Shown here piece after piece: positions 1 through 64,000 of a DNA stretch of 64,000 bases. Where the stretch lies: the NCBI GenBank assembly GCA_037893225.1, contig JAZGUH010000122.1:1-64000 (forward strand), given 5' to 3'. Both the position numbers and the translations under genes were made by a program. This DNA comes from Hippasteria phrygiana. Its lineage: Eukaryota; Echinodermata; Asteroidea; Valvatida; Goniasteridae. The notes under the pieces were generated by a model. It was given only the letters and a program-made list of their open reading frames with translations. It made no database searches and was not told the DNA's origin. The first letter of the stretch is position 1; the number at the start of each line of letters is the position of its first letter.

Positions 1-93
1 GCAGTATTTGTTCTTTATATACTATGATTTTCTGCGTTTGCGAAATTTTCAGGGGGAAAACGGAGGGGGCGAGGGATTTTGTATAGGGGGGCG

Positions 94-131
94 TGGGGGG
101 GGGGGGGCGCACGCCCGCCCCCCCCCCCCCC
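94..131. repeat. Poly-G/poly-C inverted tract
   Basis: A run of Gs is followed within a few bases by a GC-rich linker and a run of Cs, so the strand can fold into a G:C hairpin. The flanks (TTTGCGAAATTTTC-type sequence) recur near 13.87 kb beside another G tract, which suggests both come from one dispersed repeat family. Confidence 0.6.
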
Positions 132-2024
132 ATCACGCAAACGCAGAAAATAACAGTATTATAAAGAAAAAAATACTGTACCGTTAGAAAGTTGGGCAAA
201 CAGATTACCTAACGTTGTACAATAGTCACATGTTCAACCTTTGGGTAATTTTTCACGTAATTTACCAACTGTTGTATAACCACAGCTGTGCACAAACCAA
301 TTGTTGGTTAAAGTGTGGTTAAAATATGGTACTGCCCAACATTTTTGTATCCAACATTTTTACAGTGTGTGAGCGCCCCCCCCCCCCCCCCCCCCCAACT
401 GTAAAATCCAAAAATGTAAAACCAATGGGTATTGTTCATTTTAGACAAATTTTGAATGATGGTATAGGATTATATCCTTTAAACGTTATAGCCGAACAAT
501 GCACATTACACCAATAGTAGGTGTTGGACATATCATTATTTACATTATTTATTATATGTTGACATATCATTTTTTACAAAAACACAAAATCAAATTATAA
601 AAAGCAATACATGCTGCCTTTTTTATATTGGATTTCTAATTTGATTTCTTAATACATCTTTATCTAATATTTACTTTGGGGGAAGAGTGCAAAAGCTTAA
701 GCTGTAACATCAGAAATGAAACTACAACAAATCGCGATTCTTCACATTGTTAAGTTGTATGCAACCATACTACTACCGTACCCAATGTCTCGGTTTTACA
801 CGCTACAACATAATAATTCACATTACATTTTTAACATTAAGTAACATTACTGTGAGTAATCTTTTCTCTAACACCAGTATTATAATCAAAGTTAATAGAA
901 CACAAATAAACGTCATCAGATTCATTATTAAAAAAAAATAAATAAAGAATGGAGTACTTGTCCGAAGAAAAATAAATCAAATTTATAAAAATTGTAAAAT
1001 GAATAATTTTGTATTGTAATCTGTGAACAGATTCCAAGTTTGTTTAATAATATTGTTACTATGAAGTTGCCGAACGCACTAAGCTTCCACACATAAGATA
1101 TGACATCATATGCTAATGAGGCATGCCCAGATCCCCACACGACTAGTTACGGGCGAGTTGTTTTTGTTTGCTCAAGAACAACTCCTGTCTTCGTTCGTGT
1201 TCCGGCCGCTCGAACGCCAAAGAAAGTCGATAGCCAAGAGCGCCATATATCGCTGTAAACCACGCAAAATGTAATGGTTGCGCCATGTACGTTATTCAAG
1301 CATTCGTTTCAAAAACCTGAATTTCAGACGCAAAATAATTTAACGGAAGCACAATATTTAGACTGCATTTTCCCCTAGTTTGTTTAGAAAAAGCTCTATT
1401 TTTCAAAACGTTTGGAAGGGAATTGTAGGCAACGTTACGCCGACTTTCATGCTTCGTCAAATCATCCGCCATCTTTGATCGTCTTCTACGTCGCGTCAAA
1501 ATACGTCATGTTCTTGTAAACCCCGACAGGTAGGTGGTGTGTGATCTTGTTCCGAGTGCAATGTTCGCGGGTCGCGTTCCCGCCGTTCGGGCGCAAGAAC
1601 ATTAATTGAACTCGTGTTAAGAACAGACCGCCCGAACTCAGCCTTAGATGTTGAAAGTTTCTCACAAGCTGATACGTCTAGGGCAAACGGCCTTTCTTTA
1701 CTGATTTGGACTCCATTATTTTTAGCATTTCATTTTACATGCGAAAAACGATGTATTAAAACTGCATAGACTTGCTCATAAATTCATTGGTTAAATAGTT
1801 ACTGCATTTTTGCGTCATTCCCATTATTCGATGAGCCTTGATTAGTAATTGTATTGACAAAATCTAAGGACACAGCTTAAAATGTTCACAAGCAGCACGA
1901 GTCAGCAAAAATGCACGGATGGCTGATCTCCTTTGATTTATAAAAAGTTGTGTATAGATCCAATAATTGACTACATGCATTGTCGTGTACTAAGTATATC
2001 TTTTCAAAGTGAACAAAGAAAACT

Positions 2025-2097
2025 GGCAGGAGCGGGATTCGAACCTGCGACCATCGGAATACCGTACCGGCGCTCTACCAACTGAGCTATCTTGCCC
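2025..2097 (-). repeat. tRNA-like composite repeat, copy A
   Basis: Read on the minus strand this has a tRNA layout: D-arm with an A-box-like GCTCAGTTGGTAGAGC, an anticodon-like arm around CCGG/CCGG, and a B-box-like GGTTCGAATCC, with an acceptor-like GGCAGGA/TCCTGCC pairing best preserved in copy C. An AACAAAGAAAACT flank and a downstream body shared with other copies mark it as a dispersed repeat rather than a working tRNA gene. The enlarged anticodon loop also argues against function. Confidence 0.7.
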
Positions 2098-2313
2098 AAT
2101 GTTGGCGGTCTCCCAAATTGTCAGTATCTTTGTTCAGGTGGGCGTACAATATCACATAGAACACCATTTGGGGTACATAGTCACTAGAGTTAGAGCAAAA
2201 ATTGTCAGTTGGTATTCGGTGGTCAATAAAAGTTGTCTATAAAGGACAATATTGAGGCATGTCCACAAGTGCTTGCTGGGTAACTTGGTTAATCTGTTGC
2301 AGTGTATCAACTG

Positions 2314-5300
2314 TCAATTCCGCGGTGGGTGGCTCTGATCTGCTCTGCCTGTCAGATTCTTATCTTCCTTGCCACCTTTCTTCTGGGGCTTCTTTGAGGG
2401 AAATCTGGTCTTCAATGATTCCATGTTGTCAATAACAAGCTCCTTGATGTTTGGCATGATCTTTGGATTACTCATGTTGCTGTGGAACTGATCCACCAAA
2501 CTTGTCGACAATTTTTCACTTTCAAAAATGCCTGAAATGTGGAAATAGTTCACGCCATTAAAGCACTTTATGTTATTAGCAAGGAACTTGACAAACGTTT
2601 TCACTGGAGAACCGTGAAGGAGATAGAGCGTCGTCAAATTCCCCCAGGACTTTCCAGAAGACTTGTTCATTTCGTTCTCCACGTGATCAAACCCAGCCTG
2701 GGTGACCCTGTACAGAGACAACCTGAGATCTATCAGTGTTTCGCAGGCCCACAGTGAGTTCGTTATGGCCGCAAAAGCTCTGTCATCGAATTGCTTATTC
2801 AGACGAAGATCAATCTTTTTCAAGTGTTTAAGTTCTTTCAGGTGTGTAGCAAAGTTGCAAATATCATCTGAACGTAGAATCGTGCCTACTAGAACGAGAC
2901 TTTCAAGCTTCTTCAAATCAGGCAAACAGGAAGCCAATTCTCGTGCTGCACTCGATGAGTGACATTCACCGGACTCTGACTCAAGGAGCTCATGCAGACC
3001 CCAAGACTGCACAGTATGGAGGACACTCCGGTCAGTCTGGTCAGGTGGAAATTTAGGCACAGCGTTATCGCTCGATTCAAGTCTCTCACGCAATTGTATC
3101 AGCGTCGTTGTTTCCCAGTCGCTGCCAATTACATCAAATGTTATAATTTCATTACTACCCTCGGAATCTGATTCTTTAACCATCGATGGCGAGGAAGTTG
3201 ACTGTTTGTCTTCGCTTTTGACAGGTTTCCCCTTACTGGCTGATTCTGACTCCGGTAGATCTGGAGACTGCAAAGCACTTACGATTGCAATATCTGCCTG
3301 TTGTCTTTGATTTGTTTGCTGTTCGGCGTTAATTTGCTCAGAGCTCTCATTCAGCTGTTTCGACGATGATTTTTCGTGATCACCCCTATCTATATCTGAA
3401 AACTGCGAAGCACTTGCCATTTCAACGTCTGCTTGTTGTTTTTCACTCTTTTGCAGCACGCCGTTAATTTTCTCAGTGGTCTTACATAACTGTTTCGATG
3501 ATTCTGTTTCGTGTTCACTTTCATCTACATCTGAAGACTGCGATGCACTTACTATTCCATCGTCTGCCTGTTGTGTTTGACTCTTCTGCTGCTCGCCGTT
3601 AATTTGCTCAGTGCTCTCATTCAACTGTTTCGATGGTGCTGTTTCGTGTTCACCTCTATCGACATCAGTTGGCTGTTTGTCATCGTTTTCAAGTGGTTTC
3701 TCCTCACTTGTAGATTCTAAAGCCTGTGTGGGTTTGGTGGCAGCAATGCCTAACTGTTCTCCATGACTCTTTTGCGAGTCGACGTCCCTTTGCTCATTTC
3801 CTTCAAGTAATCTTTCCCTTTCTTCTGCCTGACATGGCTCCGCGTGTTTTGATTGGATGCACCGATTCTTTTTACTTTCCTCACCCGACGTCTCAACCTC
3901 CGAAGGTGAGTCTGTTGATTGCAGATTGACTTTTTCAGCTTGCCTCGACTTACTTGGAGATTGTGTTTTAGCCACAGTTTTGGCTGGTCGATCCATGCCA
4001 GTTGAAGGCGCTGTTACGTCCAGTTGCAGACCGGGACGAAAATACTCAAGGTATTCTTGGAGGTCACTCCAATCGCATTGTCTCATTCGCAACAATTCGA
4101 CTGACTTCACATTCAGACTGTCGCCTTCTTTCCGGTACGCATATTTAAGCAGATACGACAGAAGACGAACCCTGTGCCTGGAAAGTCCAATTGACTGGAT
4201 CTTCCCTCCGTCAAAGAGCGAACTAAGTTGAGTGTTCTTTGAACCATCGAATCTTCCTTCGAAATTGAGCAGCAGAACTCGCTCGACCAATGTTTGTAAT
4301 TGCAAGATGTCTTTCAGGTTCTTCGTTGGGTGACGTGCTTTGGCCCTGATAACGCCGCTCACCAAATTACCAATAACCATCGAGTAGGCGACAGACCCAC
4401 ATCTGCAGGCGATTGCAAACGCGAAGACATTGCAAATCTTGTCAACGTTCGATTCTATGTTACCCAAGTGAGTTGTTCTTATCCAATTTGAAGTGTTTTC
4501 TTTACAATAAGCCATGTAGACACCAGCACAATACTCTTGAAGTATCTCGAGGGTGAAGCAAACCTTGTAATCGTCAGATGAAGAACGAATTATCTCTGAA
4601 TCATTCCTTGCCTCGTTTTGTTCTCTCTTGGTATCTTTGCAAAAGTAGAGAATCCCAATTTCAACACCTCTTTCGATGACTGTGTGTTTTTCCTCACAGT
4701 CTGCTTTAGAAAGGGTCATTCGACTCCCATAACATTCATAAATCTTAGGTAGGGCAACCCTTCCCAGATCAACTAATACGTCTCGTTGTGCTTCTGGTAG
4801 GAGATCTCCGAGCCTAGGTAATTCACTTGAGTAAGTTGCCTGATCAGCTGCACCGGCCTCATGCCTGTTGAATAGGCATTTAACCAGCTGTGAGACCAAC
4901 TCATACATGGTAGGACTGGACTTTTCAAAAACCTCTCCATTGGTCCAAATGGCTACCTGACAGAAAGCAGCAAGGTTCACAGGTAGGCAAGCAATGTGTG
5001 GCTGTAAAATATCTTCATCCAAATACTCGCAAAGGTTAGAGATTACTTGCTTTTGTTTAGCTGTCAACTCGTGTGCATCTTCACATCTTTCAGCGTCCTT
5101 GCTAGTTGGTGTGTCATTTGTACTAGTAACCTTTGACCCACCAGTGGTCTTCGGTGATTGGTTAATATGATCACGATCAAAAGAAACGCTCAGTACCTTT
5201 TTAACGTACCTTTTGGCATTGTCTCGCTTAAAGCCAGTGATTGTTATATGACGCAGGGAGGTATCGTGCGTCACCTGCGCATGTCCGGTGGTCATGTTTA

Positions 5301-5897
5301 TGATTATTTGACAGTCACTAAGACCTTGGCCTTTCATTATTTTCAACACGCGCTCTATGTCATGTACATGTATGTTATCACATCCATCAATAAGTATGGT
5401 CACTTGGCTTGGGTTGCGCGAGCAATAGTCATTAATGTCGTTCGCCAGTATGTCTGTATTTTTGGGTAGCATGTGCTGGACGACTGCTTCACCCAGATTC
5501 CCTGTTTTAAAAAGGTCACCTACCGGTAAACCAAAGACTAACGTTTGCCCTTCAAACAGTGCGCCGGTTACACCATTGGACCAGTCATTTGCCAGCTTGT
5601 GTAGGAAAGTAGTCTTACCACTGCCTGTTCTACCTTGGATGAGAACATGTTTACTCGATAACTCTGAAATGCCATCGTCAAAGATATCAGATTCTGATTT
5701 CAGCCTATACCTCACAGTACCATCTTCGATGCGTACATTGGTGAACAACTCTGGTTGTGTATAAACGTCGTTTATCGGCGCATAACTTGCCTCCTCATCT
5801 GTGATCCACGGTGTTATGGGAACTCGGTCAGTAGTCTGCCTCACAAACGTTTTGAGTTGTTTAACAAACGCTGCCAAGTCGAATCCTCTGACAGGCT
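2314..5897 (-). CDS. Paralog 1, exon 7: NACHT-linker-LRR (terminal exon)
   Basis: A single 3584-base exon. The acceptor is TTAACAG at 5898-5904, and the phase joins the preceding exon as PR-E-PVRGFDLAAF, aligning with VPGLDCKKF of the paralog. An in-frame Met at 5877 exists, but the phase and homology upstream of it show translation enters from the previous exon. Numbered from that Met: Walker A 82-89, Walker B 161-167, a typical NACHT ITGF-x-x-x-NAK motif near 230, a helical NACHT-associated region, a low-complexity linker (about 640-930), then ribonuclease-inhibitor-like LRRs (LESLVLVG, LKKIDLRLN, LIDLRLS, LTTLYLLHG). It ends in a basic tail. Having no introns across NACHT and LRR contrasts with the split ectodomain. 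Confidence 0.92.
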
Positions 5898-8800
5898 CTG
5901 TTAATTAATTAACACAAATTTAAGTCTGATAAAAAAAATCTGGTGGGTAAGGTATGAGACATTGCTGACAAGCAACGATTGAACATATAATGAAATTAAA
6001 GATCACTATTTGTAATTTATTTCTATAATTTTTGCTTGTTACATTTTCTTAACCTATGTTTAGTTTGTCCCCAAAAAGCCAAGAAAAACCTGCAAAAAAT
6101 TAATAATAAATGATGGTGTTATCCCATTCAGTGACGCTCCGAATCCGTTGACTTGTAGGCCTATTGATAACAATACATTTTTGTTAGATGTGCCCGTCTC
6201 TGATTATATTTTCACCGGGATGTCTTTATTGTGAATAAAACTGACCGAAAGACCAATATGATCATTAAATCGCAAAATTTAGCAGGTGTGATACTGAGGA
6301 TATTTTGCAGATTCCTCTTCAAACATACCTATAACTATACCTTAAAATAACCCTATATAAATATGTAATCCGAGGGCTCAGGCTACAGTTAGATACAGAG
6401 TTGGGGCTACATTCAGTGGTCGGGGGCTACATGAAGTCGGGCGTAAGGGATCGGCGTAGCATAAATAGGTCTTAAAGGAGTGAGTCTTTAAAAATATATA
6501 GCACCAGAGTTGTTCAAAAGCATCATGAGTAGAAGACTAGCTTCGCAAACATTTACATATACAATGCATAATCAAAAAATATATGACCAGTTGGAGTTTT
6601 CAAGATAGTTGTACGATCTTTAGAAACTTCCGAGACAGCGTCATTATAAAACATCTGGATCATTCAGACCTTTCTGGCCTTGACAACCAACATACAAAAT
6701 TTAGTGATGCTCTTGATCGATACTATTTCTCTTTGTACAGGGTTTCCTTTTGAAATGTCAGAACGCTTACCTCGAGGCACCATTTTGTATTGGCCTCGTT
6801 CAGGATCACTCTTCGGGTCTGGTGCTCGTCTCCACCGCCTCCATATTATGATGAAAGCCGTAATCATAAGTAGCACAGCGAGAACACAGACAACAGAGAT
6901 CAAGATGACTGCGATATCCGCAGGCTGTACATCTGAAGGGCCTGCTGAAATCAGAGAAACGTGGAGTTTCAAAAGAACAGCACAAATTCTGAAATGTTCC
7001 AAAATTGTAATCCTTTCTTGAAATCTTTCCCAATTATTTGGCAGCAAAGTTTTGTCTACTCTCTTCTCTCTTAATAGGTGTCTTTAGCTATCACTTCAGA
7101 ATATATAAACCAACACTTCAGATTCAATTGTGTTTTGTCACAGGCTGCTTTCTGCACGAATTCAGATAGATGGTAACTTACTTTCTATAACTAAGATCTC
7201 GACATAAGATCTGATTAAGTCATCGCCGTCTGGAAAGACATGACACCAGTATCTGACGTCACCATCGTGGGAGCAATTGTTCATGCTTAGGGACCCTTCT
7301 GGGGATATATCGAAGCAGCCGCTGTCTCCGAGAGCAAGGGTTTTGGAACCATCTGGTAAATTCAGCATGCCAATGACATTTGTCGCCTCTGCATCGGGCT
7401 CACCAAACGACCAAATCACAGTTGCAGTGACCGTAGTGGCATTGCCTAATAGGACCGGGCAAGTGAGTGTAATTTTGCTATCTGACTCAGAAATCCTGGA
7501 GCGACGGGCAGTAGCAGTACCGCCATCGAGCGGAAATGTACCACCTGTATTTATAAAACGAGAAAATGGGAACAGGTGTTGAAAGAGTGCATAGACTGAG
7601 ATTGCATATGTCTTTTTTAAAGGATCGGGCATTGCTTCATTAATCCAAGCTTCTTCCAGGCATTTTAAAACGAAGTCGATCGCAGCAACATCATCAATCG
7701 GAGCCCTCATCTATTGTGCCAGCAGGATTGCCCATCGATTAGATATTGACTATTGTTTAGTAATTGCTTATCACCTGGAGAAAACGTCATGCCATGTATT
7801 GAAATATACAAAAACAGGTTAAGCCACATACCTATCACTCGAACTGTGATAGCAATGGGTGTGGTCTCGGGACCAAGATCACAGCTGTATTCTCCTGCGT
7901 GATCTGTACCAACTTGTTCAATAAGAAGACCAAAGTTACTCGCAAGACTGTACGTGGTGGCAGCATCAATGACACCAGTCGATAAGTTATAATCGAGGAT
8001 CTTGTGTTCACTGTCGGTGGTTCCCTTGTACCATTGTATCTCACACGATGCATAACCAGATGTCCAGGTACTACAGGGGAGTGTTTGCTGCGTTTGCTTT
8101 TTCAGGTAAAATGATGTGTCTGAAGCCTTCAAAGTACGAGGTGGTTGCTCAGCTACAACACAAAAGAAAAAAATATAAGATCAATAGTTGGCTTTTATCG
8201 TGCTATGCTGTTTAGTCAAGTGGTTTACTTTTGCTTGATACTTGTTCTCGAAATGAGCAGCTTCTATTCAACACATCACCCACAAAATTCAGACACAATC
8301 CTTTACTTTTGATGTTTTTTTTAATCTAAAACAAACACATTCAACTACCTGATATCTGGACATTCGTGAAGCAATTACTCTGCATTCCATCTGGTAGGTA
8401 TACATGACACCAGAATCTCTGGGTATCCTGTACATCGTTCAGGGAGTTGACTGTAAGTGCAGCGTCGCTACCAATGCTGTAATCAGCGCCATGTTGGATC
8501 TGCAGGACAGTACCATCAGAGAAACGCGCACCAATGATGTCTGTATCTGCAGTGACGCCCGCTCCCGTTGACCAATACACAACGGATAATACTGCGTCTG
8601 GTGTCTGTGGCGCGCACTGACATGGTAGCGTCTGTCTGCGTCCTCGCTGGAAAATGGCAGAAGACGATGCGTCACTAGTGGTAGCTGGAAACGAGTCAAC
8701 TGCATATCAAAACAATCAGAAATATAAGAACTATCACTGCGTTATTCTAGAACGTAATTCGAAAAGCGTTGATTCGTACATGATTTATTTTTCTAGCAAA

Positions 8801-9993
8801 AGTACAACAAAAATTACACCCCTACAAAATCCTGGATTCGCCCCTACTTACCGATAACTCTGACGTTGATTTCACCGACTCTGTAAGAGGTATCTCGTGG
8901 TACGACTTGGCACAAGTATCTCCCTTCATCACTCTCCTCAACCCCTTTGATAACGAGGCTGAAACCAGACGACAGCGCGTATCTGTCGCTGTCCGGAAGG
9001 TCTTTGTTTTCAGTATGACTTATCAGACGCTCCTTGTCAGGGTCATTAATGTTTGATCCTTTGTACCAAATTACTCCTAGAAGGACCTCGTCACTCCGGC
9101 GATATGACAGACAGGGCAGTCGGTGCCAAACCCCCCGCTGTACAGTGGCATGCGTGTTAGACAAACTGACGGGGTCCTTGATGAACTTGGCTAATAAGAT
9201 AATCAATAGAGGGGTATTTTGTTATTGTTTATAATCACATGATGCGAAGACAATAGGGGGACAGTGGATATTATTGAGACATGTTTGTGTATTCTTACGA
9301 CTACCCTCTCTATCATTGATTTAAATAATGATTTAAATCAATGGAAAACGATTTTTAAAAATCACTAATAGAAATCACGTTTTAATTAATTTTTTTTCTG
9401 CTATTTTTCAATGTAAAAACAATGTCTGTTATTCAAACCCGACTTTCATTAACTTTAAATCAGTTATACTCACTCTAAAGGGATGTAAACGGCCGGTTTC
9501 ATGAAACATTGTACTACATTTATCTTGTGTACAATGCATATGATTCTGAAGTAATGTACCGGTACTACCTACATGTATTGTACAGTATTCATCTCTTAGT
9601 ACGTATGTACATACATGTGGTTTAACTCAATGCATGTAATGCGCCTATAAATTGATTGCCCCCCAAAAAATTGTGTTCTGGATCCGCCCTTGCACATAAA
9701 CATGATTATATAATTGAAAACAAGATCAAAGATGGAAGCTGATTATTAGACCCAACATTTTTTGATTTGCAATCCATGATGTCTTAACCCTAACAGTCCT
9801 CAATTCTCAGATGATGATTTTTCACACACCCTAGGGTTATTAGGGTAACGGTTCGTACATTGTATGCAATCTGTTCTGACTCTAAGAAAATCAACTTCAA
9901 AATAGAATAAAACATACTGTAGTAACTGTACATGCCTGCATGGTGATATTTATGGTGGCTGTATTAAATAGTTTCATTCCACCATGGTTGTGT

Positions 9994-10035
<42 letters not shown>

Positions 10036-11692
10036 CGGTTCCTGTTATCAACTTGGATGAGAAATGTGCAGGGTGATGCTGTAACAGATTTTCAGACAAA
10101 TGTATTCTAGAAAAGAATATGATATTTAGAAAGGGATTTCAATACTGATTTCATGAACAATTGTGTGTGGTTATACATTTGTACCTGACTTTCAATTATG
10201 GTCATTTAAATTGACTTTATTAAAACAAATGTTTTATGGAAATGGTACAATAGTAAATAAAATTTGAAAAAATCGATTAAAATTTTTAAAATCCGATTTA
10301 AATAAAAAAAATCTGATTTTGTTTAATTAAAAACAAAACAAAATCATGATTTTTATCAACCCTGCTATAAGGGCTTTTTTGGGGTGGGGTGTAGAATTGT
10401 TTGGAATGCTCTCAATCGGTATTTTTCTAGTTCAAAGGCCAAAGGGCTAAGGTAAAAGGCCTAACCTAACACAACAGGGAAGAAGTTTGTGTACATTTCT
10501 AAGGTAATGTCTGCACATTTACCATTCTCGGTTCTTGTTGTTGTCATCATTATTACCCATAATGCCCCTCGGGCTGTATGTCTGAATGAACTCCTACGTT
10601 TCAGTAATGTGCTCCCCTGCACCACAAGTTTTGATCCTATAGACAGTTGGCTTCGCGAAAAAGTAAGGGTTTGCCCCTGGTCACCCAGCACAAAGATGAC
10701 CAATATAAAAATCGCAGATGACATGGCTACCACCTGCAGTTAAGCTGTTTTGTTGATCGGACTAAATGAATTAAATAACTCTGTTTTGTCAAATGATGGC
10801 GCTGTTCGTGGACATCGCAAACAAACCAGTCAATGTGCAGTAATTCTGCAGCCGAGTTGTGTTAATGAATTAGGGGCTCATCAATATTTCACGCTAATTA
10901 TTGAGAACACTTTGTATTTCTAAATCCACAGGGTATTAATTAGTGTCTTCCATCAGACATTCATTAGGTGTACTTTGTTAAACCGAACTACAGTCTCACT
11001 GGGAGGGTTATGTTTAGGCTATTTGCTAAGAGCGTAGAGATCGATGTATATAAACTGGCTTGCAGTGCGGGTTTTGGAGAGACATTATTTTCCTGGCTAA
11101 AATGATCTGAAGACCAGTGTCAGCAGGAATATTCTATTATTCTTAAAAAGTTGTAATCAAGTCAGTACACAAGTCAATCACAAGTCACCACAAGTCACTT
11201 CACAATTCTGGTCGCAAGCTATTTAAATACACTATATAACAAAAGCATTCCTTTGTCATTGTTCATCCCATGTAGCTTGTCAGCTGGCTTGTCAGCTGAC
11301 TTGTGGATTGACTTGTGATCTTCCTTTTGATCTGACTTGTGATTGACTTGATTACAACTCTGCATTCTTCACACAAAATGGGTTATCAGAGCTAAGGGCC
11401 GATAAAACTGCATCAACTGCTCTTTGCCCTGCAGCACTGCAGCACTGACTGAATAAAAATCAACTGCTGGAGATCTCCAAACCAGGCCGCATTGCCTGTG
11501 CCTTTTGTTTCTGCATGGGGGCATATTATACACACTTTTATTACAATAGATGAATAATAATCAGTAACAATGGCTTCATAGAACATGCCAAAGTCAAATT
11601 GGGGTCTTACCGAATGAAGATGGACACGTGTTTAGTTGAGCCGTGCACAGCTTCATCATCAGTGCAACTAAGACGAGTGCGCACTTGTCCAT
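2314..11692 (-). CDS. Ig-TM-NACHT-LRR receptor, paralog 1 (whole gene)
   Basis: Seven coding exons: 11692-11611, 9190-8852, 8699-8349, 8152-7832, 7544-7182, 6944-6771 and 5897-2314. Their sum is 5214 bases, coding for 1737 residues. Every junction is phase 1 with standard GT-AG signals. Order: signal peptide (1-27), four V-type Ig domains (about 28-140, 141-257, 258-364, 365-485), a transmembrane exon (486-543), then an intracellular NACHT domain with Walker A GRTGSGKT (about 632-639) and Walker B ILIDGCD (about 711-717), an acidic Ser/Gln-rich linker with a 45-residue repeat, and C-terminal LRRs. Family knowledge: NACHT-LRR proteins are STAND NTPases that oligomerise on ligand sensing and are usually cytosolic. 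Here the N-terminal effector domain is replaced by an extracellular Ig array. I infer a cell-surface immune receptor. No death-fold domain is seen. The tandem homologue is at 22079-29319. Two separate genes would be the alternative, but the matching phase and the same order in the paralog speak against it. Confidence 0.85.
3262..3666 (-). repeat. Three tandem 135-bp (45-aa) repeats inside paralog 1
   Basis: Three head-to-tail units begin DVDRGEHE, DVDESEHE and DIDRGDHE. Each continues with SSKQL, a QIN/KIN motif, a Gln/Lys-rich stretch and SASQ/SALQ. The starts are spaced exactly 135 bases, so the frame is kept. The units are hydrophilic, acidic and probably disordered. The paralog has only a short linker here, so the repeats account for much of the size difference. 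Confidence 0.88.
5898..6770 (-). other. Intron between TM exon and NACHT exon, paralog 1
   Basis: Donor GTAAGC follows CGAG at 6771, and the acceptor AACAG precedes 5897. The 873 bases are AT-rich, and I see no further exon or clear mobile element in them. Confidence 0.7.
6771..6944 (-). CDS. Paralog 1, exon 6: transmembrane segment
   Basis: 174 bases, phase 1 to 1. It encodes a short stalk (GPSDVQPAD), a hydrophobic helix beginning IAVILISVVCVLAVLL, a basic stop-transfer cluster (WRRWRRA) and a juxtamembrane GQYKMV. The paralog's exon has the same length and stalk motif (DVQP). The topology implied is Ig domains outside, NACHT inside. The acceptor is CTGATTTCAG; a 3-base-shifted CAG acceptor is also possible. 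Confidence 0.85.
7182..7544 (-). CDS. Paralog 1, exon 5: Ig domain 4 (type B)
   Basis: 363 bases, phase 1 to 1. V-set-like pattern: TLTCP, then VIWSFG, then RYWCHVFPDG as the F-strand cysteine. It has further cysteines (GCF, NNCS) that may form a second disulfide. It is closest to Ig domain 2 of the same protein and to the matching exon of the paralog, which has the same length. Confidence 0.85.
7832..8152 (-). CDS. Paralog 1, exon 4: Ig domain 3 (type A)
   Basis: 321 bases, phase 1 to 1. It shows TLPCSTW, IQWYKG and DHAGEYSC, i.e. the B-strand Cys, C-strand Trp and D-x-G-x-Y-x-C of a V-type Ig fold, and ends VRVIG like Ig domain 1. The acceptor is TTGTGTTGTAG and the donor GTATGT. Confidence 0.85.
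8349..8699 (-). CDS. Paralog 1, exon 3: Ig domain 2 (type B)
   Basis: 351 bases, phase 1 to 1. It encodes RRQTLPCQC, VVYWSTG and RFWCHVYLPDG, closing with VQISG. The long C'-C'' region is typical of V-set Ig domains. The exon length equals that of the paralog. Confidence 0.85.
8852..9190 (-). CDS. Paralog 1, exon 2: Ig domain 1 (type A)
   Basis: 339 bases, phase 1 to 1. It encodes HRLPCLSYRR, GVIWYKG, SLVIKG and DEGRYLCQVV, ending VRVIG: a classical V-type Ig domain. By my hand alignment it is about 94% identical in nucleotides to 28577-28915, far closer than any other exon pair between the two genes. Confidence 0.88.
9320..10364. repeat. Truncated copy of the 41.6-kb hAT-like element
   Basis: Shares GATTTAAATCA-rich sequence, the ATTCTGAAGTA segment, the TCCACCATGGTTGTGTG segment and the terminal ATCAACCCTG with the complete element at 41621-42731. 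The left CAGGGTT terminus and the target duplication are missing, so this copy is truncated or diverged at its left end. Confidence 0.7.
9987..10035 (+). repeat. Long poly-G tract
   Basis: Almost 50 consecutive Gs sit inside the repeat copy above. At the matching place the complete copy at 42.4 kb has only a short GA-rich stretch, so the tract expanded after the copies separated. The exact length in an assembly is unreliable. Confidence 0.75.
11611..11692 (-). CDS. Paralog 1, exon 1: signal peptide
   Basis: 82 bases from ATG (CCATGG context) to donor G|GTAAGA, phase 1. It encodes a hydrophobic leader (ALVLVALMMKLCTA) followed by QLNTCPSSFG. The paralog's first exon ends in the equivalent TTCPSSSG, which supports the start choice. 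Upstream transcribed sequence is not defined; no TATA box is obvious. Confidence 0.82.
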
Positions 11693-11859
11693 GGTGTTTT
11701 AGTATGGATCTGGACGAACTTCAATCTGTTGATTATTAACCACACCTGTCTCTTATTACTCATTATTATTCATTCCACGCAATTTTGTACATTTATTGGC
11801 AGTTATTATCAATCACGTATATAATAAGTAAATTGTCAGCAAAAAAATTAAGAAGTAAA

Positions 11860-12023
11860 CAGTAGCGTATCCAGGGAGGGGGAGGGGGGGGACCCCCCCC
11901 CCCCCCCCCCCGTGGCATTTGCGGCGTCATAAAAAACAGAAGGAAATAGTGTTTTTCAGACGGTTTTAAGACAGTTGAGGTGTTGTTTGCCCTCCCTGGC
12001 ATAAAAAGCTGGATACGCTACTG
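11860..12023. mobile_element. hAT-like MITE, TSD GAAGTAAA
   Basis: Terminal inverted repeats CAGTAGCGTATCCAG and its complement at the right end, with an exact 8-bp duplication GAAGTAAA at 11852-11859 and 12024-12031. The interior is G-rich, then C-rich. An 8-bp TSD and CA-G termini are typical of hAT elements. There is no coding capacity. Confidence 0.88.
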
Positions 12024-12913
12024 GAAGTAAACAAAATAATGTAGTAGCAAAAAGGATACAAAATAATCAGGAAATGATATAAACTCCGCAACCCAAGAAA
12101 CGAACGTATTTCGGATAAACATGGCAGCCAATTTAAATTTGCTGATGAAACCAGTTGGTAGAGACAAATAATCCAAAACCTATATCTAGACAGAGCCAAT
12201 CATTGTAAGGGCGCATTTCACGTTTAACAAGACATGAAACAAACTAAAACAATACCATAGGCCTATGCGTGTAATCTGAATGGTCTTCCGTATGAATTAT
12301 TTTTATTGCTAAGTTTTAATACAAAGTTCAGAAACCGGAAAAAAATGGAGGACAGACAACAAGGAATTTATTTATTACATTCTTGTGACGACACCCTCCC
12401 CCATTTAAAACGGTCAAGCAGCACTTCTTATTAAGGGTACTGCAACTTCGTCACGGCATATATAGACGTTGTTTTATTTGGGAGGCCGAGTTTTCACAAG
12501 ATTTTAAAGATTACTGTCTGTGCTCTTAAACAAATTCGATATCTTTTCTGCGTACATTTTTATTTTACGAAAAAAGAAGGAAGGTACTTTCTGCTATTTT
12601 GGGCGACTGCAACCCTCCCAAAAAGTGTTATTCTCGCATTGATTTCGCACATCTAATGCACACAAAGATACGCCCGAATTATTGTCGCGTCGCAATAATT
12701 CGAAATAATTTCGATATTTGTTTTACAACTAAACGTGGGTTGGTTCTTTTTTTGTCACATTCAAAAGTGAATAATTTTTTGTATCGATAAGAAAAGAAAA
12801 AAATTAAAAGCCAACAATTATTTTCGGAGTGAATCCTCGTGGTGAAACAGTTTATGTTTGAGATCCTGAATTGTAGATTTCGAAAATATTTGGTGTATTT
12901 TCAATGTCTTGAC

Positions 12914-13044
12914 CAGTGGCGTAGCCAAGGGGGAACTCTTGCCCCCCTCCCCCCCTCTTGAAAATTGGAATTATCCCCCTTAAAAATAGCCATCCCCCCC
13001 CCCCCCCCCCCCCCCCCCCCAGGAAGAGCCTGGCTACGCCACTG
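12914..13044. mobile_element. hAT-like MITE, TSD GTCTTGAC
   Basis: 131 bp with termini CAGTGGCGTAGCCA and TGGCTACGCCACTG, flanked by an exact 8-bp duplication GTCTTGAC (12906-12913 and 13045-13052). A poly-C tract fills the middle. Its ends are close to those of the 11.86-kb element, so they belong to one family. Confidence 0.9.
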
Positions 13045-13803
13045 GTCTTGACCGAATTTGAATCAACACATAAAATATTATGATCACTTATAATTATAAA
13101 GAATAGAAAGGGGGATTTGGAGCTAGGCGAACTTCAGGGACGAGGCAGTAACCCTACCCCGCTTGCTTTTTTTAAGCGGCAACACTGACACAAACAATGC
13201 ACATGCTACAAACATGTTCCTTAAATAAACAAGACATGCCTAAACGCTATAGTTCACCATGCAGCCACTTCAAAAATGATGTTCGTTTTCACTAAACTAG
13301 CCTATTACAGTCAGTGATCACACCACAAGCCCACATTCTGACTATACACGCTTCACTCATGCATGGCAAACAATCACTGACCTAGAAGGTCACATTTTGT
13401 ATTACTGTCTGGCGGTAACAAATGTCTGACATGGACTTTTGACTATTAGTATTATGTACACAAAAATGTACTTACATTTACATCGGCGCAGTGCAAACGT
13501 CAGTGCAAACGTCCACGCTCCTCCAAAACGTAAAAACACGACAATGGTGGACAATCTTTCAGCAAAAATCCCGTCTTCGTAGAACATTGCTGACCAAGAG
13601 CTAAACATAGCAATCTGGGAAACCCAAACCGCGCAATATGCCGCGCATAATGCGATAAGGAGCCAAGTTCAAGTGTCGCTACACATGCGCATGGGCAAAG
13701 GGGAATTCCAGCCTGCTTCCCAGCAAAGTAGGAATGTATCCAAACCTTAAAAATAAACCTAAGAACCATTCAACCAGCAGCGTAGTCAGGGTTCTCTCCA
13801 TAG

Positions 13804-13830
13804 GGGGGTGGGGGGGGGGGGGGGGGAGGG
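13804..13830 (+). repeat. Poly-G tract with flanks like the window start
   Basis: Preceded by AGCGTAGTCAGGG, similar to the MITE ends above, and followed by TTTGCGAAATTTTC, as at about 40 bp. Probably a diverged end of the same repeat family. Confidence 0.5.
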
Positions 13831-15669
13831 TGCGCTCACAGTATTTTTCTTAATAATGATATTGTTTTCTCCCTTTGCGAAATTTTCACCGTGCCAACCT
13901 TCATCAGGTTCAACATACTAGCTTGCGCAATGTGGGAATGTTGCAGATCAATTTTCATTCAATCCACTTTTGGCACGCTCTCGTGATGGTTTCAACTACA
14001 CGTTCTTCCAAGCTCCATCTAAAAGAGACATATTAAATGTATCGTATCCTTAACCGGATAAACATGCACATGTATGTACATTCTCACATAGGCCACATGA
14101 ATGTAACACACATACGTATGTAAATCGTGGCCGGGCACACAAACGGGACAATGTATGCAGCGCCAGCGAGGGGATCATTTGCATATCTGCACATTCATAT
14201 CGTCTGACCTATAAATTGCAGTATACGGACAGAGTGGAACTGTCCTCTCTTTCTTTATGTAGTACATTTATAATAACAAAAGTACCCTTAAGGAGACACT
14301 TTGTCGTCATTTCTTTTTATACCTTAGGGAGATAAGTGGAATTAGAGAGACATTTCAGTGTCTCCCTAATGTCACAGCTCCTATTTAGAGGCAAAATTTT
14401 ACTGTCGCAAATAGGTTATATCGATAGATATTGGTCCAAAACATAAATATACCAAAATTCGTGGGGGTAGGATAAAGGAAAGTAGGGTTAGGTTCATGAA
14501 AGTTCAAACAAATTTGTGCAAGCGTCTATAGCAATGTCTCTCGTAGCCCTAAAGGCTGCAGACAGCACAATATTTTTTTAAAATATACACAAATTAAATG
14601 AAATTACTTAAAGTTTTGATTTACATTACACAAAAATAGTTAAAATCAAATTTACTAATAATCACAATCTAAAATGTGTAAATAAATACAATTCAAAAAG
14701 ACTGGAAAATTATCCGATATTATCACAATGTGCCGTCAATGCGGTGTTTTCAATTTCTTTATTTATTGTTGAAATTTGCTGTTGTGACACGATGTCGAAC
14801 TTATTTCTCTATAGTGAATTGAGGTTCCAGCCGGACGTTAGAACTTGGTTCGTTCGTCCTGTTTAGTCGACTCAACGGAAAGCATAGTTTGGAATAAATC
14901 TGTAACTTCTAGATATAATAAAAGTAACCACCAAAAAATGAAACAGAAATTGTGTTCACTTTAAACATTTTGTCTACAAACAACACACACACATAAAAAA
15001 AGATTTACAAAATTATAATTTTAAAGAAAAAAACGCTCACAGGACCGGAGCCTACATTAGAGCTTGTTTCATCTAAGACAACGTCCTATAGATACTTGAT
15101 GGTATTGTAAGTTTTGTTCAAAATTCAGCATTGTTGCTTCGCAGGTTGTATCTGAAAGCGCCAAAACTTGCAAAAAATGTATCAGAAATTTAATGGATAA
15201 TTAAAGGTATATGCTAAAAAATGTTTTAAAAAATGGTTTATGAAATGGATTATAGAAATCTAACTAACTTCCGGTGTGATGCTGTAACTGTTTGGAAACA
15301 TAAAGGAAATTTAGCGCAAGTTTGAGAAGTCAACATAAAATAGACCGAAACTGGACAAAGTAAAAAAGTCAAAAATGGGAAAGTTAACCCCTTTATATGT
15401 GACCTACATTATTTCCGGAACATAAGTGTTTACGATAAGGCCATACAGAAAGAATCTAAGGACCCCTATTTTCCTTTAATCTATCGCGATTAATGATGCC
15501 AACTGATATATAAAAGCAAGGCTCACGCAGAATATTAAAAGCATGAAAAAAAAAAAAGATGATTTTGTTTACTCGTTTCATGTTATAATATACTCTGACT
15601 GATGAGTTCAATTGCCATCTACACTGTAATAGTGCAGAGATTACCTCCACCCCTCCACCCCAAAGTAAA

Positions 15670-15815
15670 TACTATTTCGAAGCGTGCAAGACATTTGGGC
15701 TTCAGCCCAGCTTGGAGTGTTTCTGTTCATCTGAAGCCAATCACAGTTATTAAAAAATATATATATAAACAAAATAAAAAAGGAATACGGATATACTTTG
15801 GATACTTGTAACCAG
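15670..15815 (+). repeat. Dispersed repeat, inverted partner at 20.76 kb
   Basis: Contains TTCGAAGCGTG, GGGCTTCAGCCCA, TTCATCTGAAGCCAATC and GGATATACTTTGGATACTT in this order. The same blocks recur in reverse order and complement at 20764-20895. Confidence 0.75.
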
Positions 15816-16269
15816 CTGTTATATTATAATACGGTTTCCCGGTACTCGTCTCCGGGGAATCCCTTTGGCACTGGGGGCGAGGGACGACATTCCAACAGCC
15901 CGCATGTCGGACGCAAATCATAGGTATTTCCTGAGTGGTCCGTTTTCGGCAGCACGCGCGTTTTCAACCAATCCGGGCTCGGGACGTAGACAGCTATAGA
16001 CTAGTCAGTATTTCGCGCGCTTTCTCCTTTTTTCCGCTACCTTTTGCCGAGTGCGCTCACGTTGCAAAAAAAACAAAATCCCTCCCTCCCTCCCACTACT
16101 GAACCACTTACAGTGCACCTATAGTTAGCACACTTTTAGTTAGCCACACGATTCAGGGCATACCTCTTGCAGTGGGAGGTAACCCCCTGTCCGCTTCCGG
16201 CCAGTCCCACCATGAGGGGCAGCCCCTTAGGGTCATGAGTTTGAGCAACCTCCATACAAATGGAATTGC

Positions 16270-16305
16270 CAACCGGGGTGGGGGGGGGGGGGGGGGGGGG
16301 GGGGT
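16270..16305 (+). repeat. Poly-G tract
   Basis: A G run in a locally GC-rich repeat region. Open frames across it translate to polyglycine or polyproline and are not credible genes. Confidence 0.6.
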
Positions 16306-16519
16306 TAGGGGTAGACAGGCCCAGACGGGGCATCGGCTGTTGCCCTACTCTGGGCTGGGTCAGTTGGACGTATACACGCACCCCAGGTGTGGCGGGATTG
16401 GCTAATCCTATACCTAGTAATGTGTACTCGCCTCATTCGGAGAGGACGTGGTCCTGACGAGCCATGTAGTCTTGTGGTTTGGTTAAAACCACTTGCGTAC
16501 GGTTGACACAAATACGTGC

Positions 16520-16640
16520 ATATTGAAATTGTCACCTGGCCGGTTGACGTCTATACACGTCAATTTCTGCATTTTCAATCCATTATTGGGGTATTGTGTA
16601 CATTATGCTTGGCTGCACAATTAAGCCTCTTGTTTCCGTT
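16520..16640. repeat. CTTGGCTGCACA/ACCGGCC dispersed repeat
   Basis: Shows the blocks CCGGTTGACGTCTATACACG, TTCAATCCATTATTGG and CTTGGCTGCACAA, also found near 19.8, 50.8, 51.5, 55.4, 55.7, 56.1 and 61.8-62.0 kb in either orientation. Function is unknown; the lack of a coding frame suggests a non-autonomous repeat. Confidence 0.65.
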
Positions 16641-19164
16641 TTGCTTAGTCTTGGTTCAAGACGTTACTGTCTGACACTTGTCATCAGCAGAGGGCGCAAT
16701 TTACAGGCTGTCACCGGCAGGCGTGCTTGCGATCAACCGCGGATGTATGTACAGTAACGTCTTGGATATTCTTACTTTTGAGGGCGGGACCCGACTATGG
16801 AAATCGTAGCTAAACATGCATTATTCATATCACGTGACTGGTCTGACCTCCATGGTTTGACCGATTGCCCCAATTATGCAAAATGCGCCTGCGGTCGACG
16901 CGACGTGTAATATAATACCGTTTGAAAATAAACGTGGATGTACAGTACTGTGTACAAAAGCCACTTGTACATACAATATCCACATATGAACACTGTGGAT
17001 ACATGTATAGTACGTATACGTACTTGAACTTCAAGTTTGAATAACTTGGAGTTTCTGATCTTTCTTGCTACGTCCCAGATAATGACAATTTACCTGCAGG
17101 TGTGCACTTAATCTGTGATGTTAATTAGCCAATGTGAATGAATAAATAAATGCAGAATAGTCCAATTTTTTTATTATTTTTTTATCAAAGATTGATTTTT
17201 GCCAGTCTTGTTTAATTACATGTACAAACATATTGTGGTGCCTTTTTTGCAGCCAGCCATGGCCAGGCCCAGTATTGTATTGGATATTTCAGTCCAGTTG
17301 CATGCACAATAAATTTACAGGACGGTCTCTGGTCAACTTTTGACTGAAAAACGTTTTTACTCACTTTGTCTTCAATTAAGGTGGAGCTTAAATTCATCAT
17401 TGTCTTAATTACTCATATTTCTCCCAAAAAAAAATTCCTCCACTAAATACATTACATTCCTACATGTGTATAGTAATCCATGTGTACTAATGTTTTAAAA
17501 AGTGAACATGAAGAAGAGAAGTCTGAAATAGCAAGCCCAGCAATTAAACCACTTAAATGCAGTGGATTTAAAATCAAAGTATAGATGGTTAACTTCACTC
17601 ATTTATTTTAATTCTTGAGGTAAACATAATTTTCACTGGATAAAATGTATTTCTGTAAAGATTTTAAACCATTATTGTAAAGTTACATTTATGTTAACAT
17701 ATACTTTATCATTGAAGGTTAGAACTGCCATGGAGTTCATCAGAAACACACCATTTGTTACATCTCTTTTTTCATGTATTTTCAATTTCCATCCTGAAAA
17801 AATAAATTGGCAGATGTACCGGTCATTTACTACTGTAAAAAAATGGAATTTTTCTCAACTGCTGCAATATGTACATTGAAACCATTATTACATATACATG
17901 TGGCATTTTTAAAAATGTATAATACATTTACTTATACAAACTGGCTGGGACGTCCTCCATTCTGAAGTCTTTTTTAAGTTTATCACCTCACATGCTTATA
18001 CACCAGTGTTCTAGCTCATACAGTGTACATGCACAATACATAATGTACATGTCATCGGGTAATACCTTCTCATAAATTGTTACCTTCACTCAAGCGCGCC
18101 TCCATGATTTTACTATGGCATGTCATGTGTGGAGACCGGGAAAAGGGGAAGGGGGGGGGGGGGGGGGGGGGTGGTTATCATGAAATTTCCAAAACCAACC
18201 AACTGAACATTTCGAAGCGGGGGGGGGAGTAGATTGGACACTACGCTGTTTATTACACATGTATTAATTATGGTCCATACACAAACCCACATTTAACCCT
18301 TTTTCCGACAATTCTACTGTAATTTCCATGTGAAATGTATACTCCGTATTTATTGCCTCCTGATGGTCTATTTTAATTTTGTTTTCTGTCTGGTTTTATT
18401 GTCTAGTGGTGATCTTGTCATAAAGTGTGTGTGGGTAGAGATATTCCCCATCCCCACAACCCCGAAATCTATGTTTTTGCCTTCACTTATCAACACTTCT
18501 TCTTGTCGACAATTTTTTGAGGATTATATTTAACTATAAAATTTGGGCTATTATGTACACCGTATGTATCACCATTTGTTAATCCTTTCTGATATGTTTT
18601 CCTTTGTATACAAATTGTTGTTTATAAAAAAAATTGAAACTGATCAATTACGACTGTAATGAAATCAATTGTGATGTAGCTCTTTTAACCAATATATGTA
18701 CACCGACTACTGCATGTATTTTTTCTATTACATGTGGAAATTTGGAAATGTGGAATAGTAAGCACGTAAACACACTGGCTGTCATCAAAGGTTATAGTTC
18801 CAAATTTACATTCGGTAGTATTAAAATATACCTCACATGTTCACTCATCATCCTCATTTTTTAATGTTGAAGAAGATTAAAAATACTTTCCTCACTTGTC
18901 TGTGGCAATTGTCGCACAAATATTTCGTATAGGCCTACACTTATTTGATGTCTAAATAAACTTCAGCTGCCATACAGAAATCAGCTGCACTACAGATACT
19001 TTGCAGATTTTAACGACACGTCGTGTCTACACGTTAACTTAAAAAAATATTTCCCACGGACATGACAGACTGGGTCACGCGGATCGCGCAATCCTTCATC
19101 CAACGGTCGACGCGTCGGGCCCGGGCGCGATGAACTTCAAATGTTCAGACAGCACAACACACAT

Positions 19165-19487
19165 TAGGGCTGTTCATTTTCGAAAAATTTAGTATTGGAA
19201 TATTCCAAACTGGGTTTGACCGAATATTCGAATATTCGATACTCGCCGATCAAGTTTTTTCTGTGCATGCCGCACCGGTAAAATCAAATTGCATGTAAAA
19301 GCATGCCGGTGTTTTACGTATGGCGATTAATATTATGGACTGTTCAAACGGCATGTTTTTGCATGTAACTTTTCTATTAAAATAGCATCAGAGTCGTATC
19401 TGTACGTGCATATATATCTTTTCGAATATTCAAACTGGCAAAATGGTATTCGAATATCGAATATTCAGTATATTCGGGACAGCCCTA
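19165..19487. mobile_element. hAT-like MITE with AATATTCG ends, TSD ACACACAT
   Basis: 323 bp. It begins TAGGGCTGTTCATTTTCGAA and ends TATTCGGGACAGCCCTA, with an exact 8-bp duplication ACACACAT on both sides (19157-19164 and 19488-19495). GAATATTCGAATATTC repeats lie just inside both ends. A larger relative in opposite orientation is at 40507-41241. Confidence 0.9.
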
Positions 19488-20763
19488 ACACACATACACA
19501 GAAAACCGCACCCAGGGTGATGACCGAACCGCGTCCTATTTAATCGTGCATGCTCGCCAAGTTGTGAATAATTCATTTGTCAAGGTCAAACTCAATCGCT
19601 GATTGGCTCCCCCGGAAAGTCGGGGGAGAATGTCGAAAAAGTAAAGAAAAAGTTAAGACACGCGGACAGGAATATCCAAGAGCAAAGAACAGTAGAATCG
19701 ATTCTTGTCAAAGCGCGTAATATATAAAACATCATCGAATACAATCCGAATCGATTTACTGAGAAACAACGCCCTCGTTCGGAAGTAAAAAAAGGAATAC
19801 GAAGGTCTTGGAACCAAGACTAGTTTTGCTTGGCTGCACAAGCCGGCCTGGCGCCCATATGAAACCCGGTCTCAAGGGGTTAAGTCCCCCTGGGCGACAC
19901 AGATTCGTACTGTGGCGCTTAATGCCTGGCATGCAATACCTATTGCACTGGTTTCCTTCCCTAGGGGGTGGTTCAGTTACGTCTCAACATCTATAGCGTG
20001 CAGCTATGGAGTTACCCCCCGCCCCCCCCCCCCCCCCCCCCCCCCATTCCCCACAACACATGCCCATTATTGTTCTGAGTTACCCCATGTCACTGCAGGC
20101 CTTGCTCGCTCAGGGGGGACCAGCCCCCCCCCCCCCCCCCCCCCAGCTCACATGAGTGGCCCCCTCCCAAACCCTGGAGATCCTTCCCCTCGGCTCCTTC
20201 CGTACCTTGGAAGGATTGGGGGGGGGGGGGGCGTAAATGAAGGGGGTGGGGACACGCTCAGGGGGGTTAGGGGGTTAGCAATTCACACTGACTAATTGTG
20301 TACAAACTTAAGGTTATGATTACTCTATATCTTGATTATAACCCTTGTTCCTAAAGTTTGTAATTGTCACCGTTCACTTCACATTATAGTTTTACAACCT
20401 TACGTGTTGTTCATATCTGTTGTTGTTTAGTGTAGCTTACTAAACCATTGCATTAAGATTCAGTATACTTGTAATTGGTGTAACTTGCCGCGCTTAGTAT
20501 ACCTGTAATTTAACGCTTAATTGCGTGGCTTGGTGGCTTGTAACACTCAATGTCATTAAATTCTTGCATTCCGGTGCCCCAATCACATTTCGAGTAATGA
20601 TGTAGATAATTCAAACACTGGATATATTACATGTAATTGTACATGGGATTGTATAACACTAGCACTTCTAAAGAGCAATAAACGCTCGGCGAAGGTTAGC
20701 CGGAGCAGACCACACATCCCATTTCTGTGCGTTTCCTCTCGTCCTCTCTAGGGCCAATAACAT

Positions 20764-20895
20764 GTTACAAGTATCCAAAGTATATCCGGATTCATTTTTT
20801 AAATAACTGCGATTGGCTTCAGATGAACAGAAACACCGTGACTCCGAGCTAATGGGCTGAAGCCCAAATGCCTGACACGCTTCGAAATAATTATA
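20764..20895 (-). repeat. Inverted copy of the 15.67-kb repeat
   Basis: Blocks AAGTATCCAAAGTATATCC, GATTGGCTTCAGATGAACAG and GGGCTGAAGCCCAAATG are the reverse complements of those at 15.67-15.81 kb, in mirrored order. Confidence 0.75.
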
Positions 20896-21389
20896 TTATA
20901 TTCATGTTTACATTATGTATAATTATATTTATAGTTTTATAAATGTTTCTGTATAGGTCGGTGTACAACTGAATGACCAATTTACATGCAAAACCAAACA
21001 GAAGCACGTGTAGATACAGCCAGGAGCTTCATAGTGCCCGGTAAAAAGCGATGAAATTTACTAAAGAAATTGCCAAAAATGTGCTCATATATCTCTACAA
21101 AAGCAAAAATCAAAACTTCGTATAGTTAAAAATGAATGTGTTAAAGTGTTTCCTTTCAACACGTGGTCATGAAAAGTATTTGGAATTGAATAAATAAACG
21201 AATATGAACATTACACACAAACATAATGTCACATTTCAACAGCGAAAAAATACACAAACAATACAATAACACGGAAAATGAGATCAATATTTCACAAAAA
21301 ACAAAGAAACTATGAAACTTTCGCGCACTTCATTGTTATGAAAAAGGTTCCCTACGAAACACTTCGATCCTACGTGTATGTATATGGAG

Positions 21390-21432
21390 TTTTGTTTGTT
21401 TGTTTGTTTGTTTGTTTGTTTGTTTGTTTGTG
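21390..21432 (+). repeat. (TTTG)n microsatellite
   Basis: About ten perfect TTTG units followed by a G/T-rich stretch. Open frames across it on both strands are repeat translations. Confidence 0.9.
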
Positions 21433-22078
21433 GGGTTTTTTTTGGGGGGGGGCGTACAATATATGTAATGGCGTTTACCTTCCATATATATGCATTAAGA
21501 CATATTGTTCCTGAAAATATAGGTAAATATGGGGCCACTAAATTCTACACATTATTCTTAAACAGCCAACAAAATGCAAAAGCGCCGAATTAAAAACGCC
21601 AAACTCTCCGCTTCAGGAAGCGCTGAATTATTATAAACACAGAGAGCACAAACAAAGTATACCGAGATTTAGAAAATGTATTTATCTTGATCATATTGGC
21701 TGGTAGTTCTTTTTGTCAGACTCTCAATATTAAACTGCGATAATACGCAGCCGGTTTCAACCTTAATGACGTAATTTATACAGTTGTAGGCAAAATATTA
21801 CAAATTTATCACAAAAAAGCAACGAAAAGTCTTAGATAGGAAATAATAACATCGAAGTGAATGTGCTCGATACGGGAATTTGTTCAGTTGTACAAACCAT
21901 GCATCTTCGCTATTGCTGTAAACCAAATTGTACGAACCGCGCAGTTAATAGCAATGGCAAAAAAGACTTAAATCGGGAATAAGGCTGCTGGACATATATT
22001 TCGCACATCGTTTTTCTTGATTATGCCGTAAGTGCTGGTGGCACTTCTATATACGTATACCCGGTACATTTTTTGTCT

Positions 22079-24792
22079 TCATCTTGCGTTACCCCGAGGC
22101 TTCTTTGGCTTTGCCTGTTTCTTTGGGAACGCCAGCTTGGGAAATGTGTATTGCAATGTACCCATGTTGTCAATGACAAGTTTTTCCAGTTTCGTCATAA
22201 TCTGTTTATCCATCATTTTTGCTATGAACTCAGCCTCATCTTTGCTTGGTATTTCGACAACTTGAACAGAGCACGAAATGCGAAAATATCTGACGTCAAG
22301 GTAGATCAAACTTTCTGCCAAGAATCGCACGAACGTTTCAGCGGGACGGCCATGCAGCAGATGCAGTGTCTCAAGTCTTCTCCACGAGTTTGCTGCGTCT
22401 TTCTCCAATTTCTTGAGAACGTGGTCAAACCCGTCTTGGGTCACTTCGTACAGAGACAATCGGAGATCAGTAAGTGCTTGGCAAGCAGGAAGTGACTTTG
22501 CTACTGCCTTGAAAGCAGCGTCATCGAACTGCTTATTCAGACGGATATCAAGCTTCTTTAACCGCGGGATATCTTCAATACGACTCAAGAGGACGCACAG
22601 ATTCTCCGAACTCAGAATCGTACCGATCAGGATTATGCTTTCGAGCGTCTTCAAAGTAGGAAGGCACAACGCTAATTCTTTCGCTGAACTTGACAAGTGA
22701 CATTCGGCAGACTGTGATTCAATGAGAGTCTGAAGATACCCTGAATGCAACTCCAGGAGAACATCGAGGTCCGAAGTGCCAGGCTTGATGTCACCAATGC
22801 ATCTTGATGATAATCTCTCAAGTAACTGATGGGAGGCTTGGACTTCTTCACCCCGTGTTGGGATCAAAGACTGCATTTTCGCACCTTCTGTCTGTGTCTT
22901 GAGTGGAACTAAATACTCTAAATATTCACGAACCTCCCTATAATCTTTTCCGTCAATCCGAAACATCTCAATGGACTTCAGACCCATTCGAGGCTTCTTG
23001 GTGATACTCTGTCCTTCTGTGACAGTTTGTGCCCGTTTGAGAAGATGTAGCGTCAGTCGCAACTTGTGATCGGAAATACCAATCAAACGGATCTTCCCTC
23101 CCTCGAAAAGACGTCCCAGGATTGCGTCTAACGACGTTTGGCACTTGCCCTCTACAATCAATAGAAGACACAGCTCTATCAATTCCTGCAGTTGTACCAA
23201 ACTTTCAATCTGTTTGACCCGTTTGTATAACTCGGAAATTTTACTTACAAGCCGATCAACGAACGCAATGCACTGATCCGGATTTTCCCGGCTGAGAAAT
23301 GCAAATACGTTTGCTAACTTCCCAACATCCATCTTCAAGCCAGTTTCTGAAGTAGGCTTATCATGCCACCACGTCATGTTTTCTGGCAGATGAGAAGCAT
23401 AAATGCCTGCACACAAGTCTTGAAATGCTTCCAGGACAAAGCAGACCCTGCAATCGTCATCAGGTGATTGAACTAACTTTGTTGTTTCCTGCTTGGAATC
23501 CGAATCGGATCTGGACTCGACAAGATATTCCTTGTCATCACGAAGGAGCCCAACCTCTTTGGCCTCGTCGAGTAAATTCAATCCATCTGTGTAACTATTC
23601 ATGAAATCTGCTTTGGAATAGGTTCCTGAACCTTCGCGACAATCACGGAGTCTTGTAAAAGCTTGCGCGCCAAGGTCTTCCAGTATGCTAATTTGTTGCT
23701 TGGTAAGAAATTTTGCAATACCCCGAGCAGACCCAGCGGCTATTGCCTGACTTCTGACGCCACCAGCTTTTCGTCCATTTCGCTTATGGAACATGCGTGA
23801 CATTAGCTTGAAAAACAAGTCACCCATCGTAAGTTCAGGTCTGAAAACTTCCCCGTTTGTCCAAACAGACAACTGACAGAGAACTGCAAGAAAACCTGGA
23901 ACACAGGAGACCTTGGGTCTCAAAATACCACTGTTCAGATAATCTGCGAGTCCTGTGCTGATGTCTACTTCTTGATCTTCTGTGATCAACTCTACCATGT
24001 CATTATTATTGTGTTTAAGTGCAACGTCGTCTTTCTTAGCACTAGTCGATGCTTTTTCGCTATTGGTAAGTTTTACTACGCTTTTAATTACTCTCTTGAC
24101 GTACAGTTGAGCATTTTCTGGCGTAAAGCCAGTTATTGTAACATGGCGAAAGCTATTTTTCTTGCACGCACTTTCTGCTAGCTCTGCATTTCTGGTGGTT
24201 ATTACCACCTGGCTTTCAAGCAAACCTTGATGCTTCAAAATCTCCAGGATGGCCTCGCAGTCACTGGTCCTATTACATCCATCAATAAGAATGGCAACAT
24301 CCATGGGGTGTCCTGTGCAATATTCATTTACGGATGTAGGTAATATTTTGGTACCTCTTGGGAGCATGTATCGCACGACGGCTTCGCCGACATTGCCTGC
24401 TTTAATAAGGCACTCCGCCGGCAAAACAAAAACCAGCTTTTTCTTCCCCAACAGTGCATTAGCGTTCTCTTTGTATCTGTCACATGCGAGCTTGTGCAGG
24501 AATGTAGTCTTACCGCTACCTGATCTACCCTCAACAAGAACATGTTTACTCGAATTTTCTGAAATGCCATCCTCAAAGACTTCAGACTCTGACTCTAATC
24601 TGCATCTTAGATAACTACCACCTGCCAATGGTATACCTACAAACATTTCTAAGGGCGAGTAAACTTGATCGATCGTTGCGTAGCATGCATCATCCCATGA
24701 GATCCAAGGCGTTGTGGGAAGGCTGTTCACTTTCTCAACGAATAACGTGACCTCTTTGGCGAACTTCTTGCAATCCAATCCTGGCACAAGCC
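22079..24792 (-). CDS. Paralog 2, exon 7: NACHT-LRR (terminal exon)
   Basis: 2714 bases. The acceptor TTTGTGCAG precedes 24792, and G|GG completes Gly in SG-LVPGLDCKKF, so the frame continues from the TM exon. An in-frame Met lies upstream inside the intron (24814), but the sequence between it and the acceptor has no counterpart in paralog 1. Motifs: SSKHVLVEGRSGSGKTTFLH (P-loop region), AILIDGCN, VTITGFTPENAQLYVKRV, then a helical region and LRR strands (LESIILIG, LKKLDIRLN, LTDLRLSL, LETLHLLHG). It ends in a Lys/Pro-rich tail. Confidence 0.92.
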
Positions 24793-27700
24793 CTGCACAA
24801 ATTGAGGAAAACAATGCGAGCTGTTTTCAACGTTCTCATGTCATGAGAGAAGCAATGGATTTGAACCTAACAAGTTCGACGCACAAATTGTTGTCATCGC
24901 TTTGATTCCTCCTACGTGATAAACCATGGGCGAAAATCTAATACTGACTGTCCATTTATACACCCATGAACCCCATTTCGACCGTTGTGGTTATGAAGTG
25001 CATACATACCAATTTTACACGTGTCTGTATATGATCCATGATATGTGTTTCATTAAGTGGCATGAGCATCATGACAAACTCCTTCCTAAACCAAAAAACT
25101 TACCACTCGGACTTCTTTCGTCAACATTTATGTAGTGGTGACTTTTTCGACGCCTTTTTGACTCTATTCTTCGGTGCCTCCGTAACATGTAGCAAACACC
25201 AATAAGAATCAGCACAGACAGACAAACAGCCACACTTGTTACGACGACGACGACGAAATTGGTAGGTTGGACATCATCTGCCATTAATAGAGACCATGTC
25301 AATTAGTTGGCATGTAATTTAAACTGTAACTGGTCGTTAAGACCAGGCATTTGTTTATACCAACTGAGGGGTACTCACTCTCGACGACAACATCCACGAA
25401 AGATCGCAATAGAACGCCATCGTGAGGGAAGACATGACACCAGTATCTGACATCAGCTACTTGGTAACAATTGTTCATGAGAAGGGAACCTTTCAAAATT
25501 ATTCCGAAGCAGCTGTTGCCTCCCAGATCAGACATCGTATTGGTACCATCTGGTAGATTTTGCGTTCCGATCAAAGTGGTGATTTGATCATCGGGCGCTC
25601 CATGCGACCAGAATACGATTGCTCCGTTCGTGGCCACAATACTTGAAACAGCTGGGCAAGTAAGTGTCACATTCCTTTCAGGTGCATATTTAACTATTTC
25701 ACCTGCAGTAGCACGACCACCATCTAGTGGAAACGTATTCCCTGTGTTTGAAATGGAAATAGGTTACAAGTTAAATCACTCCTGATGACAAACAAGAGAA
25801 TTATTAATTATAATCGTCGTTCTGAGAACGGACGCTTCACTCATATAACATTTTCAATTTTGTAATTGTAATTAATAATCTTATTTTTTTCATAAGTTTT
25901 ACTTTTCCATTTGCTAGGTTAGGGCGACAAAATTGGTGTCGCCCCAATCAAAAGTCGCCCCAATGGAGTATTTTTTAGTAAGGCAAGTCGGGAAAGTGCT
26001 ATAATAGGGCGACACCGGTGTCGCCCTATTTGAGTAATTATTATCACTGTCGCCCTATTAAAGCAGTAAGAGAAATACTATTTTTTATCTTAAACAATCG
26101 TTATAAAATCATTATTCATCTTTCATTTCACTCCATTTTAGCTACTATTTAAATTTATTACACCTCAACCACAGATTCTGTGTCTTGATTGGCCGAGAGC
26201 GAGTCACATGGCATTTTCTATTTTTGCTATCTTCCTGTGCACGGCCAAAAGTACTATACCCGTAGCAACCAAAGTACTATACCATTAGCAACCAAAGTAC
26301 TATACACATCGCGCGGTATTTGTGTGCAGATGCATGCGGATGATCGCGTTGAGCGTAGCGCGTATTGTTCCAAAGTGCCAGCGCTACAGAGCTGGGTTCA
26401 AACATTTCGTTAAGGGGTGGTTTTAAAAAGAGCAAATAATGTTTCCACTAATTTTGTATTAAAATAGATGTCCATTTTAACTGTATTTAGATTTAAATAA
26501 TGTTAACATTTTTAAATCAAGCAGAATCTGTGGGTGAGGTGTTATAAAACAAATATTTACTGCTTTTATCTCGTGGTGTGGTAAAACTAGCCTCCCTCGG
26601 TGATCCATGGAGCATTCTATTTTCCCGAGGCGAAGCCGAGGGAAAATAGAATGCTCAATAGTTTTACTACACCACTCGAAGCAGTAAATATTTGTATACT
26701 ATTTTATATATTGTAATTTCTTTGGAGGATGAAGAAGTGTCATCACTAATCACAATATTGGTATGGCCAACCCAACTGTTAAACAAACTAAAATAGTAGA
26801 CGCGTTCTGTTTACCGGTCCGGCTTTTTGTGTATTTACATTAAACGTTTTGAAGTCCGTCGTATCGAGAGTGCGCTGCAAACGATGTATGTACCACGAGC
26901 ACCGATACTTTACAGGCTTCGCGTTATATACACCGCGAAGCTCCATTTCGGAGCTTGAAAAACGTACCGGTTACGTTCGATCGGAGAGAAACTTACCGAT
27001 TACAAAGGTGCTAACAACCACATCGGAGATTCCTGCTGTACAAAGGAAGTTCCCGGCATGGTCATCATCAACTGATTTGATAACTAGCCCGAAGTCAGTG
27101 GCGAGATCGAACGAGGGGTCAGCATCGACGTCATCAGACGACAGGTTGTACGTAAGGAGAAGCTCTCGACCTGACGCGCCGATTTTAAACCACTGCATAT
27201 CACAAACTGTGTCATTTGGAGTCCAGGTCGTGCAAGGAACTACCTGCCAAGCCCTTTTTTGAAGGTAGAATGAATCTGCAGAGGCCTTGAGAACATGACC
27301 AGACTGGCTTCTACCTACATTCCAGAAACAGACACAAGCGGTATTGTGTGTGTGTGTGTGTGTGAACTAAAGTGCGGTTATATTTAAAAGCCATGCTTTG
27401 TGACAGCGAGGTAAGACGGTCTACTTACGGTGCACGTTTACGTGTCTCGATCTAATGGTCTGGACATAGAGAAAAAATTTTACCCACATTTTTGCTCAGG
27501 CGAATACATCCTCTATTTAAATACGGGCCAAGAAAAGGAGGTAGGTTGGCGCTGTCTCTGCTGTAAACCCTTTACCCGGCGTGGCTTTTAGCCTAGCAGT
27601 AATTGAAGAATTCCATTGAAAAGCTTGAATGACATCATAAGAAAGTCGGTGTACCACTAAAATTACTATCGTACGAAGCAATGGTTTTGTTTGAAACACA

Positions 27701-29319
27701 CAATGAGACAAGGTCTATTTATAATTTTTAGAGATTTAGTTTGCCGCTGATCTTTCTGAATGCTCAAGTACTTTTGATATGATTTCTTGTATTTTTCGAA
27801 ATATTGATGTACCCTGACGAACTTCTCATACCTGATATCTTGACATCAGTGATACAACTTCTCTGCGTACCATTCGATTGGAATACGTGGCACCACAACT
27901 CACGGCTATCGTCTACCGATTTTAGTGAGTTGACTTGAAGCGAAAAGTTCACATCAATGCTGTTACCAGCGCCACTTTGGAATTGAAGGATAGTGTTATC
28001 GAAAAAACGCGCAGCAATGATGTCTGTTTCTGTAGTGACGCCCTCTCCCGCTGACCAATACACTACATGTATTGGTGCGTCTGGTGTCTGCGACGCGCAC
28101 CGACAAGGTAGCGTTTGTCTGCGTCCTCGCTGGAGACTAACAGAAGATGATCCGTCACTTTTGGTGGCTGGAAACGTGCCAGCTGTATGGAATGAATTAT
28201 TAGAATCCATTAGAACCAGTATCCCCCTAGTTATGGTTCCTAATGTACTGGTCGCAAAACTTGAAAAGTTCTTATTAATGTGAAATGAACCGTAAATTGA
28301 CCTATCGCGGTTTGACCACGCCCTTTAGACAACCCAATGAACTCTGTGTGTTAATTTTGTTAGTGTCGAATTTTGCACGTTCCGCGTTGTATTAGAACAA
28401 AGTGTGATTGGAAGATACTTCACGAGCTGCTTTCACGCGATTCTATTCAAAGTGAAGTCATGGCCATCTTAATGCAAAGGAGACGTGGCTTTCTAATATG
28501 GTGTCGCTGGCTCTAGTTCTTTCCTGAAAAAAAAATAATTTAAAACGAAACGTTCGTGTTTGAATTAAAAACTTGCCAATTACTCTGACGTTGATTTCCC
28601 CGACTCTGTAAGAGGTATCTCGTGGTACGACTTGGCACAAGTATCTCCCTTCATCACTCTCCTCAACCCCTTTGATAACGAGGCTGAAACCAGACGACAG
28701 CGCGTATCTGTCGCTGTCCGGAAGGTCTTTGTTTTCAGTGTGACTTATCAGACGCTCCCTGTCAGGATCATTAATGTTTGATCCTTTGTACCACATTACT
28801 CCTAGAAGGACCTCGTCACTCCGGCGATAAGACAGACAGGGCAGTCGGTGCCAATTCCTCTGCTGTACGGTGGCATGCGTGCCAGACAAACTGACGGGAT
28901 CTTTGATGAGCGTAGCTAATAAGATAATTAATAGAGGTGTAATTTGTTAGTATTTAAACCACATGATGCGATAAGGACAATATCTTATCAGTTATTTTTT
29001 TATTTATTTATTTTTTTAATGAATTTTTAAAACAAAGTACAAGAAATATACAAAACAAAAATACATTTTCAAAGTATTCCCAATCTGTATTTATCGCTCA
29101 CACTCATCAATTGGTCAAGCAAATTTTCACGAATGAGTATTCGTTCCACCAACGCTAAAGTTGTACAAATAGCAAGAAGTTGTACAGAAGGAAGAAAAAC
29201 TGTTGATGAACCCAAACAAATTCAATAACACGTGCCTTACCAGAGCTACTAGGGCACGTGGTGTGAAGGGCTCCACATAACGAAATCATCAGCACAATAA
29301 CCACTATATGCAAATCCAT
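22079..29319 (-). CDS. Ig-TM-NACHT-LRR receptor, paralog 2 (whole gene)
   Basis: Seven coding exons: 29319-29241, 28915-28577, 28182-27832, 27314-26997, 25741-25379, 25277-25104 and 24792-22079. They sum to 4338 bases, 1445 residues, and all junctions are phase 1. The architecture equals paralog 1: signal peptide, Ig A-B-A-B (about 27-483), transmembrane exon (484-541), NACHT with Walker A GRSGSGKT (about 630-637) and Walker B-like ILIDGC (709-714), then LRRs. The long repeat-bearing linker of paralog 1 is absent. The NACHT-LRR exon is roughly half identical to paralog 1 by eye, whereas Ig domain 1 is nearly identical. One intron uses a GC donor. Same strand and head-to-tail placement indicate tandem duplication. 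Inferred role: surface receptor coupled directly to a STAND NTPase. The splice joins need cDNA support, but two independent copies agree on all of them. Confidence 0.85.
25104..25277 (-). CDS. Paralog 2, exon 6: transmembrane segment
   Basis: 174 bases, as in paralog 1. It encodes the stalk NDVQPTN, a Val-rich helix (FVVVVVTSVAVCLSVLILIG), a strongly basic cytoplasmic side (RRHRR, KRRRK) and HHYINVDE. The acceptor AATGGCAG lacks a long pyrimidine tract, so this boundary is less certain than the others. Confidence 0.8.
25379..25741 (-). CDS. Paralog 2, exon 5: Ig domain 4 (type B)
   Basis: 363 bases, phase 1 to 1. Encodes TLTCPAV, IVFWSHGAPDD and RYWCHVFPHDG, with extra cysteines (SCFG, NNCY) at the positions seen in paralog 1. 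Confidence 0.85.
25918..26060. repeat. GTCGCCC-rich repeat with 28-bp perfect palindrome
   Basis: The heptamer GTCGCCC or its complement occurs at least five times. Bases 26003-26030 form a perfect palindrome centred on ACACCGGTGT. Confidence 0.8.
26550..26697. mobile_element. Fold-back element around GCATTCTATTTTCCC
   Basis: Outer arms AAATATTTACTGCTT and AAGCAGTAAATATTT plus inner arms GCATTCTATTTTCCC and GGGAAAATAGAATGC form a near-complete hairpin about a GAGGCGAAGCCGAG core. There is no coding capacity. It is consistent with a palindromic MITE; I could not define a clear target duplication. Confidence 0.8.
26997..27314 (-). CDS. Paralog 2, exon 4: Ig domain 3 (type A)
   Basis: 318 bases, one codon shorter than in paralog 1. 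Encodes VVPCTTW, MQWFKIG and DHAGNFLC, ending FVIG. The acceptor is TGGAATGTAG and the donor GTAAGT. Confidence 0.83.
27340..27365 (+). repeat. (GT)n microsatellite
   Basis: An alternating GT run directly upstream (in transcription sense) of the Ig3 exon, within the intron. Confidence 0.8.
27832..28182 (-). CDS. Paralog 2, exon 3: Ig domain 2 (type B)
   Basis: 351 bases, equal to paralog 1. Encodes RRQTLPCRC, VVYWSAGEG and ELWCHVFQSNG, ending VKISG. The acceptor is CCATACAG and the donor GTATGA. Confidence 0.86.
28577..28915 (-). CDS. Paralog 2, exon 2: Ig domain 1 (type A)
   Basis: 339 bases. Encodes HRLPCLSYRR, GVMWYKG and DEGRYLCQVV, ending VRVIG. The donor reads ATTG|GCAAGT: a GC donor with otherwise perfect consensus, where paralog 1 has ATCG|GTAAGT. 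Roughly 140 bases in the middle are identical to paralog 1. Confidence 0.87.
29241..29319 (-). CDS. Paralog 2, exon 1: signal peptide
   Basis: 79 bases, phase 1. Leader MDLHIVVIVLMISLCGALHT, then TCPSSSG before donor G|GTAAGG. An upstream in-frame ATG at 29349 would add ten polar residues; the inner ATG places the hydrophobic core as in normal signal peptides. Confidence 0.8.
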
Positions 29320-32108
29320 AGTGTCTCTTGTAATGCTTTCCTGTGACAAGTTCTCCTGGTATTGTGCAAAAAATTAGAACAAATATATACATATATACAA
29401 TGTATACATATTTCTTTTACAACTGAGCAGTAAAATAGATGACCATTACTTGAAAAGAGGCGGGTATATTTTTCCACGTGTGACACACACATTTGACCCA
29501 TACATGACTTCATTTTGTTCCCAGTGGTATGGAATTTCTGCGGGGGGGGGGGGGGGGGGGGGGGGGTGCCAGGCCTGAAAAAATACAAACGGGAAAAAAG
29601 TCGCCTACTGCTCTGGTCTGAGACTGTAACCGTATTAAAAAAGGGGGCTGGGGTCCATTACCACTGAAAGACAATCAAAAATGCAGTTTTAAGTACCATG
29701 CCAAAATTGGCCTAATACATTGGGTGTCAAGAATCAAATATTAAATTTCAAATAATGACTATCATTTGTTTTATTACGCTTTAACCACTTGGAGGAATAG
29801 AGGTTCAAATAGTTAAGTGTGTCTTTTGTGATCTTTTCACTATTGCTCCATTTAAGTCTAATACGAACGTCAAATGTACGTAGGTTTTAAATAGTGACGT
29901 CAAGTAGAAAATTACAAAAATACTCAAGGCCCGAAACGTAGTTAACCAAAACCTGGTATTGCCACAACATAATTATCATTAATATGAATAGGCCTATACA
30001 ACTACAAGCGCAACCACATCAAATTTGGTAAACCCCCCACCCCCCACTTCCCGTCCCATGGCCACAACCCTCGTCCTCTTCTTTTAATATCCAGAACTCT
30101 TCATGAAATCAATGGCGATTTGGTCCACCAAAACCTGAATACACACATACCTATTGCTAAAAACGAACAATACAAATTATCGTGCCATATGTTCATGTGC
30201 TGGAATATTAACATAAGCGACGTGTCGTTTAGCATATTAATAAAAAGCAACACATGTAATTACTGACGACGGCAGTCGTACGGCAACGCTTACAAAACCC
30301 AATTTTTCACACGGTGACGATGGTGTTTCATACCCTTGTGTCGGCATAAGAGGAGGACGCACTGATGCTTCATAGAATAACCTTGTTATTAATTTATCAA
30401 TGTTGAATGTTAGTGTGGCATTTAAACATCAAATTAAAGCAATACAACTCACCCTTAATTGGCGACAATTTTGTACTTCATCTGCATACCAGGTTTAAGT
30501 TAAAGGTACACACTAGCGCTGGACGATACGACGATAAAATCGCGATAATGCGATATTCGCCGTCCAAAAATCGAAATCGGCTACATTTTTTCTTTAAATC
30601 GAAAAAATCGAGCTATCGCCGATATCGTTTTTAAAATCGGCGATTTTTTTTTGGAATCCCCATTTTCCCTATCAAATCGGTAATTAAAAAGCCCTTAACT
30701 TTGCAGTGAAAATCACCAGATGACATTAAACAAGCGATCCGATAGTCTACAAAAAAGGTGTACAAATTTCTATCCATGGTAAGCAGCTAGAAAATGATAA
30801 TTTTCACCACAATTAGACCAAACTATTACGATTGTATTGCAAAGAAGTCGTTTTTAGAACTTAACACTGGTGTTACCCTTTGGGCTAGCCCAAATCTGCC
30901 TAAAAGGGTCCTACATGGGTCCCAGCCAGAAAGCCCAAGTGGCAACCTCGTTCCCAAGGCTTACCTCGTTTCCAATAGTAAGCCGCGGGATGGGAACTCC
31001 TTACTCGTGCCCTGATTGGACAGTAAAAATACAGTATTGGCTTATTAACATATAGAGAAATTAAAACCGTGCAGTTGGTGATTCCACTGTATTTCTTGAT
31101 GAAAGTTTGTCGGCGCGCCAAAAGTGAAACTTTTGACTGTTGGTATTTTTTAGCGTTAGTGACTTTTCTGTAGTATATATTCTCTGAAATTTCTGCAATA
31201 GCGACGCCCAGCCCCTCACTTGCATCCTGTGTTCCAAAAGCGACAATCGTGGGACGCAGCACATCTGGAGAGTCAGTGGCCAAAAAAATTGCTTTCACCA
31301 TAGCTTTTTAATCGACGGTTACAGAATGTATGTATTTTTTTAAAAGAAAATATCGCTCTGATCTGCTCTGCTATACATTGCTCTGCTTGCAAAACTACTT
31401 CAGCGAATCAACAGTGGATCGGGGGGGGGGACAAAGGGGGCCATGCCCCCCCCAAAAAAAAAAATTTAAAACAAATAAAAAATTCTTAACTGACGTTGCA
31501 AAAAGACCGCCACTGCGTACACCCACATACAAAATAAAACAAAGTAAAATAAAGGGAAGCAAACGCCCTCCGTTTTATCTGTGATTTGTGCACTTTTTTA
31601 GACCCCATTTTCGGGGGAAAACATTTTTGGTCCCCCAAAAATGTTGTTCTTGATCCGGCCTTGCAGCGAATCGATGGTGTTGATGCAAAAATTTCCGATG
31701 TACAGTGAGGTAAATGTTATACCATTTTTGGAAGGGTAATACTGGCGCCGCGGGGCAAGTGAATTTATACTCTGTGGACTCCGTCTCCGCTGAAAATAGC
31801 CAATTTGGCTGTCCGCGGCCCGTACGCACAATTTTACACCCGAAGTCAATCGCTGCGCGCGGTTGACAGGGTTCTGCGTTGTACATGTAACGTCAAAACG
31901 GTTCGTCCGTTTTTATTCAAACTTGGAATATCAATCTGAAGATGTCAGTTATTTATTACATGTAACTTCCATTTCAATTACTTTTAGAGTTATGACTACG
32001 TTTTATATTTGCTTCCCGTGCATTAGCGATTAGCCTACTTGAATGTGATTTTGTCCCGGGAAGATGTGACGTGATCAAACACCCTAAGCTAAGCAATGAA
32101 GGAGAGAG

Positions 32109-32116
32109 CATATAAG
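32109..32116 (+). promoter_or_regulatory. Candidate TATA box upstream of small Ig gene
   Basis: ATATAAGC lies about 350 bases before the ATG, with a pyrimidine/CAGTT initiator-like context about 28 bases downstream. Its place in front of a signal-peptide exon is plausible, but no transcript start is known. Confidence 0.4.
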
Positions 32117-32317
32117 CCGCGGTTTGCCTATACAGTTGAGTCACGTATCCCATGCCAAGCTCCTCATTTTCTACCTTCTATAGGACTCGGAGTTGGGTTC
32201 ATTCTAACAATTCAGGAGAAGATTTAATTATATCAGTGCAAAAACCAGTGTCCGTAACACAGAGATGTCTGCGGTGGCTTCTTGCACGTTTCCTTCAATA
32301 CCACTTTCCATATTAGC

Positions 32318-32328
32318 GAAAGTGAAAC
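32318..32328 (+). promoter_or_regulatory. ISRE/IRF-like motif GAAAGTGAAAC
   Basis: Matches the GAAANNGAAAC core recognised by interferon regulatory factors. It lies about 135 bases before the ATG of the small Ig gene, probably in its 5' leader if the TATA call is right. A single short match can arise by chance. Confidence 0.35.
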
Positions 32329-32462
32329 ATTATAACATTATAATGATATTTTTTAAAGTGACATGTCAAGAGATTAAATACAGGTGTTAAGTTTTCCGGG
32401 TGTTGATGCGAGCCCGTTTGCCACTCTGAATTATCAGTATCCTTTTGAATCAACTTATCAAC

Positions 32463-32523
32463 ATGGAGACTGGTATGGAAGTTTTGCTAATACTGACATT
32501 ATTTGCGTTTCAGCTGATAAAAG
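32463..32523 (+). CDS. Small Ig gene, exon 1: signal peptide
   Basis: ATG to donor AAAG|GTAAGA, phase 1; encodes a hydrophobic leader (EVLLILTLFAF). Confidence 0.78.
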
Positions 32524-35500
32524 GTAAGATCGCGTTACAGCCCTACGTGAATCCTAGCATAATACTTGATTGCAACAGACTCGTATATTGCAGTTTTGGC
32601 TGAAGCCAGGGTTGTTTTGAATGAGTAACTTTCTCTCTATACTCCGTAAAAAAATGGCCAAATGTTGTTAACACTATTCGTGCATAGTACTTTGACAGTC
32701 GTACCTGTCATGAATATTAAAATCGAAATTGGTATATTGGCAATCGTTACATGTTTTTTTTCCATGTTTAAGAATTAATTAGCCTAATAATATTTCGTTG
32801 CGGAACGACCAATAGATTGCCCCTTTTTCTCTTGGTAAAACATCTGAGTGCAACGCTGACTCTTCTTAGTCCGGCCAGAAAGGACTGATCTCGTGATTCA
32901 TCAAAAACATTACGGGGATAGTTCACATCCAGCGATTGTGCGCTTCATTTTGCAAAAACCAGTCCACTCCCAACGACATACGGTTTTGGCGCCTCGATTG
33001 CTGGCGACGGCTGACAGGCGAAATGCATTGGACGACGCGCGCCGTTTACTAACATCGCGGCCCGCAAACGAATCCCCAATTCATGCATCCAAAGATTGCA
33101 TGAACCAAATCCAAACGATTTGTGCATGGAAAGGGCATTCATTTAAAACTTAACTTCACTGTTGTACTGCGAATTTACAAAAGACAAATAGAATGAAACA
33201 ACAGTTTCGTGAACGAATGAAGAAATAGTTTATTGTTGTACAATATATTCTGTCAAAGTGTAGGCCTATTAGGCCTTATGTAAAATTTCGACGGCAACTG
33301 TATAATTCCAGATAATTATATGGAACACATATGTTTTTATAAAAATGCCATTCATTTTTTGTTTATATTTGGAGGCTCAGCCGGGTCCCCCGGGATACAT
33401 TATTTTTATATCTCCAGAAAAAGTTCGATCTAAAGGCTTAACTGCAAATGTTGGTATCATGGATTTTCAATCCGGCGCAATATTTCGTTTTGCCATAAGT
33501 TCTGCATTTGTGTAGAAGACGAAGACGACAAAACAAGTATTTAGTCTTCTGTTAACTTTTGTTATTCTCCCATCAGGTGAACAAACACCTTCAGTTCGTA
33601 TTATTCCTGGAAACAGCTCGGCTTCTGTTGGAGATAATGTGACCTTTGCGTGTGAGGTGCAGGGTGCGTTTGACTCAAAATGGGCCAGTGTTTCGATACA
33701 GGTGATGTGGCGAAAATATAACGAACACGTATTTAACTGTTCCTTCAACACAAGTACTCTTGAGGCTCAAGACAAACATGGGTTTAATGAGAGCTGCAAG
33801 CTGAACATTAATTTTGTTACTAAGTCATCGGAGGGAGAGTACAAATGCCTCCTGCTTTATGCAGGAGCATTGGAGAAGAGCGTGGTTCTCGATGTTGGTA
33901 AGCATAAAACGTGTTGCCCCTTTTCGGTAGGGGTTGTAAATCAAATTGGCTCTAATATAAACATTACAGTATGCGCAAACTTATCTATTCCATACAACAT
34001 ATCAATGTACCGGTACATTGATGCATACAATATATCAATGCAGAAAACCAGATGCAGAAAACCAGATGCCGACCTTAAAATTCTATAGGTGCGTCACATT
34101 TCTGTTTCAATTGAAAGCAATTACTTTTGGATTATCCTCAATAAAACGTGCATGAAGAGTTGGGGTTTAGAAAATAATATTATTCAATACAACCGTCTTT
34201 ACACATATTTTCTACAAACATTATTTTTTTTACTTAAGCAAACACCCCCCCCCCCCCCCCCAAACTTATTCCCATTGGGAAGATGACTAATTCCCTCCAC
34301 CTCTCCAGATAGGTATTTCGCAATCACTATTCACTCAACCCTTTCATCTTTTAAACAAGTTTCGGTCCCGGATCCTGCCATTGATCTGCTGGATCTCCTA
34401 ACTGGCAATTTTGTCAACAAAACTTCTGAAACCCTCTGTATCGAATCTGGCACTAACCGTCAATTCGAGTGCACCGTCCGAAATGTCAAACCTGGCGCCT
34501 GGAACATCTCATGGATCCTGGAGACACCTAATGATGACCAGAACGGCATCCTAGAGCAGGCAGCAGGCCGGAGGAGGGAGAATTTGATCAAGGACGGACT
34601 GGTCAACGTGAGCAATAAATGCACCATCTACAACCCGGGGAATGAAAGTCAAGCAGTCAACCTTACCTGCAGTGCAACGGGGCCGTCAGGGGAGTCTCTG
34701 AACGTGACGGTCGAACTTCAGTTCTGCCAAGGTAAGAAAAAGTTAATGGATTGTATTATTATTATCATTCGTCAAATAATCCACAAGGGAAACTGACTAG
34801 GTAAATTTGAATACATTTTCAAAGGGAACAAAGAAACTGGCAGGAGCGGGATTCGAACCTGCGACCTCCGGGTTACCGTACCGGCGCTCTACCAACTGAG
34901 CTATCTTGCCCTATGTTTGCGGTCTCCCAAATTGTCAGTATCTTTGTTCGGGTGGGCGCTAGTCAGAAGTCATAAACCCAGAATGCCGTATAGCCAGGGA
35001 TCACACCCAATTTTACGATACAACCTGGGAAGCGACATTGTGGGGATCACTAAATGAGGATACGACTTTTTAACTTATAATTCGTCAAACAATCCACAAG
35101 GGAAACTGACTAGGTAAATTTAATTACATTTTTACGATACAACCTGGGAAGTTGAACATATTATTATTATTATTTTTATTGTTTTTATTTATTTCTGATT
35201 ATGAAACAAAGTATTCCTCGAAGTGCATACAGCACTGCATCAAATACTGAAAAAAGTCAACTGGAAATTTAGAGATGGGAGGAAAACCCTGAGAAGACAA
35301 TCAGGGGAAACCTATGGAATAAGGTAAGGCTCGAAACCACTAGCCACATGTTCGTTAAGGCGGGATTCGAACCCATAAGTTTGGTTGTTCTGATTTGTTT
35401 TGTTTTATATGTTTATTCACTATTCTAGAATCGGAGTACAAGAAATTCTTGCTTCTATTCTTCAAGAGTGTGTGTGTGATTGCAACCATTGCTACCATCA

Positions 35501-35535
35501 TCGGACATATCCTGATCTGGAAATACATGTCCTAG
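32463..35535 (+). CDS. Two-Ig type I membrane protein (whole gene)
   Basis: Four exons: 32463-32523, 33577-33897, 34360-34731 and 35429-35535. The sum is 861 bases, 286 residues, all junctions phase 1. It has a signal peptide (about 1-20, METGMEVLLILTLFAFQLIKG-type leader), an Ig domain (NVTFACEV, IQVMWRKYN, EGEYKCLLL), a second Ig-like domain with several N-glycosylation sites (NKT, NIS, NVS, NES, NLT, NVT) and cysteines, then a membrane segment ending HILIWKYMS. The cytoplasmic tail is only a few residues. A lysine (FFKS) and a histidine lie in or beside the hydrophobic stretch. I do not recognise an orthologue. It may be a ligand-binding subunit needing a partner, or a counter-receptor. 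The divergent neighbour is Ig-NLR paralog 2. Confidence 0.8.
33577..33897 (+). CDS. Small Ig gene, exon 2: Ig domain 1
   Basis: 321 bases, phase 1 to 1. Acceptor CTCCCATCAG, donor GTAAGC. B-strand Cys in TFACEV, Trp in VMWRKYN, F-strand Cys in EGEYKCL: a canonical Ig fold. Confidence 0.85.
34360..34731 (+). CDS. Small Ig gene, exon 3: Ig-like domain 2
   Basis: 372 bases, phase 1 to 1. FECTVRN, ISWILE and VNLTCSATG suggest Ig-like strands, with additional cysteines (TLCIE, NKCTI, QFCQ). The acceptor TTTTAAACAAG is weak in pyrimidines near the AG; the phase supports it but the 5' boundary could shift. Confidence 0.75.
34839..34911 (-). repeat. tRNA-like composite repeat, copy B
   Basis: The same tRNA-like block as at 2.0 kb, followed by the shared body (GCGCTAGTCAGAAGTCATAA, TATAGCCAGGGATCACA, ACGATACAACCTGGGAAG). 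It lies in the third intron of the small Ig gene. Confidence 0.75.
35429..35535 (+). CDS. Small Ig gene, exon 4: membrane segment and stop
   Basis: Acceptor TTCACTATTCTAG. Encodes ESEYKKFLLLFFKS and a hydrophobic VCVIATIATIIGHILIW, then KYMS and TAG. Confidence 0.8.
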
Positions 35536-35695
35536 ACTTGCAGGGAAGATAGAATTTGCTCAAAGGAGCAAATATTTCCCATCTATCTCACCAGTGAATT
35601 CTCTGAACATAACTACCAAAGATTATGCACATGTATTTTCTTCAATTTGCCTATATACAACCGCAACAACAGGAGCGGATCCAGGATTTTCCAAA

Positions 35696-35737
<42 letters not shown>

Positions 35738-38700
35738 GCAATCTACCAAGCAGCTAATGGTGAAGGCAAGTTGTAGCGCCTACGCCAAAGGCGTGCCTGC
35801 CCCTCTTGCTAGAGGGGTCTGGGTGCATTTTTAATCTCTCCCTCTTTTTTCTTATCTTTTTCAGTCTCTCTCCCTCTCTATATCTTGTTTGTTTGTTTGT
35901 TTTTCTTGAAGGAGAAAGGGGGGGGGGGAGGCGTGCGCGTGTTCAGGTAAATGATAACAATTATTTTTGCAAACACGTCCTCAAAAACTTTACGTCACTA
36001 CAAAAACTACTTGGCCACACTATACCATGCAGGCTATAAGCGGCAAGGTGTGGAAACACCTTGTAGTATACATGTATGTTAAAGTCAAACTCACCCCCTC
36101 CCCTTTTAAAAAAATCATATTCTCAGTGTTTACTGCAAGACTTTTTCTCATAAGCTCTTTCATATCATATCATAGTTTAATTAGAGGGAGTGGGGAGTGG
36201 GATGGGGTGGGGTACAATAGGTAAGGGAACTTTGTATAAATTAAAGAGTATATGAATAATTAGATAAGGATGTAAAGTTATGACAAGTTGATACTTCAGA
36301 CTGTATGACATTTTGCATGTTAATCCTGAGAAAACAATACTACAGAACTACAGAAGCGAATATTATCGTTAATGTCCACTTTTAATACTGTCGATCTTAG
36401 AATTGTGGGCGTGACCAAACTGGTAGTTGTGCGCAATTAATAAAGTTCAAAGTATTATAAATGGGGAAAACTTTGGCGATTCAGGCGCTTTGGTAGATAT
36501 TGGCCATCTACTGTGCTTGAAATTGTACTACTTTTCTGATGTTTGAGTGTACTAATTTTGAGGAGCTAAGGAAACGTTTATTGAGTCACGTTTGAAAAGT
36601 GAAAATGGGGAGCAGAAATACCGATAATTTAGGAATTAAGTGTCATTATTTGAGCCTCTTTTTAATATTGTTGAGCTGGGTAGCTGAGGTTCTTGAGCTG
36701 GGGAGCTGCGCAGAGTTTTTGAGGCATTAAAAGCAAGAGATAAAAAGAGATAATGATTATGGATGATCATAAAGGGCTATCAAAATGCTGTGTTCAATTC
36801 ACTTTATTTACTGGGCAAATTATCACAGGTTTGTGCTCCGCCCCTATTGAAAAGAATTGAATCACTTTTCCTTCCTCTTCACGTTACTAAATATTTATCC
36901 CATGCTCAGTGCGACCAAAGTCGCCATTTCTATGGAGGGTCTTACTACCCTGGTCAGATTTTACACCGGGTTAATTTTAAAGAAGTGCGGCCTAGTAGGG
37001 TGGGTGTTTTTGTAGTTAATATCAGTTTTTGAACTGGTTGCACCGAATTAGTACAGACGATCTGTACTCAATATATATGTAGATTGGGTATATAGATCAT
37101 CTGTAGTAGTATCGATTCGCTTCTCCCACCCGCGGCCCGTTGCGTATGTGTGCTTAAACACAACTCACAGAAGGTTATGAAAATAAACTCCTCCTCCTCG
37201 AATGGACAACTAACCCCGCCCTTCTTTGACAAGAAATTACGACGCCCTCTACGTTGCGAGATGCTAATAGACTGGCGCCACCAGATCAACATGTTAAGAG
37301 TGCATTGAATCCTGTTCGGCGAGTGGGAACCTGTCACCAATATCGCACGGTAAGCTTTCGCAGACCAAAATTACCGGCACAAATTCAAGATGATTTAGAA
37401 CGCAGTCTTATTAAGTAATAACTTTAATAATTATGAATTAGTAACTTTATCTCGTGCAAAGTTTTATTGAATCATATTCTGAAAGACGAAATGTTGCCAG
37501 GAAATCCCCGAAAAGATCATCGCATACGATCTTAACACAGCCCAGTTTCCGGACACATTTTTAATGTTAAATAAAACATGGACGCAGTGGTTATTTTTAC
37601 GGCAGTCGTAACGCGACTTCCAAATGCTATGGTTACGGCATACAATGCGAACGTATATCAGATGTAAAACTGCCCATCCTGCCAGAGCGCTTCGGTAGCG
37701 TGATTGGTAAGGCGTCTGATTTTGATGGCCTGGATCAAATCCCTGCCGCGCTGTCCGATTTAATAAAAACAAATTCGAAAAGATTTCTTCAGTTTTAGGT
37801 TTTTAATCAAATTGTTATTTTTATTTACGCAGTGGCTACTTTTACGGCAGCCGTTACGCAACTTTGAAATGCTATGGTTATGGCACACATATTCAACGTA
37901 TATCAGTTTTACAACTGCCCCTCCTGTCAGATCGCTTTGGTAGCCCGATCGGTAGGGCGTCAGATTTGAGAGCCCGATGACCCCGGATCATACCCCACTC
38001 GACCCCAAATTTTGTCATTTTTTTTTTTCAAAATGTTTTCTTGAGTTTTAGGTTATTAATCAAATGGTTATTTCTATTAAGGTAGATTTTATTTTATTCC
38101 CTTTGATTTCAGTGGTTTTGGAGAATTTCTTTTAAAAGGAAAGTAAAGTCCGAGAACCAGTTGGTTCCAACAGCAAAGATCGTGACATTGAATACTATAC
38201 GTCGGGGAACTAGACAGTCAAATGCCGTAACAATAGCCACTGCGTTTTATCTAAGTAGATTTAATTTTCTTCCCTTTGATTTCAGTGGTTTTGGAGAATT
38301 TGTTTTAAAAGGAAAATAAAGTCCGAGAACCATTTGGTTGATAGTCTGGTTCCAACAGCAAACATCGTGACGTTGAATAGCATTACGTCGGGGAACTAGG
38401 CAGTTCCATAACGAGGGCTCCCGTAACAATAGCCACTGCGAAAATAAAATTAATTAGGGTCCTAGGCCTAGTGCAGATTAGGCATAGGCCTACACACGTT
38501 ATTTGTGTTTGTGACTCTCTGATGTTAGAATATGATCACAATAAAAAAAGACGTAACAAAAAAGTGTTCAAGATTACTGATCATTCCTAAAAATACATGT
38601 AGGCTAAACAATCAATCATGATGTTCTACTGTTCACCAGACTTATAATAAATAAACTTAACCCTAACAGCCCAAGCCTTTTTACTAGAATCCTTCCCTAA

Positions 38701-39094
38701 CCACACAAACTCCAAGACTGTGTAGTAAACCAATGGCACATTCTTTGTACTTAGACAAAATCAGGGCATCAAGTCCCACGCAAAGTGATGGTGCCAAGGC
38801 TCTACAGTACCCAATCACACAAAATTCAACACAAAGGGGTGTTTGATTTTGGCAGGTTAGGGAAGGTTAGGGTTAATCATGTGAAATTTACCTTGAAGAA
38901 TGCACAGCTATGTTCATCAACAAAAGCTGATCATTCATGGGTTCATTCTGACTTTTTAAAACTTCTAATCTAACATCTAACATGTATGGTGAATGACATG
39001 ATGTGACATATGTCTTCAAAACCAATGTTCTGTTTATTATTAGCCTTGTCACTCACTATCAATGTCATCGATTAATTTTTTTTGTTTACGGCAG
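35536..39094. other. Intergenic between small Ig gene and ERGIC2
   Basis: Contains a poly-G tract (35698-35736) next to GGAGCGGATCCAGG, a TTTG run near 35.89 kb, duplicated repeat units at 37.58-38.44 kb and a repeat end near 38.78 kb. Untranslated 5' exons of ERGIC2 may lie here; none can be proven. Confidence 0.55.
37577..38440. repeat. Duplicated repeat units with tRNA-like block
   Basis: A CGCAGTGG(C/T)TA(C/T)TTTTACGGCAG unit with a TAGCGTGATTGGTAAGGCGTC-like (tRNA-resembling) block occurs twice (about 37.58 and 37.83 kb). A second unit with TTTCAGTGGTTTTGGAGAAT and TGGTTCCAACAGCAAA(G/C)ATC occurs at about 38.08 and 38.26 kb. Confidence 0.65.
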
Positions 39095-39246
39095 ATCGAC
39101 AGTTTTTACTGGAGAAGACAGTGAAGTGTACCAATCCACAATGAGACGATTGAATCGGAAGCAAACGCTCAAGGTCGTCAAAGAGTTAGATGCCTTTCCC
39201 AAGGTCCCCGAAAGTTACCAGGAAACGAGCTCCACAGGAGGAACAT
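39095..39246 (+). CDS. ERGIC2: ERGIC2 exon with start codon
   Basis: Acceptor TTTACGGCAG, ATG at 39141, donor ACAT|GTAAGT, phase 1. The 46 bases before the ATG are 5' leader, so at least one upstream untranslated exon is expected. The start Met fits the family's N-terminus. Confidence 0.93.
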
Positions 39247-42200
39247 GTAAGTTATCTTAGAAAATAGAAGATCACAATGTCGCTTCCCAGGTTGTGTTGT
39301 AAAATTGGGCGTGATCCCTGGCTATACAGCATTATCGGTATTTATGACTTCTGACAAGCGCCCCAAACAAAGATACTGACAATTAGGGAGACCGCCAACA
39401 TAGGGCAGGATAGCTCAGTTGGTAGAGCACTGGTACGGTATTCCGGTGGTCGCAGGTTTGAATCCCGCTCCTGCCAGTTTTCTTTGTTCGAAACGTTGTT
39501 TCCCCGGTTCTTTTCAGAACCACACAAACTCACAAAAGAGATACGATTTCACATGGTGTTACTGCAAAGCCTTACCATACTGTTAACTTCACTATGCTAA
39601 CCTTCAAAATTTGTTTGTTCACTTTTAAAAAAAGATCACAAATATTTAGAAGAAACTGTTTGCTTACAGGAATAACCTAAAATATGTAATTGTTAAAAGT
39701 TATAAAGGACTGACATTACGATCCTATAAGAATCTTTATCAAAAAAAGGCTAAGGCTGTGTCCGAATTACTTGGCTATGGCTGGATGTTACACACGAGTC
39801 TATGGTAGTGGCTGCAGCCACTTCGTGTAGACTCGTGTGAAATTTCAAGTCGTAGCCAAGTAATTCAGACAGGGCCTAATATAAGCATTTCTTTATCCTT
39901 TGAGAAACATTCTGCTAGGATCGGAACATCAGGCCCTCCTAACTTTTATCAACCATAACTTTGTTAAATTTTCTGTCCAATGTGATTGTTTTGTTTTTTT
40001 GAAGAAAACAAATCCTCATTAAACTACAGATCTGTGTTAAAAATGGTTTACTAATTTGGAAAATGTAGGATCTGGCAATTAACTGCTAAGAGTGAAATTG
40101 TTGCTGATATTTTGCGATTAAACAACTTCAAATGTGCCAAATTGTCTGATTAATCCAAAATACTTGTCTCTTTCTGCATAGTGGCTCTACTGACGTTCTC
40201 TCTAATCGGTGTACTGATCATCTCTGAAATCCGTTACTACTCTGATACACGCATGAAATATGAGTACAATGTCGACACGGATATTCACAGCAAGCTGAGT
40301 ATTAATGTGGACATCACCGTGGCGATGAAATGTTCATGTAAGTGAAACCGGAGATTGGACCAGGTTTTGAAAATTGGGCATACGTTGTTGGGCAGAGTTG
40401 TCATGAAGTCATCCATTACAAGTCTGTTTTCAAGGCAAGTTACAAGTCATTCAAATGTGACCGGCTTACAAAATTTGAAAAATCAGTTAAATACAATTGG
40501 TTACAGTAGAGCTGTCCCGAATATACTGAATATTTGAATATTCGATCATAACTGAATATTCGAATACCTTTTTGCCGGTTCGAATGTCCAAAAAGAATAT
40601 ATATATGCACTTACAGATACAACTGTGATGCTATTTTAATAGAAAAGTTATAGTGCTTAGCAGTGTCAAATGCCGCATTTTTGGTGATTGTAGCTTTTTG
40701 TGGAAACCTCTCAAGTGACACTTACAAAATAATTACTGAAAAAAGCGCAGTCTGGAGCTTGGTGTCTTGTTATCAGCAAGTCATACGTACCCATAATACC
40801 GTTGCATGTCGGGTGGTCTCACACGCCTCCTGGAAAACCTGGAAAATCCTGGAATTTTGTACCCATCCTGGAAAGTACTGGAAAATGCTAAATTTTTAAA
40901 AGAAGTCCTGGAAATTCCTGCAAATTGCAGTAAAATAAATATTAGTTTCAAAATAAGACAAAACGGTCTAATAAGTTGCTATCGAAATTAAGTCCTGGAA
41001 AAATCAAAATCTTGACCTGGAAAATCCTGGAAAAGTCCTGGAATTTCTTTTTCACAAGGGTGTATGAACCCTGATAATATCGATCGCCGCACTTAAAACA
41101 CCAGCGTGCTTTGCGTGCAACTTTTTTACTGGTGCGTCATGGAATTGCAGCTGACACAAATTGATCGACGAGTCTCGAATATTCGGCCAAACCCAGTTTC
41201 AAATTACCAAATACTAAATTATTTGAAAATGAACAGCCCTAGGTCACAGCCTGAGCTTTGATTTGGTGTTGACCAACTCACTCCCCCCCCCCCCCCCCCT
41301 CTTCCCTTTTGGATGGAAATGCAGGGATTGGTGCAGATGTGGTTGACATTTCAGGAGCGACAACAAGTCCCTCCCGAGGGTCTTTACAAGAAGAAATGGT
41401 GTACTTTGAGAAGACCCCGGAGCAACGTCGCCGACAAGAGTGAGTTTCCATTCTTAAACCCCCTAACCCTCCAGGGTATTTTGGCTAGAAACCCTGCCAG
41501 ACGCATCAGATTGCATACTTGATCACATTGACTTGTGTGCATCAAATATATTAACCTTAACTACCCCAAGCCTTACAAACTCCAATAGCAGGTTATGTTG
41601 AATTTTAATGGGTTCAGGACCAGGGTTATTTGATTTAAATCACTCGATTTAAATCATTGATTTGAATCATTATTTAAATCACTGGAAAAAAAATAAAATC
41701 ACTAATAGAAATCATGTTTTGATTTTTTTTTTTTTATCTGGGTTTTTTTTAATGTAAAAACAATTTCTGTTATTCAAACCTGACTGTCATTAACTTTAAA
41801 TCGCTTATACTCACTCTAAAGAGATGCATAAGGCCAGTTTCCTGGAACAGTGTACTACATTTATCTTGTGTACAATGCATATGATTCTGAAGTACATCGT
41901 GTGTGTGTAATGTATTACCTGCATATTCCTCTCTTACATGTACAATGTACATAGGTTTAAATAACTCATGCATGTAATGTGCCTATCAATTTATAACCCC
42001 CCCCCCCCACCCCCGGCCGACCCGACCCTCCCCCTACCCCCTCACTCCCCCCTCCCCCCTCCCCACCCCCCCCCCCCCCCCCGATTTTTATTCAGTTCAT
42101 CAGGCATTGAGGACTTTCTGCTGAGTTGTATACAGATGACAATGTTGGGACTTGTAAATTTTGCCTCATCGTCTCTGCTAAACTATCTATATTTTAATGT

Positions 42201-45200
42201 AGGCCTAAATCTTCAATGGTGATCTGTCCATTGAAAGCTCCATTGTCTGGTTCCTATTCTACAGCTGCAAATGCAAAATGACGCTGAAGGACAATATTTC
42301 CACCGCAAAAATCGTAAAAACAATTACGGGATCAAAATAAGGACAGTGCGTTAAAGAAAAATATGGTGGCTGCATTAAATAGTTTTATTCCACCATGGTT
42401 GTGTGTAGAGAGGAGAGGGGTTCCTGTTATCAACTTGGATGAGTATAAATGTGCAGTATGATAGTGATGCTGTATCAGAGATTTTAAGACAAACTTTGTA
42501 TTCTAGAAAAGAATATGATCAATGAAAGGGATTTCAGTACTGATTTCATGAACAATTGTGTGTGGTTATACTTGACTTTCAATGATGGTCATTTAATCTG
42601 ACTTATTTGAAACAAATGTTTTATGCCAATGGTACGATGGTAAAAAAAAAATTAAAAAATTGATTTAAATTAAAAAAATCTGATTTAAATCAATTTTTTT
42701 TTTTTTTAAATCATGATTTGTATCAACCCTGTTCAGGACTGTAGCGCCTTGGCACCATTACTTTACATGGTGCTATGATACCCCAATTTGTCCAAGTCCA
42801 AAGAATGTGCCATAGGTATACTGCACAGTGTTGGATTTTGACAGGTTAAAAACACTTCCTAGTAAAAATGCCGAGGGGGTTATAGTGTTAAAGTGTTGTG
42901 TTACTCATTATTTTCCTGGTATTTAAAATATGCACTTTGGTAGTTTAATTAATTAACTGTACTCAAACATTGTACATGTACTCAGTCTCATTCAAATGTA
43001 CACGTCTTTAATTATTTATCGAATAATTAAGATTTATCTCGACCCACGTGTAACTTGATTCTCAAAAAAGGACAGGTGGATTTTCAGGCCTTTCGCGTGT
43101 TGTTTTGAATGCAGAACTTTTAAGGTGATCAAACGAGCTTTGAGTGAGGAGCATGCTGTGCAGGATCTGTTGTTCCAGTCCGGATTTGACAGCAAACCGA
43201 CCAAAGGCCCCTCCAATACCAAGGGGAAAGGAAAGCCCGATGCCTGTCGGCTACACGGTAATCTGGTCGTTAATAAGGTAAGCATTCAAGTCCAAATAAT
43301 CAGAGAAGAGTTCGAAGCCCTTTTTTGGTTCAAAAGTGAACAAAGAAAACTGGCAAGAACCTGCGACCTCCAGAATACCGTACCGGTGCTCTACCAAACG
43401 AGCTATGTAGCACCTATGTTGGCAGTCTCAAAATTGTCGGTGTCTTTGTTCGGCGGGTGCTAGTCAGAAGTCATAACGCCATATAGCCAGGGATCACAAC
43501 CAATTTTACGATACAACCTTTTTTTTATATTGAAATTGCCCGATACAAAGCTAAAAGCTAAAAGTTAAAAGCCACTCTAGGTAAAGGGTTATGATTAGAG
43601 GTGGTAGTCTTGTTGACTTGACTTGCTGACTTGACTTTAGTCGGACTCGAGTCGCAATTTTTTTTGACTTGAGACTTGACTTGACTTGGAAAGAAAATGA
43701 CTTGGGACTTGACTTGACTTGAAAGAACATGACTTGTGACTCGACTTGACTTGAATAAATTTGACTTGCTGACATCAACACTTTTGTTAAAACAAACACA
43801 ACTTTTGGGCCTATGCACATACAAGTTGAAAAAAAATGCCAAGCCTACAGTGCATATAGCGAGCTGGGTGTCTAGTACGTATGCAGGGCTGCAGCACTGG
43901 ACGACTGCATGGAGAATCGTCAAGACCGGGCACGCATGGTTGATTTTGTATAGTGCATACGTGCCAGCCAAAAGTCATTTGTCATTAGAGTTTGAATTTA
44001 CTATGTGCAAAAATTGACTTGAGACTTGGTACTTGACTTGAAAAAATTGACTCGGGACTTGACTTGACTTGGAAAAATTGACTTGGGACTTGACTTGACT
44101 TGTGAACATTTGACTTGTGATTTGACTTGACTTGAGAAAAAATGAATTGGTCACAACACTGGTCAATTGCCAACCCTACCACCCTTACGGTTTTCCTGGG
44201 CCCAGATCTAAATAGATGATAATTCTTCAACAGATTCCAGAGAAATTATCCCAGTTTTCCGACCTCTGGACCCAGGCGGGGTGACTTCCACCAAAATCAA
44301 TCTGTGGATTCTATGTTTGCTCGACAATACATTTACTGTGGTGAATCTTAACTAAAGTTTCTAATGTGATTTGACCCCCTTAGGTTGCTGGTAATTTTCA
44401 TGTGACTGTTGGTAAAAGTATTCCCCACCCTAGGGGGCATGCTCACCTTGCTCTCATGGTTGAAGCTTCCCGTAAGTATTCAAAACCAATTTACAAATTG
44501 CAAATTCAAATCACAGAATATGAATTCAGGTTTAGGTTGTTTTGAAAATGAATTAAACTGCTTCAAACTGCTAACTGACTGGTTCGACCCTGAAATATGT
44601 GACCCGCTCTGCAAAAAGGGCACATAAGTCGCTGTATGCTTTTACACGTAATGGGCCGTTCTATGTGAAGAGGGTGAAAAATTCTTCAAACCAGTGATTT
44701 TGAAGGGAGGGAATTGTTTGCATCTTTGATACCTATATTATTCTATTTCATAACCAAAATCTTTGATTTCAGTGAATAAAGTTGGAAAAAGAATGTGTTT
44801 GTGTCGAGTGCTTCAATCTATTGCTTTGCTTTTTGTTCTTGTTAAATGGCTTGTTTCTCTTTCAGTCATTTCAAGAAATTCCTGAAAATAAACATGCAAA
44901 TTTCCAAATATCTCGCGAATGCAAAATGCTACAGGCCTTAGACGTATACCATATGAAAGCTTATAAAATGGCAATTCCAGCTATATATAAAACACTATTT
45001 TCAAATGTTGCAACATAATGCCCCGTTTTGCAGAGTGGGTCACATATACAAACCAATGAAATAAGCTGGCCTAACATTTCAAACTTAAGCAAGTTTTTTC
45101 TCGGGAAAAAAGAACTTGCGTTAATTCTTGGAAAAAGAACTTGCTTAAGTTTGAAATGTTGGGCCAGATAATTTGGTTGATTTCTTCTAGTTTTCTGCAT

Positions 45201-48200
45201 TTTGGATGGAACTGGGTTCGAATCCTACCCAGGCTGATATGTAGCAAAAATGCAATCTCCTATCTCTATTCAGGTTTGCTACAAGCCTAAGAGAAGCTTA
45301 GTTTGTATTAGCAGTTATTTATGATAGTTATAATAAGTAATGAGTTCATGACATTTTATGAGACTTTTATCAGGTGCATAAGATTTCATTAGTTCTGTGA
45401 AGTAATTTCTTGGCCTCGAGACTAAGGAAATGGGCAATAAAAATACATTGGTTGTGTATATACGTGCAGTTGAAACTTGAATGTGAAAATGAAATTATCC
45501 TGGGAAATTCCCTGAAAATATATCTTCTGAACATTGCCAATAGTTCCGGACGAATCTTATTATTCCAAATACTACACAACACGGTGTTGGATTTTGGGAC
45601 AGTGGATGTAGGACAGTTAGGGTTAATGATCTTTTTATCCATTAGCCTTTTTGAGATATGGCGGACACAATAGGAGGGCGCTATTCGATTTGGGTAAACC
45701 TATTTGTACACAAATTGAACCATGCCCTCCTATTGTGTCCGCCATATCTCAAAAAGGCTAACTGCGATATCGGCACTAATGCGTTTTCTGCCATGTGTTT
45801 CTTTAACCCTAACCTACCTGAATCCATAAAAATCCATACCCCTGTTTTGGAGGATTTTCGGAGGATTCAGGATACCTCCATTTTGAAAACTGGGGGATTT
45901 TGATGGATTGAGGATTGTAAGCCTGGCGGCACTGCAGGATTTTGATGGATTCAGGATACCTCCGTATTGAGCAGTCACCAAAACCAACTTTTTGTGCATG
46001 ACAAAATAGGTGGATTTTGGCGGATTCAGGATACTTTCTAGTAAAGTTTCCCAAGGGGTTAGGGTTAATGATAGTTTAACCCTCATTCCCCCCCCCCACT
46101 AGTACCTTGGACCTATTCTTAAAAATAGGCATATAATCTCTTTCTTTCCTGTCTGCAGAGTACAATTTCAGTCATCGTATCGATCATTTATCCTTTGGGG
46201 ATCCAGCCCCAGGAATCATTAACCAACTTGATGGTGATGAAAAAGTAACAACCGACAGTAAGTTCCCCTTCTGTAATCAGTTCATCTCTCATTTGTTAAC
46301 TGGTTCAAATGAGTGTCTGATCTTACAAGGAAAACTACACAGTTTAAAATTATTCGTCACTTTTGCACTTTTAAAGTGCTTACTGTGTTAGATAGTCCAT
46401 TCCATTGCATCTGATGAAGTATTCGAGTCCATCGCAAGTCCCTGCAAGTCCATCAGAAGCCCTCCAGTCCTAATCCCAATCACAAGCTATTCAAATGAGC
46501 TTTGACAAAGGCATTCCTTTGGCATTGTTCATCCAGTTACTTGTGACCGGCTTTATGAAAGGACCTCTGACTGAACTTGCAAAAGGACTTGTGAAAGGAC
46601 TTCCAGGGGTCATGGTGCTTGTGTCCTTGAGCAAGGCACTTTGTCACAAGTTGTTTCTCTCCACCCAGGCTTAAATGGGTACCTGTGAGGGCAGTGATGG
46701 TTATGTGTTTGATTAGCCCATGTGCAGCTTAACTTGCAGCCGGGGCTGTATACTCCCCAGGGAGCTGAAAAGGATTCAGGAATGATTGTTGGGCCCGATG
46801 AGCAGGGGTGATATTTTATATAGCGCCTTGAGCACTGTGGTCTTGGTGGATATGTGCGCTTTACAAATGTCTACATTATACTTTAAATTATTATTATTAT
46901 TATTATTGCAACCCTGATTAAAGTGCTACCTATCCAAGTACACATTTATTCTGTTGACTATTCAACATGGCTGCCTAGCGTTTCTTCCGTATTAAATTTT
47001 AATCTGAAATCCTAAGACCAGTTCTGAAACCAGTTTTAAACTTTCTATTCCATCTTGCCGGATTTGAATTGATTTGACTGATTTTATTCACCAGATCGGA
47101 GAATTTTTCAGTACTTTCTTCAGATAGTTCCCACGAAATTAAACACAAGGAAGGCACGGATGAGTACACATCAGTTTGCGGTTACAGAGAGGGTAAATAA
47201 TTATCTGTTTCGACTGATTTTTCAAAATTAATCTTGTTACAAAAATGACTGAATAATGAATTACAGATGTCCAAGTTGTGGATCCCCTCAGATACAATGT
47301 ATTTAGTTTTGGAGAAAATGATGTTAAAAGAATTTGATTTCTTCGTTTCAAAAATCTTGATGAATATCTCCGAGAACCTTCAGAGGTTGAGGCAAAAACA
47401 AACATTTTCTAGTTGATCTCAATCTTGGGTGAGTATTGTGTGATGATGTCCTAAATTCAGATAGGTTTCCAAAAGTCAGAATTTATTTTTATTGCAGTCG
47501 CATCATTAGAAAACCCATTCTTTAAAAGATTGTGTCAGCATTATTTAACCCTAACTCCCTAGGTGGTTTACTTACTTTACTCTACGTCTTACGTCTACTT
47601 TATTCAGTAAAACTGTTTTTCAAATGGCCCTGTTGGTAAAAGCACTTAAAAGAAAAACATGAAATATTTTTAAAACAAAGATAAAATAGAAAATTTAAAC
47701 TAATTGAAATCATATAAATTGAACTAATTAAAACCCCATAAACAAGGAAATGAAAACCTAAAATCACTAAGATACATTTAAAATATTTCAGTAATTAAAA
47801 AAAAAAAAAATAATAATAATAATAACAATAATAAAATACAAAAGTGATGATAGAATAGAAATCATTCTAAAGAAAAATTGTAAGCCGCTTTTAAAAAATG
47901 TAAATGCTAAGTAAAATCCTTAAGGAAATCTGCTGGTAGGCTGTTCCATAGTTTTGGTCCAATGTAATTCAGAGAACATTTTGCCAGCTCCAATCTAGGC
48001 ATGGGGTAGCACACGTATAAATTTATTGCGTAAGAGCGACTAACAATACTGCTTTTATTGGCCTCAATTTTGTAACACGATATTATTAGTGAGGTAATTA
48101 GGGGCCAGCCCATGAATACATTTGAACATTCAAACCATGGTGAAATAATCCCCAAGTTGAGCAACATCCTTTCATCCTAATGACTTGACCGGGTCTTTTC

Positions 48201-51200
48201 CTCTCGAGATTGCATAATCATAATTACCTAAAACGACTCTAGCAGCCTAATTCTGGAGTCCTGGAATACCAGACAGATTCTTCTGTGTTGTAAATCCTCT
48301 GACATGTACATGTACACTTGTGTCATAATCAATACTTGGTTGAATGGTACCATTAATCTCATTAAAATCTCTTTAAATGTCACACTTTTAAGGCGCTTAA
48401 GTTTCTTAATTTTAAATGAAATTGAGCTTGGACAAATAATTATTCCAGTCAGCTAAATCAGCCTGCTGAAGTTGGTTTGAAAAATCGTATTGAAATCGGA
48501 ATATTCGGGACTGTTAGGGTTAAAACACTGATGGTAAAAACATGTATCCGAGAGTTTGCTCTATTGAAAGAGAAACTGCACAATAATAATATGTGAAACT
48601 GAAAGATAAACGCTTTCTTCTTTGGCAGAACAAAGATAACCACAGATATTATCACAAACCAAGGGCAGTGACTTGCATTTATAAACCAAAACACACATGA
48701 ATCAGGTGAACATCAACAACCAGTCACATGTTTTCGATACAAGGAAGTGGTTTGTTGTGATGACCAGAGTTAGAAGGAAGTAAAGGAACAGGGTGTTTTG
48801 TTGCAGGGCATAGCATTTCCTGGCATGGCATTATACTCATTCTGTTGTAGCATCATGCCTTAACCCCAACCCCCACGAGGTATTCTCTGAGCACCCTGCC
48901 AAATGCAACAGAATGCAACACAGCTGAAATAAGAACCCTGCCAAATGCAATGTTGCACTGTGCAGTGAACTCATCTGTACCAGCCTTGTTGCTGGAGGCT
49001 TATACAATGTATAATACTAAATACAAAAGAATGCATCAGACCAGGAGACATGCCTTGACTGCTAAATGTAACAATTGTTTTACCATTGATGCATTCTGTT
49101 GCATTTAGCAGGGTTAGGGTTAATACATTACCATTACAAGCTCTTGTTTATATTTCAAAAAACAGGCATTGTTTTTCAACAGTACAGAACATTTCAATGT
49201 GAATGCTTATGAAGAACAATACAAAAATACCAAGGTTTTGATTGAAATCAACTAGCCATTATCGTTTTTTTTTCTTTAAAAACAAATACATACACTTAAT
49301 TTTTCAGCCAGATCTATTGTTACTTTTATCTAAAGGATTATGAAAACATGAAAATAAATCCTTTTGCCCCGACGTAATGTACACAAGTACAGAATGTACA
49401 TTACATGAATGTCGGGGCGTACAGAAACAAAGTGGGGGTAAAAAGGGTTAATGAATGAAAACCCGTCTGTTCTTTTTCATTGCGTATAAACCCAGTAAAG
49501 TGAACAATGAGATAGAAGTGTGTTGACTCCATCTTTATTATAGTAATAATGGCAGTGGATGGGCAATCCTTTAATGAATTCCTGAATTATCGTCAAACAA
49601 ACCACAAGGGAAACTGACTAGGTAACAAAGAAAACTGGCAGGAGCGGGATTTGAACCTGTGACCTCCGGAATACCGTACCGGCGCTCTACCAACTGAGCT
49701 ATCTTGCCCTATGTTGGCAGTCTCTGAAATTGACCGTGTCTTTCTTTGTGAGTGATCCTTAAATGTCGCTTCCCAGGTTGTATTGTAAAGTTCAGGTGTG
49801 AACCCTTTCTATACAGCATTATTGATTTATAATTTCTGACGAGCACCCTCGAACAAAGATACCGACAATTTGTGAGATCTTCATCATAGGGCAAGATGGT
49901 TCAGTTGGCAGAGCACTGGTGCAGTATTCTAGCGATCGCAGGTTCAAATCCAGCTCCTGCCAGTTCCTGAATCGACAACTTTGTAATGATGTGTTTTCCT
50001 CATCATAGGAAAGAACAATTAACCACAATGAGGGAAGCCACGGAGTCTCTGGTATATTCTTCAAGTATGACCTGTCATCCTTGGAGATCAGCGTGACGGA
50101 AACACACGAACCTTACTTTCAGTTCCTAGTCAGACTCTGCGGAATCGTGGGAGGAATCTTTGCAACGTCGGGTCAGTAAGCATGTCATTGTTGACAGATG
50201 ATTTTGAAGTAGCTGATGACAGGGTTCACACGCCCTCCTGGAAAACCTGGAAAATCCTGGAATTTTGTACCCATCCTGGAAAGTACTGGAAAATGCTTAA
50301 TTTTTAAAAGAGGTCTTGAAAATTGTAGTAAAATAAATATTGGTTTCAAAATAAGACAAAACGATCTAATAAGCAGCGTCAGCGTAGCTGAATTAAGTCT
50401 TGGAAAAATCCAAATCTTGACCTGGAAAAGTCCTGGAATTTTTTTTTTACAAGGGTGTATGAACCCTGTGATGAAGTAGTTGTTGCTATTATCACTAATA
50501 TATTGTCTTCAGAATTTACAAGAAAAAACACTGTCCGCAAATCCGCTGTTGCCATGGTAATGGCGGCCATATTGGATTTCAGTACAATTACTTAATCAAG
50601 TTTTATGGGAAAAGTAAAACATCTTTTTACATACAATCAACTGTAATTTAAAGTTTAAAACATTATCTAAGTTAGTACAGAGCCCCTTTTCACAAAATCT
50701 ATACTTTAAAGGAGCACCCTATGACGTAACCTCAAAAAAGAATTCTTAGCAATTTGCTTAGCAAACAGTCCCCTTAAGCTCCTAAGCTTTTGAATACGGA
50801 TGACGGCCATAGCCACGGTTTAAAAAAAAAAAAAACACCTGGCTGGTTGTCGTCTATACGCACATTCCTGCACGTACTCAATCCACTGTTGGCATTATCC
50901 TTGGCTGCACAACTAGGGTAAAGCCCAACACCCTGGCCAGAGCTAAATGACTGGCTCTTGTCAGCGACCCGTTCTTGACTTGACATCATTTCATCTTCGA
51001 CCGTTTCTATTTTGGCAGGTATTCTTCATTCCTTCCTTGAGGTCCTCATCTCGGCCATTTGTTGTCGATTCAAGATAGGTACCCGGGCACCAGTGCAACA
51101 GGTAAAATTGTTTGCTCGTGCAAACTGGAATATTTAGTTTGTTTTGCTGCAAGAAGCCTTCAAGAAAAGATTATTGGTGATGTTTTCCGAAAAAAAATTT

Positions 51201-54200
51201 GCAAAATTTCACAGTTCTGTCATTATTAACAATCCTACTTGATCCCTCCTGCTCCTTAATTAAAAGAGGTGAGTTGGTCTCATCAACGGTGGAAGTTACC
51301 CCGCCTGGGTCTGTTGGTCTGGAAATTGGAATAATTTATTTGGTATCTATTGAAGATTTATCCTCTGTTTAGATCTGAACCCAGGAAAACCGTAAGGGTG
51401 GTGGGGCTGGCAACCTAAAATATGGCCAACCCCACCACCTCTGTTGTAGCCCTTTACCTAGAGTGGCTTTTAGCCTTGTATTGGGAAACATCCATAAAAA
51501 CAATAAAATAATATTCATAATCGGAGCATACTGGCCGACACATAATGTGCGGATTGAAAATTGCCACCTGGCCGGTTGACGTCTCTGCATTGTGTATGTT
51601 AAGCCTCTTGTTTCCATTTCGCTTGGCTGCTTAACCCGGCCTGGCACCCCCCCCCCCCCCCCCCCCCCCCCATAAAATGCCCGGGTTCAAGGGGTAAATA
51701 CCTTGGGTTCTGAGAGCCAAACTACCTTTTCAGGGACATAACTTGGGTCCACTTTGTAGGGGTGACTTGGAGTGCAAATATTATTCAGGGAGCCACTTCA
51801 GGTAAAAATACAATAAGCTTGATTTTTGTTGATGCCAACTGCAATTTCAAGTGGGGGAGTGATCAGTTGTGATTTTAAGTGTTTTCTTAGAGGAGTTGCC
51901 ACATAGTGTATTGCACAATTTACGAATCATTCACAAAATAGATTAGTCATTTATTTATACAGGTCATGAGTCATAAAATGCGACTTGAAATTGATGACAA
52001 AAATAGCAAGTCGTGCTGTTTATGCCGTACAGTAGACTGACATATTTCACAACCATGATTCATTTGTTTTCTTCTCACAGCCTGCCGTTGTGCCGGCAGA
52101 TCATCAGTTGGACCACGCCTCACCGAACCTCAACAGTCAACCCAACTCAATACCATTACCGCACTGACAAGACAATTTTAACTTAAAACGAGGTTAATTT
52201 GTTTTTTAGTTTTTAGATTTCTTGTGCCTAACCACATCTAATTATTTGCACTTGATGGATTGCAAAGATTACAAATCGGTTTATTTTAAACGATTTCAAC
52301 TTCAGATAATAATTAAACGTGATTGAGAAATGTAGGAAGTAGGCAAACAAATTAAATTTTCTACATGCTTGCATTATGAAACTAGTATTAAAAAAAAAGC
52401 CACTTCGAAATACAGTTGTACATTGATGACGTGTAGGGTCTTGAAGGTTACTGTCGTAACAAACTTAGAAACTAACTTCTTTAAACTACAGAGGGCTTGC
52501 TCGTAAGACAACACTTCGTCCAAAGTCCAGCTCATATATGGCATTTCTCAAACCCCTGGCTTGGGCTCCGGCTTCGCGTAATTTTATGTCCCACATTTTG
52601 CAAGATCTTGGACACTGTTTTAGCTATATATGTACATCCAAATCTAATATTTTAATCCAGACCCCGAGCCTGTTTATTTACTTACATATTCAAGGCTTCA
52701 GATTGGCAATGGGGCTGGGGAATAGCTGGAGACGAAGCCAGGGTTTGAGAAACGCCCCCAGATTATAATTTTAGAGCCAGAGTTAAAACTCTTCACCGGG
52801 AGAGGGCGCTGTTCATACTTGATAGACTCTATAAAGATCTTGTACGTACCGTTTTTAGACTTTGACGGCAAACCTTTCTTAAATAAATATTTATGATGTA
52901 ATCTGTCCTGGTGAATAACAGGAGTTGACTCAAACACACTGGGCTTGTTTATGGATTTTCTAAGCACAAAAATATGCTTAAAATGTTGGCTTCAAGTGGG
53001 TCAGCCAATCATGAATGTGATGGATAAAAACAAATGTATATGGCTGGTTGTATATATTTTTTTTGCTTAGGGGAAAATGTAAGCAATATTTTGCGATATA
53101 TAAGTCGAGTTTGGGTTTCACATTTGCTGTTATATTCAGAGTTGTAGTCCCTGCAAGTTCTTTCATAAAGCCGGTCACAAGTAACTGGATGAACAATGAC
53201 AAAGGAATGCCTTTGTCGAAGCTTATTTGAATAGCTTGTGCTTGTGATGGACTCGACTACATCCCTGTTGATGTTTATTGGGGTTGGTTGGGAGAGGGGA
53301 ATTTCAGGGTTGGGTTTTATTGTGCTTTTTTACAAGCTTCATGAACTCTGATATATTTTGTCAACTGGAGTTCCGTTTTATAAGTTCCGTTTTATAAGTG
53401 CCATTTTAATTCACTTTGGAGGATGTTTTGGGGAGGATGGTGCATTGTTTATTTCTGAATTTTATTTTTGGCTGGAATGATTTTTTTTTTTCTTACTTGG
53501 GAAAGCAAAACCCTACTTCTGTACTTTTTAGTTAAAGTTAATCATCATGTGTCTACATACACAGCCACCCATTTCTATCAATTTATATTTTGCATACAAT
53601 AAAACTTGTGAAATCAACGCAAAAATTATCACATGGAGTGTCTGCAAGTGTACTTTTAAAAATTGCTGTAAACTAAAAAAAAAATAGTTTTTACTACGAG
53701 AACAAATTTAGTACCATGTACCAAAGTACTGTAAATGCTAAATAAGATTAATTTGTAGTTCCATCGATATCTTCAGAACCATATAAATATTGTGCTTTGC
53801 ACCAAGATTACATTACTGTTCCTTTAAGAAGTGACGTCCACATCATGTATACTTTGAGGACACATATAGATAAATTGATATGTGCACTTCCGGCAGGTTT
53901 GTAAAAGGCTCTCAGTGCCAAAAGTTAAACGGCCAACATTTTTTATGGCATGATTCATTCATGAATTTGTTGAACAGCGCTGTTTTTGTTTAACACTGAC
54001 ATTCTCGCTTTCAACCCGGAAGTGCGCAGACGGGGCTAATGTGAAATTCCTCTATACGCCCAGGTATGACACATCTGAGGTGTTGGTCAAACCCCCCTCC
54101 CACTCCACATCCTAAACCTTTAAATAAATATGAAGTCAACCAAGTCTAATGGTCTACAGAGTAATGTGCTGTGCTTGCAAGTAATGGTAGGATATAGATT

Positions 54201-55331
54201 TGGTAATGATCAGAAATCTTGATTAGTTTCAATTTGGCATCAATCCTGAGAAATATTTCCCTCCAAAAATACGGCAGCCATTTTTTTTCAATTTCAACAC
54301 AAACATGCACGAAACTACTGTTAAAACGATGATTTCTCACTTCTTTCCTTTGACACAGATTACTTTTTCTATTTCACGCAAATGTCAAATCACACTAAGT
54401 ATGAACACCGCCTGCAACTGAGTTGTCATACCAAGACCGTATCACAAAAAATATCAAACTCGAAACAGAATTGCTAGAAGAAAAAAAATCAAAAATGAAA
54501 TCAATCAAATCAGTACAAAATTGAATAAAGAGCACTTCTTCATAGGGCACTTACGTGGAATATAGCTCTTAAGTGCACACAAATACAAAATCATTAAATA
54601 TTTTTTCATGTACTGTTTTCATGCACGACTACAATTATTAAAATTCAGACCAATACCGTAAGAAATGTTTTTGGGTTTTTGGACAGAATTTGATAGCATT
54701 TTTACTGTGACCAAACGGAGCAATTTCCGAGTGTTGCATAGCACGCCATGGAAATGTTTTCATCCCAAATGACCAGTTTTTGTTTGACATATACTTGTAC
54801 GTGAATACTGCATATCGCCCCCTTTCCCCCACACCAAATTCTGACTATAGTACAAATACAGGTACATAGCCCAACATAGCCTTATAAAAATGCAGATTTT
54901 CTAGTGAAGAAAAAAAAACATATAGCATGACAGCAGGTCACTGCCTACACTCAACATATTTTCTGGAACAAATTTCTGAGAGAACTCTTTTTGTCCCCGT
55001 TTGATACCCAAACTGGAAATAAATAGTGTTAAAACCAAATGCAGTCCGTTTCCCCCCCCCCCCCCTCCCGACCCAAAACCTGGGCACTCCACTGCCTCAA
55101 ATTCTCCTTGTTGACAGCATTTGATAGTCTCCTTTTCATCTATCACAGGTGCAAAGCGTGTTGCTGAGGCTGCTTAATCAAGGAGAGTATGTAGAGTATC
55201 CCGGTGTTACCGATAGTCACGAATCTCTTGAAGTCGTCGTCGGCCCGGATGAGACGCACGAAGCTGCCTCTGATATGGAAGATCTGGACAGAGCTGCCAT
55301 CAACTCGCCACCACTATACAGACAGGGATAA
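39095..55331 (+). CDS. ERGIC2: ERGIC2, with two alternative terminal exons
   Basis: Ten coding exons from ATG 39141: 39095-39246 (coding from 39141), 40182-40337, 41325-41439, 43115-43277, 44384-44471, 46159-46257, 47095-47192, 50009-50171, 51019-51101 and 52081-52167. They give 385 residues with consistent phases. A further terminal exon at 55149-55331 also joins exon 9 in frame (417 residues). The N-terminus MRRLNRKQTLKVVKELDAFP, the KYEYNVD and VDITVAMKC segments, the NKVAGNFHVTVGK block, RIDHLSFG, QYF-x-x-IVPTK and LCGIVGGIFA identify it as ERGIC2 (Erv41), which with ERGIC3 forms an ER-Golgi cargo receptor cycling in COPI/COPII vesicles. Two membrane segments flank a large lumenal domain. 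Usual family length is about 380. Introns are large because of repeat insertions. Confidence 0.95.
39404..39475 (+). repeat. tRNA-like composite repeat, copy C (best acceptor stem)
   Basis: GGCAGGA pairs fully with TCCTGCC, giving a complete 7-bp acceptor-like stem; the D-arm and T-arm blocks are intact. The anticodon arm is CTGG/CCGG around a 9-base loop. Flanks CAAAGATACTGACAATT and AGTTTTCTTTGTTC are shared by all copies. Confidence 0.78.
40182..40337 (+). CDS. ERGIC2: ERGIC2 exon: first membrane segment
   Basis: Encodes LALLTFSLIGVLIISEIRYY and the start of the lumenal domain through KYEYNVD to AMKCS. Phase 1 to 1. Confidence 0.94.
40507..41241 (-). mobile_element. hAT-like element, relative of 19.17-kb MITE, with nested repeat
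   Basis: Begins TAGAGCTGTCCCGAATATA and ends TTTGAAAATGAACAGCCCTA, mirroring the 19165 element. Flanks are GGTTACAG and GGTCACAG, an 8-bp duplication with one change. Most of the extra length is a TCCTGGAAAACCTGG-type repeat (about 40810-41072) nested inside. Lies in an ERGIC2 intron. Confidence 0.82.
41325..41439 (+). CDS. ERGIC2: ERGIC2 exon 3
   Basis: Encodes WIGADVVDISG through EMVYFEKTPEQRRRQ, aligning with the GADV-LDL region of the family. Phase 1 to 2, donor GTGAGT. A poly-C tract sits just upstream of the acceptor. Confidence 0.93.
41621..42731. mobile_element. hAT-like element with GATTTAAATC ends, TSD TTCAGGAC
   Basis: 1111 bp, termini CAGGGTTATTTGATTTAAAT and AATC..TATCAACCCTG, exact 8-bp duplication TTCAGGAC at 41613-41620 and 42732-42739. 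It interrupts a dispersed repeat whose uninterrupted copy near 63.9 kb has TTCAGGAC once. A truncated relative is at 9320-10364. Confidence 0.92.
43115..43277 (+). CDS. ERGIC2: ERGIC2 exon 4
   Basis: Encodes FKVIKRALSEEHAVQDLLFQ through DACRLHGNLVVNK, matching the family's coiled stretch and CR-HG block. Phase 2 to 0. Confidence 0.94.
43352..43416 (-). repeat. tRNA-like composite repeat, copy D (degenerate)
   Basis: The same flanks and anticodon-arm block as the other copies, but the T-arm part is shortened (TGGCAAGAACCTGCGACC) and the D-arm altered. The downstream body (GCTAGTCAGAAGTCATAA) is retained. Confidence 0.65.
43605..44161 (-). mobile_element. CAAGTCAAGTCA-array MITE, copy 1
   Basis: Arrays of GACTTGACTT flank a unique core containing CATATAGCGAGCTGGGTGTC and GGAGAATCGTCAAGACCGGG. 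Ends are TAGTCTTGTTGAC and TCACAACACTG. It is the inverted counterpart of 62047-62561 and interrupts a dispersed repeat that is uninterrupted near 51.4 kb. Confidence 0.78.
44384..44471 (+). CDS. ERGIC2: ERGIC2 exon 5
   Basis: Encodes VAGNFHVTVGKSIPHPRGHA and HLALMVEAS, among the most conserved parts of the lumenal domain. Phase 0 to 1. Confidence 0.95.
45067..45168. repeat. Fold-back, arms of about 28 bp
   Basis: CTGGCCTAACATTTCAAACT... is matched in reverse complement by ...AGTTTGAAATGTTGGGCCAG, around a loop that itself contains repeated AAGAACTTGC. Confidence 0.8.
45643..45760. repeat. Fold-back with 37-bp arms
   Basis: Arms 45643-45679 and 45724-45760 (TAGCCTTTTTGAGATATGGC... and its reverse complement) are perfect or nearly so, spaced by 44 bases. 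Probably a short MITE. Confidence 0.85.
46159..46257 (+). CDS. ERGIC2: ERGIC2 exon 6
   Basis: Encodes QYNFSHRIDHLSFGDPAPGI and INQLDGDEKVTTD. RIDHLSFG is a family hallmark. Phase 1 to 1. Confidence 0.95.
46610..46915 (+). repeat. SINE/LINE 3'-tail-like repeat ending in (ATT)n
   Basis: Contains CTTGAGCAAGGCACTTTGTC, TATATAGCGCCTTGAGCA and GCGCTTTACAAATGTC, then an ATT microsatellite. This arrangement is typical of LINE/SINE 3' tails in marine invertebrates. Confidence 0.6.
47095..47192 (+). CDS. ERGIC2: ERGIC2 exon 7
   Basis: Encodes RRIFQYFLQIVPTKLNTRKA and RMSTHQFAVTER. Phase 1 to 0. Confidence 0.94.
47905..48260 (-). pseudogene. LINE reverse-transcriptase C-terminal remnant
   Basis: Minus-strand frames give FKCIHGLAPNYLT and, after a frame change, PMPRLELAKCSLNYIGPKLW-NSLP, the typical end of CR1/L2/Jockey-type reverse transcriptases. 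Frameshifts and stops show it is dead. Confidence 0.8.
49637..49708 (-). repeat. tRNA-like composite repeat, copy E
   Basis: GGCAGGAGCGGGATTTGAACC through CTATCTTGCC, with the shared AACAAAGAAAACT flank. Forms an inverted pair with copy F 180 bases away. Confidence 0.72.
49890..49961 (+). repeat. tRNA-like composite repeat, copy F
   Basis: GGCAAGATGGTTCAGTTGGC through GGTTCAAATCCAGCTCCTGC. More diverged in the A-box-like part than copies A to C. Confidence 0.68.
50009..50171 (+). CDS. ERGIC2: ERGIC2 exon 8: second membrane segment begins
   Basis: Encodes ERTINHNEGSHGVSGIFFKY, DLSSLEISVTETHEP and FLVRLCGIVGGIFATSG. Phase 0 to 1, donor GTCAGT. Confidence 0.95.
50220..50468. mobile_element. 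TCCTGGAAAACCTGG repeat, CAGGGTTCACACG ends
   Basis: 249 bp bounded by CAGGGTTCACACGCC and GGTGTATGAACCCTG, flanked by TGATGA on both sides. The same sequence is nested in the 40.5-kb element. Non-coding and hAT-like by its ends, but the duplication is short. Confidence 0.7.
51019..51101 (+). CDS. ERGIC2: ERGIC2 exon 9: end of second membrane segment
   Basis: Encodes ILHSFLEVLISAICCRFKIG and TRAPVQQ. The ICCRF cytosolic motif is shared with vertebrate ERGIC2. Ends phase 0, so either terminal exon joins in frame. Confidence 0.94.
51266..51490. repeat. Dispersed repeat Y, uninterrupted copy
   Basis: Blocks GGTGGAAGTTACCCC, GGTATCTATTGAAGATTT, ACCCAGGAAAACC(G/A)TAAGG and CTAGAGTGGCTTT recur at 63607-63800 and, interrupted by the CAAGTCA MITE, at 43.56-44.3 kb. 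Confidence 0.75.
52081..52167 (+). CDS. ERGIC2: ERGIC2 terminal exon, proximal form
   Basis: Acceptor TTTTCTTCTCACAG. Encodes PAVVPADHQLDHASPNLNSQ and PNSIPLPH, then TGA. A short hydrophilic cytosolic tail; low conservation is normal here. Confidence 0.88.
   Translation, partial: PAVVPADHQLDHASPNLNSQPNSIPLPH
55149..55331 (+). CDS. ERGIC2: Alternative ERGIC2 terminal exon, distal form
   Basis: The strong acceptor CTTTTCATCTATCACAG opens a 60-residue frame starting VQSVLLRLLNQGEYVEYPG and ending PPLYRQG, then TAA. Balanced codon use and an acidic, Ser-poor sequence look coding. Phase 0 fits exon 9. It could instead be the last exon of an unseen gene, but no other plus-strand exon lies between. 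Confidence 0.6.
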   Translation: MQSVLLRLLNQGEYVEYPGVTDSHESLEVVVGPDETHEAASDMEDLDRAAINSPPLYRQG

Positions 55332-56109
55332 AGAATAGTCTGGATTTAGTCGTACAAGGTGCAATATAATGACCAACACAGAAATATAGAAGATGCAATA
55401 CTTAAACCATTGAACCCGGTAATAACAGGTATTTCATGGGGGCGCCAGGCCGGGTTATGCAGCCAAATGAAATGGAAACAAGAGGCTTGTGCAGCCAAGC
55501 ATAATGTACACAATACCCCAATAATGGATTGCAAATGCAGAGATTGGCATGTATAGACGTCAACCGGCCATATTTGTGTCAACCGTACGCAAGGGGTTAA
55601 AGTTGTAATGTCCGTACTCTGAAATGGCACAACACGACACGACACGACACATACAAAATATTTCATAAGATGCACTTTTGGTTATTAACCCATTGAGTAC
55701 GGTTATTTATAGTAAGGCGCCGGGGCGGCCTGTGCAGCCAAGCGAAAGGGACACAAGAGGTTCGTGCAGCCAAGAGTAACATACACAATAATCCAACAAC
55801 GGATTGAAAATGCACAAAATGGCGTGTATAGACGTCATCCGGCCTGGTGTTTTTGTTTTTGTTTTTTTTCGTCTTTTGGCGTCATCCAGCTTCAAAGGAT
55901 TAATTATTCATTTTCTTGCAATAAAATATAAAACACCCATCGCTCACAAGTCTGCGGAAACCTGTGGAAAGAAGACCATGAAGATTTGTTCCATTTTAAC
56001 CCCTTGAGTACGGTATTTTACGGGAGACGTCAGGGTGCCGCGGCGGCTCTGGCAGCCAAGCGAAAAGGCCACAATGTGTTTGTGCAGTCAAGCGTAACCT
56101 ATACACAAT

Positions 56110-56450
56110 AATCCAACAATGGATTGAAACTGCACAAACAGCGGCCAATGGCGTCATCCGGCCTGGTGGCACTGTTTAATCCAACAATGGATGGAAACTG
56201 CACAAACGGTGGCCAATGGCGTCATCCGGCCTGGTGGCACTGTTTAATCCAACAATGGATTGAAACTGCACAAACGGCGGCCAATGGTGTCATCCGGCCT
56301 GGTGGCACTGTTTAATCCAACAATGGATTGAAACTGCACAAACAGCGGCCAATGGCATCATCCGGCCTGGTGGCACTGTTTAATCCAACAATGGATTGAA
56401 ACTGCACAAACAGCGGCCAATGGCGTCATCCGGCCTGGTGGCACTGGTTT
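56110..56450 (+). repeat. 68-bp tandem repeat, five copies
   Basis: AATCCAACAATGG starts at 56110, 56178, 56246, 56314 and 56382, exactly 68 bases apart. Each unit carries GGATTGAAACTGCACAAAC and GTCATCCGGCCTGGTGGCAC. The unit derives from the dispersed CTTGGCTGCACA/ACCGGCC repeat. Confidence 0.93.
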
Positions 56451-56932
56451 TTTTGCGCATATTTGGGTCATCCGTACGCAAGGGGTTAACCCCAGCTGTT
56501 ATTGATGGGGTGCTGGTATGCCAAGAACGGGCTGTGCAGTCAAGCGTAAATGCAACAATAGGCACCACACTGAATAGAGTGGTCCTATTCATCACACTTG
56601 GAGGGCCCCCAAGTTTCCTGTGAATGAAAGCTTTGTTTGATAAAACTCCATCTATTCATTACACTCTCATTCAAGAATAATATAGATGAAACATGAATGG
56701 ATTGAGTATGCGCAGGAATGCGCATATAGATGACAACCGGCCAGGTGGTCTTTTTCAAACCGCGGCTATGGCCGTCGTCCGTATTCAAGAGGTGAAATTT
56801 GGGAGGGAAACCCAGAACAGGAAAAAACACTCACGGAACTGAAAACCCAACATGTCTGCCCAGGTGGGTTTCGAACCCGAGTCATAGAGGTGAAAGGCGA
56901 GGAACTTGGTTTACGGAAATCGTTTGACATAC

Positions 56933-57052
56933 CTTTACATTATCACCCACAGAGAGAACGTACTTGCTGTCATGAGAGAAAGTGATGTCTGTTATCCATG
57001 AGTTATGCCCTTCGCAGGTAGCGTGTTCCTTGCCAGATGTCAAATCCCAGAC
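56933..57052 (-). CDS. APAF1-like WD exon (GHNSWITDITF)
   Basis: Acceptor TTTCCTAG, donor AAAG|GTATGT, phase 0 both sides. Encodes VWDLTSGKEHATCEGHNSWI and TDITFSHDSKYVLSVGDNVK. The blade lacks the usual D-x-x-x-x-W end, resembling APAF1's ISAGGYIKWW blade. Confidence 0.85.
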
Positions 57053-60000
57053 CTAGGAAAAAGAACCAAAAGATATATGTGACAAACACTATGAACATCT
57101 TCATCCCTTAAAAATTCGTTAAAGAGCCACTTTTCCCTTAATTTACCGTGAGCCAAAATTGTCACGGTTTTTTCAACATATTAGGGAGATTAGGAGTCCG
57201 TGAAAACACCCTTAGAAAAGTCCTTTGTTTAGCCGTCCGTGAAAATCAGGTGACTTCAGCCACTAGCCATGCCAGTGCCAGATTGTGTACCGTTAGGTTT
57301 TTCACGGTGTTGTGGAATCCGTGAAAACTCCCGTATTATAATCTTGTGGTTGAGATTGGCAAGTCTGCTGCCTGGCCCTCCAGTGTTTAGAATGTTTACA
57401 ATGGAGAGTTTATTGACTCCAGGTTTGAGCTTGCCCAACCGACCGAGCGCTATTAATTGTTGCCAAGAAAATACGTCTTATGAATAAACATGAACACGGA
57501 AGGCTAATACTGCATTCAGAACTTGCAAACCTTGCATGCTTGTCGGGGGAAAAAATGAACAACGAAACGCTAACGTAAAGCGTTGAGGCATACTTTTTTG
57601 CGTTGTCATTGTGTTGTCATAGGCCTATATATTGTAAAAGTATTTATTAATAACAATTTAATTGCTTATTACGTATGGGTGAATCTGTAAAAGAAAAAAA
57701 GCTGCAGAAGGTCCTCCGTTCCTGCCCAATTCTGACTGGTTTTGACATCATTATAAATAACACAGTATTTTGGTAGGTACTACACAGCGGGATGCTTGCG
57801 GGGGACGTATTAAGCCATGAACCCCAAACATGGCGGGCAGCGCCGGCACTCTGCCCTTAACTTTGCAGTGAAATCACCACATATAACATGAGACAGGCGA
57901 TCTATTTATAGTCTACAAAAATGGTGTATTTCCTATCCATGGTAGCAGCTTGAAAATGATAATTTTCACCTAAATTTGACAAAATTATTCCGATTGTATT
58001 GCAAAGAAGTTGTTTTCAAAACTTAAACTATTGTTGTTACCCTTTTGGTTACCCCCGGTGTAATTGTCATAATTTGACCCTTAAAACTTCTCAAAATGTG
58101 GTTTTTTGTACACTAAGCTATATTTAAATCTATGCAAATTAGTGGGCGTATCCATTTCAACCGTTCATTGAAAAATGCTTCTCTGCACTTGGGGCTGCTC
58201 GCACGTGGTTCGTGCCTCCTGCCTGTAGCTCTAAATAAATCAGCTGATTCTCATCTCGCGGAATGATGACTCTTGGTACGTATCTACACAATTCGCTGGT
58301 ACCCGTCGCTAGTCTAATGGGCGGGCTGAAATAAAATATCCTCCACCCCAAGAGCCCTGAAACCTTTTAAAGTGATTGACAGCTCAACTTTTGCCAGGTA
58401 TAGATTATTTATACATTGTAATACTATGTAACAAAATGTATACAATGGGTTTAGCTCCAGAGGTTCTTTGTGTAGGCCGCCCCTGGACTGCAAAGCCTGC
58501 GAAAATAAAACAAAAAATATTCCATGCCAACCACACGCGGCATCTGGCCTGGGAAGTACCGGTACATTTATCCAGCGGGCATTATCACCATCAGCGAGGT
58601 GATGGAGAGATCGAAGTATTGCACAAATCCAGCCAGGTGGAGCTCGACTACCAGTATTTGAAAGTCATCCTGAAGGTTTCATTAAAAATATTAAAAATTG
58701 TCCATCTTTAAAAGGGGAACAAGGGAAATTCTCTGGTCACATCGAACATACCGATTATTATATAACGTACTAGTGGCCTTCTATGTTTTTTTTCTTATCT
58801 GACGAAATCTTGTGGTTAAAAACTCTAGAAGTTTTAGCCAACATTTTGTTTTCGGTTCGGGATCATTCTTTTAAAATGCTAATTCAATTACAAAAATAAA
58901 TATGTGATTCAGCAACTCGCAGAAAAATAAATAGGGGAGAAAACTATTTTTTGGGTTTTAAGTATAAGTTTAGAATAATGGACAAGCTGTCAGTAAATCT
59001 GGGATAAGATGAAAAATATATTAAAACGTTCTAAATAAAGTATACAATCAGCGTACTCTGCTGACTCTGCAGACCCCGCAGACAGCACTTCATTGTAATA
59101 AGAAAGGGGCCTATTGTTAAGCAGTTTCATTCACATGCAAATTAGCCACCTCAGCTCTGGCTGGTGGCGGGAACCATGAAAAGGCTTTGATCCAGATATC
59201 CGCAGACTAAGCTTAGACTACGCTGTTTCCCAATATTGATGGCGGGCCATAATATATTGTTTGAAGATGATATAAAAAAAACTTAAGTTTTGCAACAAAT
59301 AGTTACGAAAAAATCAAATTGCGCCGGCGCCACGTTTCGGAATCTATCACCAAATTCTGATTTGACCTGAACTTATTGTAAGTCAAAAAAATGAAAGTCT
59401 CACACATTGGATTTGAACACACAAATACAATCTATTCAAGACTTACAGAAAGCTCCCTGCTTGTTTACTTGTTCCACCAGCAAAAGTGTTTACATTGTAC
59501 TAGGGGTCGTAAAGGTCAAGGCAGTTACCTAATACCGTTATCTTAATTGAAACACCGTGAAATCTTCAGGGTGGTAGATGTTGTTTACCGTTATGTATGA
59601 CCGATGATAATCCTCAGTGGCCAGGGTCATTAAAAAACCGTGAAAAAACCCTTACGGGATTAGTGCAATAAGCCCCAGGTAAATATCCGTGAAACATCCC
59701 TTAGGGATTTATTTCACGGAAAAGTGGACTTTTAATGGGAATTTAAGGGATTAGATGTTCATAGTGAAAATGGGCGTAAAGTCGCAAAATTTGAAAATCA
59801 AGATTAAGGAATTCCCTGAAAGTGCAGGTTAAGAGTTTTAATTTCATATATTGTGTGTTGTGGTACCTCATTCCTAGCCCCCGATACAACCTTTTAGAGT
59901 TATCAGAGTTTTGAGAAGCTCAAAGTTTGTGATCTGTTCACAATTTAACCCAGTTCAAAAGAGAATTGCCTTCAAAAACAAATATTTCAAGAATCGATTC

Positions 60001-62821
60001 AGTTTGAAAACTTTGGGATATGACAGAATAGAGTTTCTTAAATATACAGTTGTTAAAATCCCAAAATTGTCTTCTCAGTGAAAAATTGTTGTTTCTGCTT
60101 GCAACACAGTGCAACTTCCAGCTCATTTTGTGGTGACAGGTCACATATAATATATATCTTCAGAAATACAGACTGGATATCAAGGTTTTGGGTAACTTAC
60201 ACACTAAAAAGATAACTACGAAAAGTCACAAGTTGTCCAAACTTTCCATCAGATGAGAAGTCGCTGTCACTGGCTAAGGATCGCTGTATCAATGAGAGAC
60301 TTTTAAGACGCTGGGGGCAGCAGACATACCGGTCCTTTTTGCATTGTTCTCACCAGTCATGCACATGCTCAGAACTACGCGCGCACGCCCAGAACTACGC
60401 ATGGATGCTCAGAACTAGAAAAAAGGAAGGGTGTGTCTCAAAAGTTTCCCATTTGTGGCGAAACTATCACAAACATTTGTTCTACTTATTTTATTAATAG
60501 ACTATTTATCAGAAGCTAGTCTTGTATGACACACCTTCAAAGCATAGAGTCCAGGGAACAAAAAAATTAAAACTTGGACCAGTCAGACTGCTGTACGGCA
60601 ACATCAGCTGATGAAAGAGTTCAGCAAGAAAAACGATGAAATACACAAACAATCGAAACTGTTCTTCATCAACTTTGAATCTGGTAACTTTTGATGTTAC
60701 TTCCAATCATGATGAATCTCCTCTTGGATTTGTTATTATAATTACTTTGATGAGGTAAAAACTTCTTACATTTGTAATATATAACAACTCACCTTGATAA
60801 TGCCCTGGTCGTTACCGGTTGCTGCCAGACGGTTGTTAGGGGAGATGCAGCATGTTCTGATGATGTCATCGTGACCATTCATTATGTAAAGTAGCTTGCC
60901 GGTCGAGACATCCCACACCTGTTCATCGAAAATTGTTGACATTTTAACAATTTGTTTTTCTTCTGAATGCTTTTCTCAAAGGGTGCGTTCAAGCATGTTA
61001 CTCGTGTTAACATGAGTATACTCTTCAGCACACGAACGACATGAGTATGACCCGAGGGTAACCGAGAGTATACTCCCGCTCAGACCGAGAGTATACTCCT
61101 GCACAGGAGGTGTCGTCACACGATTGTTTCCACTTAACATTTTAAGATGGCGGAAAGTAAACATTTCGGACTTTCCCAATGAAGTTTTGTGATCGTTTTT
61201 CGATTGTTGAACGGACCTTTGGATTATATATTGTCATAAATAATAGGGAAAATGTTTAACTATGTTCAAAAGATTGTTCGCATAGTTGACAAACGTTCGG
61301 GTGAGTGGAACACAGCTCTTGACCGTTCGCGCGACGCGGTTCGAGAGTAATGTGCACGCAACATTTTCCTGCACCGGCGGGTATCAAGAGTAACACGCTC
61401 GAACGCACCCAATATGTACATGACTTATTTAGAGTTAGGTATTTAGTAGTTTTGAGAGTCCCTGCAGCCATTCTACACCATTCTCTTACCTTGGCTGTTT
61501 TGTCGACGGACACGGACACCGCCAGCTTTTCGTCCGGTGACAGGTCCGACGAAAAGATCCAATTCTCATGGGCATCGATGGACATCACGACTTTCCCCGA
61601 CGTGACATCCCATACCTGAAGGCCAAAAGTCAAAGGTCAACTTAAATTAGTTTGAGGTGGGCTGTTTTCTGCCAGATTATGTTTCGTGATATGCAAAGCT
61701 CCTAGAAATCTGCTGTAGGACTGAATAAAAAATCCACCCCATGATGCTGCTTTTTGTTTGCATCTGACGAGGTTGTTACTGCAACAGCTCATGCACAAAT
61801 TAGTTTAGAGGTAACCCCTTGTGGCCGGCTGTCATGGAGGTGGTGCTGGGGGAGCTCACTTAAAGGAATGTGCAGCCGAGCGTAAACGCAAACAATAGGT
61901 GTCACACTGAACCACAGTGGCCCTATTCATCGCATGCGGAGCCCCCCATCATCTATTCATTACACTCCCATTCAAGAAAAATATGGTTCAATAATGAATA
62001 GATTGTGTACGTGCGGGAATGCGGCTATACACGTCAACCAGCACAGCAGTGTTGTAACCAAGTCAAATTTCCCCAAGTCAAGTCAAGTCACAAGTCAAAT
62101 TTTCCCAAGTCAAGTCAAGTCCGAAGTCAAATTTTCCCAAGTCAAGTCAAGTCCGAAGTCAATTTTTTCCAAGTCAATTTTGTTGAAGTCAAGTACCAGG
62201 TCTCGAGTCAATTGTTAGTAAATAAAAATTCCAATGACAACACGACAATGCATAGGCTAGCATGCATGCACTGTACAAAATCAACCTGGTGTGCCATTTC
62301 GACAATTCTCCATGCAGCTCGGCCAGCGCTGCGGCCCTGCATACGTACTGGACACCCAGCTTGCTATATACAATGTATGCGCGATTTTTAACTGATACCT
62401 GTATGTTTGTGTTTATTTTAACAGAAGTGTTAATGTCAGCAAGTCAAATTTATTCAAGTCAAGTCGAGTCACAAGTCATGTTCTTTCAAGTCAAGTCAAG
62501 TCAAGTCTCAAGTTAAAAAAATTGCGACTCGAGTCCGATTCAAGTCAAGTCAACAAGACTGCAGCACAGTGGTCTTACCTCAAACCGCGACTATGGCCAT
62601 CATCCTAACACGTCTGTCTATATTTACCATACTAACAACCAAAACAGGCCTTATTTTTTTTTTAAGATTTCTGACGGCTATTCTCATCTTCCTACCTTCA
62701 TAGTACCATCATGGGAAGACGACAGTAGCCTGGTATCATTCTTGTAGAAGTTGCACATATTGACCGAGTCTGTGTGTCCCTTCAGTACGATGTGTTTACC
62801 AGGCTTCGTAAGGTTCCACAA
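56933..62821 (-). CDS. APAF1-like WD40 gene, partial (propeller exons only)
   Basis: Four clear exons in transcription order: 62821-62696, 61615-61490, 60918-60793 (126 bases each) and 57052-56933 (120). All are phase 0, and each encodes one WD repeat starting [VL]W[DN] and ending before the next. The sequences (LKGHTDSVNMCNF...DGTMK; AHENWIFSSDLSPDE...DKTAK; GHDDIIRTCCISPNN...GNDQGIIK; GHNSWITDITFSHDS...VGDNVK) follow the same order as C-terminal repeats of animal APAF1. APAF1 is the cytochrome-c-sensing STAND scaffold of the apoptosome. Its CARD and NB-ARC parts would lie beyond the right edge. Start and stop are not in the exons seen. A different WD protein with one repeat per exon is possible, but the match in order favours APAF1. 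Confidence 0.72.
57053..60792 (-). other. Large intron in the APAF1-like gene
   Basis: Contains CCGTGAAAA-type repeats (57.1-57.35 and 59.56-59.72 kb), an unassigned open frame near 58.5-58.7 kb, and a possible extra WD-like exon (60215-60284). Confidence 0.55.
60215..60284 (-). pseudogene. Possible degenerate WD exon
   Basis: Minus-strand frame RSLASDSDFSSDGKFGQLVT resembles a WD blade core (DFSPDGK-x-LVT). Acceptor GATACAG precedes it and GTAAGT follows, but the phase does not fit the flanking phase-0 exons and no W-D end is present. Confidence 0.3.
60793..60918 (-). CDS. APAF1-like WD exon (GHDDIIRTCCI)
   Basis: 126 bases, 42 residues: VWDVSTGKLLYIMNGHDDII, RTCCISPNNRLAATGNDQGI, IK. Donor GTGAGT. 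Confidence 0.88.
61490..61615 (-). CDS. APAF1-like WD exon (AHENWIFSSDL)
   Basis: 126 bases: VWDVTSGKVVMSIDAHENWI, FSSDLSPDEKLAVSVSVDKT, AK. Donor GTAAGA. Matches the S-x-DKTAKIW blade of APAF1. Confidence 0.88.
62047..62561 (+). mobile_element. CAAGTCAAGTCA-array MITE, copy 2, TSD CAGCACAG
   Basis: Termini CAGTGTTGT and ACAAGACTG, exact 8-bp duplication CAGCACAG (62039-62046 and 62562-62569). CAAGTCAAGTCA arrays at both sides of a unique core shared with 43605-44161. Lies in an intron of the APAF1-like gene. Confidence 0.88.
62696..62821 (-). CDS. APAF1-like WD exon (GHTDSVNMCNF)
   Basis: 126 bases: LWNLTKPGKHIVLKGHTDSV, NMCNFYKNDTRLLSSSHDGT, MK. Donor GTAGGA, acceptor TTATCCACAG. Confidence 0.88.
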
Positions 62822-63052
62822 CTGTGGATAAGAAAAAGGATACGATAAGAATCGACCGAATACACCACAAACCATCTGAATCCCGATGAAAGATATGGAC
62901 GTCAATGGGGTACCAACAATGAATTTCAGTTTGTAAAGTTCCGATGCATTAGGCCTGAAGTCCATTCTCGCCCGGTATGTATACGTTATACCGGGCCCCG
63001 GTAGCCAAACCGGTTCATTTCAATCCTCCCAAACCGAGTTGGATACCGGCCC

Positions 63053-63132
63053 ATGGACTCCCAAACCGGACTAGTCTTCCAGTAGAGGCTGGCCAGCCTC
63101 TACTGGAAGACTAGTCTGGTTTGGGAGTCCAT
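63053..63132. repeat. 80-bp near-perfect palindrome
   Basis: Arms of 40 bases without spacer (63053-63092 and 63093-63132), one mismatch, centred on GGCTGGCCAGCC. An ACCGG-rich flank (ACCGGTTTGAT, ACCGGATCCGG) continues to about 63490. Confidence 0.92.
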
Positions 63133-63223
63133 TGTACGGGTGTCCAGTTCCTATATCTAGGCCGCAAACTCTTTCTGGATGCAGACAATGGGGTGACTTC
63201 AATCCATTAATAATCCTCTACAG

Positions 63224-63281
63224 TTTCAAAGAGTTTGCCGCTGAACAGATTTGACCCCACAGCGTTTACACTCCAGATCAC
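63224..63281 (-). pseudogene. Possible truncated WD exon
   Basis: After the acceptor ATGTGTAG the frame reads VIWSVNAVGSNLFSGKLFET, similar to a WD blade strand, then a weak donor or stop follows. It lies one intron upstream of the first clear WD exon, so it may be an exon fragment or a relic. Confidence 0.3.
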
Positions 63282-63606
63282 CTACACATAAACGTATAAT
63301 CAGTCAGTCAATAAACTCTCTATTGTAAAACACTCTGGAGGGCCAGGCAGCTAGACTTGCCAAGCTCGACCGCAAGTCTATTCATTAGAGTGGCTTTGAA
63401 ATGCCGATGAGGAAGGGGACTTGTGACGGTCCGGGAGGGGCATAATACCGTCCTAGGTTCAAACCGGTTTGATACCGGATCCGGTATACATACTGGCAGA
63501 GAATGAATTTCGAGCGATCCGTTCAAATCTGGACTCGACTGGAGCCCTGACTCAAAGATACACTTGATGCTGGATTTCAAGGAATGTTGTACAATATTTT
63601 AATAGG

Positions 63607-63800
63607 GGGAGATGAGTTTGTCTTACTAATGGTGGAAGTTACCCCCCTGGGTCTAGGTCTGAAAATTGGGATAATTTCTTTGGTATCTATTGAAGATTTT
63701 TCCTCTATTTAGATCTAGACCCAGGAAAACCATAAGGATGTAGCCCTTTAGCTAGAGTGGCTTTAAGCCTTGTAATGGGCGACTTCCATAACAAAATGGT
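63607..63800. repeat. Dispersed repeat Y, second uninterrupted copy
   Basis: GTGGAAGTTACCCCCCTGGG, GGTATCTATTGAAGATTT and CTAGAGTGGCTTTAAGCC match 51266-51490. Confidence 0.75.
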
Positions 63801-63859
63801 CTTGAAATCATGCCTAGAGTGAACGAGTCCGGACGTGCACCTGAGATCATTAAACCCAA

Positions 63860-64000
63860 CTGTCCCAAATCTGCTAAAATCCAACACCATGTTGTGTTGT
63901 ATTTTAATGGCTTCAGGACTGTAGAGCCTTGGTACCATTACTTAACATGGAGCTATGATGCCCCAATTTGTCTAAGTCCAAAGAATATGCCATAGGTATA
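63860..64000. repeat. Dispersed repeat Z, empty site for the 41.6-kb element
   Basis: Runs from TTGTATTTTAATGGCTTCAG through GAGCCTTGGTACCATTACTT to CCATAGGTATA at the window edge. The same sequence is interrupted at 41.59-42.85 kb, and another copy in reverse orientation is at about 38.76-38.87 kb. Confidence 0.8.

What the first reader, a model, noticed from the sequence alone, without database searches (positions are those of the whole stretch)
2314..29319. Tandem cell-surface NLRs: signal peptide, four V-Ig domains, TM helix, cytoplasmic NACHT-LRR
Seen: seven phase-1 exons per gene, twice, with the same order and nearly the same lengths, and coding sums divisible by three. Known: NLRs (NACHT-LRR STAND NTPases) are cytosolic with N-terminal death-fold effector domains. 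Inference: here the sensor is an extracellular antibody-like array wired through the membrane to a NACHT engine, i.e. a receptor class I do not know as an established family.
Basis: partly seen in the sequence, partly recalled or inferred. Interest (0 to 1): 0.96.

Follow-up and report, generated by a model that had tools for sequence, protein, structure and literature searches.

The report
Cell-surface NLRs with antibody-like heads
Two neighbouring predicted genes, probably from an echinoderm, each encode a protein predicted to span the cell membrane, with four antibody-like domains likely outside and an inflammasome-type NLR sensor likely inside; a sea-cucumber receptor of the same layout is already published, and what looks new is that in sea-star relatives the outermost antibody-like domain has a different family tree from the rest of the protein.

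Summary
Two minus-strand genes (11692-2314 and 29319-22079) each have seven exons; all six junctions are phase 1 and the frames are open; four exons have identical lengths in both copies and one differs by three bases. They encode a signal peptide, four V-type Ig domains, one TM helix, then NACHT and a C-terminal LRR that Pfam misses but a structure model shows. Fourteen annotated sea-star proteins have the same order, so the TM-NACHT junction is not a misjoin peculiar to this window. The claim of a new receptor class is too strong: AjNLRC4 of the sea cucumber Apostichopus (PMC8699970) has Ig-TM-NACHT at nearly the same residue positions and is reported on the coelomocyte surface, binding microbes and internalised; V-set NLRs are also reported in Chiridota (PMC8913654). 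I could not compare AjNLRC4's sequence. New as far as my searches go: an LRR in the model; an outermost V domain whose tree conflicts with the rest (AU p 2e-5) and whose exon is nearly identical in the two window genes; a degenerate Walker B pair. Most likely a germline-encoded surface receptor that binds microbes, clusters and is taken up. Splicing, surface display, binding and ATP use are untested here.

The parts
11611..11692 (-). gene 1 exon 1, predicted signal peptide (MDKCALVLVALMMKLCTAQLNTCPSSF)
   Evidence: scan of 9191-22000: 3 candidates from 2 start codons, the only one with the CP motif seen in gene 2 and relatives; frame checked; no tblastn match
8852..9190 (-). gene 1 exon 2, V1 (outermost V-set domain)
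   Evidence: Pfam V-set 1.5e-11; 92.9% aa identity to gene 2 V1
8349..8699 (-). gene 1 exon 3, V2
   Evidence: Pfam V-set 0.0041, below cut-off; 15 of 22 proteins match
7832..8152 (-). gene 1 exon 4, V3
   Evidence: Pfam V-set 2.1e-7
7182..7544 (-). gene 1 exon 5, V4
   Evidence: Pfam V-set 0.042, below cut-off; 50.8% identical to gene 2 V4, which is modelled as a V-type Ig
6771..6944 (-). gene 1 exon 6, predicted transmembrane helix and juxtamembrane tail with YKMV
   Evidence: hydropathy peak 3.19 over 19 residues; phase-1 frame
2314..5897 (-). gene 1 exon 7, NACHT, helical domains, low-complexity spacer, LRR-like C-terminus, stop
   Evidence: Pfam NACHT 3.5e-14; first Met only after Walker A
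29241..29319 (-). gene 2 exon 1, predicted signal peptide (MDLHIVVIVLMISLCGALHTTCPSSS)
28577..28915 (-). gene 2 exon 2, V1; donor is GC
   Evidence: Pfam V-set 2.1e-10
27832..28182 (-). gene 2 exon 3, V2
   Evidence: Pfam V-set 1.1e-5, 26.0 bits, at the cut-off
26997..27314 (-). gene 2 exon 4, V3
   Evidence: Pfam V-set 0.059, below cut-off; 15 of 22 proteins match
25379..25741 (-). gene 2 exon 5, V4
   Evidence: no Pfam match; AlphaFold2 mean pLDDT 82.4; Foldseek top hits TCR, CD226, CAR D1, antibody VL
25104..25277 (-). gene 2 exon 6, predicted transmembrane helix and juxtamembrane tail with YINV
   Evidence: hydropathy peak 3.09
22079..24792 (-). gene 2 exon 7, NACHT, helical domains, LRR, stop
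   Evidence: Pfam NACHT 9.7e-12; structure model and fold search
8846..9255 (-). block around gene 1 V1 (exon plus about 65 bases of upstream intron) nearly identical to 28571-28982
   Evidence: alignment; blastn 93.0% over 402 bases; V1 dS 0.14 against 1.3-2.5 (near saturation) for V3, V4, TM, NACHT core and C-terminus, and 0.38 for V2
28571..28982 (-). block around gene 2 V1, partner of 8846-9255

Best explanation
Each gene encodes a receptor predicted to lie in the cell membrane, with four V-type Ig domains likely outside and a NACHT-LRR module likely inside, that probably binds microbes through its Ig head, clusters and would be drawn into the cell to drive phagocytosis. Shown here: exon anatomy, open frames, V-set and NACHT homology, the same domain order in 14 annotated sea-star proteins, an LRR fold in a model, and a separate genealogy for V1 in the sea stars. 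Inferred: surface topology (signal peptide, one dominant TM helix, basic residues just after it); uptake through a tyrosine sorting motif YxxPhi present in both window genes; microbe binding, clustering, internalisation and actin contact, taken over from AjNLRC4. Inferred too: V1, the membrane-distal domain, is the main ligand-contacting part and is renewed by exchange or conversion between paralogues, while NACHT-LRR serves as an ATP-binding oligomerisation platform with weak or no hydrolysis.
Confidence: 0.6

Rival explanations
1. Two products per locus: an Ig-TM receptor ending after the TM exon and a separate cytosolic NACHT-LRR, joined only on paper.
For: No transcripts available; the sea-star proteins are gene predictions too. 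In gene 2 the NACHT exon has a Met at residue 49, before Walker A at 88, so an internal start would keep the P-loop. P0021 in Patiria has V domains and TM but no NACHT match.
Against: 14 annotated proteins in two sea stars run through the same junction. TM exons end at GT donors in phase 1 and NACHT exons start at acceptors with no upstream Met in the open frame; gene 1's first Met lies after Walker A.
Confidence: 0.1
2. Reverse topology as claimed for AjNLR-new: NACHT outside the cell and Ig inside.
For: PMC13133943 reports this for an Apostichopus Ig-TM-NACHT protein.
Against: Here there is an N-terminal hydrophobic signal-like exon and one dominant TM helix followed at once by basic residues (RRWRR, RRHRR); invariant cysteines in V2, V3 and V4 suit an oxidising outside (inference); AjNLRC4 itself is reported Ig-out.
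Confidence: 0.05
3. The NACHT part is a degenerate scaffold, not an ATP-driven switch: the receptor is a phagocytic adaptor that contacts actin.
For: 0 of 15 members keep acidic residues at both +3 and +4 after the first Walker B Asp (DGCNR, DGCDN, DDCND and similar; canonical DGxDE recalled). AjNLRC4 intracellular part binds beta-actin with Kd 5.87 uM.
Against: Walker A is intact in 15 of 15 (for 14, P0009 by eye) and the first Walker B Asp is invariant in the 17 sequences of A4, so nucleotide binding is likely kept.
Confidence: 0.3
4. An allorecognition or self-marking receptor, not a microbe receptor; a variable V1 tip would report individual identity.
For: V1 lineages cross the species boundary between Patiria and Acanthaster; a review cites allorecognition in Patiria pectinifera (passages).
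Against: The only tested receptor of the same layout binds microbes. No polymorphism data.
Confidence: 0.1

Closest known systems
AjNLRC4 of Apostichopus japonicus (PMC8699970; PMC11932488)
   Same: N-terminal Ig head, TM helix, then NACHT, at nearly the same residue positions; reported as a coelomocyte surface receptor that is internalised
   Different: Reported with two Ig domains, two TM segments and no LRR; here four V domains, one dominant TM helix and an LRR by model. The gaps between its named Ig domains would fit V2 and V4 (inference). Sequences not compared.
V-set NLRs of Chiridota heheva (PMC8913654)
   Same: NACHT proteins with an Ig V-set domain in an echinoderm; stated not to be identified in sea-urchin NLRs
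   Different: The passages read give only a count (6 NLRs with other domains, V-set among them); TM and exon structure not stated there
Uncharacterised LOC proteins of Patiria miniata and Acanthaster planci (P0001-P0013, P0020)
   Same: Same order of domains, 36-46% identity to gene 2 over 47-84% of it
   Different: Own V1 types; no function assigned; models P0009 and P0012 lack a normal N-terminus and P0013 has a shortened V1
Vertebrate NLRs (NLRC4, NOD2, NLRP3)
   Same: NACHT by sequence; helical domains and ribonuclease-inhibitor-type LRR in the model
   Different: Cytosolic, with death-fold or other N-terminus and canonical Walker B pair (recalled); no Ig head or TM helix
AjNLR-new (PIK48001.1, PMC13133943)
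   Same: Ig, TM and NACHT in one echinoderm protein
   Different: Reported with Ig domains between two TM segments and NACHT outside

Membership tests
NLR (NACHT-LRR STAND NTPase) | NACHT domain | tested here: met
   Pfam PF05729 above cut-off in both genes; in 15 of 15 members of A2 at E 1e-3
NLR (NACHT-LRR STAND NTPase) | C-terminal LRR | tested here: met
NLR (NACHT-LRR STAND NTPase) | Catalytic Walker B acidic pair DGxDE (recalled) | tested here: not met
   0 of 15 members have acidic residues at both +3 and +4
NLR (NACHT-LRR STAND NTPase) | Cytosolic protein with N-terminal signalling domain | tested here: not met
   Predicted only: hydrophobic signal-like exon, V domains and TM helix precede NACHT
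AjNLRC4-type surface NLR | Ig domains, TM helix and NACHT in this order | tested here: met
   against coordinates
AjNLRC4-type surface NLR | Sequence kinship with AjNLRC4 (MN607598) | not testable with these tools
   AjNLRC4 not among hits; its sequence was not obtained
AjNLRC4-type surface NLR | Surface location, microbe binding, internalisation | not testable with these tools
   needs cells
IgSF V-set | V-type Ig fold in each of the four V exons | tested here: inconclusive
   Met by Pfam cut-off for V1 and V3 of gene 1 and V1 and V2 of gene 2, and by fold for V4 of gene 2; the other three exons by homology and weak Pfam scores only

The most novel reading that the evidence does not exclude
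A germline V-tip exchange system on cell-surface NLRs: paralogues in one cluster keep a shared V2-V4-TM-NACHT-LRR body and trade their outermost V exon by conversion, so an antibody-like variable tip is plugged straight into an inflammasome-type engine at the membrane of echinoderm immune cells.
Probability: 0.3. Interest if true: 0.85.

Novelty: new member of a known kind. Interest (0 to 1): 0.6.

Why it matters
NLRs are taught as cytosolic sensors. A conserved, multi-copy family that puts an NLR behind an antibody-like head in the membrane would show that outside sensing can be wired directly to a NACHT platform. If the outermost V exon is really exchanged between paralogues, echinoderms would have a germline route to recognition diversity in a surface receptor, and the conflicting V1 tree makes this testable by population sequencing.

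Tried and rejected
Rejected: gene 1 first exon at 10724-10523, or with donor at 10684; replaced after the scan. Searches used files or alignments with the superseded exon; the V, TM and NACHT parts are the same. More copies of the family in the window: none by tblastn at 1e-3 with 22 retrieved proteins and the two window proteins. AjNLRC4 not found in three protein searches (each scored only the roughly 8000 candidates sharing most words). No PDB chain at 0.01 by phmmer of the gene 2 NACHT exon alone. Literature: ten searches used; none of the rows listed was a sea-star Ig-NACHT paper or a V1-exchange report, but some lists were cut (15 of 39, 10 of 22), most subscription journals are missing, and the 2020 AjNLRC4 cloning paper was seen only as a reference. 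The amphioxus domain-combination paper (PMC2575513, passages; 12 of 21 places shown) names TIR, DED and death domains with NACHT; it has no occurrence of 'immunoglobulin' or 'Ig domain'.

Dropped rows: P0009 and P0012 (models without a normal V1) from the Patiria counts; P0009, P0012 and P0013 from the trees; pairs with under 60% overlap from identity means. P0021 left out of A4 because it lacks the P-loop region. YxxPhi matches printed that lie in the NACHT exon (gene 1 YAPI, P0002, P0003, second of P0007) or in the TM helix (P0012 YFLI) were not counted.
Full report
What is there. Two genes lie in tandem on the minus strand. Gene 1 runs from 11692 to 2314 (1737 aa), gene 2 from 29319 to 22079 (1445 aa). 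Both have seven exons with all six junctions in phase 1 and a single stop at the end. Exons 2, 3, 5 and 6 have identical lengths in both genes (339, 351, 363, 174) and exon 4 differs by one codon (321, 318). Amino-acid identity between the copies is 92.9% in V1, 59% in V2, 40% in V3, 51% in V4, 30% in the TM exon and 43% in the last exon, so the shared lengths are not explained by a very recent duplication of the whole gene. The first exon of gene 1 needed a correction: the exon I first used (10724-10523) lacks the CP segment that gene 2 and the sea-star proteins share, while 11692-11611 has it.

Is the junction real? In both genes the NACHT exon has no start codon in its open upstream stretch, and gene 1's first Met comes after Walker A; in gene 2 a Met precedes Walker A, so an internal start there is not excluded. 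Ten Patiria miniata and four Acanthaster planci annotated proteins run V domains, TM and NACHT in one chain (P0020 by eye); 15 of 15 proteins scanned in A2, two of them the window's own, have both V-set and NACHT. The 11 Patiria hits carry one contig length and the 4 Acanthaster hits another, which suggests one chromosome or scaffold per species. These are gene predictions; I did not see transcripts. The source species of the window was not identified; its nearest retrieved relatives are sea stars, at about 40%.

What is already known. Chen et al. 2021 (PMC8699970) report AjNLRC4, with Ig at 31-132 and 251-353, TM at 483-503 and 776-795 and NACHT at 600-757, on the coelomocyte membrane; the Ig part binds microbes, the receptor dimerises and is internalised, and the intracellular part binds beta-actin. 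Gene 2 has V1 at 27-139, V3 at 257-362, a TM peak at 491-509 and NACHT at 626-777, so the published gaps fall where V2 and V4 lie here. This is a match of layout from print, not a sequence test. PMC11932488 (abstract and passages) adds that internalised AjNLRC4 contacts caspase-1 through its Ig domains; PMC8913654 (passages) lists V-set NLRs in Chiridota and states that none was identified in sea urchin; PMC13133943 (abstract and passages) reports a relative with reversed topology.

What is new here, as far as these searches go. First, V1 does not share the history of the rest in the sea stars. Among eight Patiria paralogues V1 averages 56.1% identity (36.8-91.7) against 82.3, 85.9 and 81.2% for V2, V3 and V4 and 77.9% for NACHT; V1 is below V2-V4 in 27 of 28 pairs. 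The TM exon (58.0%), the middle (65.6%) and the C-terminus (66.4%) are variable too. In four Acanthaster paralogues the picture is weaker: V1 43.7%, V2 74.0%, V3 53.2%, V4 53.4%, TM exon 22.9%, NACHT 42.3%. By tree, V1 of Patiria P0004 pairs with Acanthaster P0020 (99/97), whereas V2-V4 and the NACHT part hold the eight Patiria proteins together (98/98 and 99/99). Holding Patiria together on V1 is rejected (p-AU 2.3e-5), and holding P0004 with P0020 is rejected on V2-V4 (5.5e-10) and NACHT (2.6e-57). Both groupings were tested after the tree was seen; Patiria is a natural group, the pair was picked from the tree, so its p-values are descriptive. Second, in the window the V1 exons and about 65 bases of upstream intron are 93% identical, with V1 dS 0.14 against 1.3-2.5 in V3, V4, TM, NACHT core and C-terminus; V2 is between, at 0.38. 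Exchange or conversion of the V1 exon explains both patterns; homogenisation of the bodies within Patiria around old V1 lineages is an equal reading of the tree. Third, the Walker B second acidic pair is not kept in any of 15 members, while Walker A is kept in all 15 (P0009 by eye). Fourth, the juxtamembrane tail has YxxPhi in 10 of 15 members, both window genes included; P0020 and P0021 also show one by eye. No background rate was computed for this short motif.

How it most likely works. The Ig head, displayed outside, would touch a microbe with V1 as the outermost part; receptors would cluster; the tyrosine motif and contact of the inner part with actin would carry the complex inward; the NACHT-LRR would bind ATP and act as a platform with little hydrolysis. 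Display, binding, clustering, uptake and nucleotide use are inferred, mainly from AjNLRC4.

Verdict.

Noticed in passing
61256-61636 and 62684-63019, minus strand: WD40-repeat open frames. The second one matches PkwA best (2.3e-18) and then APAF-1 (4.1e-11) among PDB chains, so an APAF-1-like gene may extend beyond the window's right end.
   Followed up: partly
33516-34796, plus strand: Two open frames with Ig-like matches (I-set 1.8e-5 in the first, only weak ones in the second), by eye rich in N-glycosylation-like sites; not matched by the V-NACHT family proteins.
   Followed up: partly
P0021 (Patiria miniata): Relative with V domains, TM and LRR-like tail but no NACHT match; by eye its fourth V domain resembles its own second one.
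   Followed up: partly
28571-28576, minus strand: Gene 2 V1 exon ends at a GC donor (GCAAGT) where gene 1 has GTAAGT, within the nearly identical block.
   Followed up: no
gene 1 last exon, about residues 1175-1475 of the 1737-aa protein: Low-complexity spacer with similar repeats between the helical domain and the LRR, mostly absent in gene 2 and of varied length among relatives.
   Followed up: no
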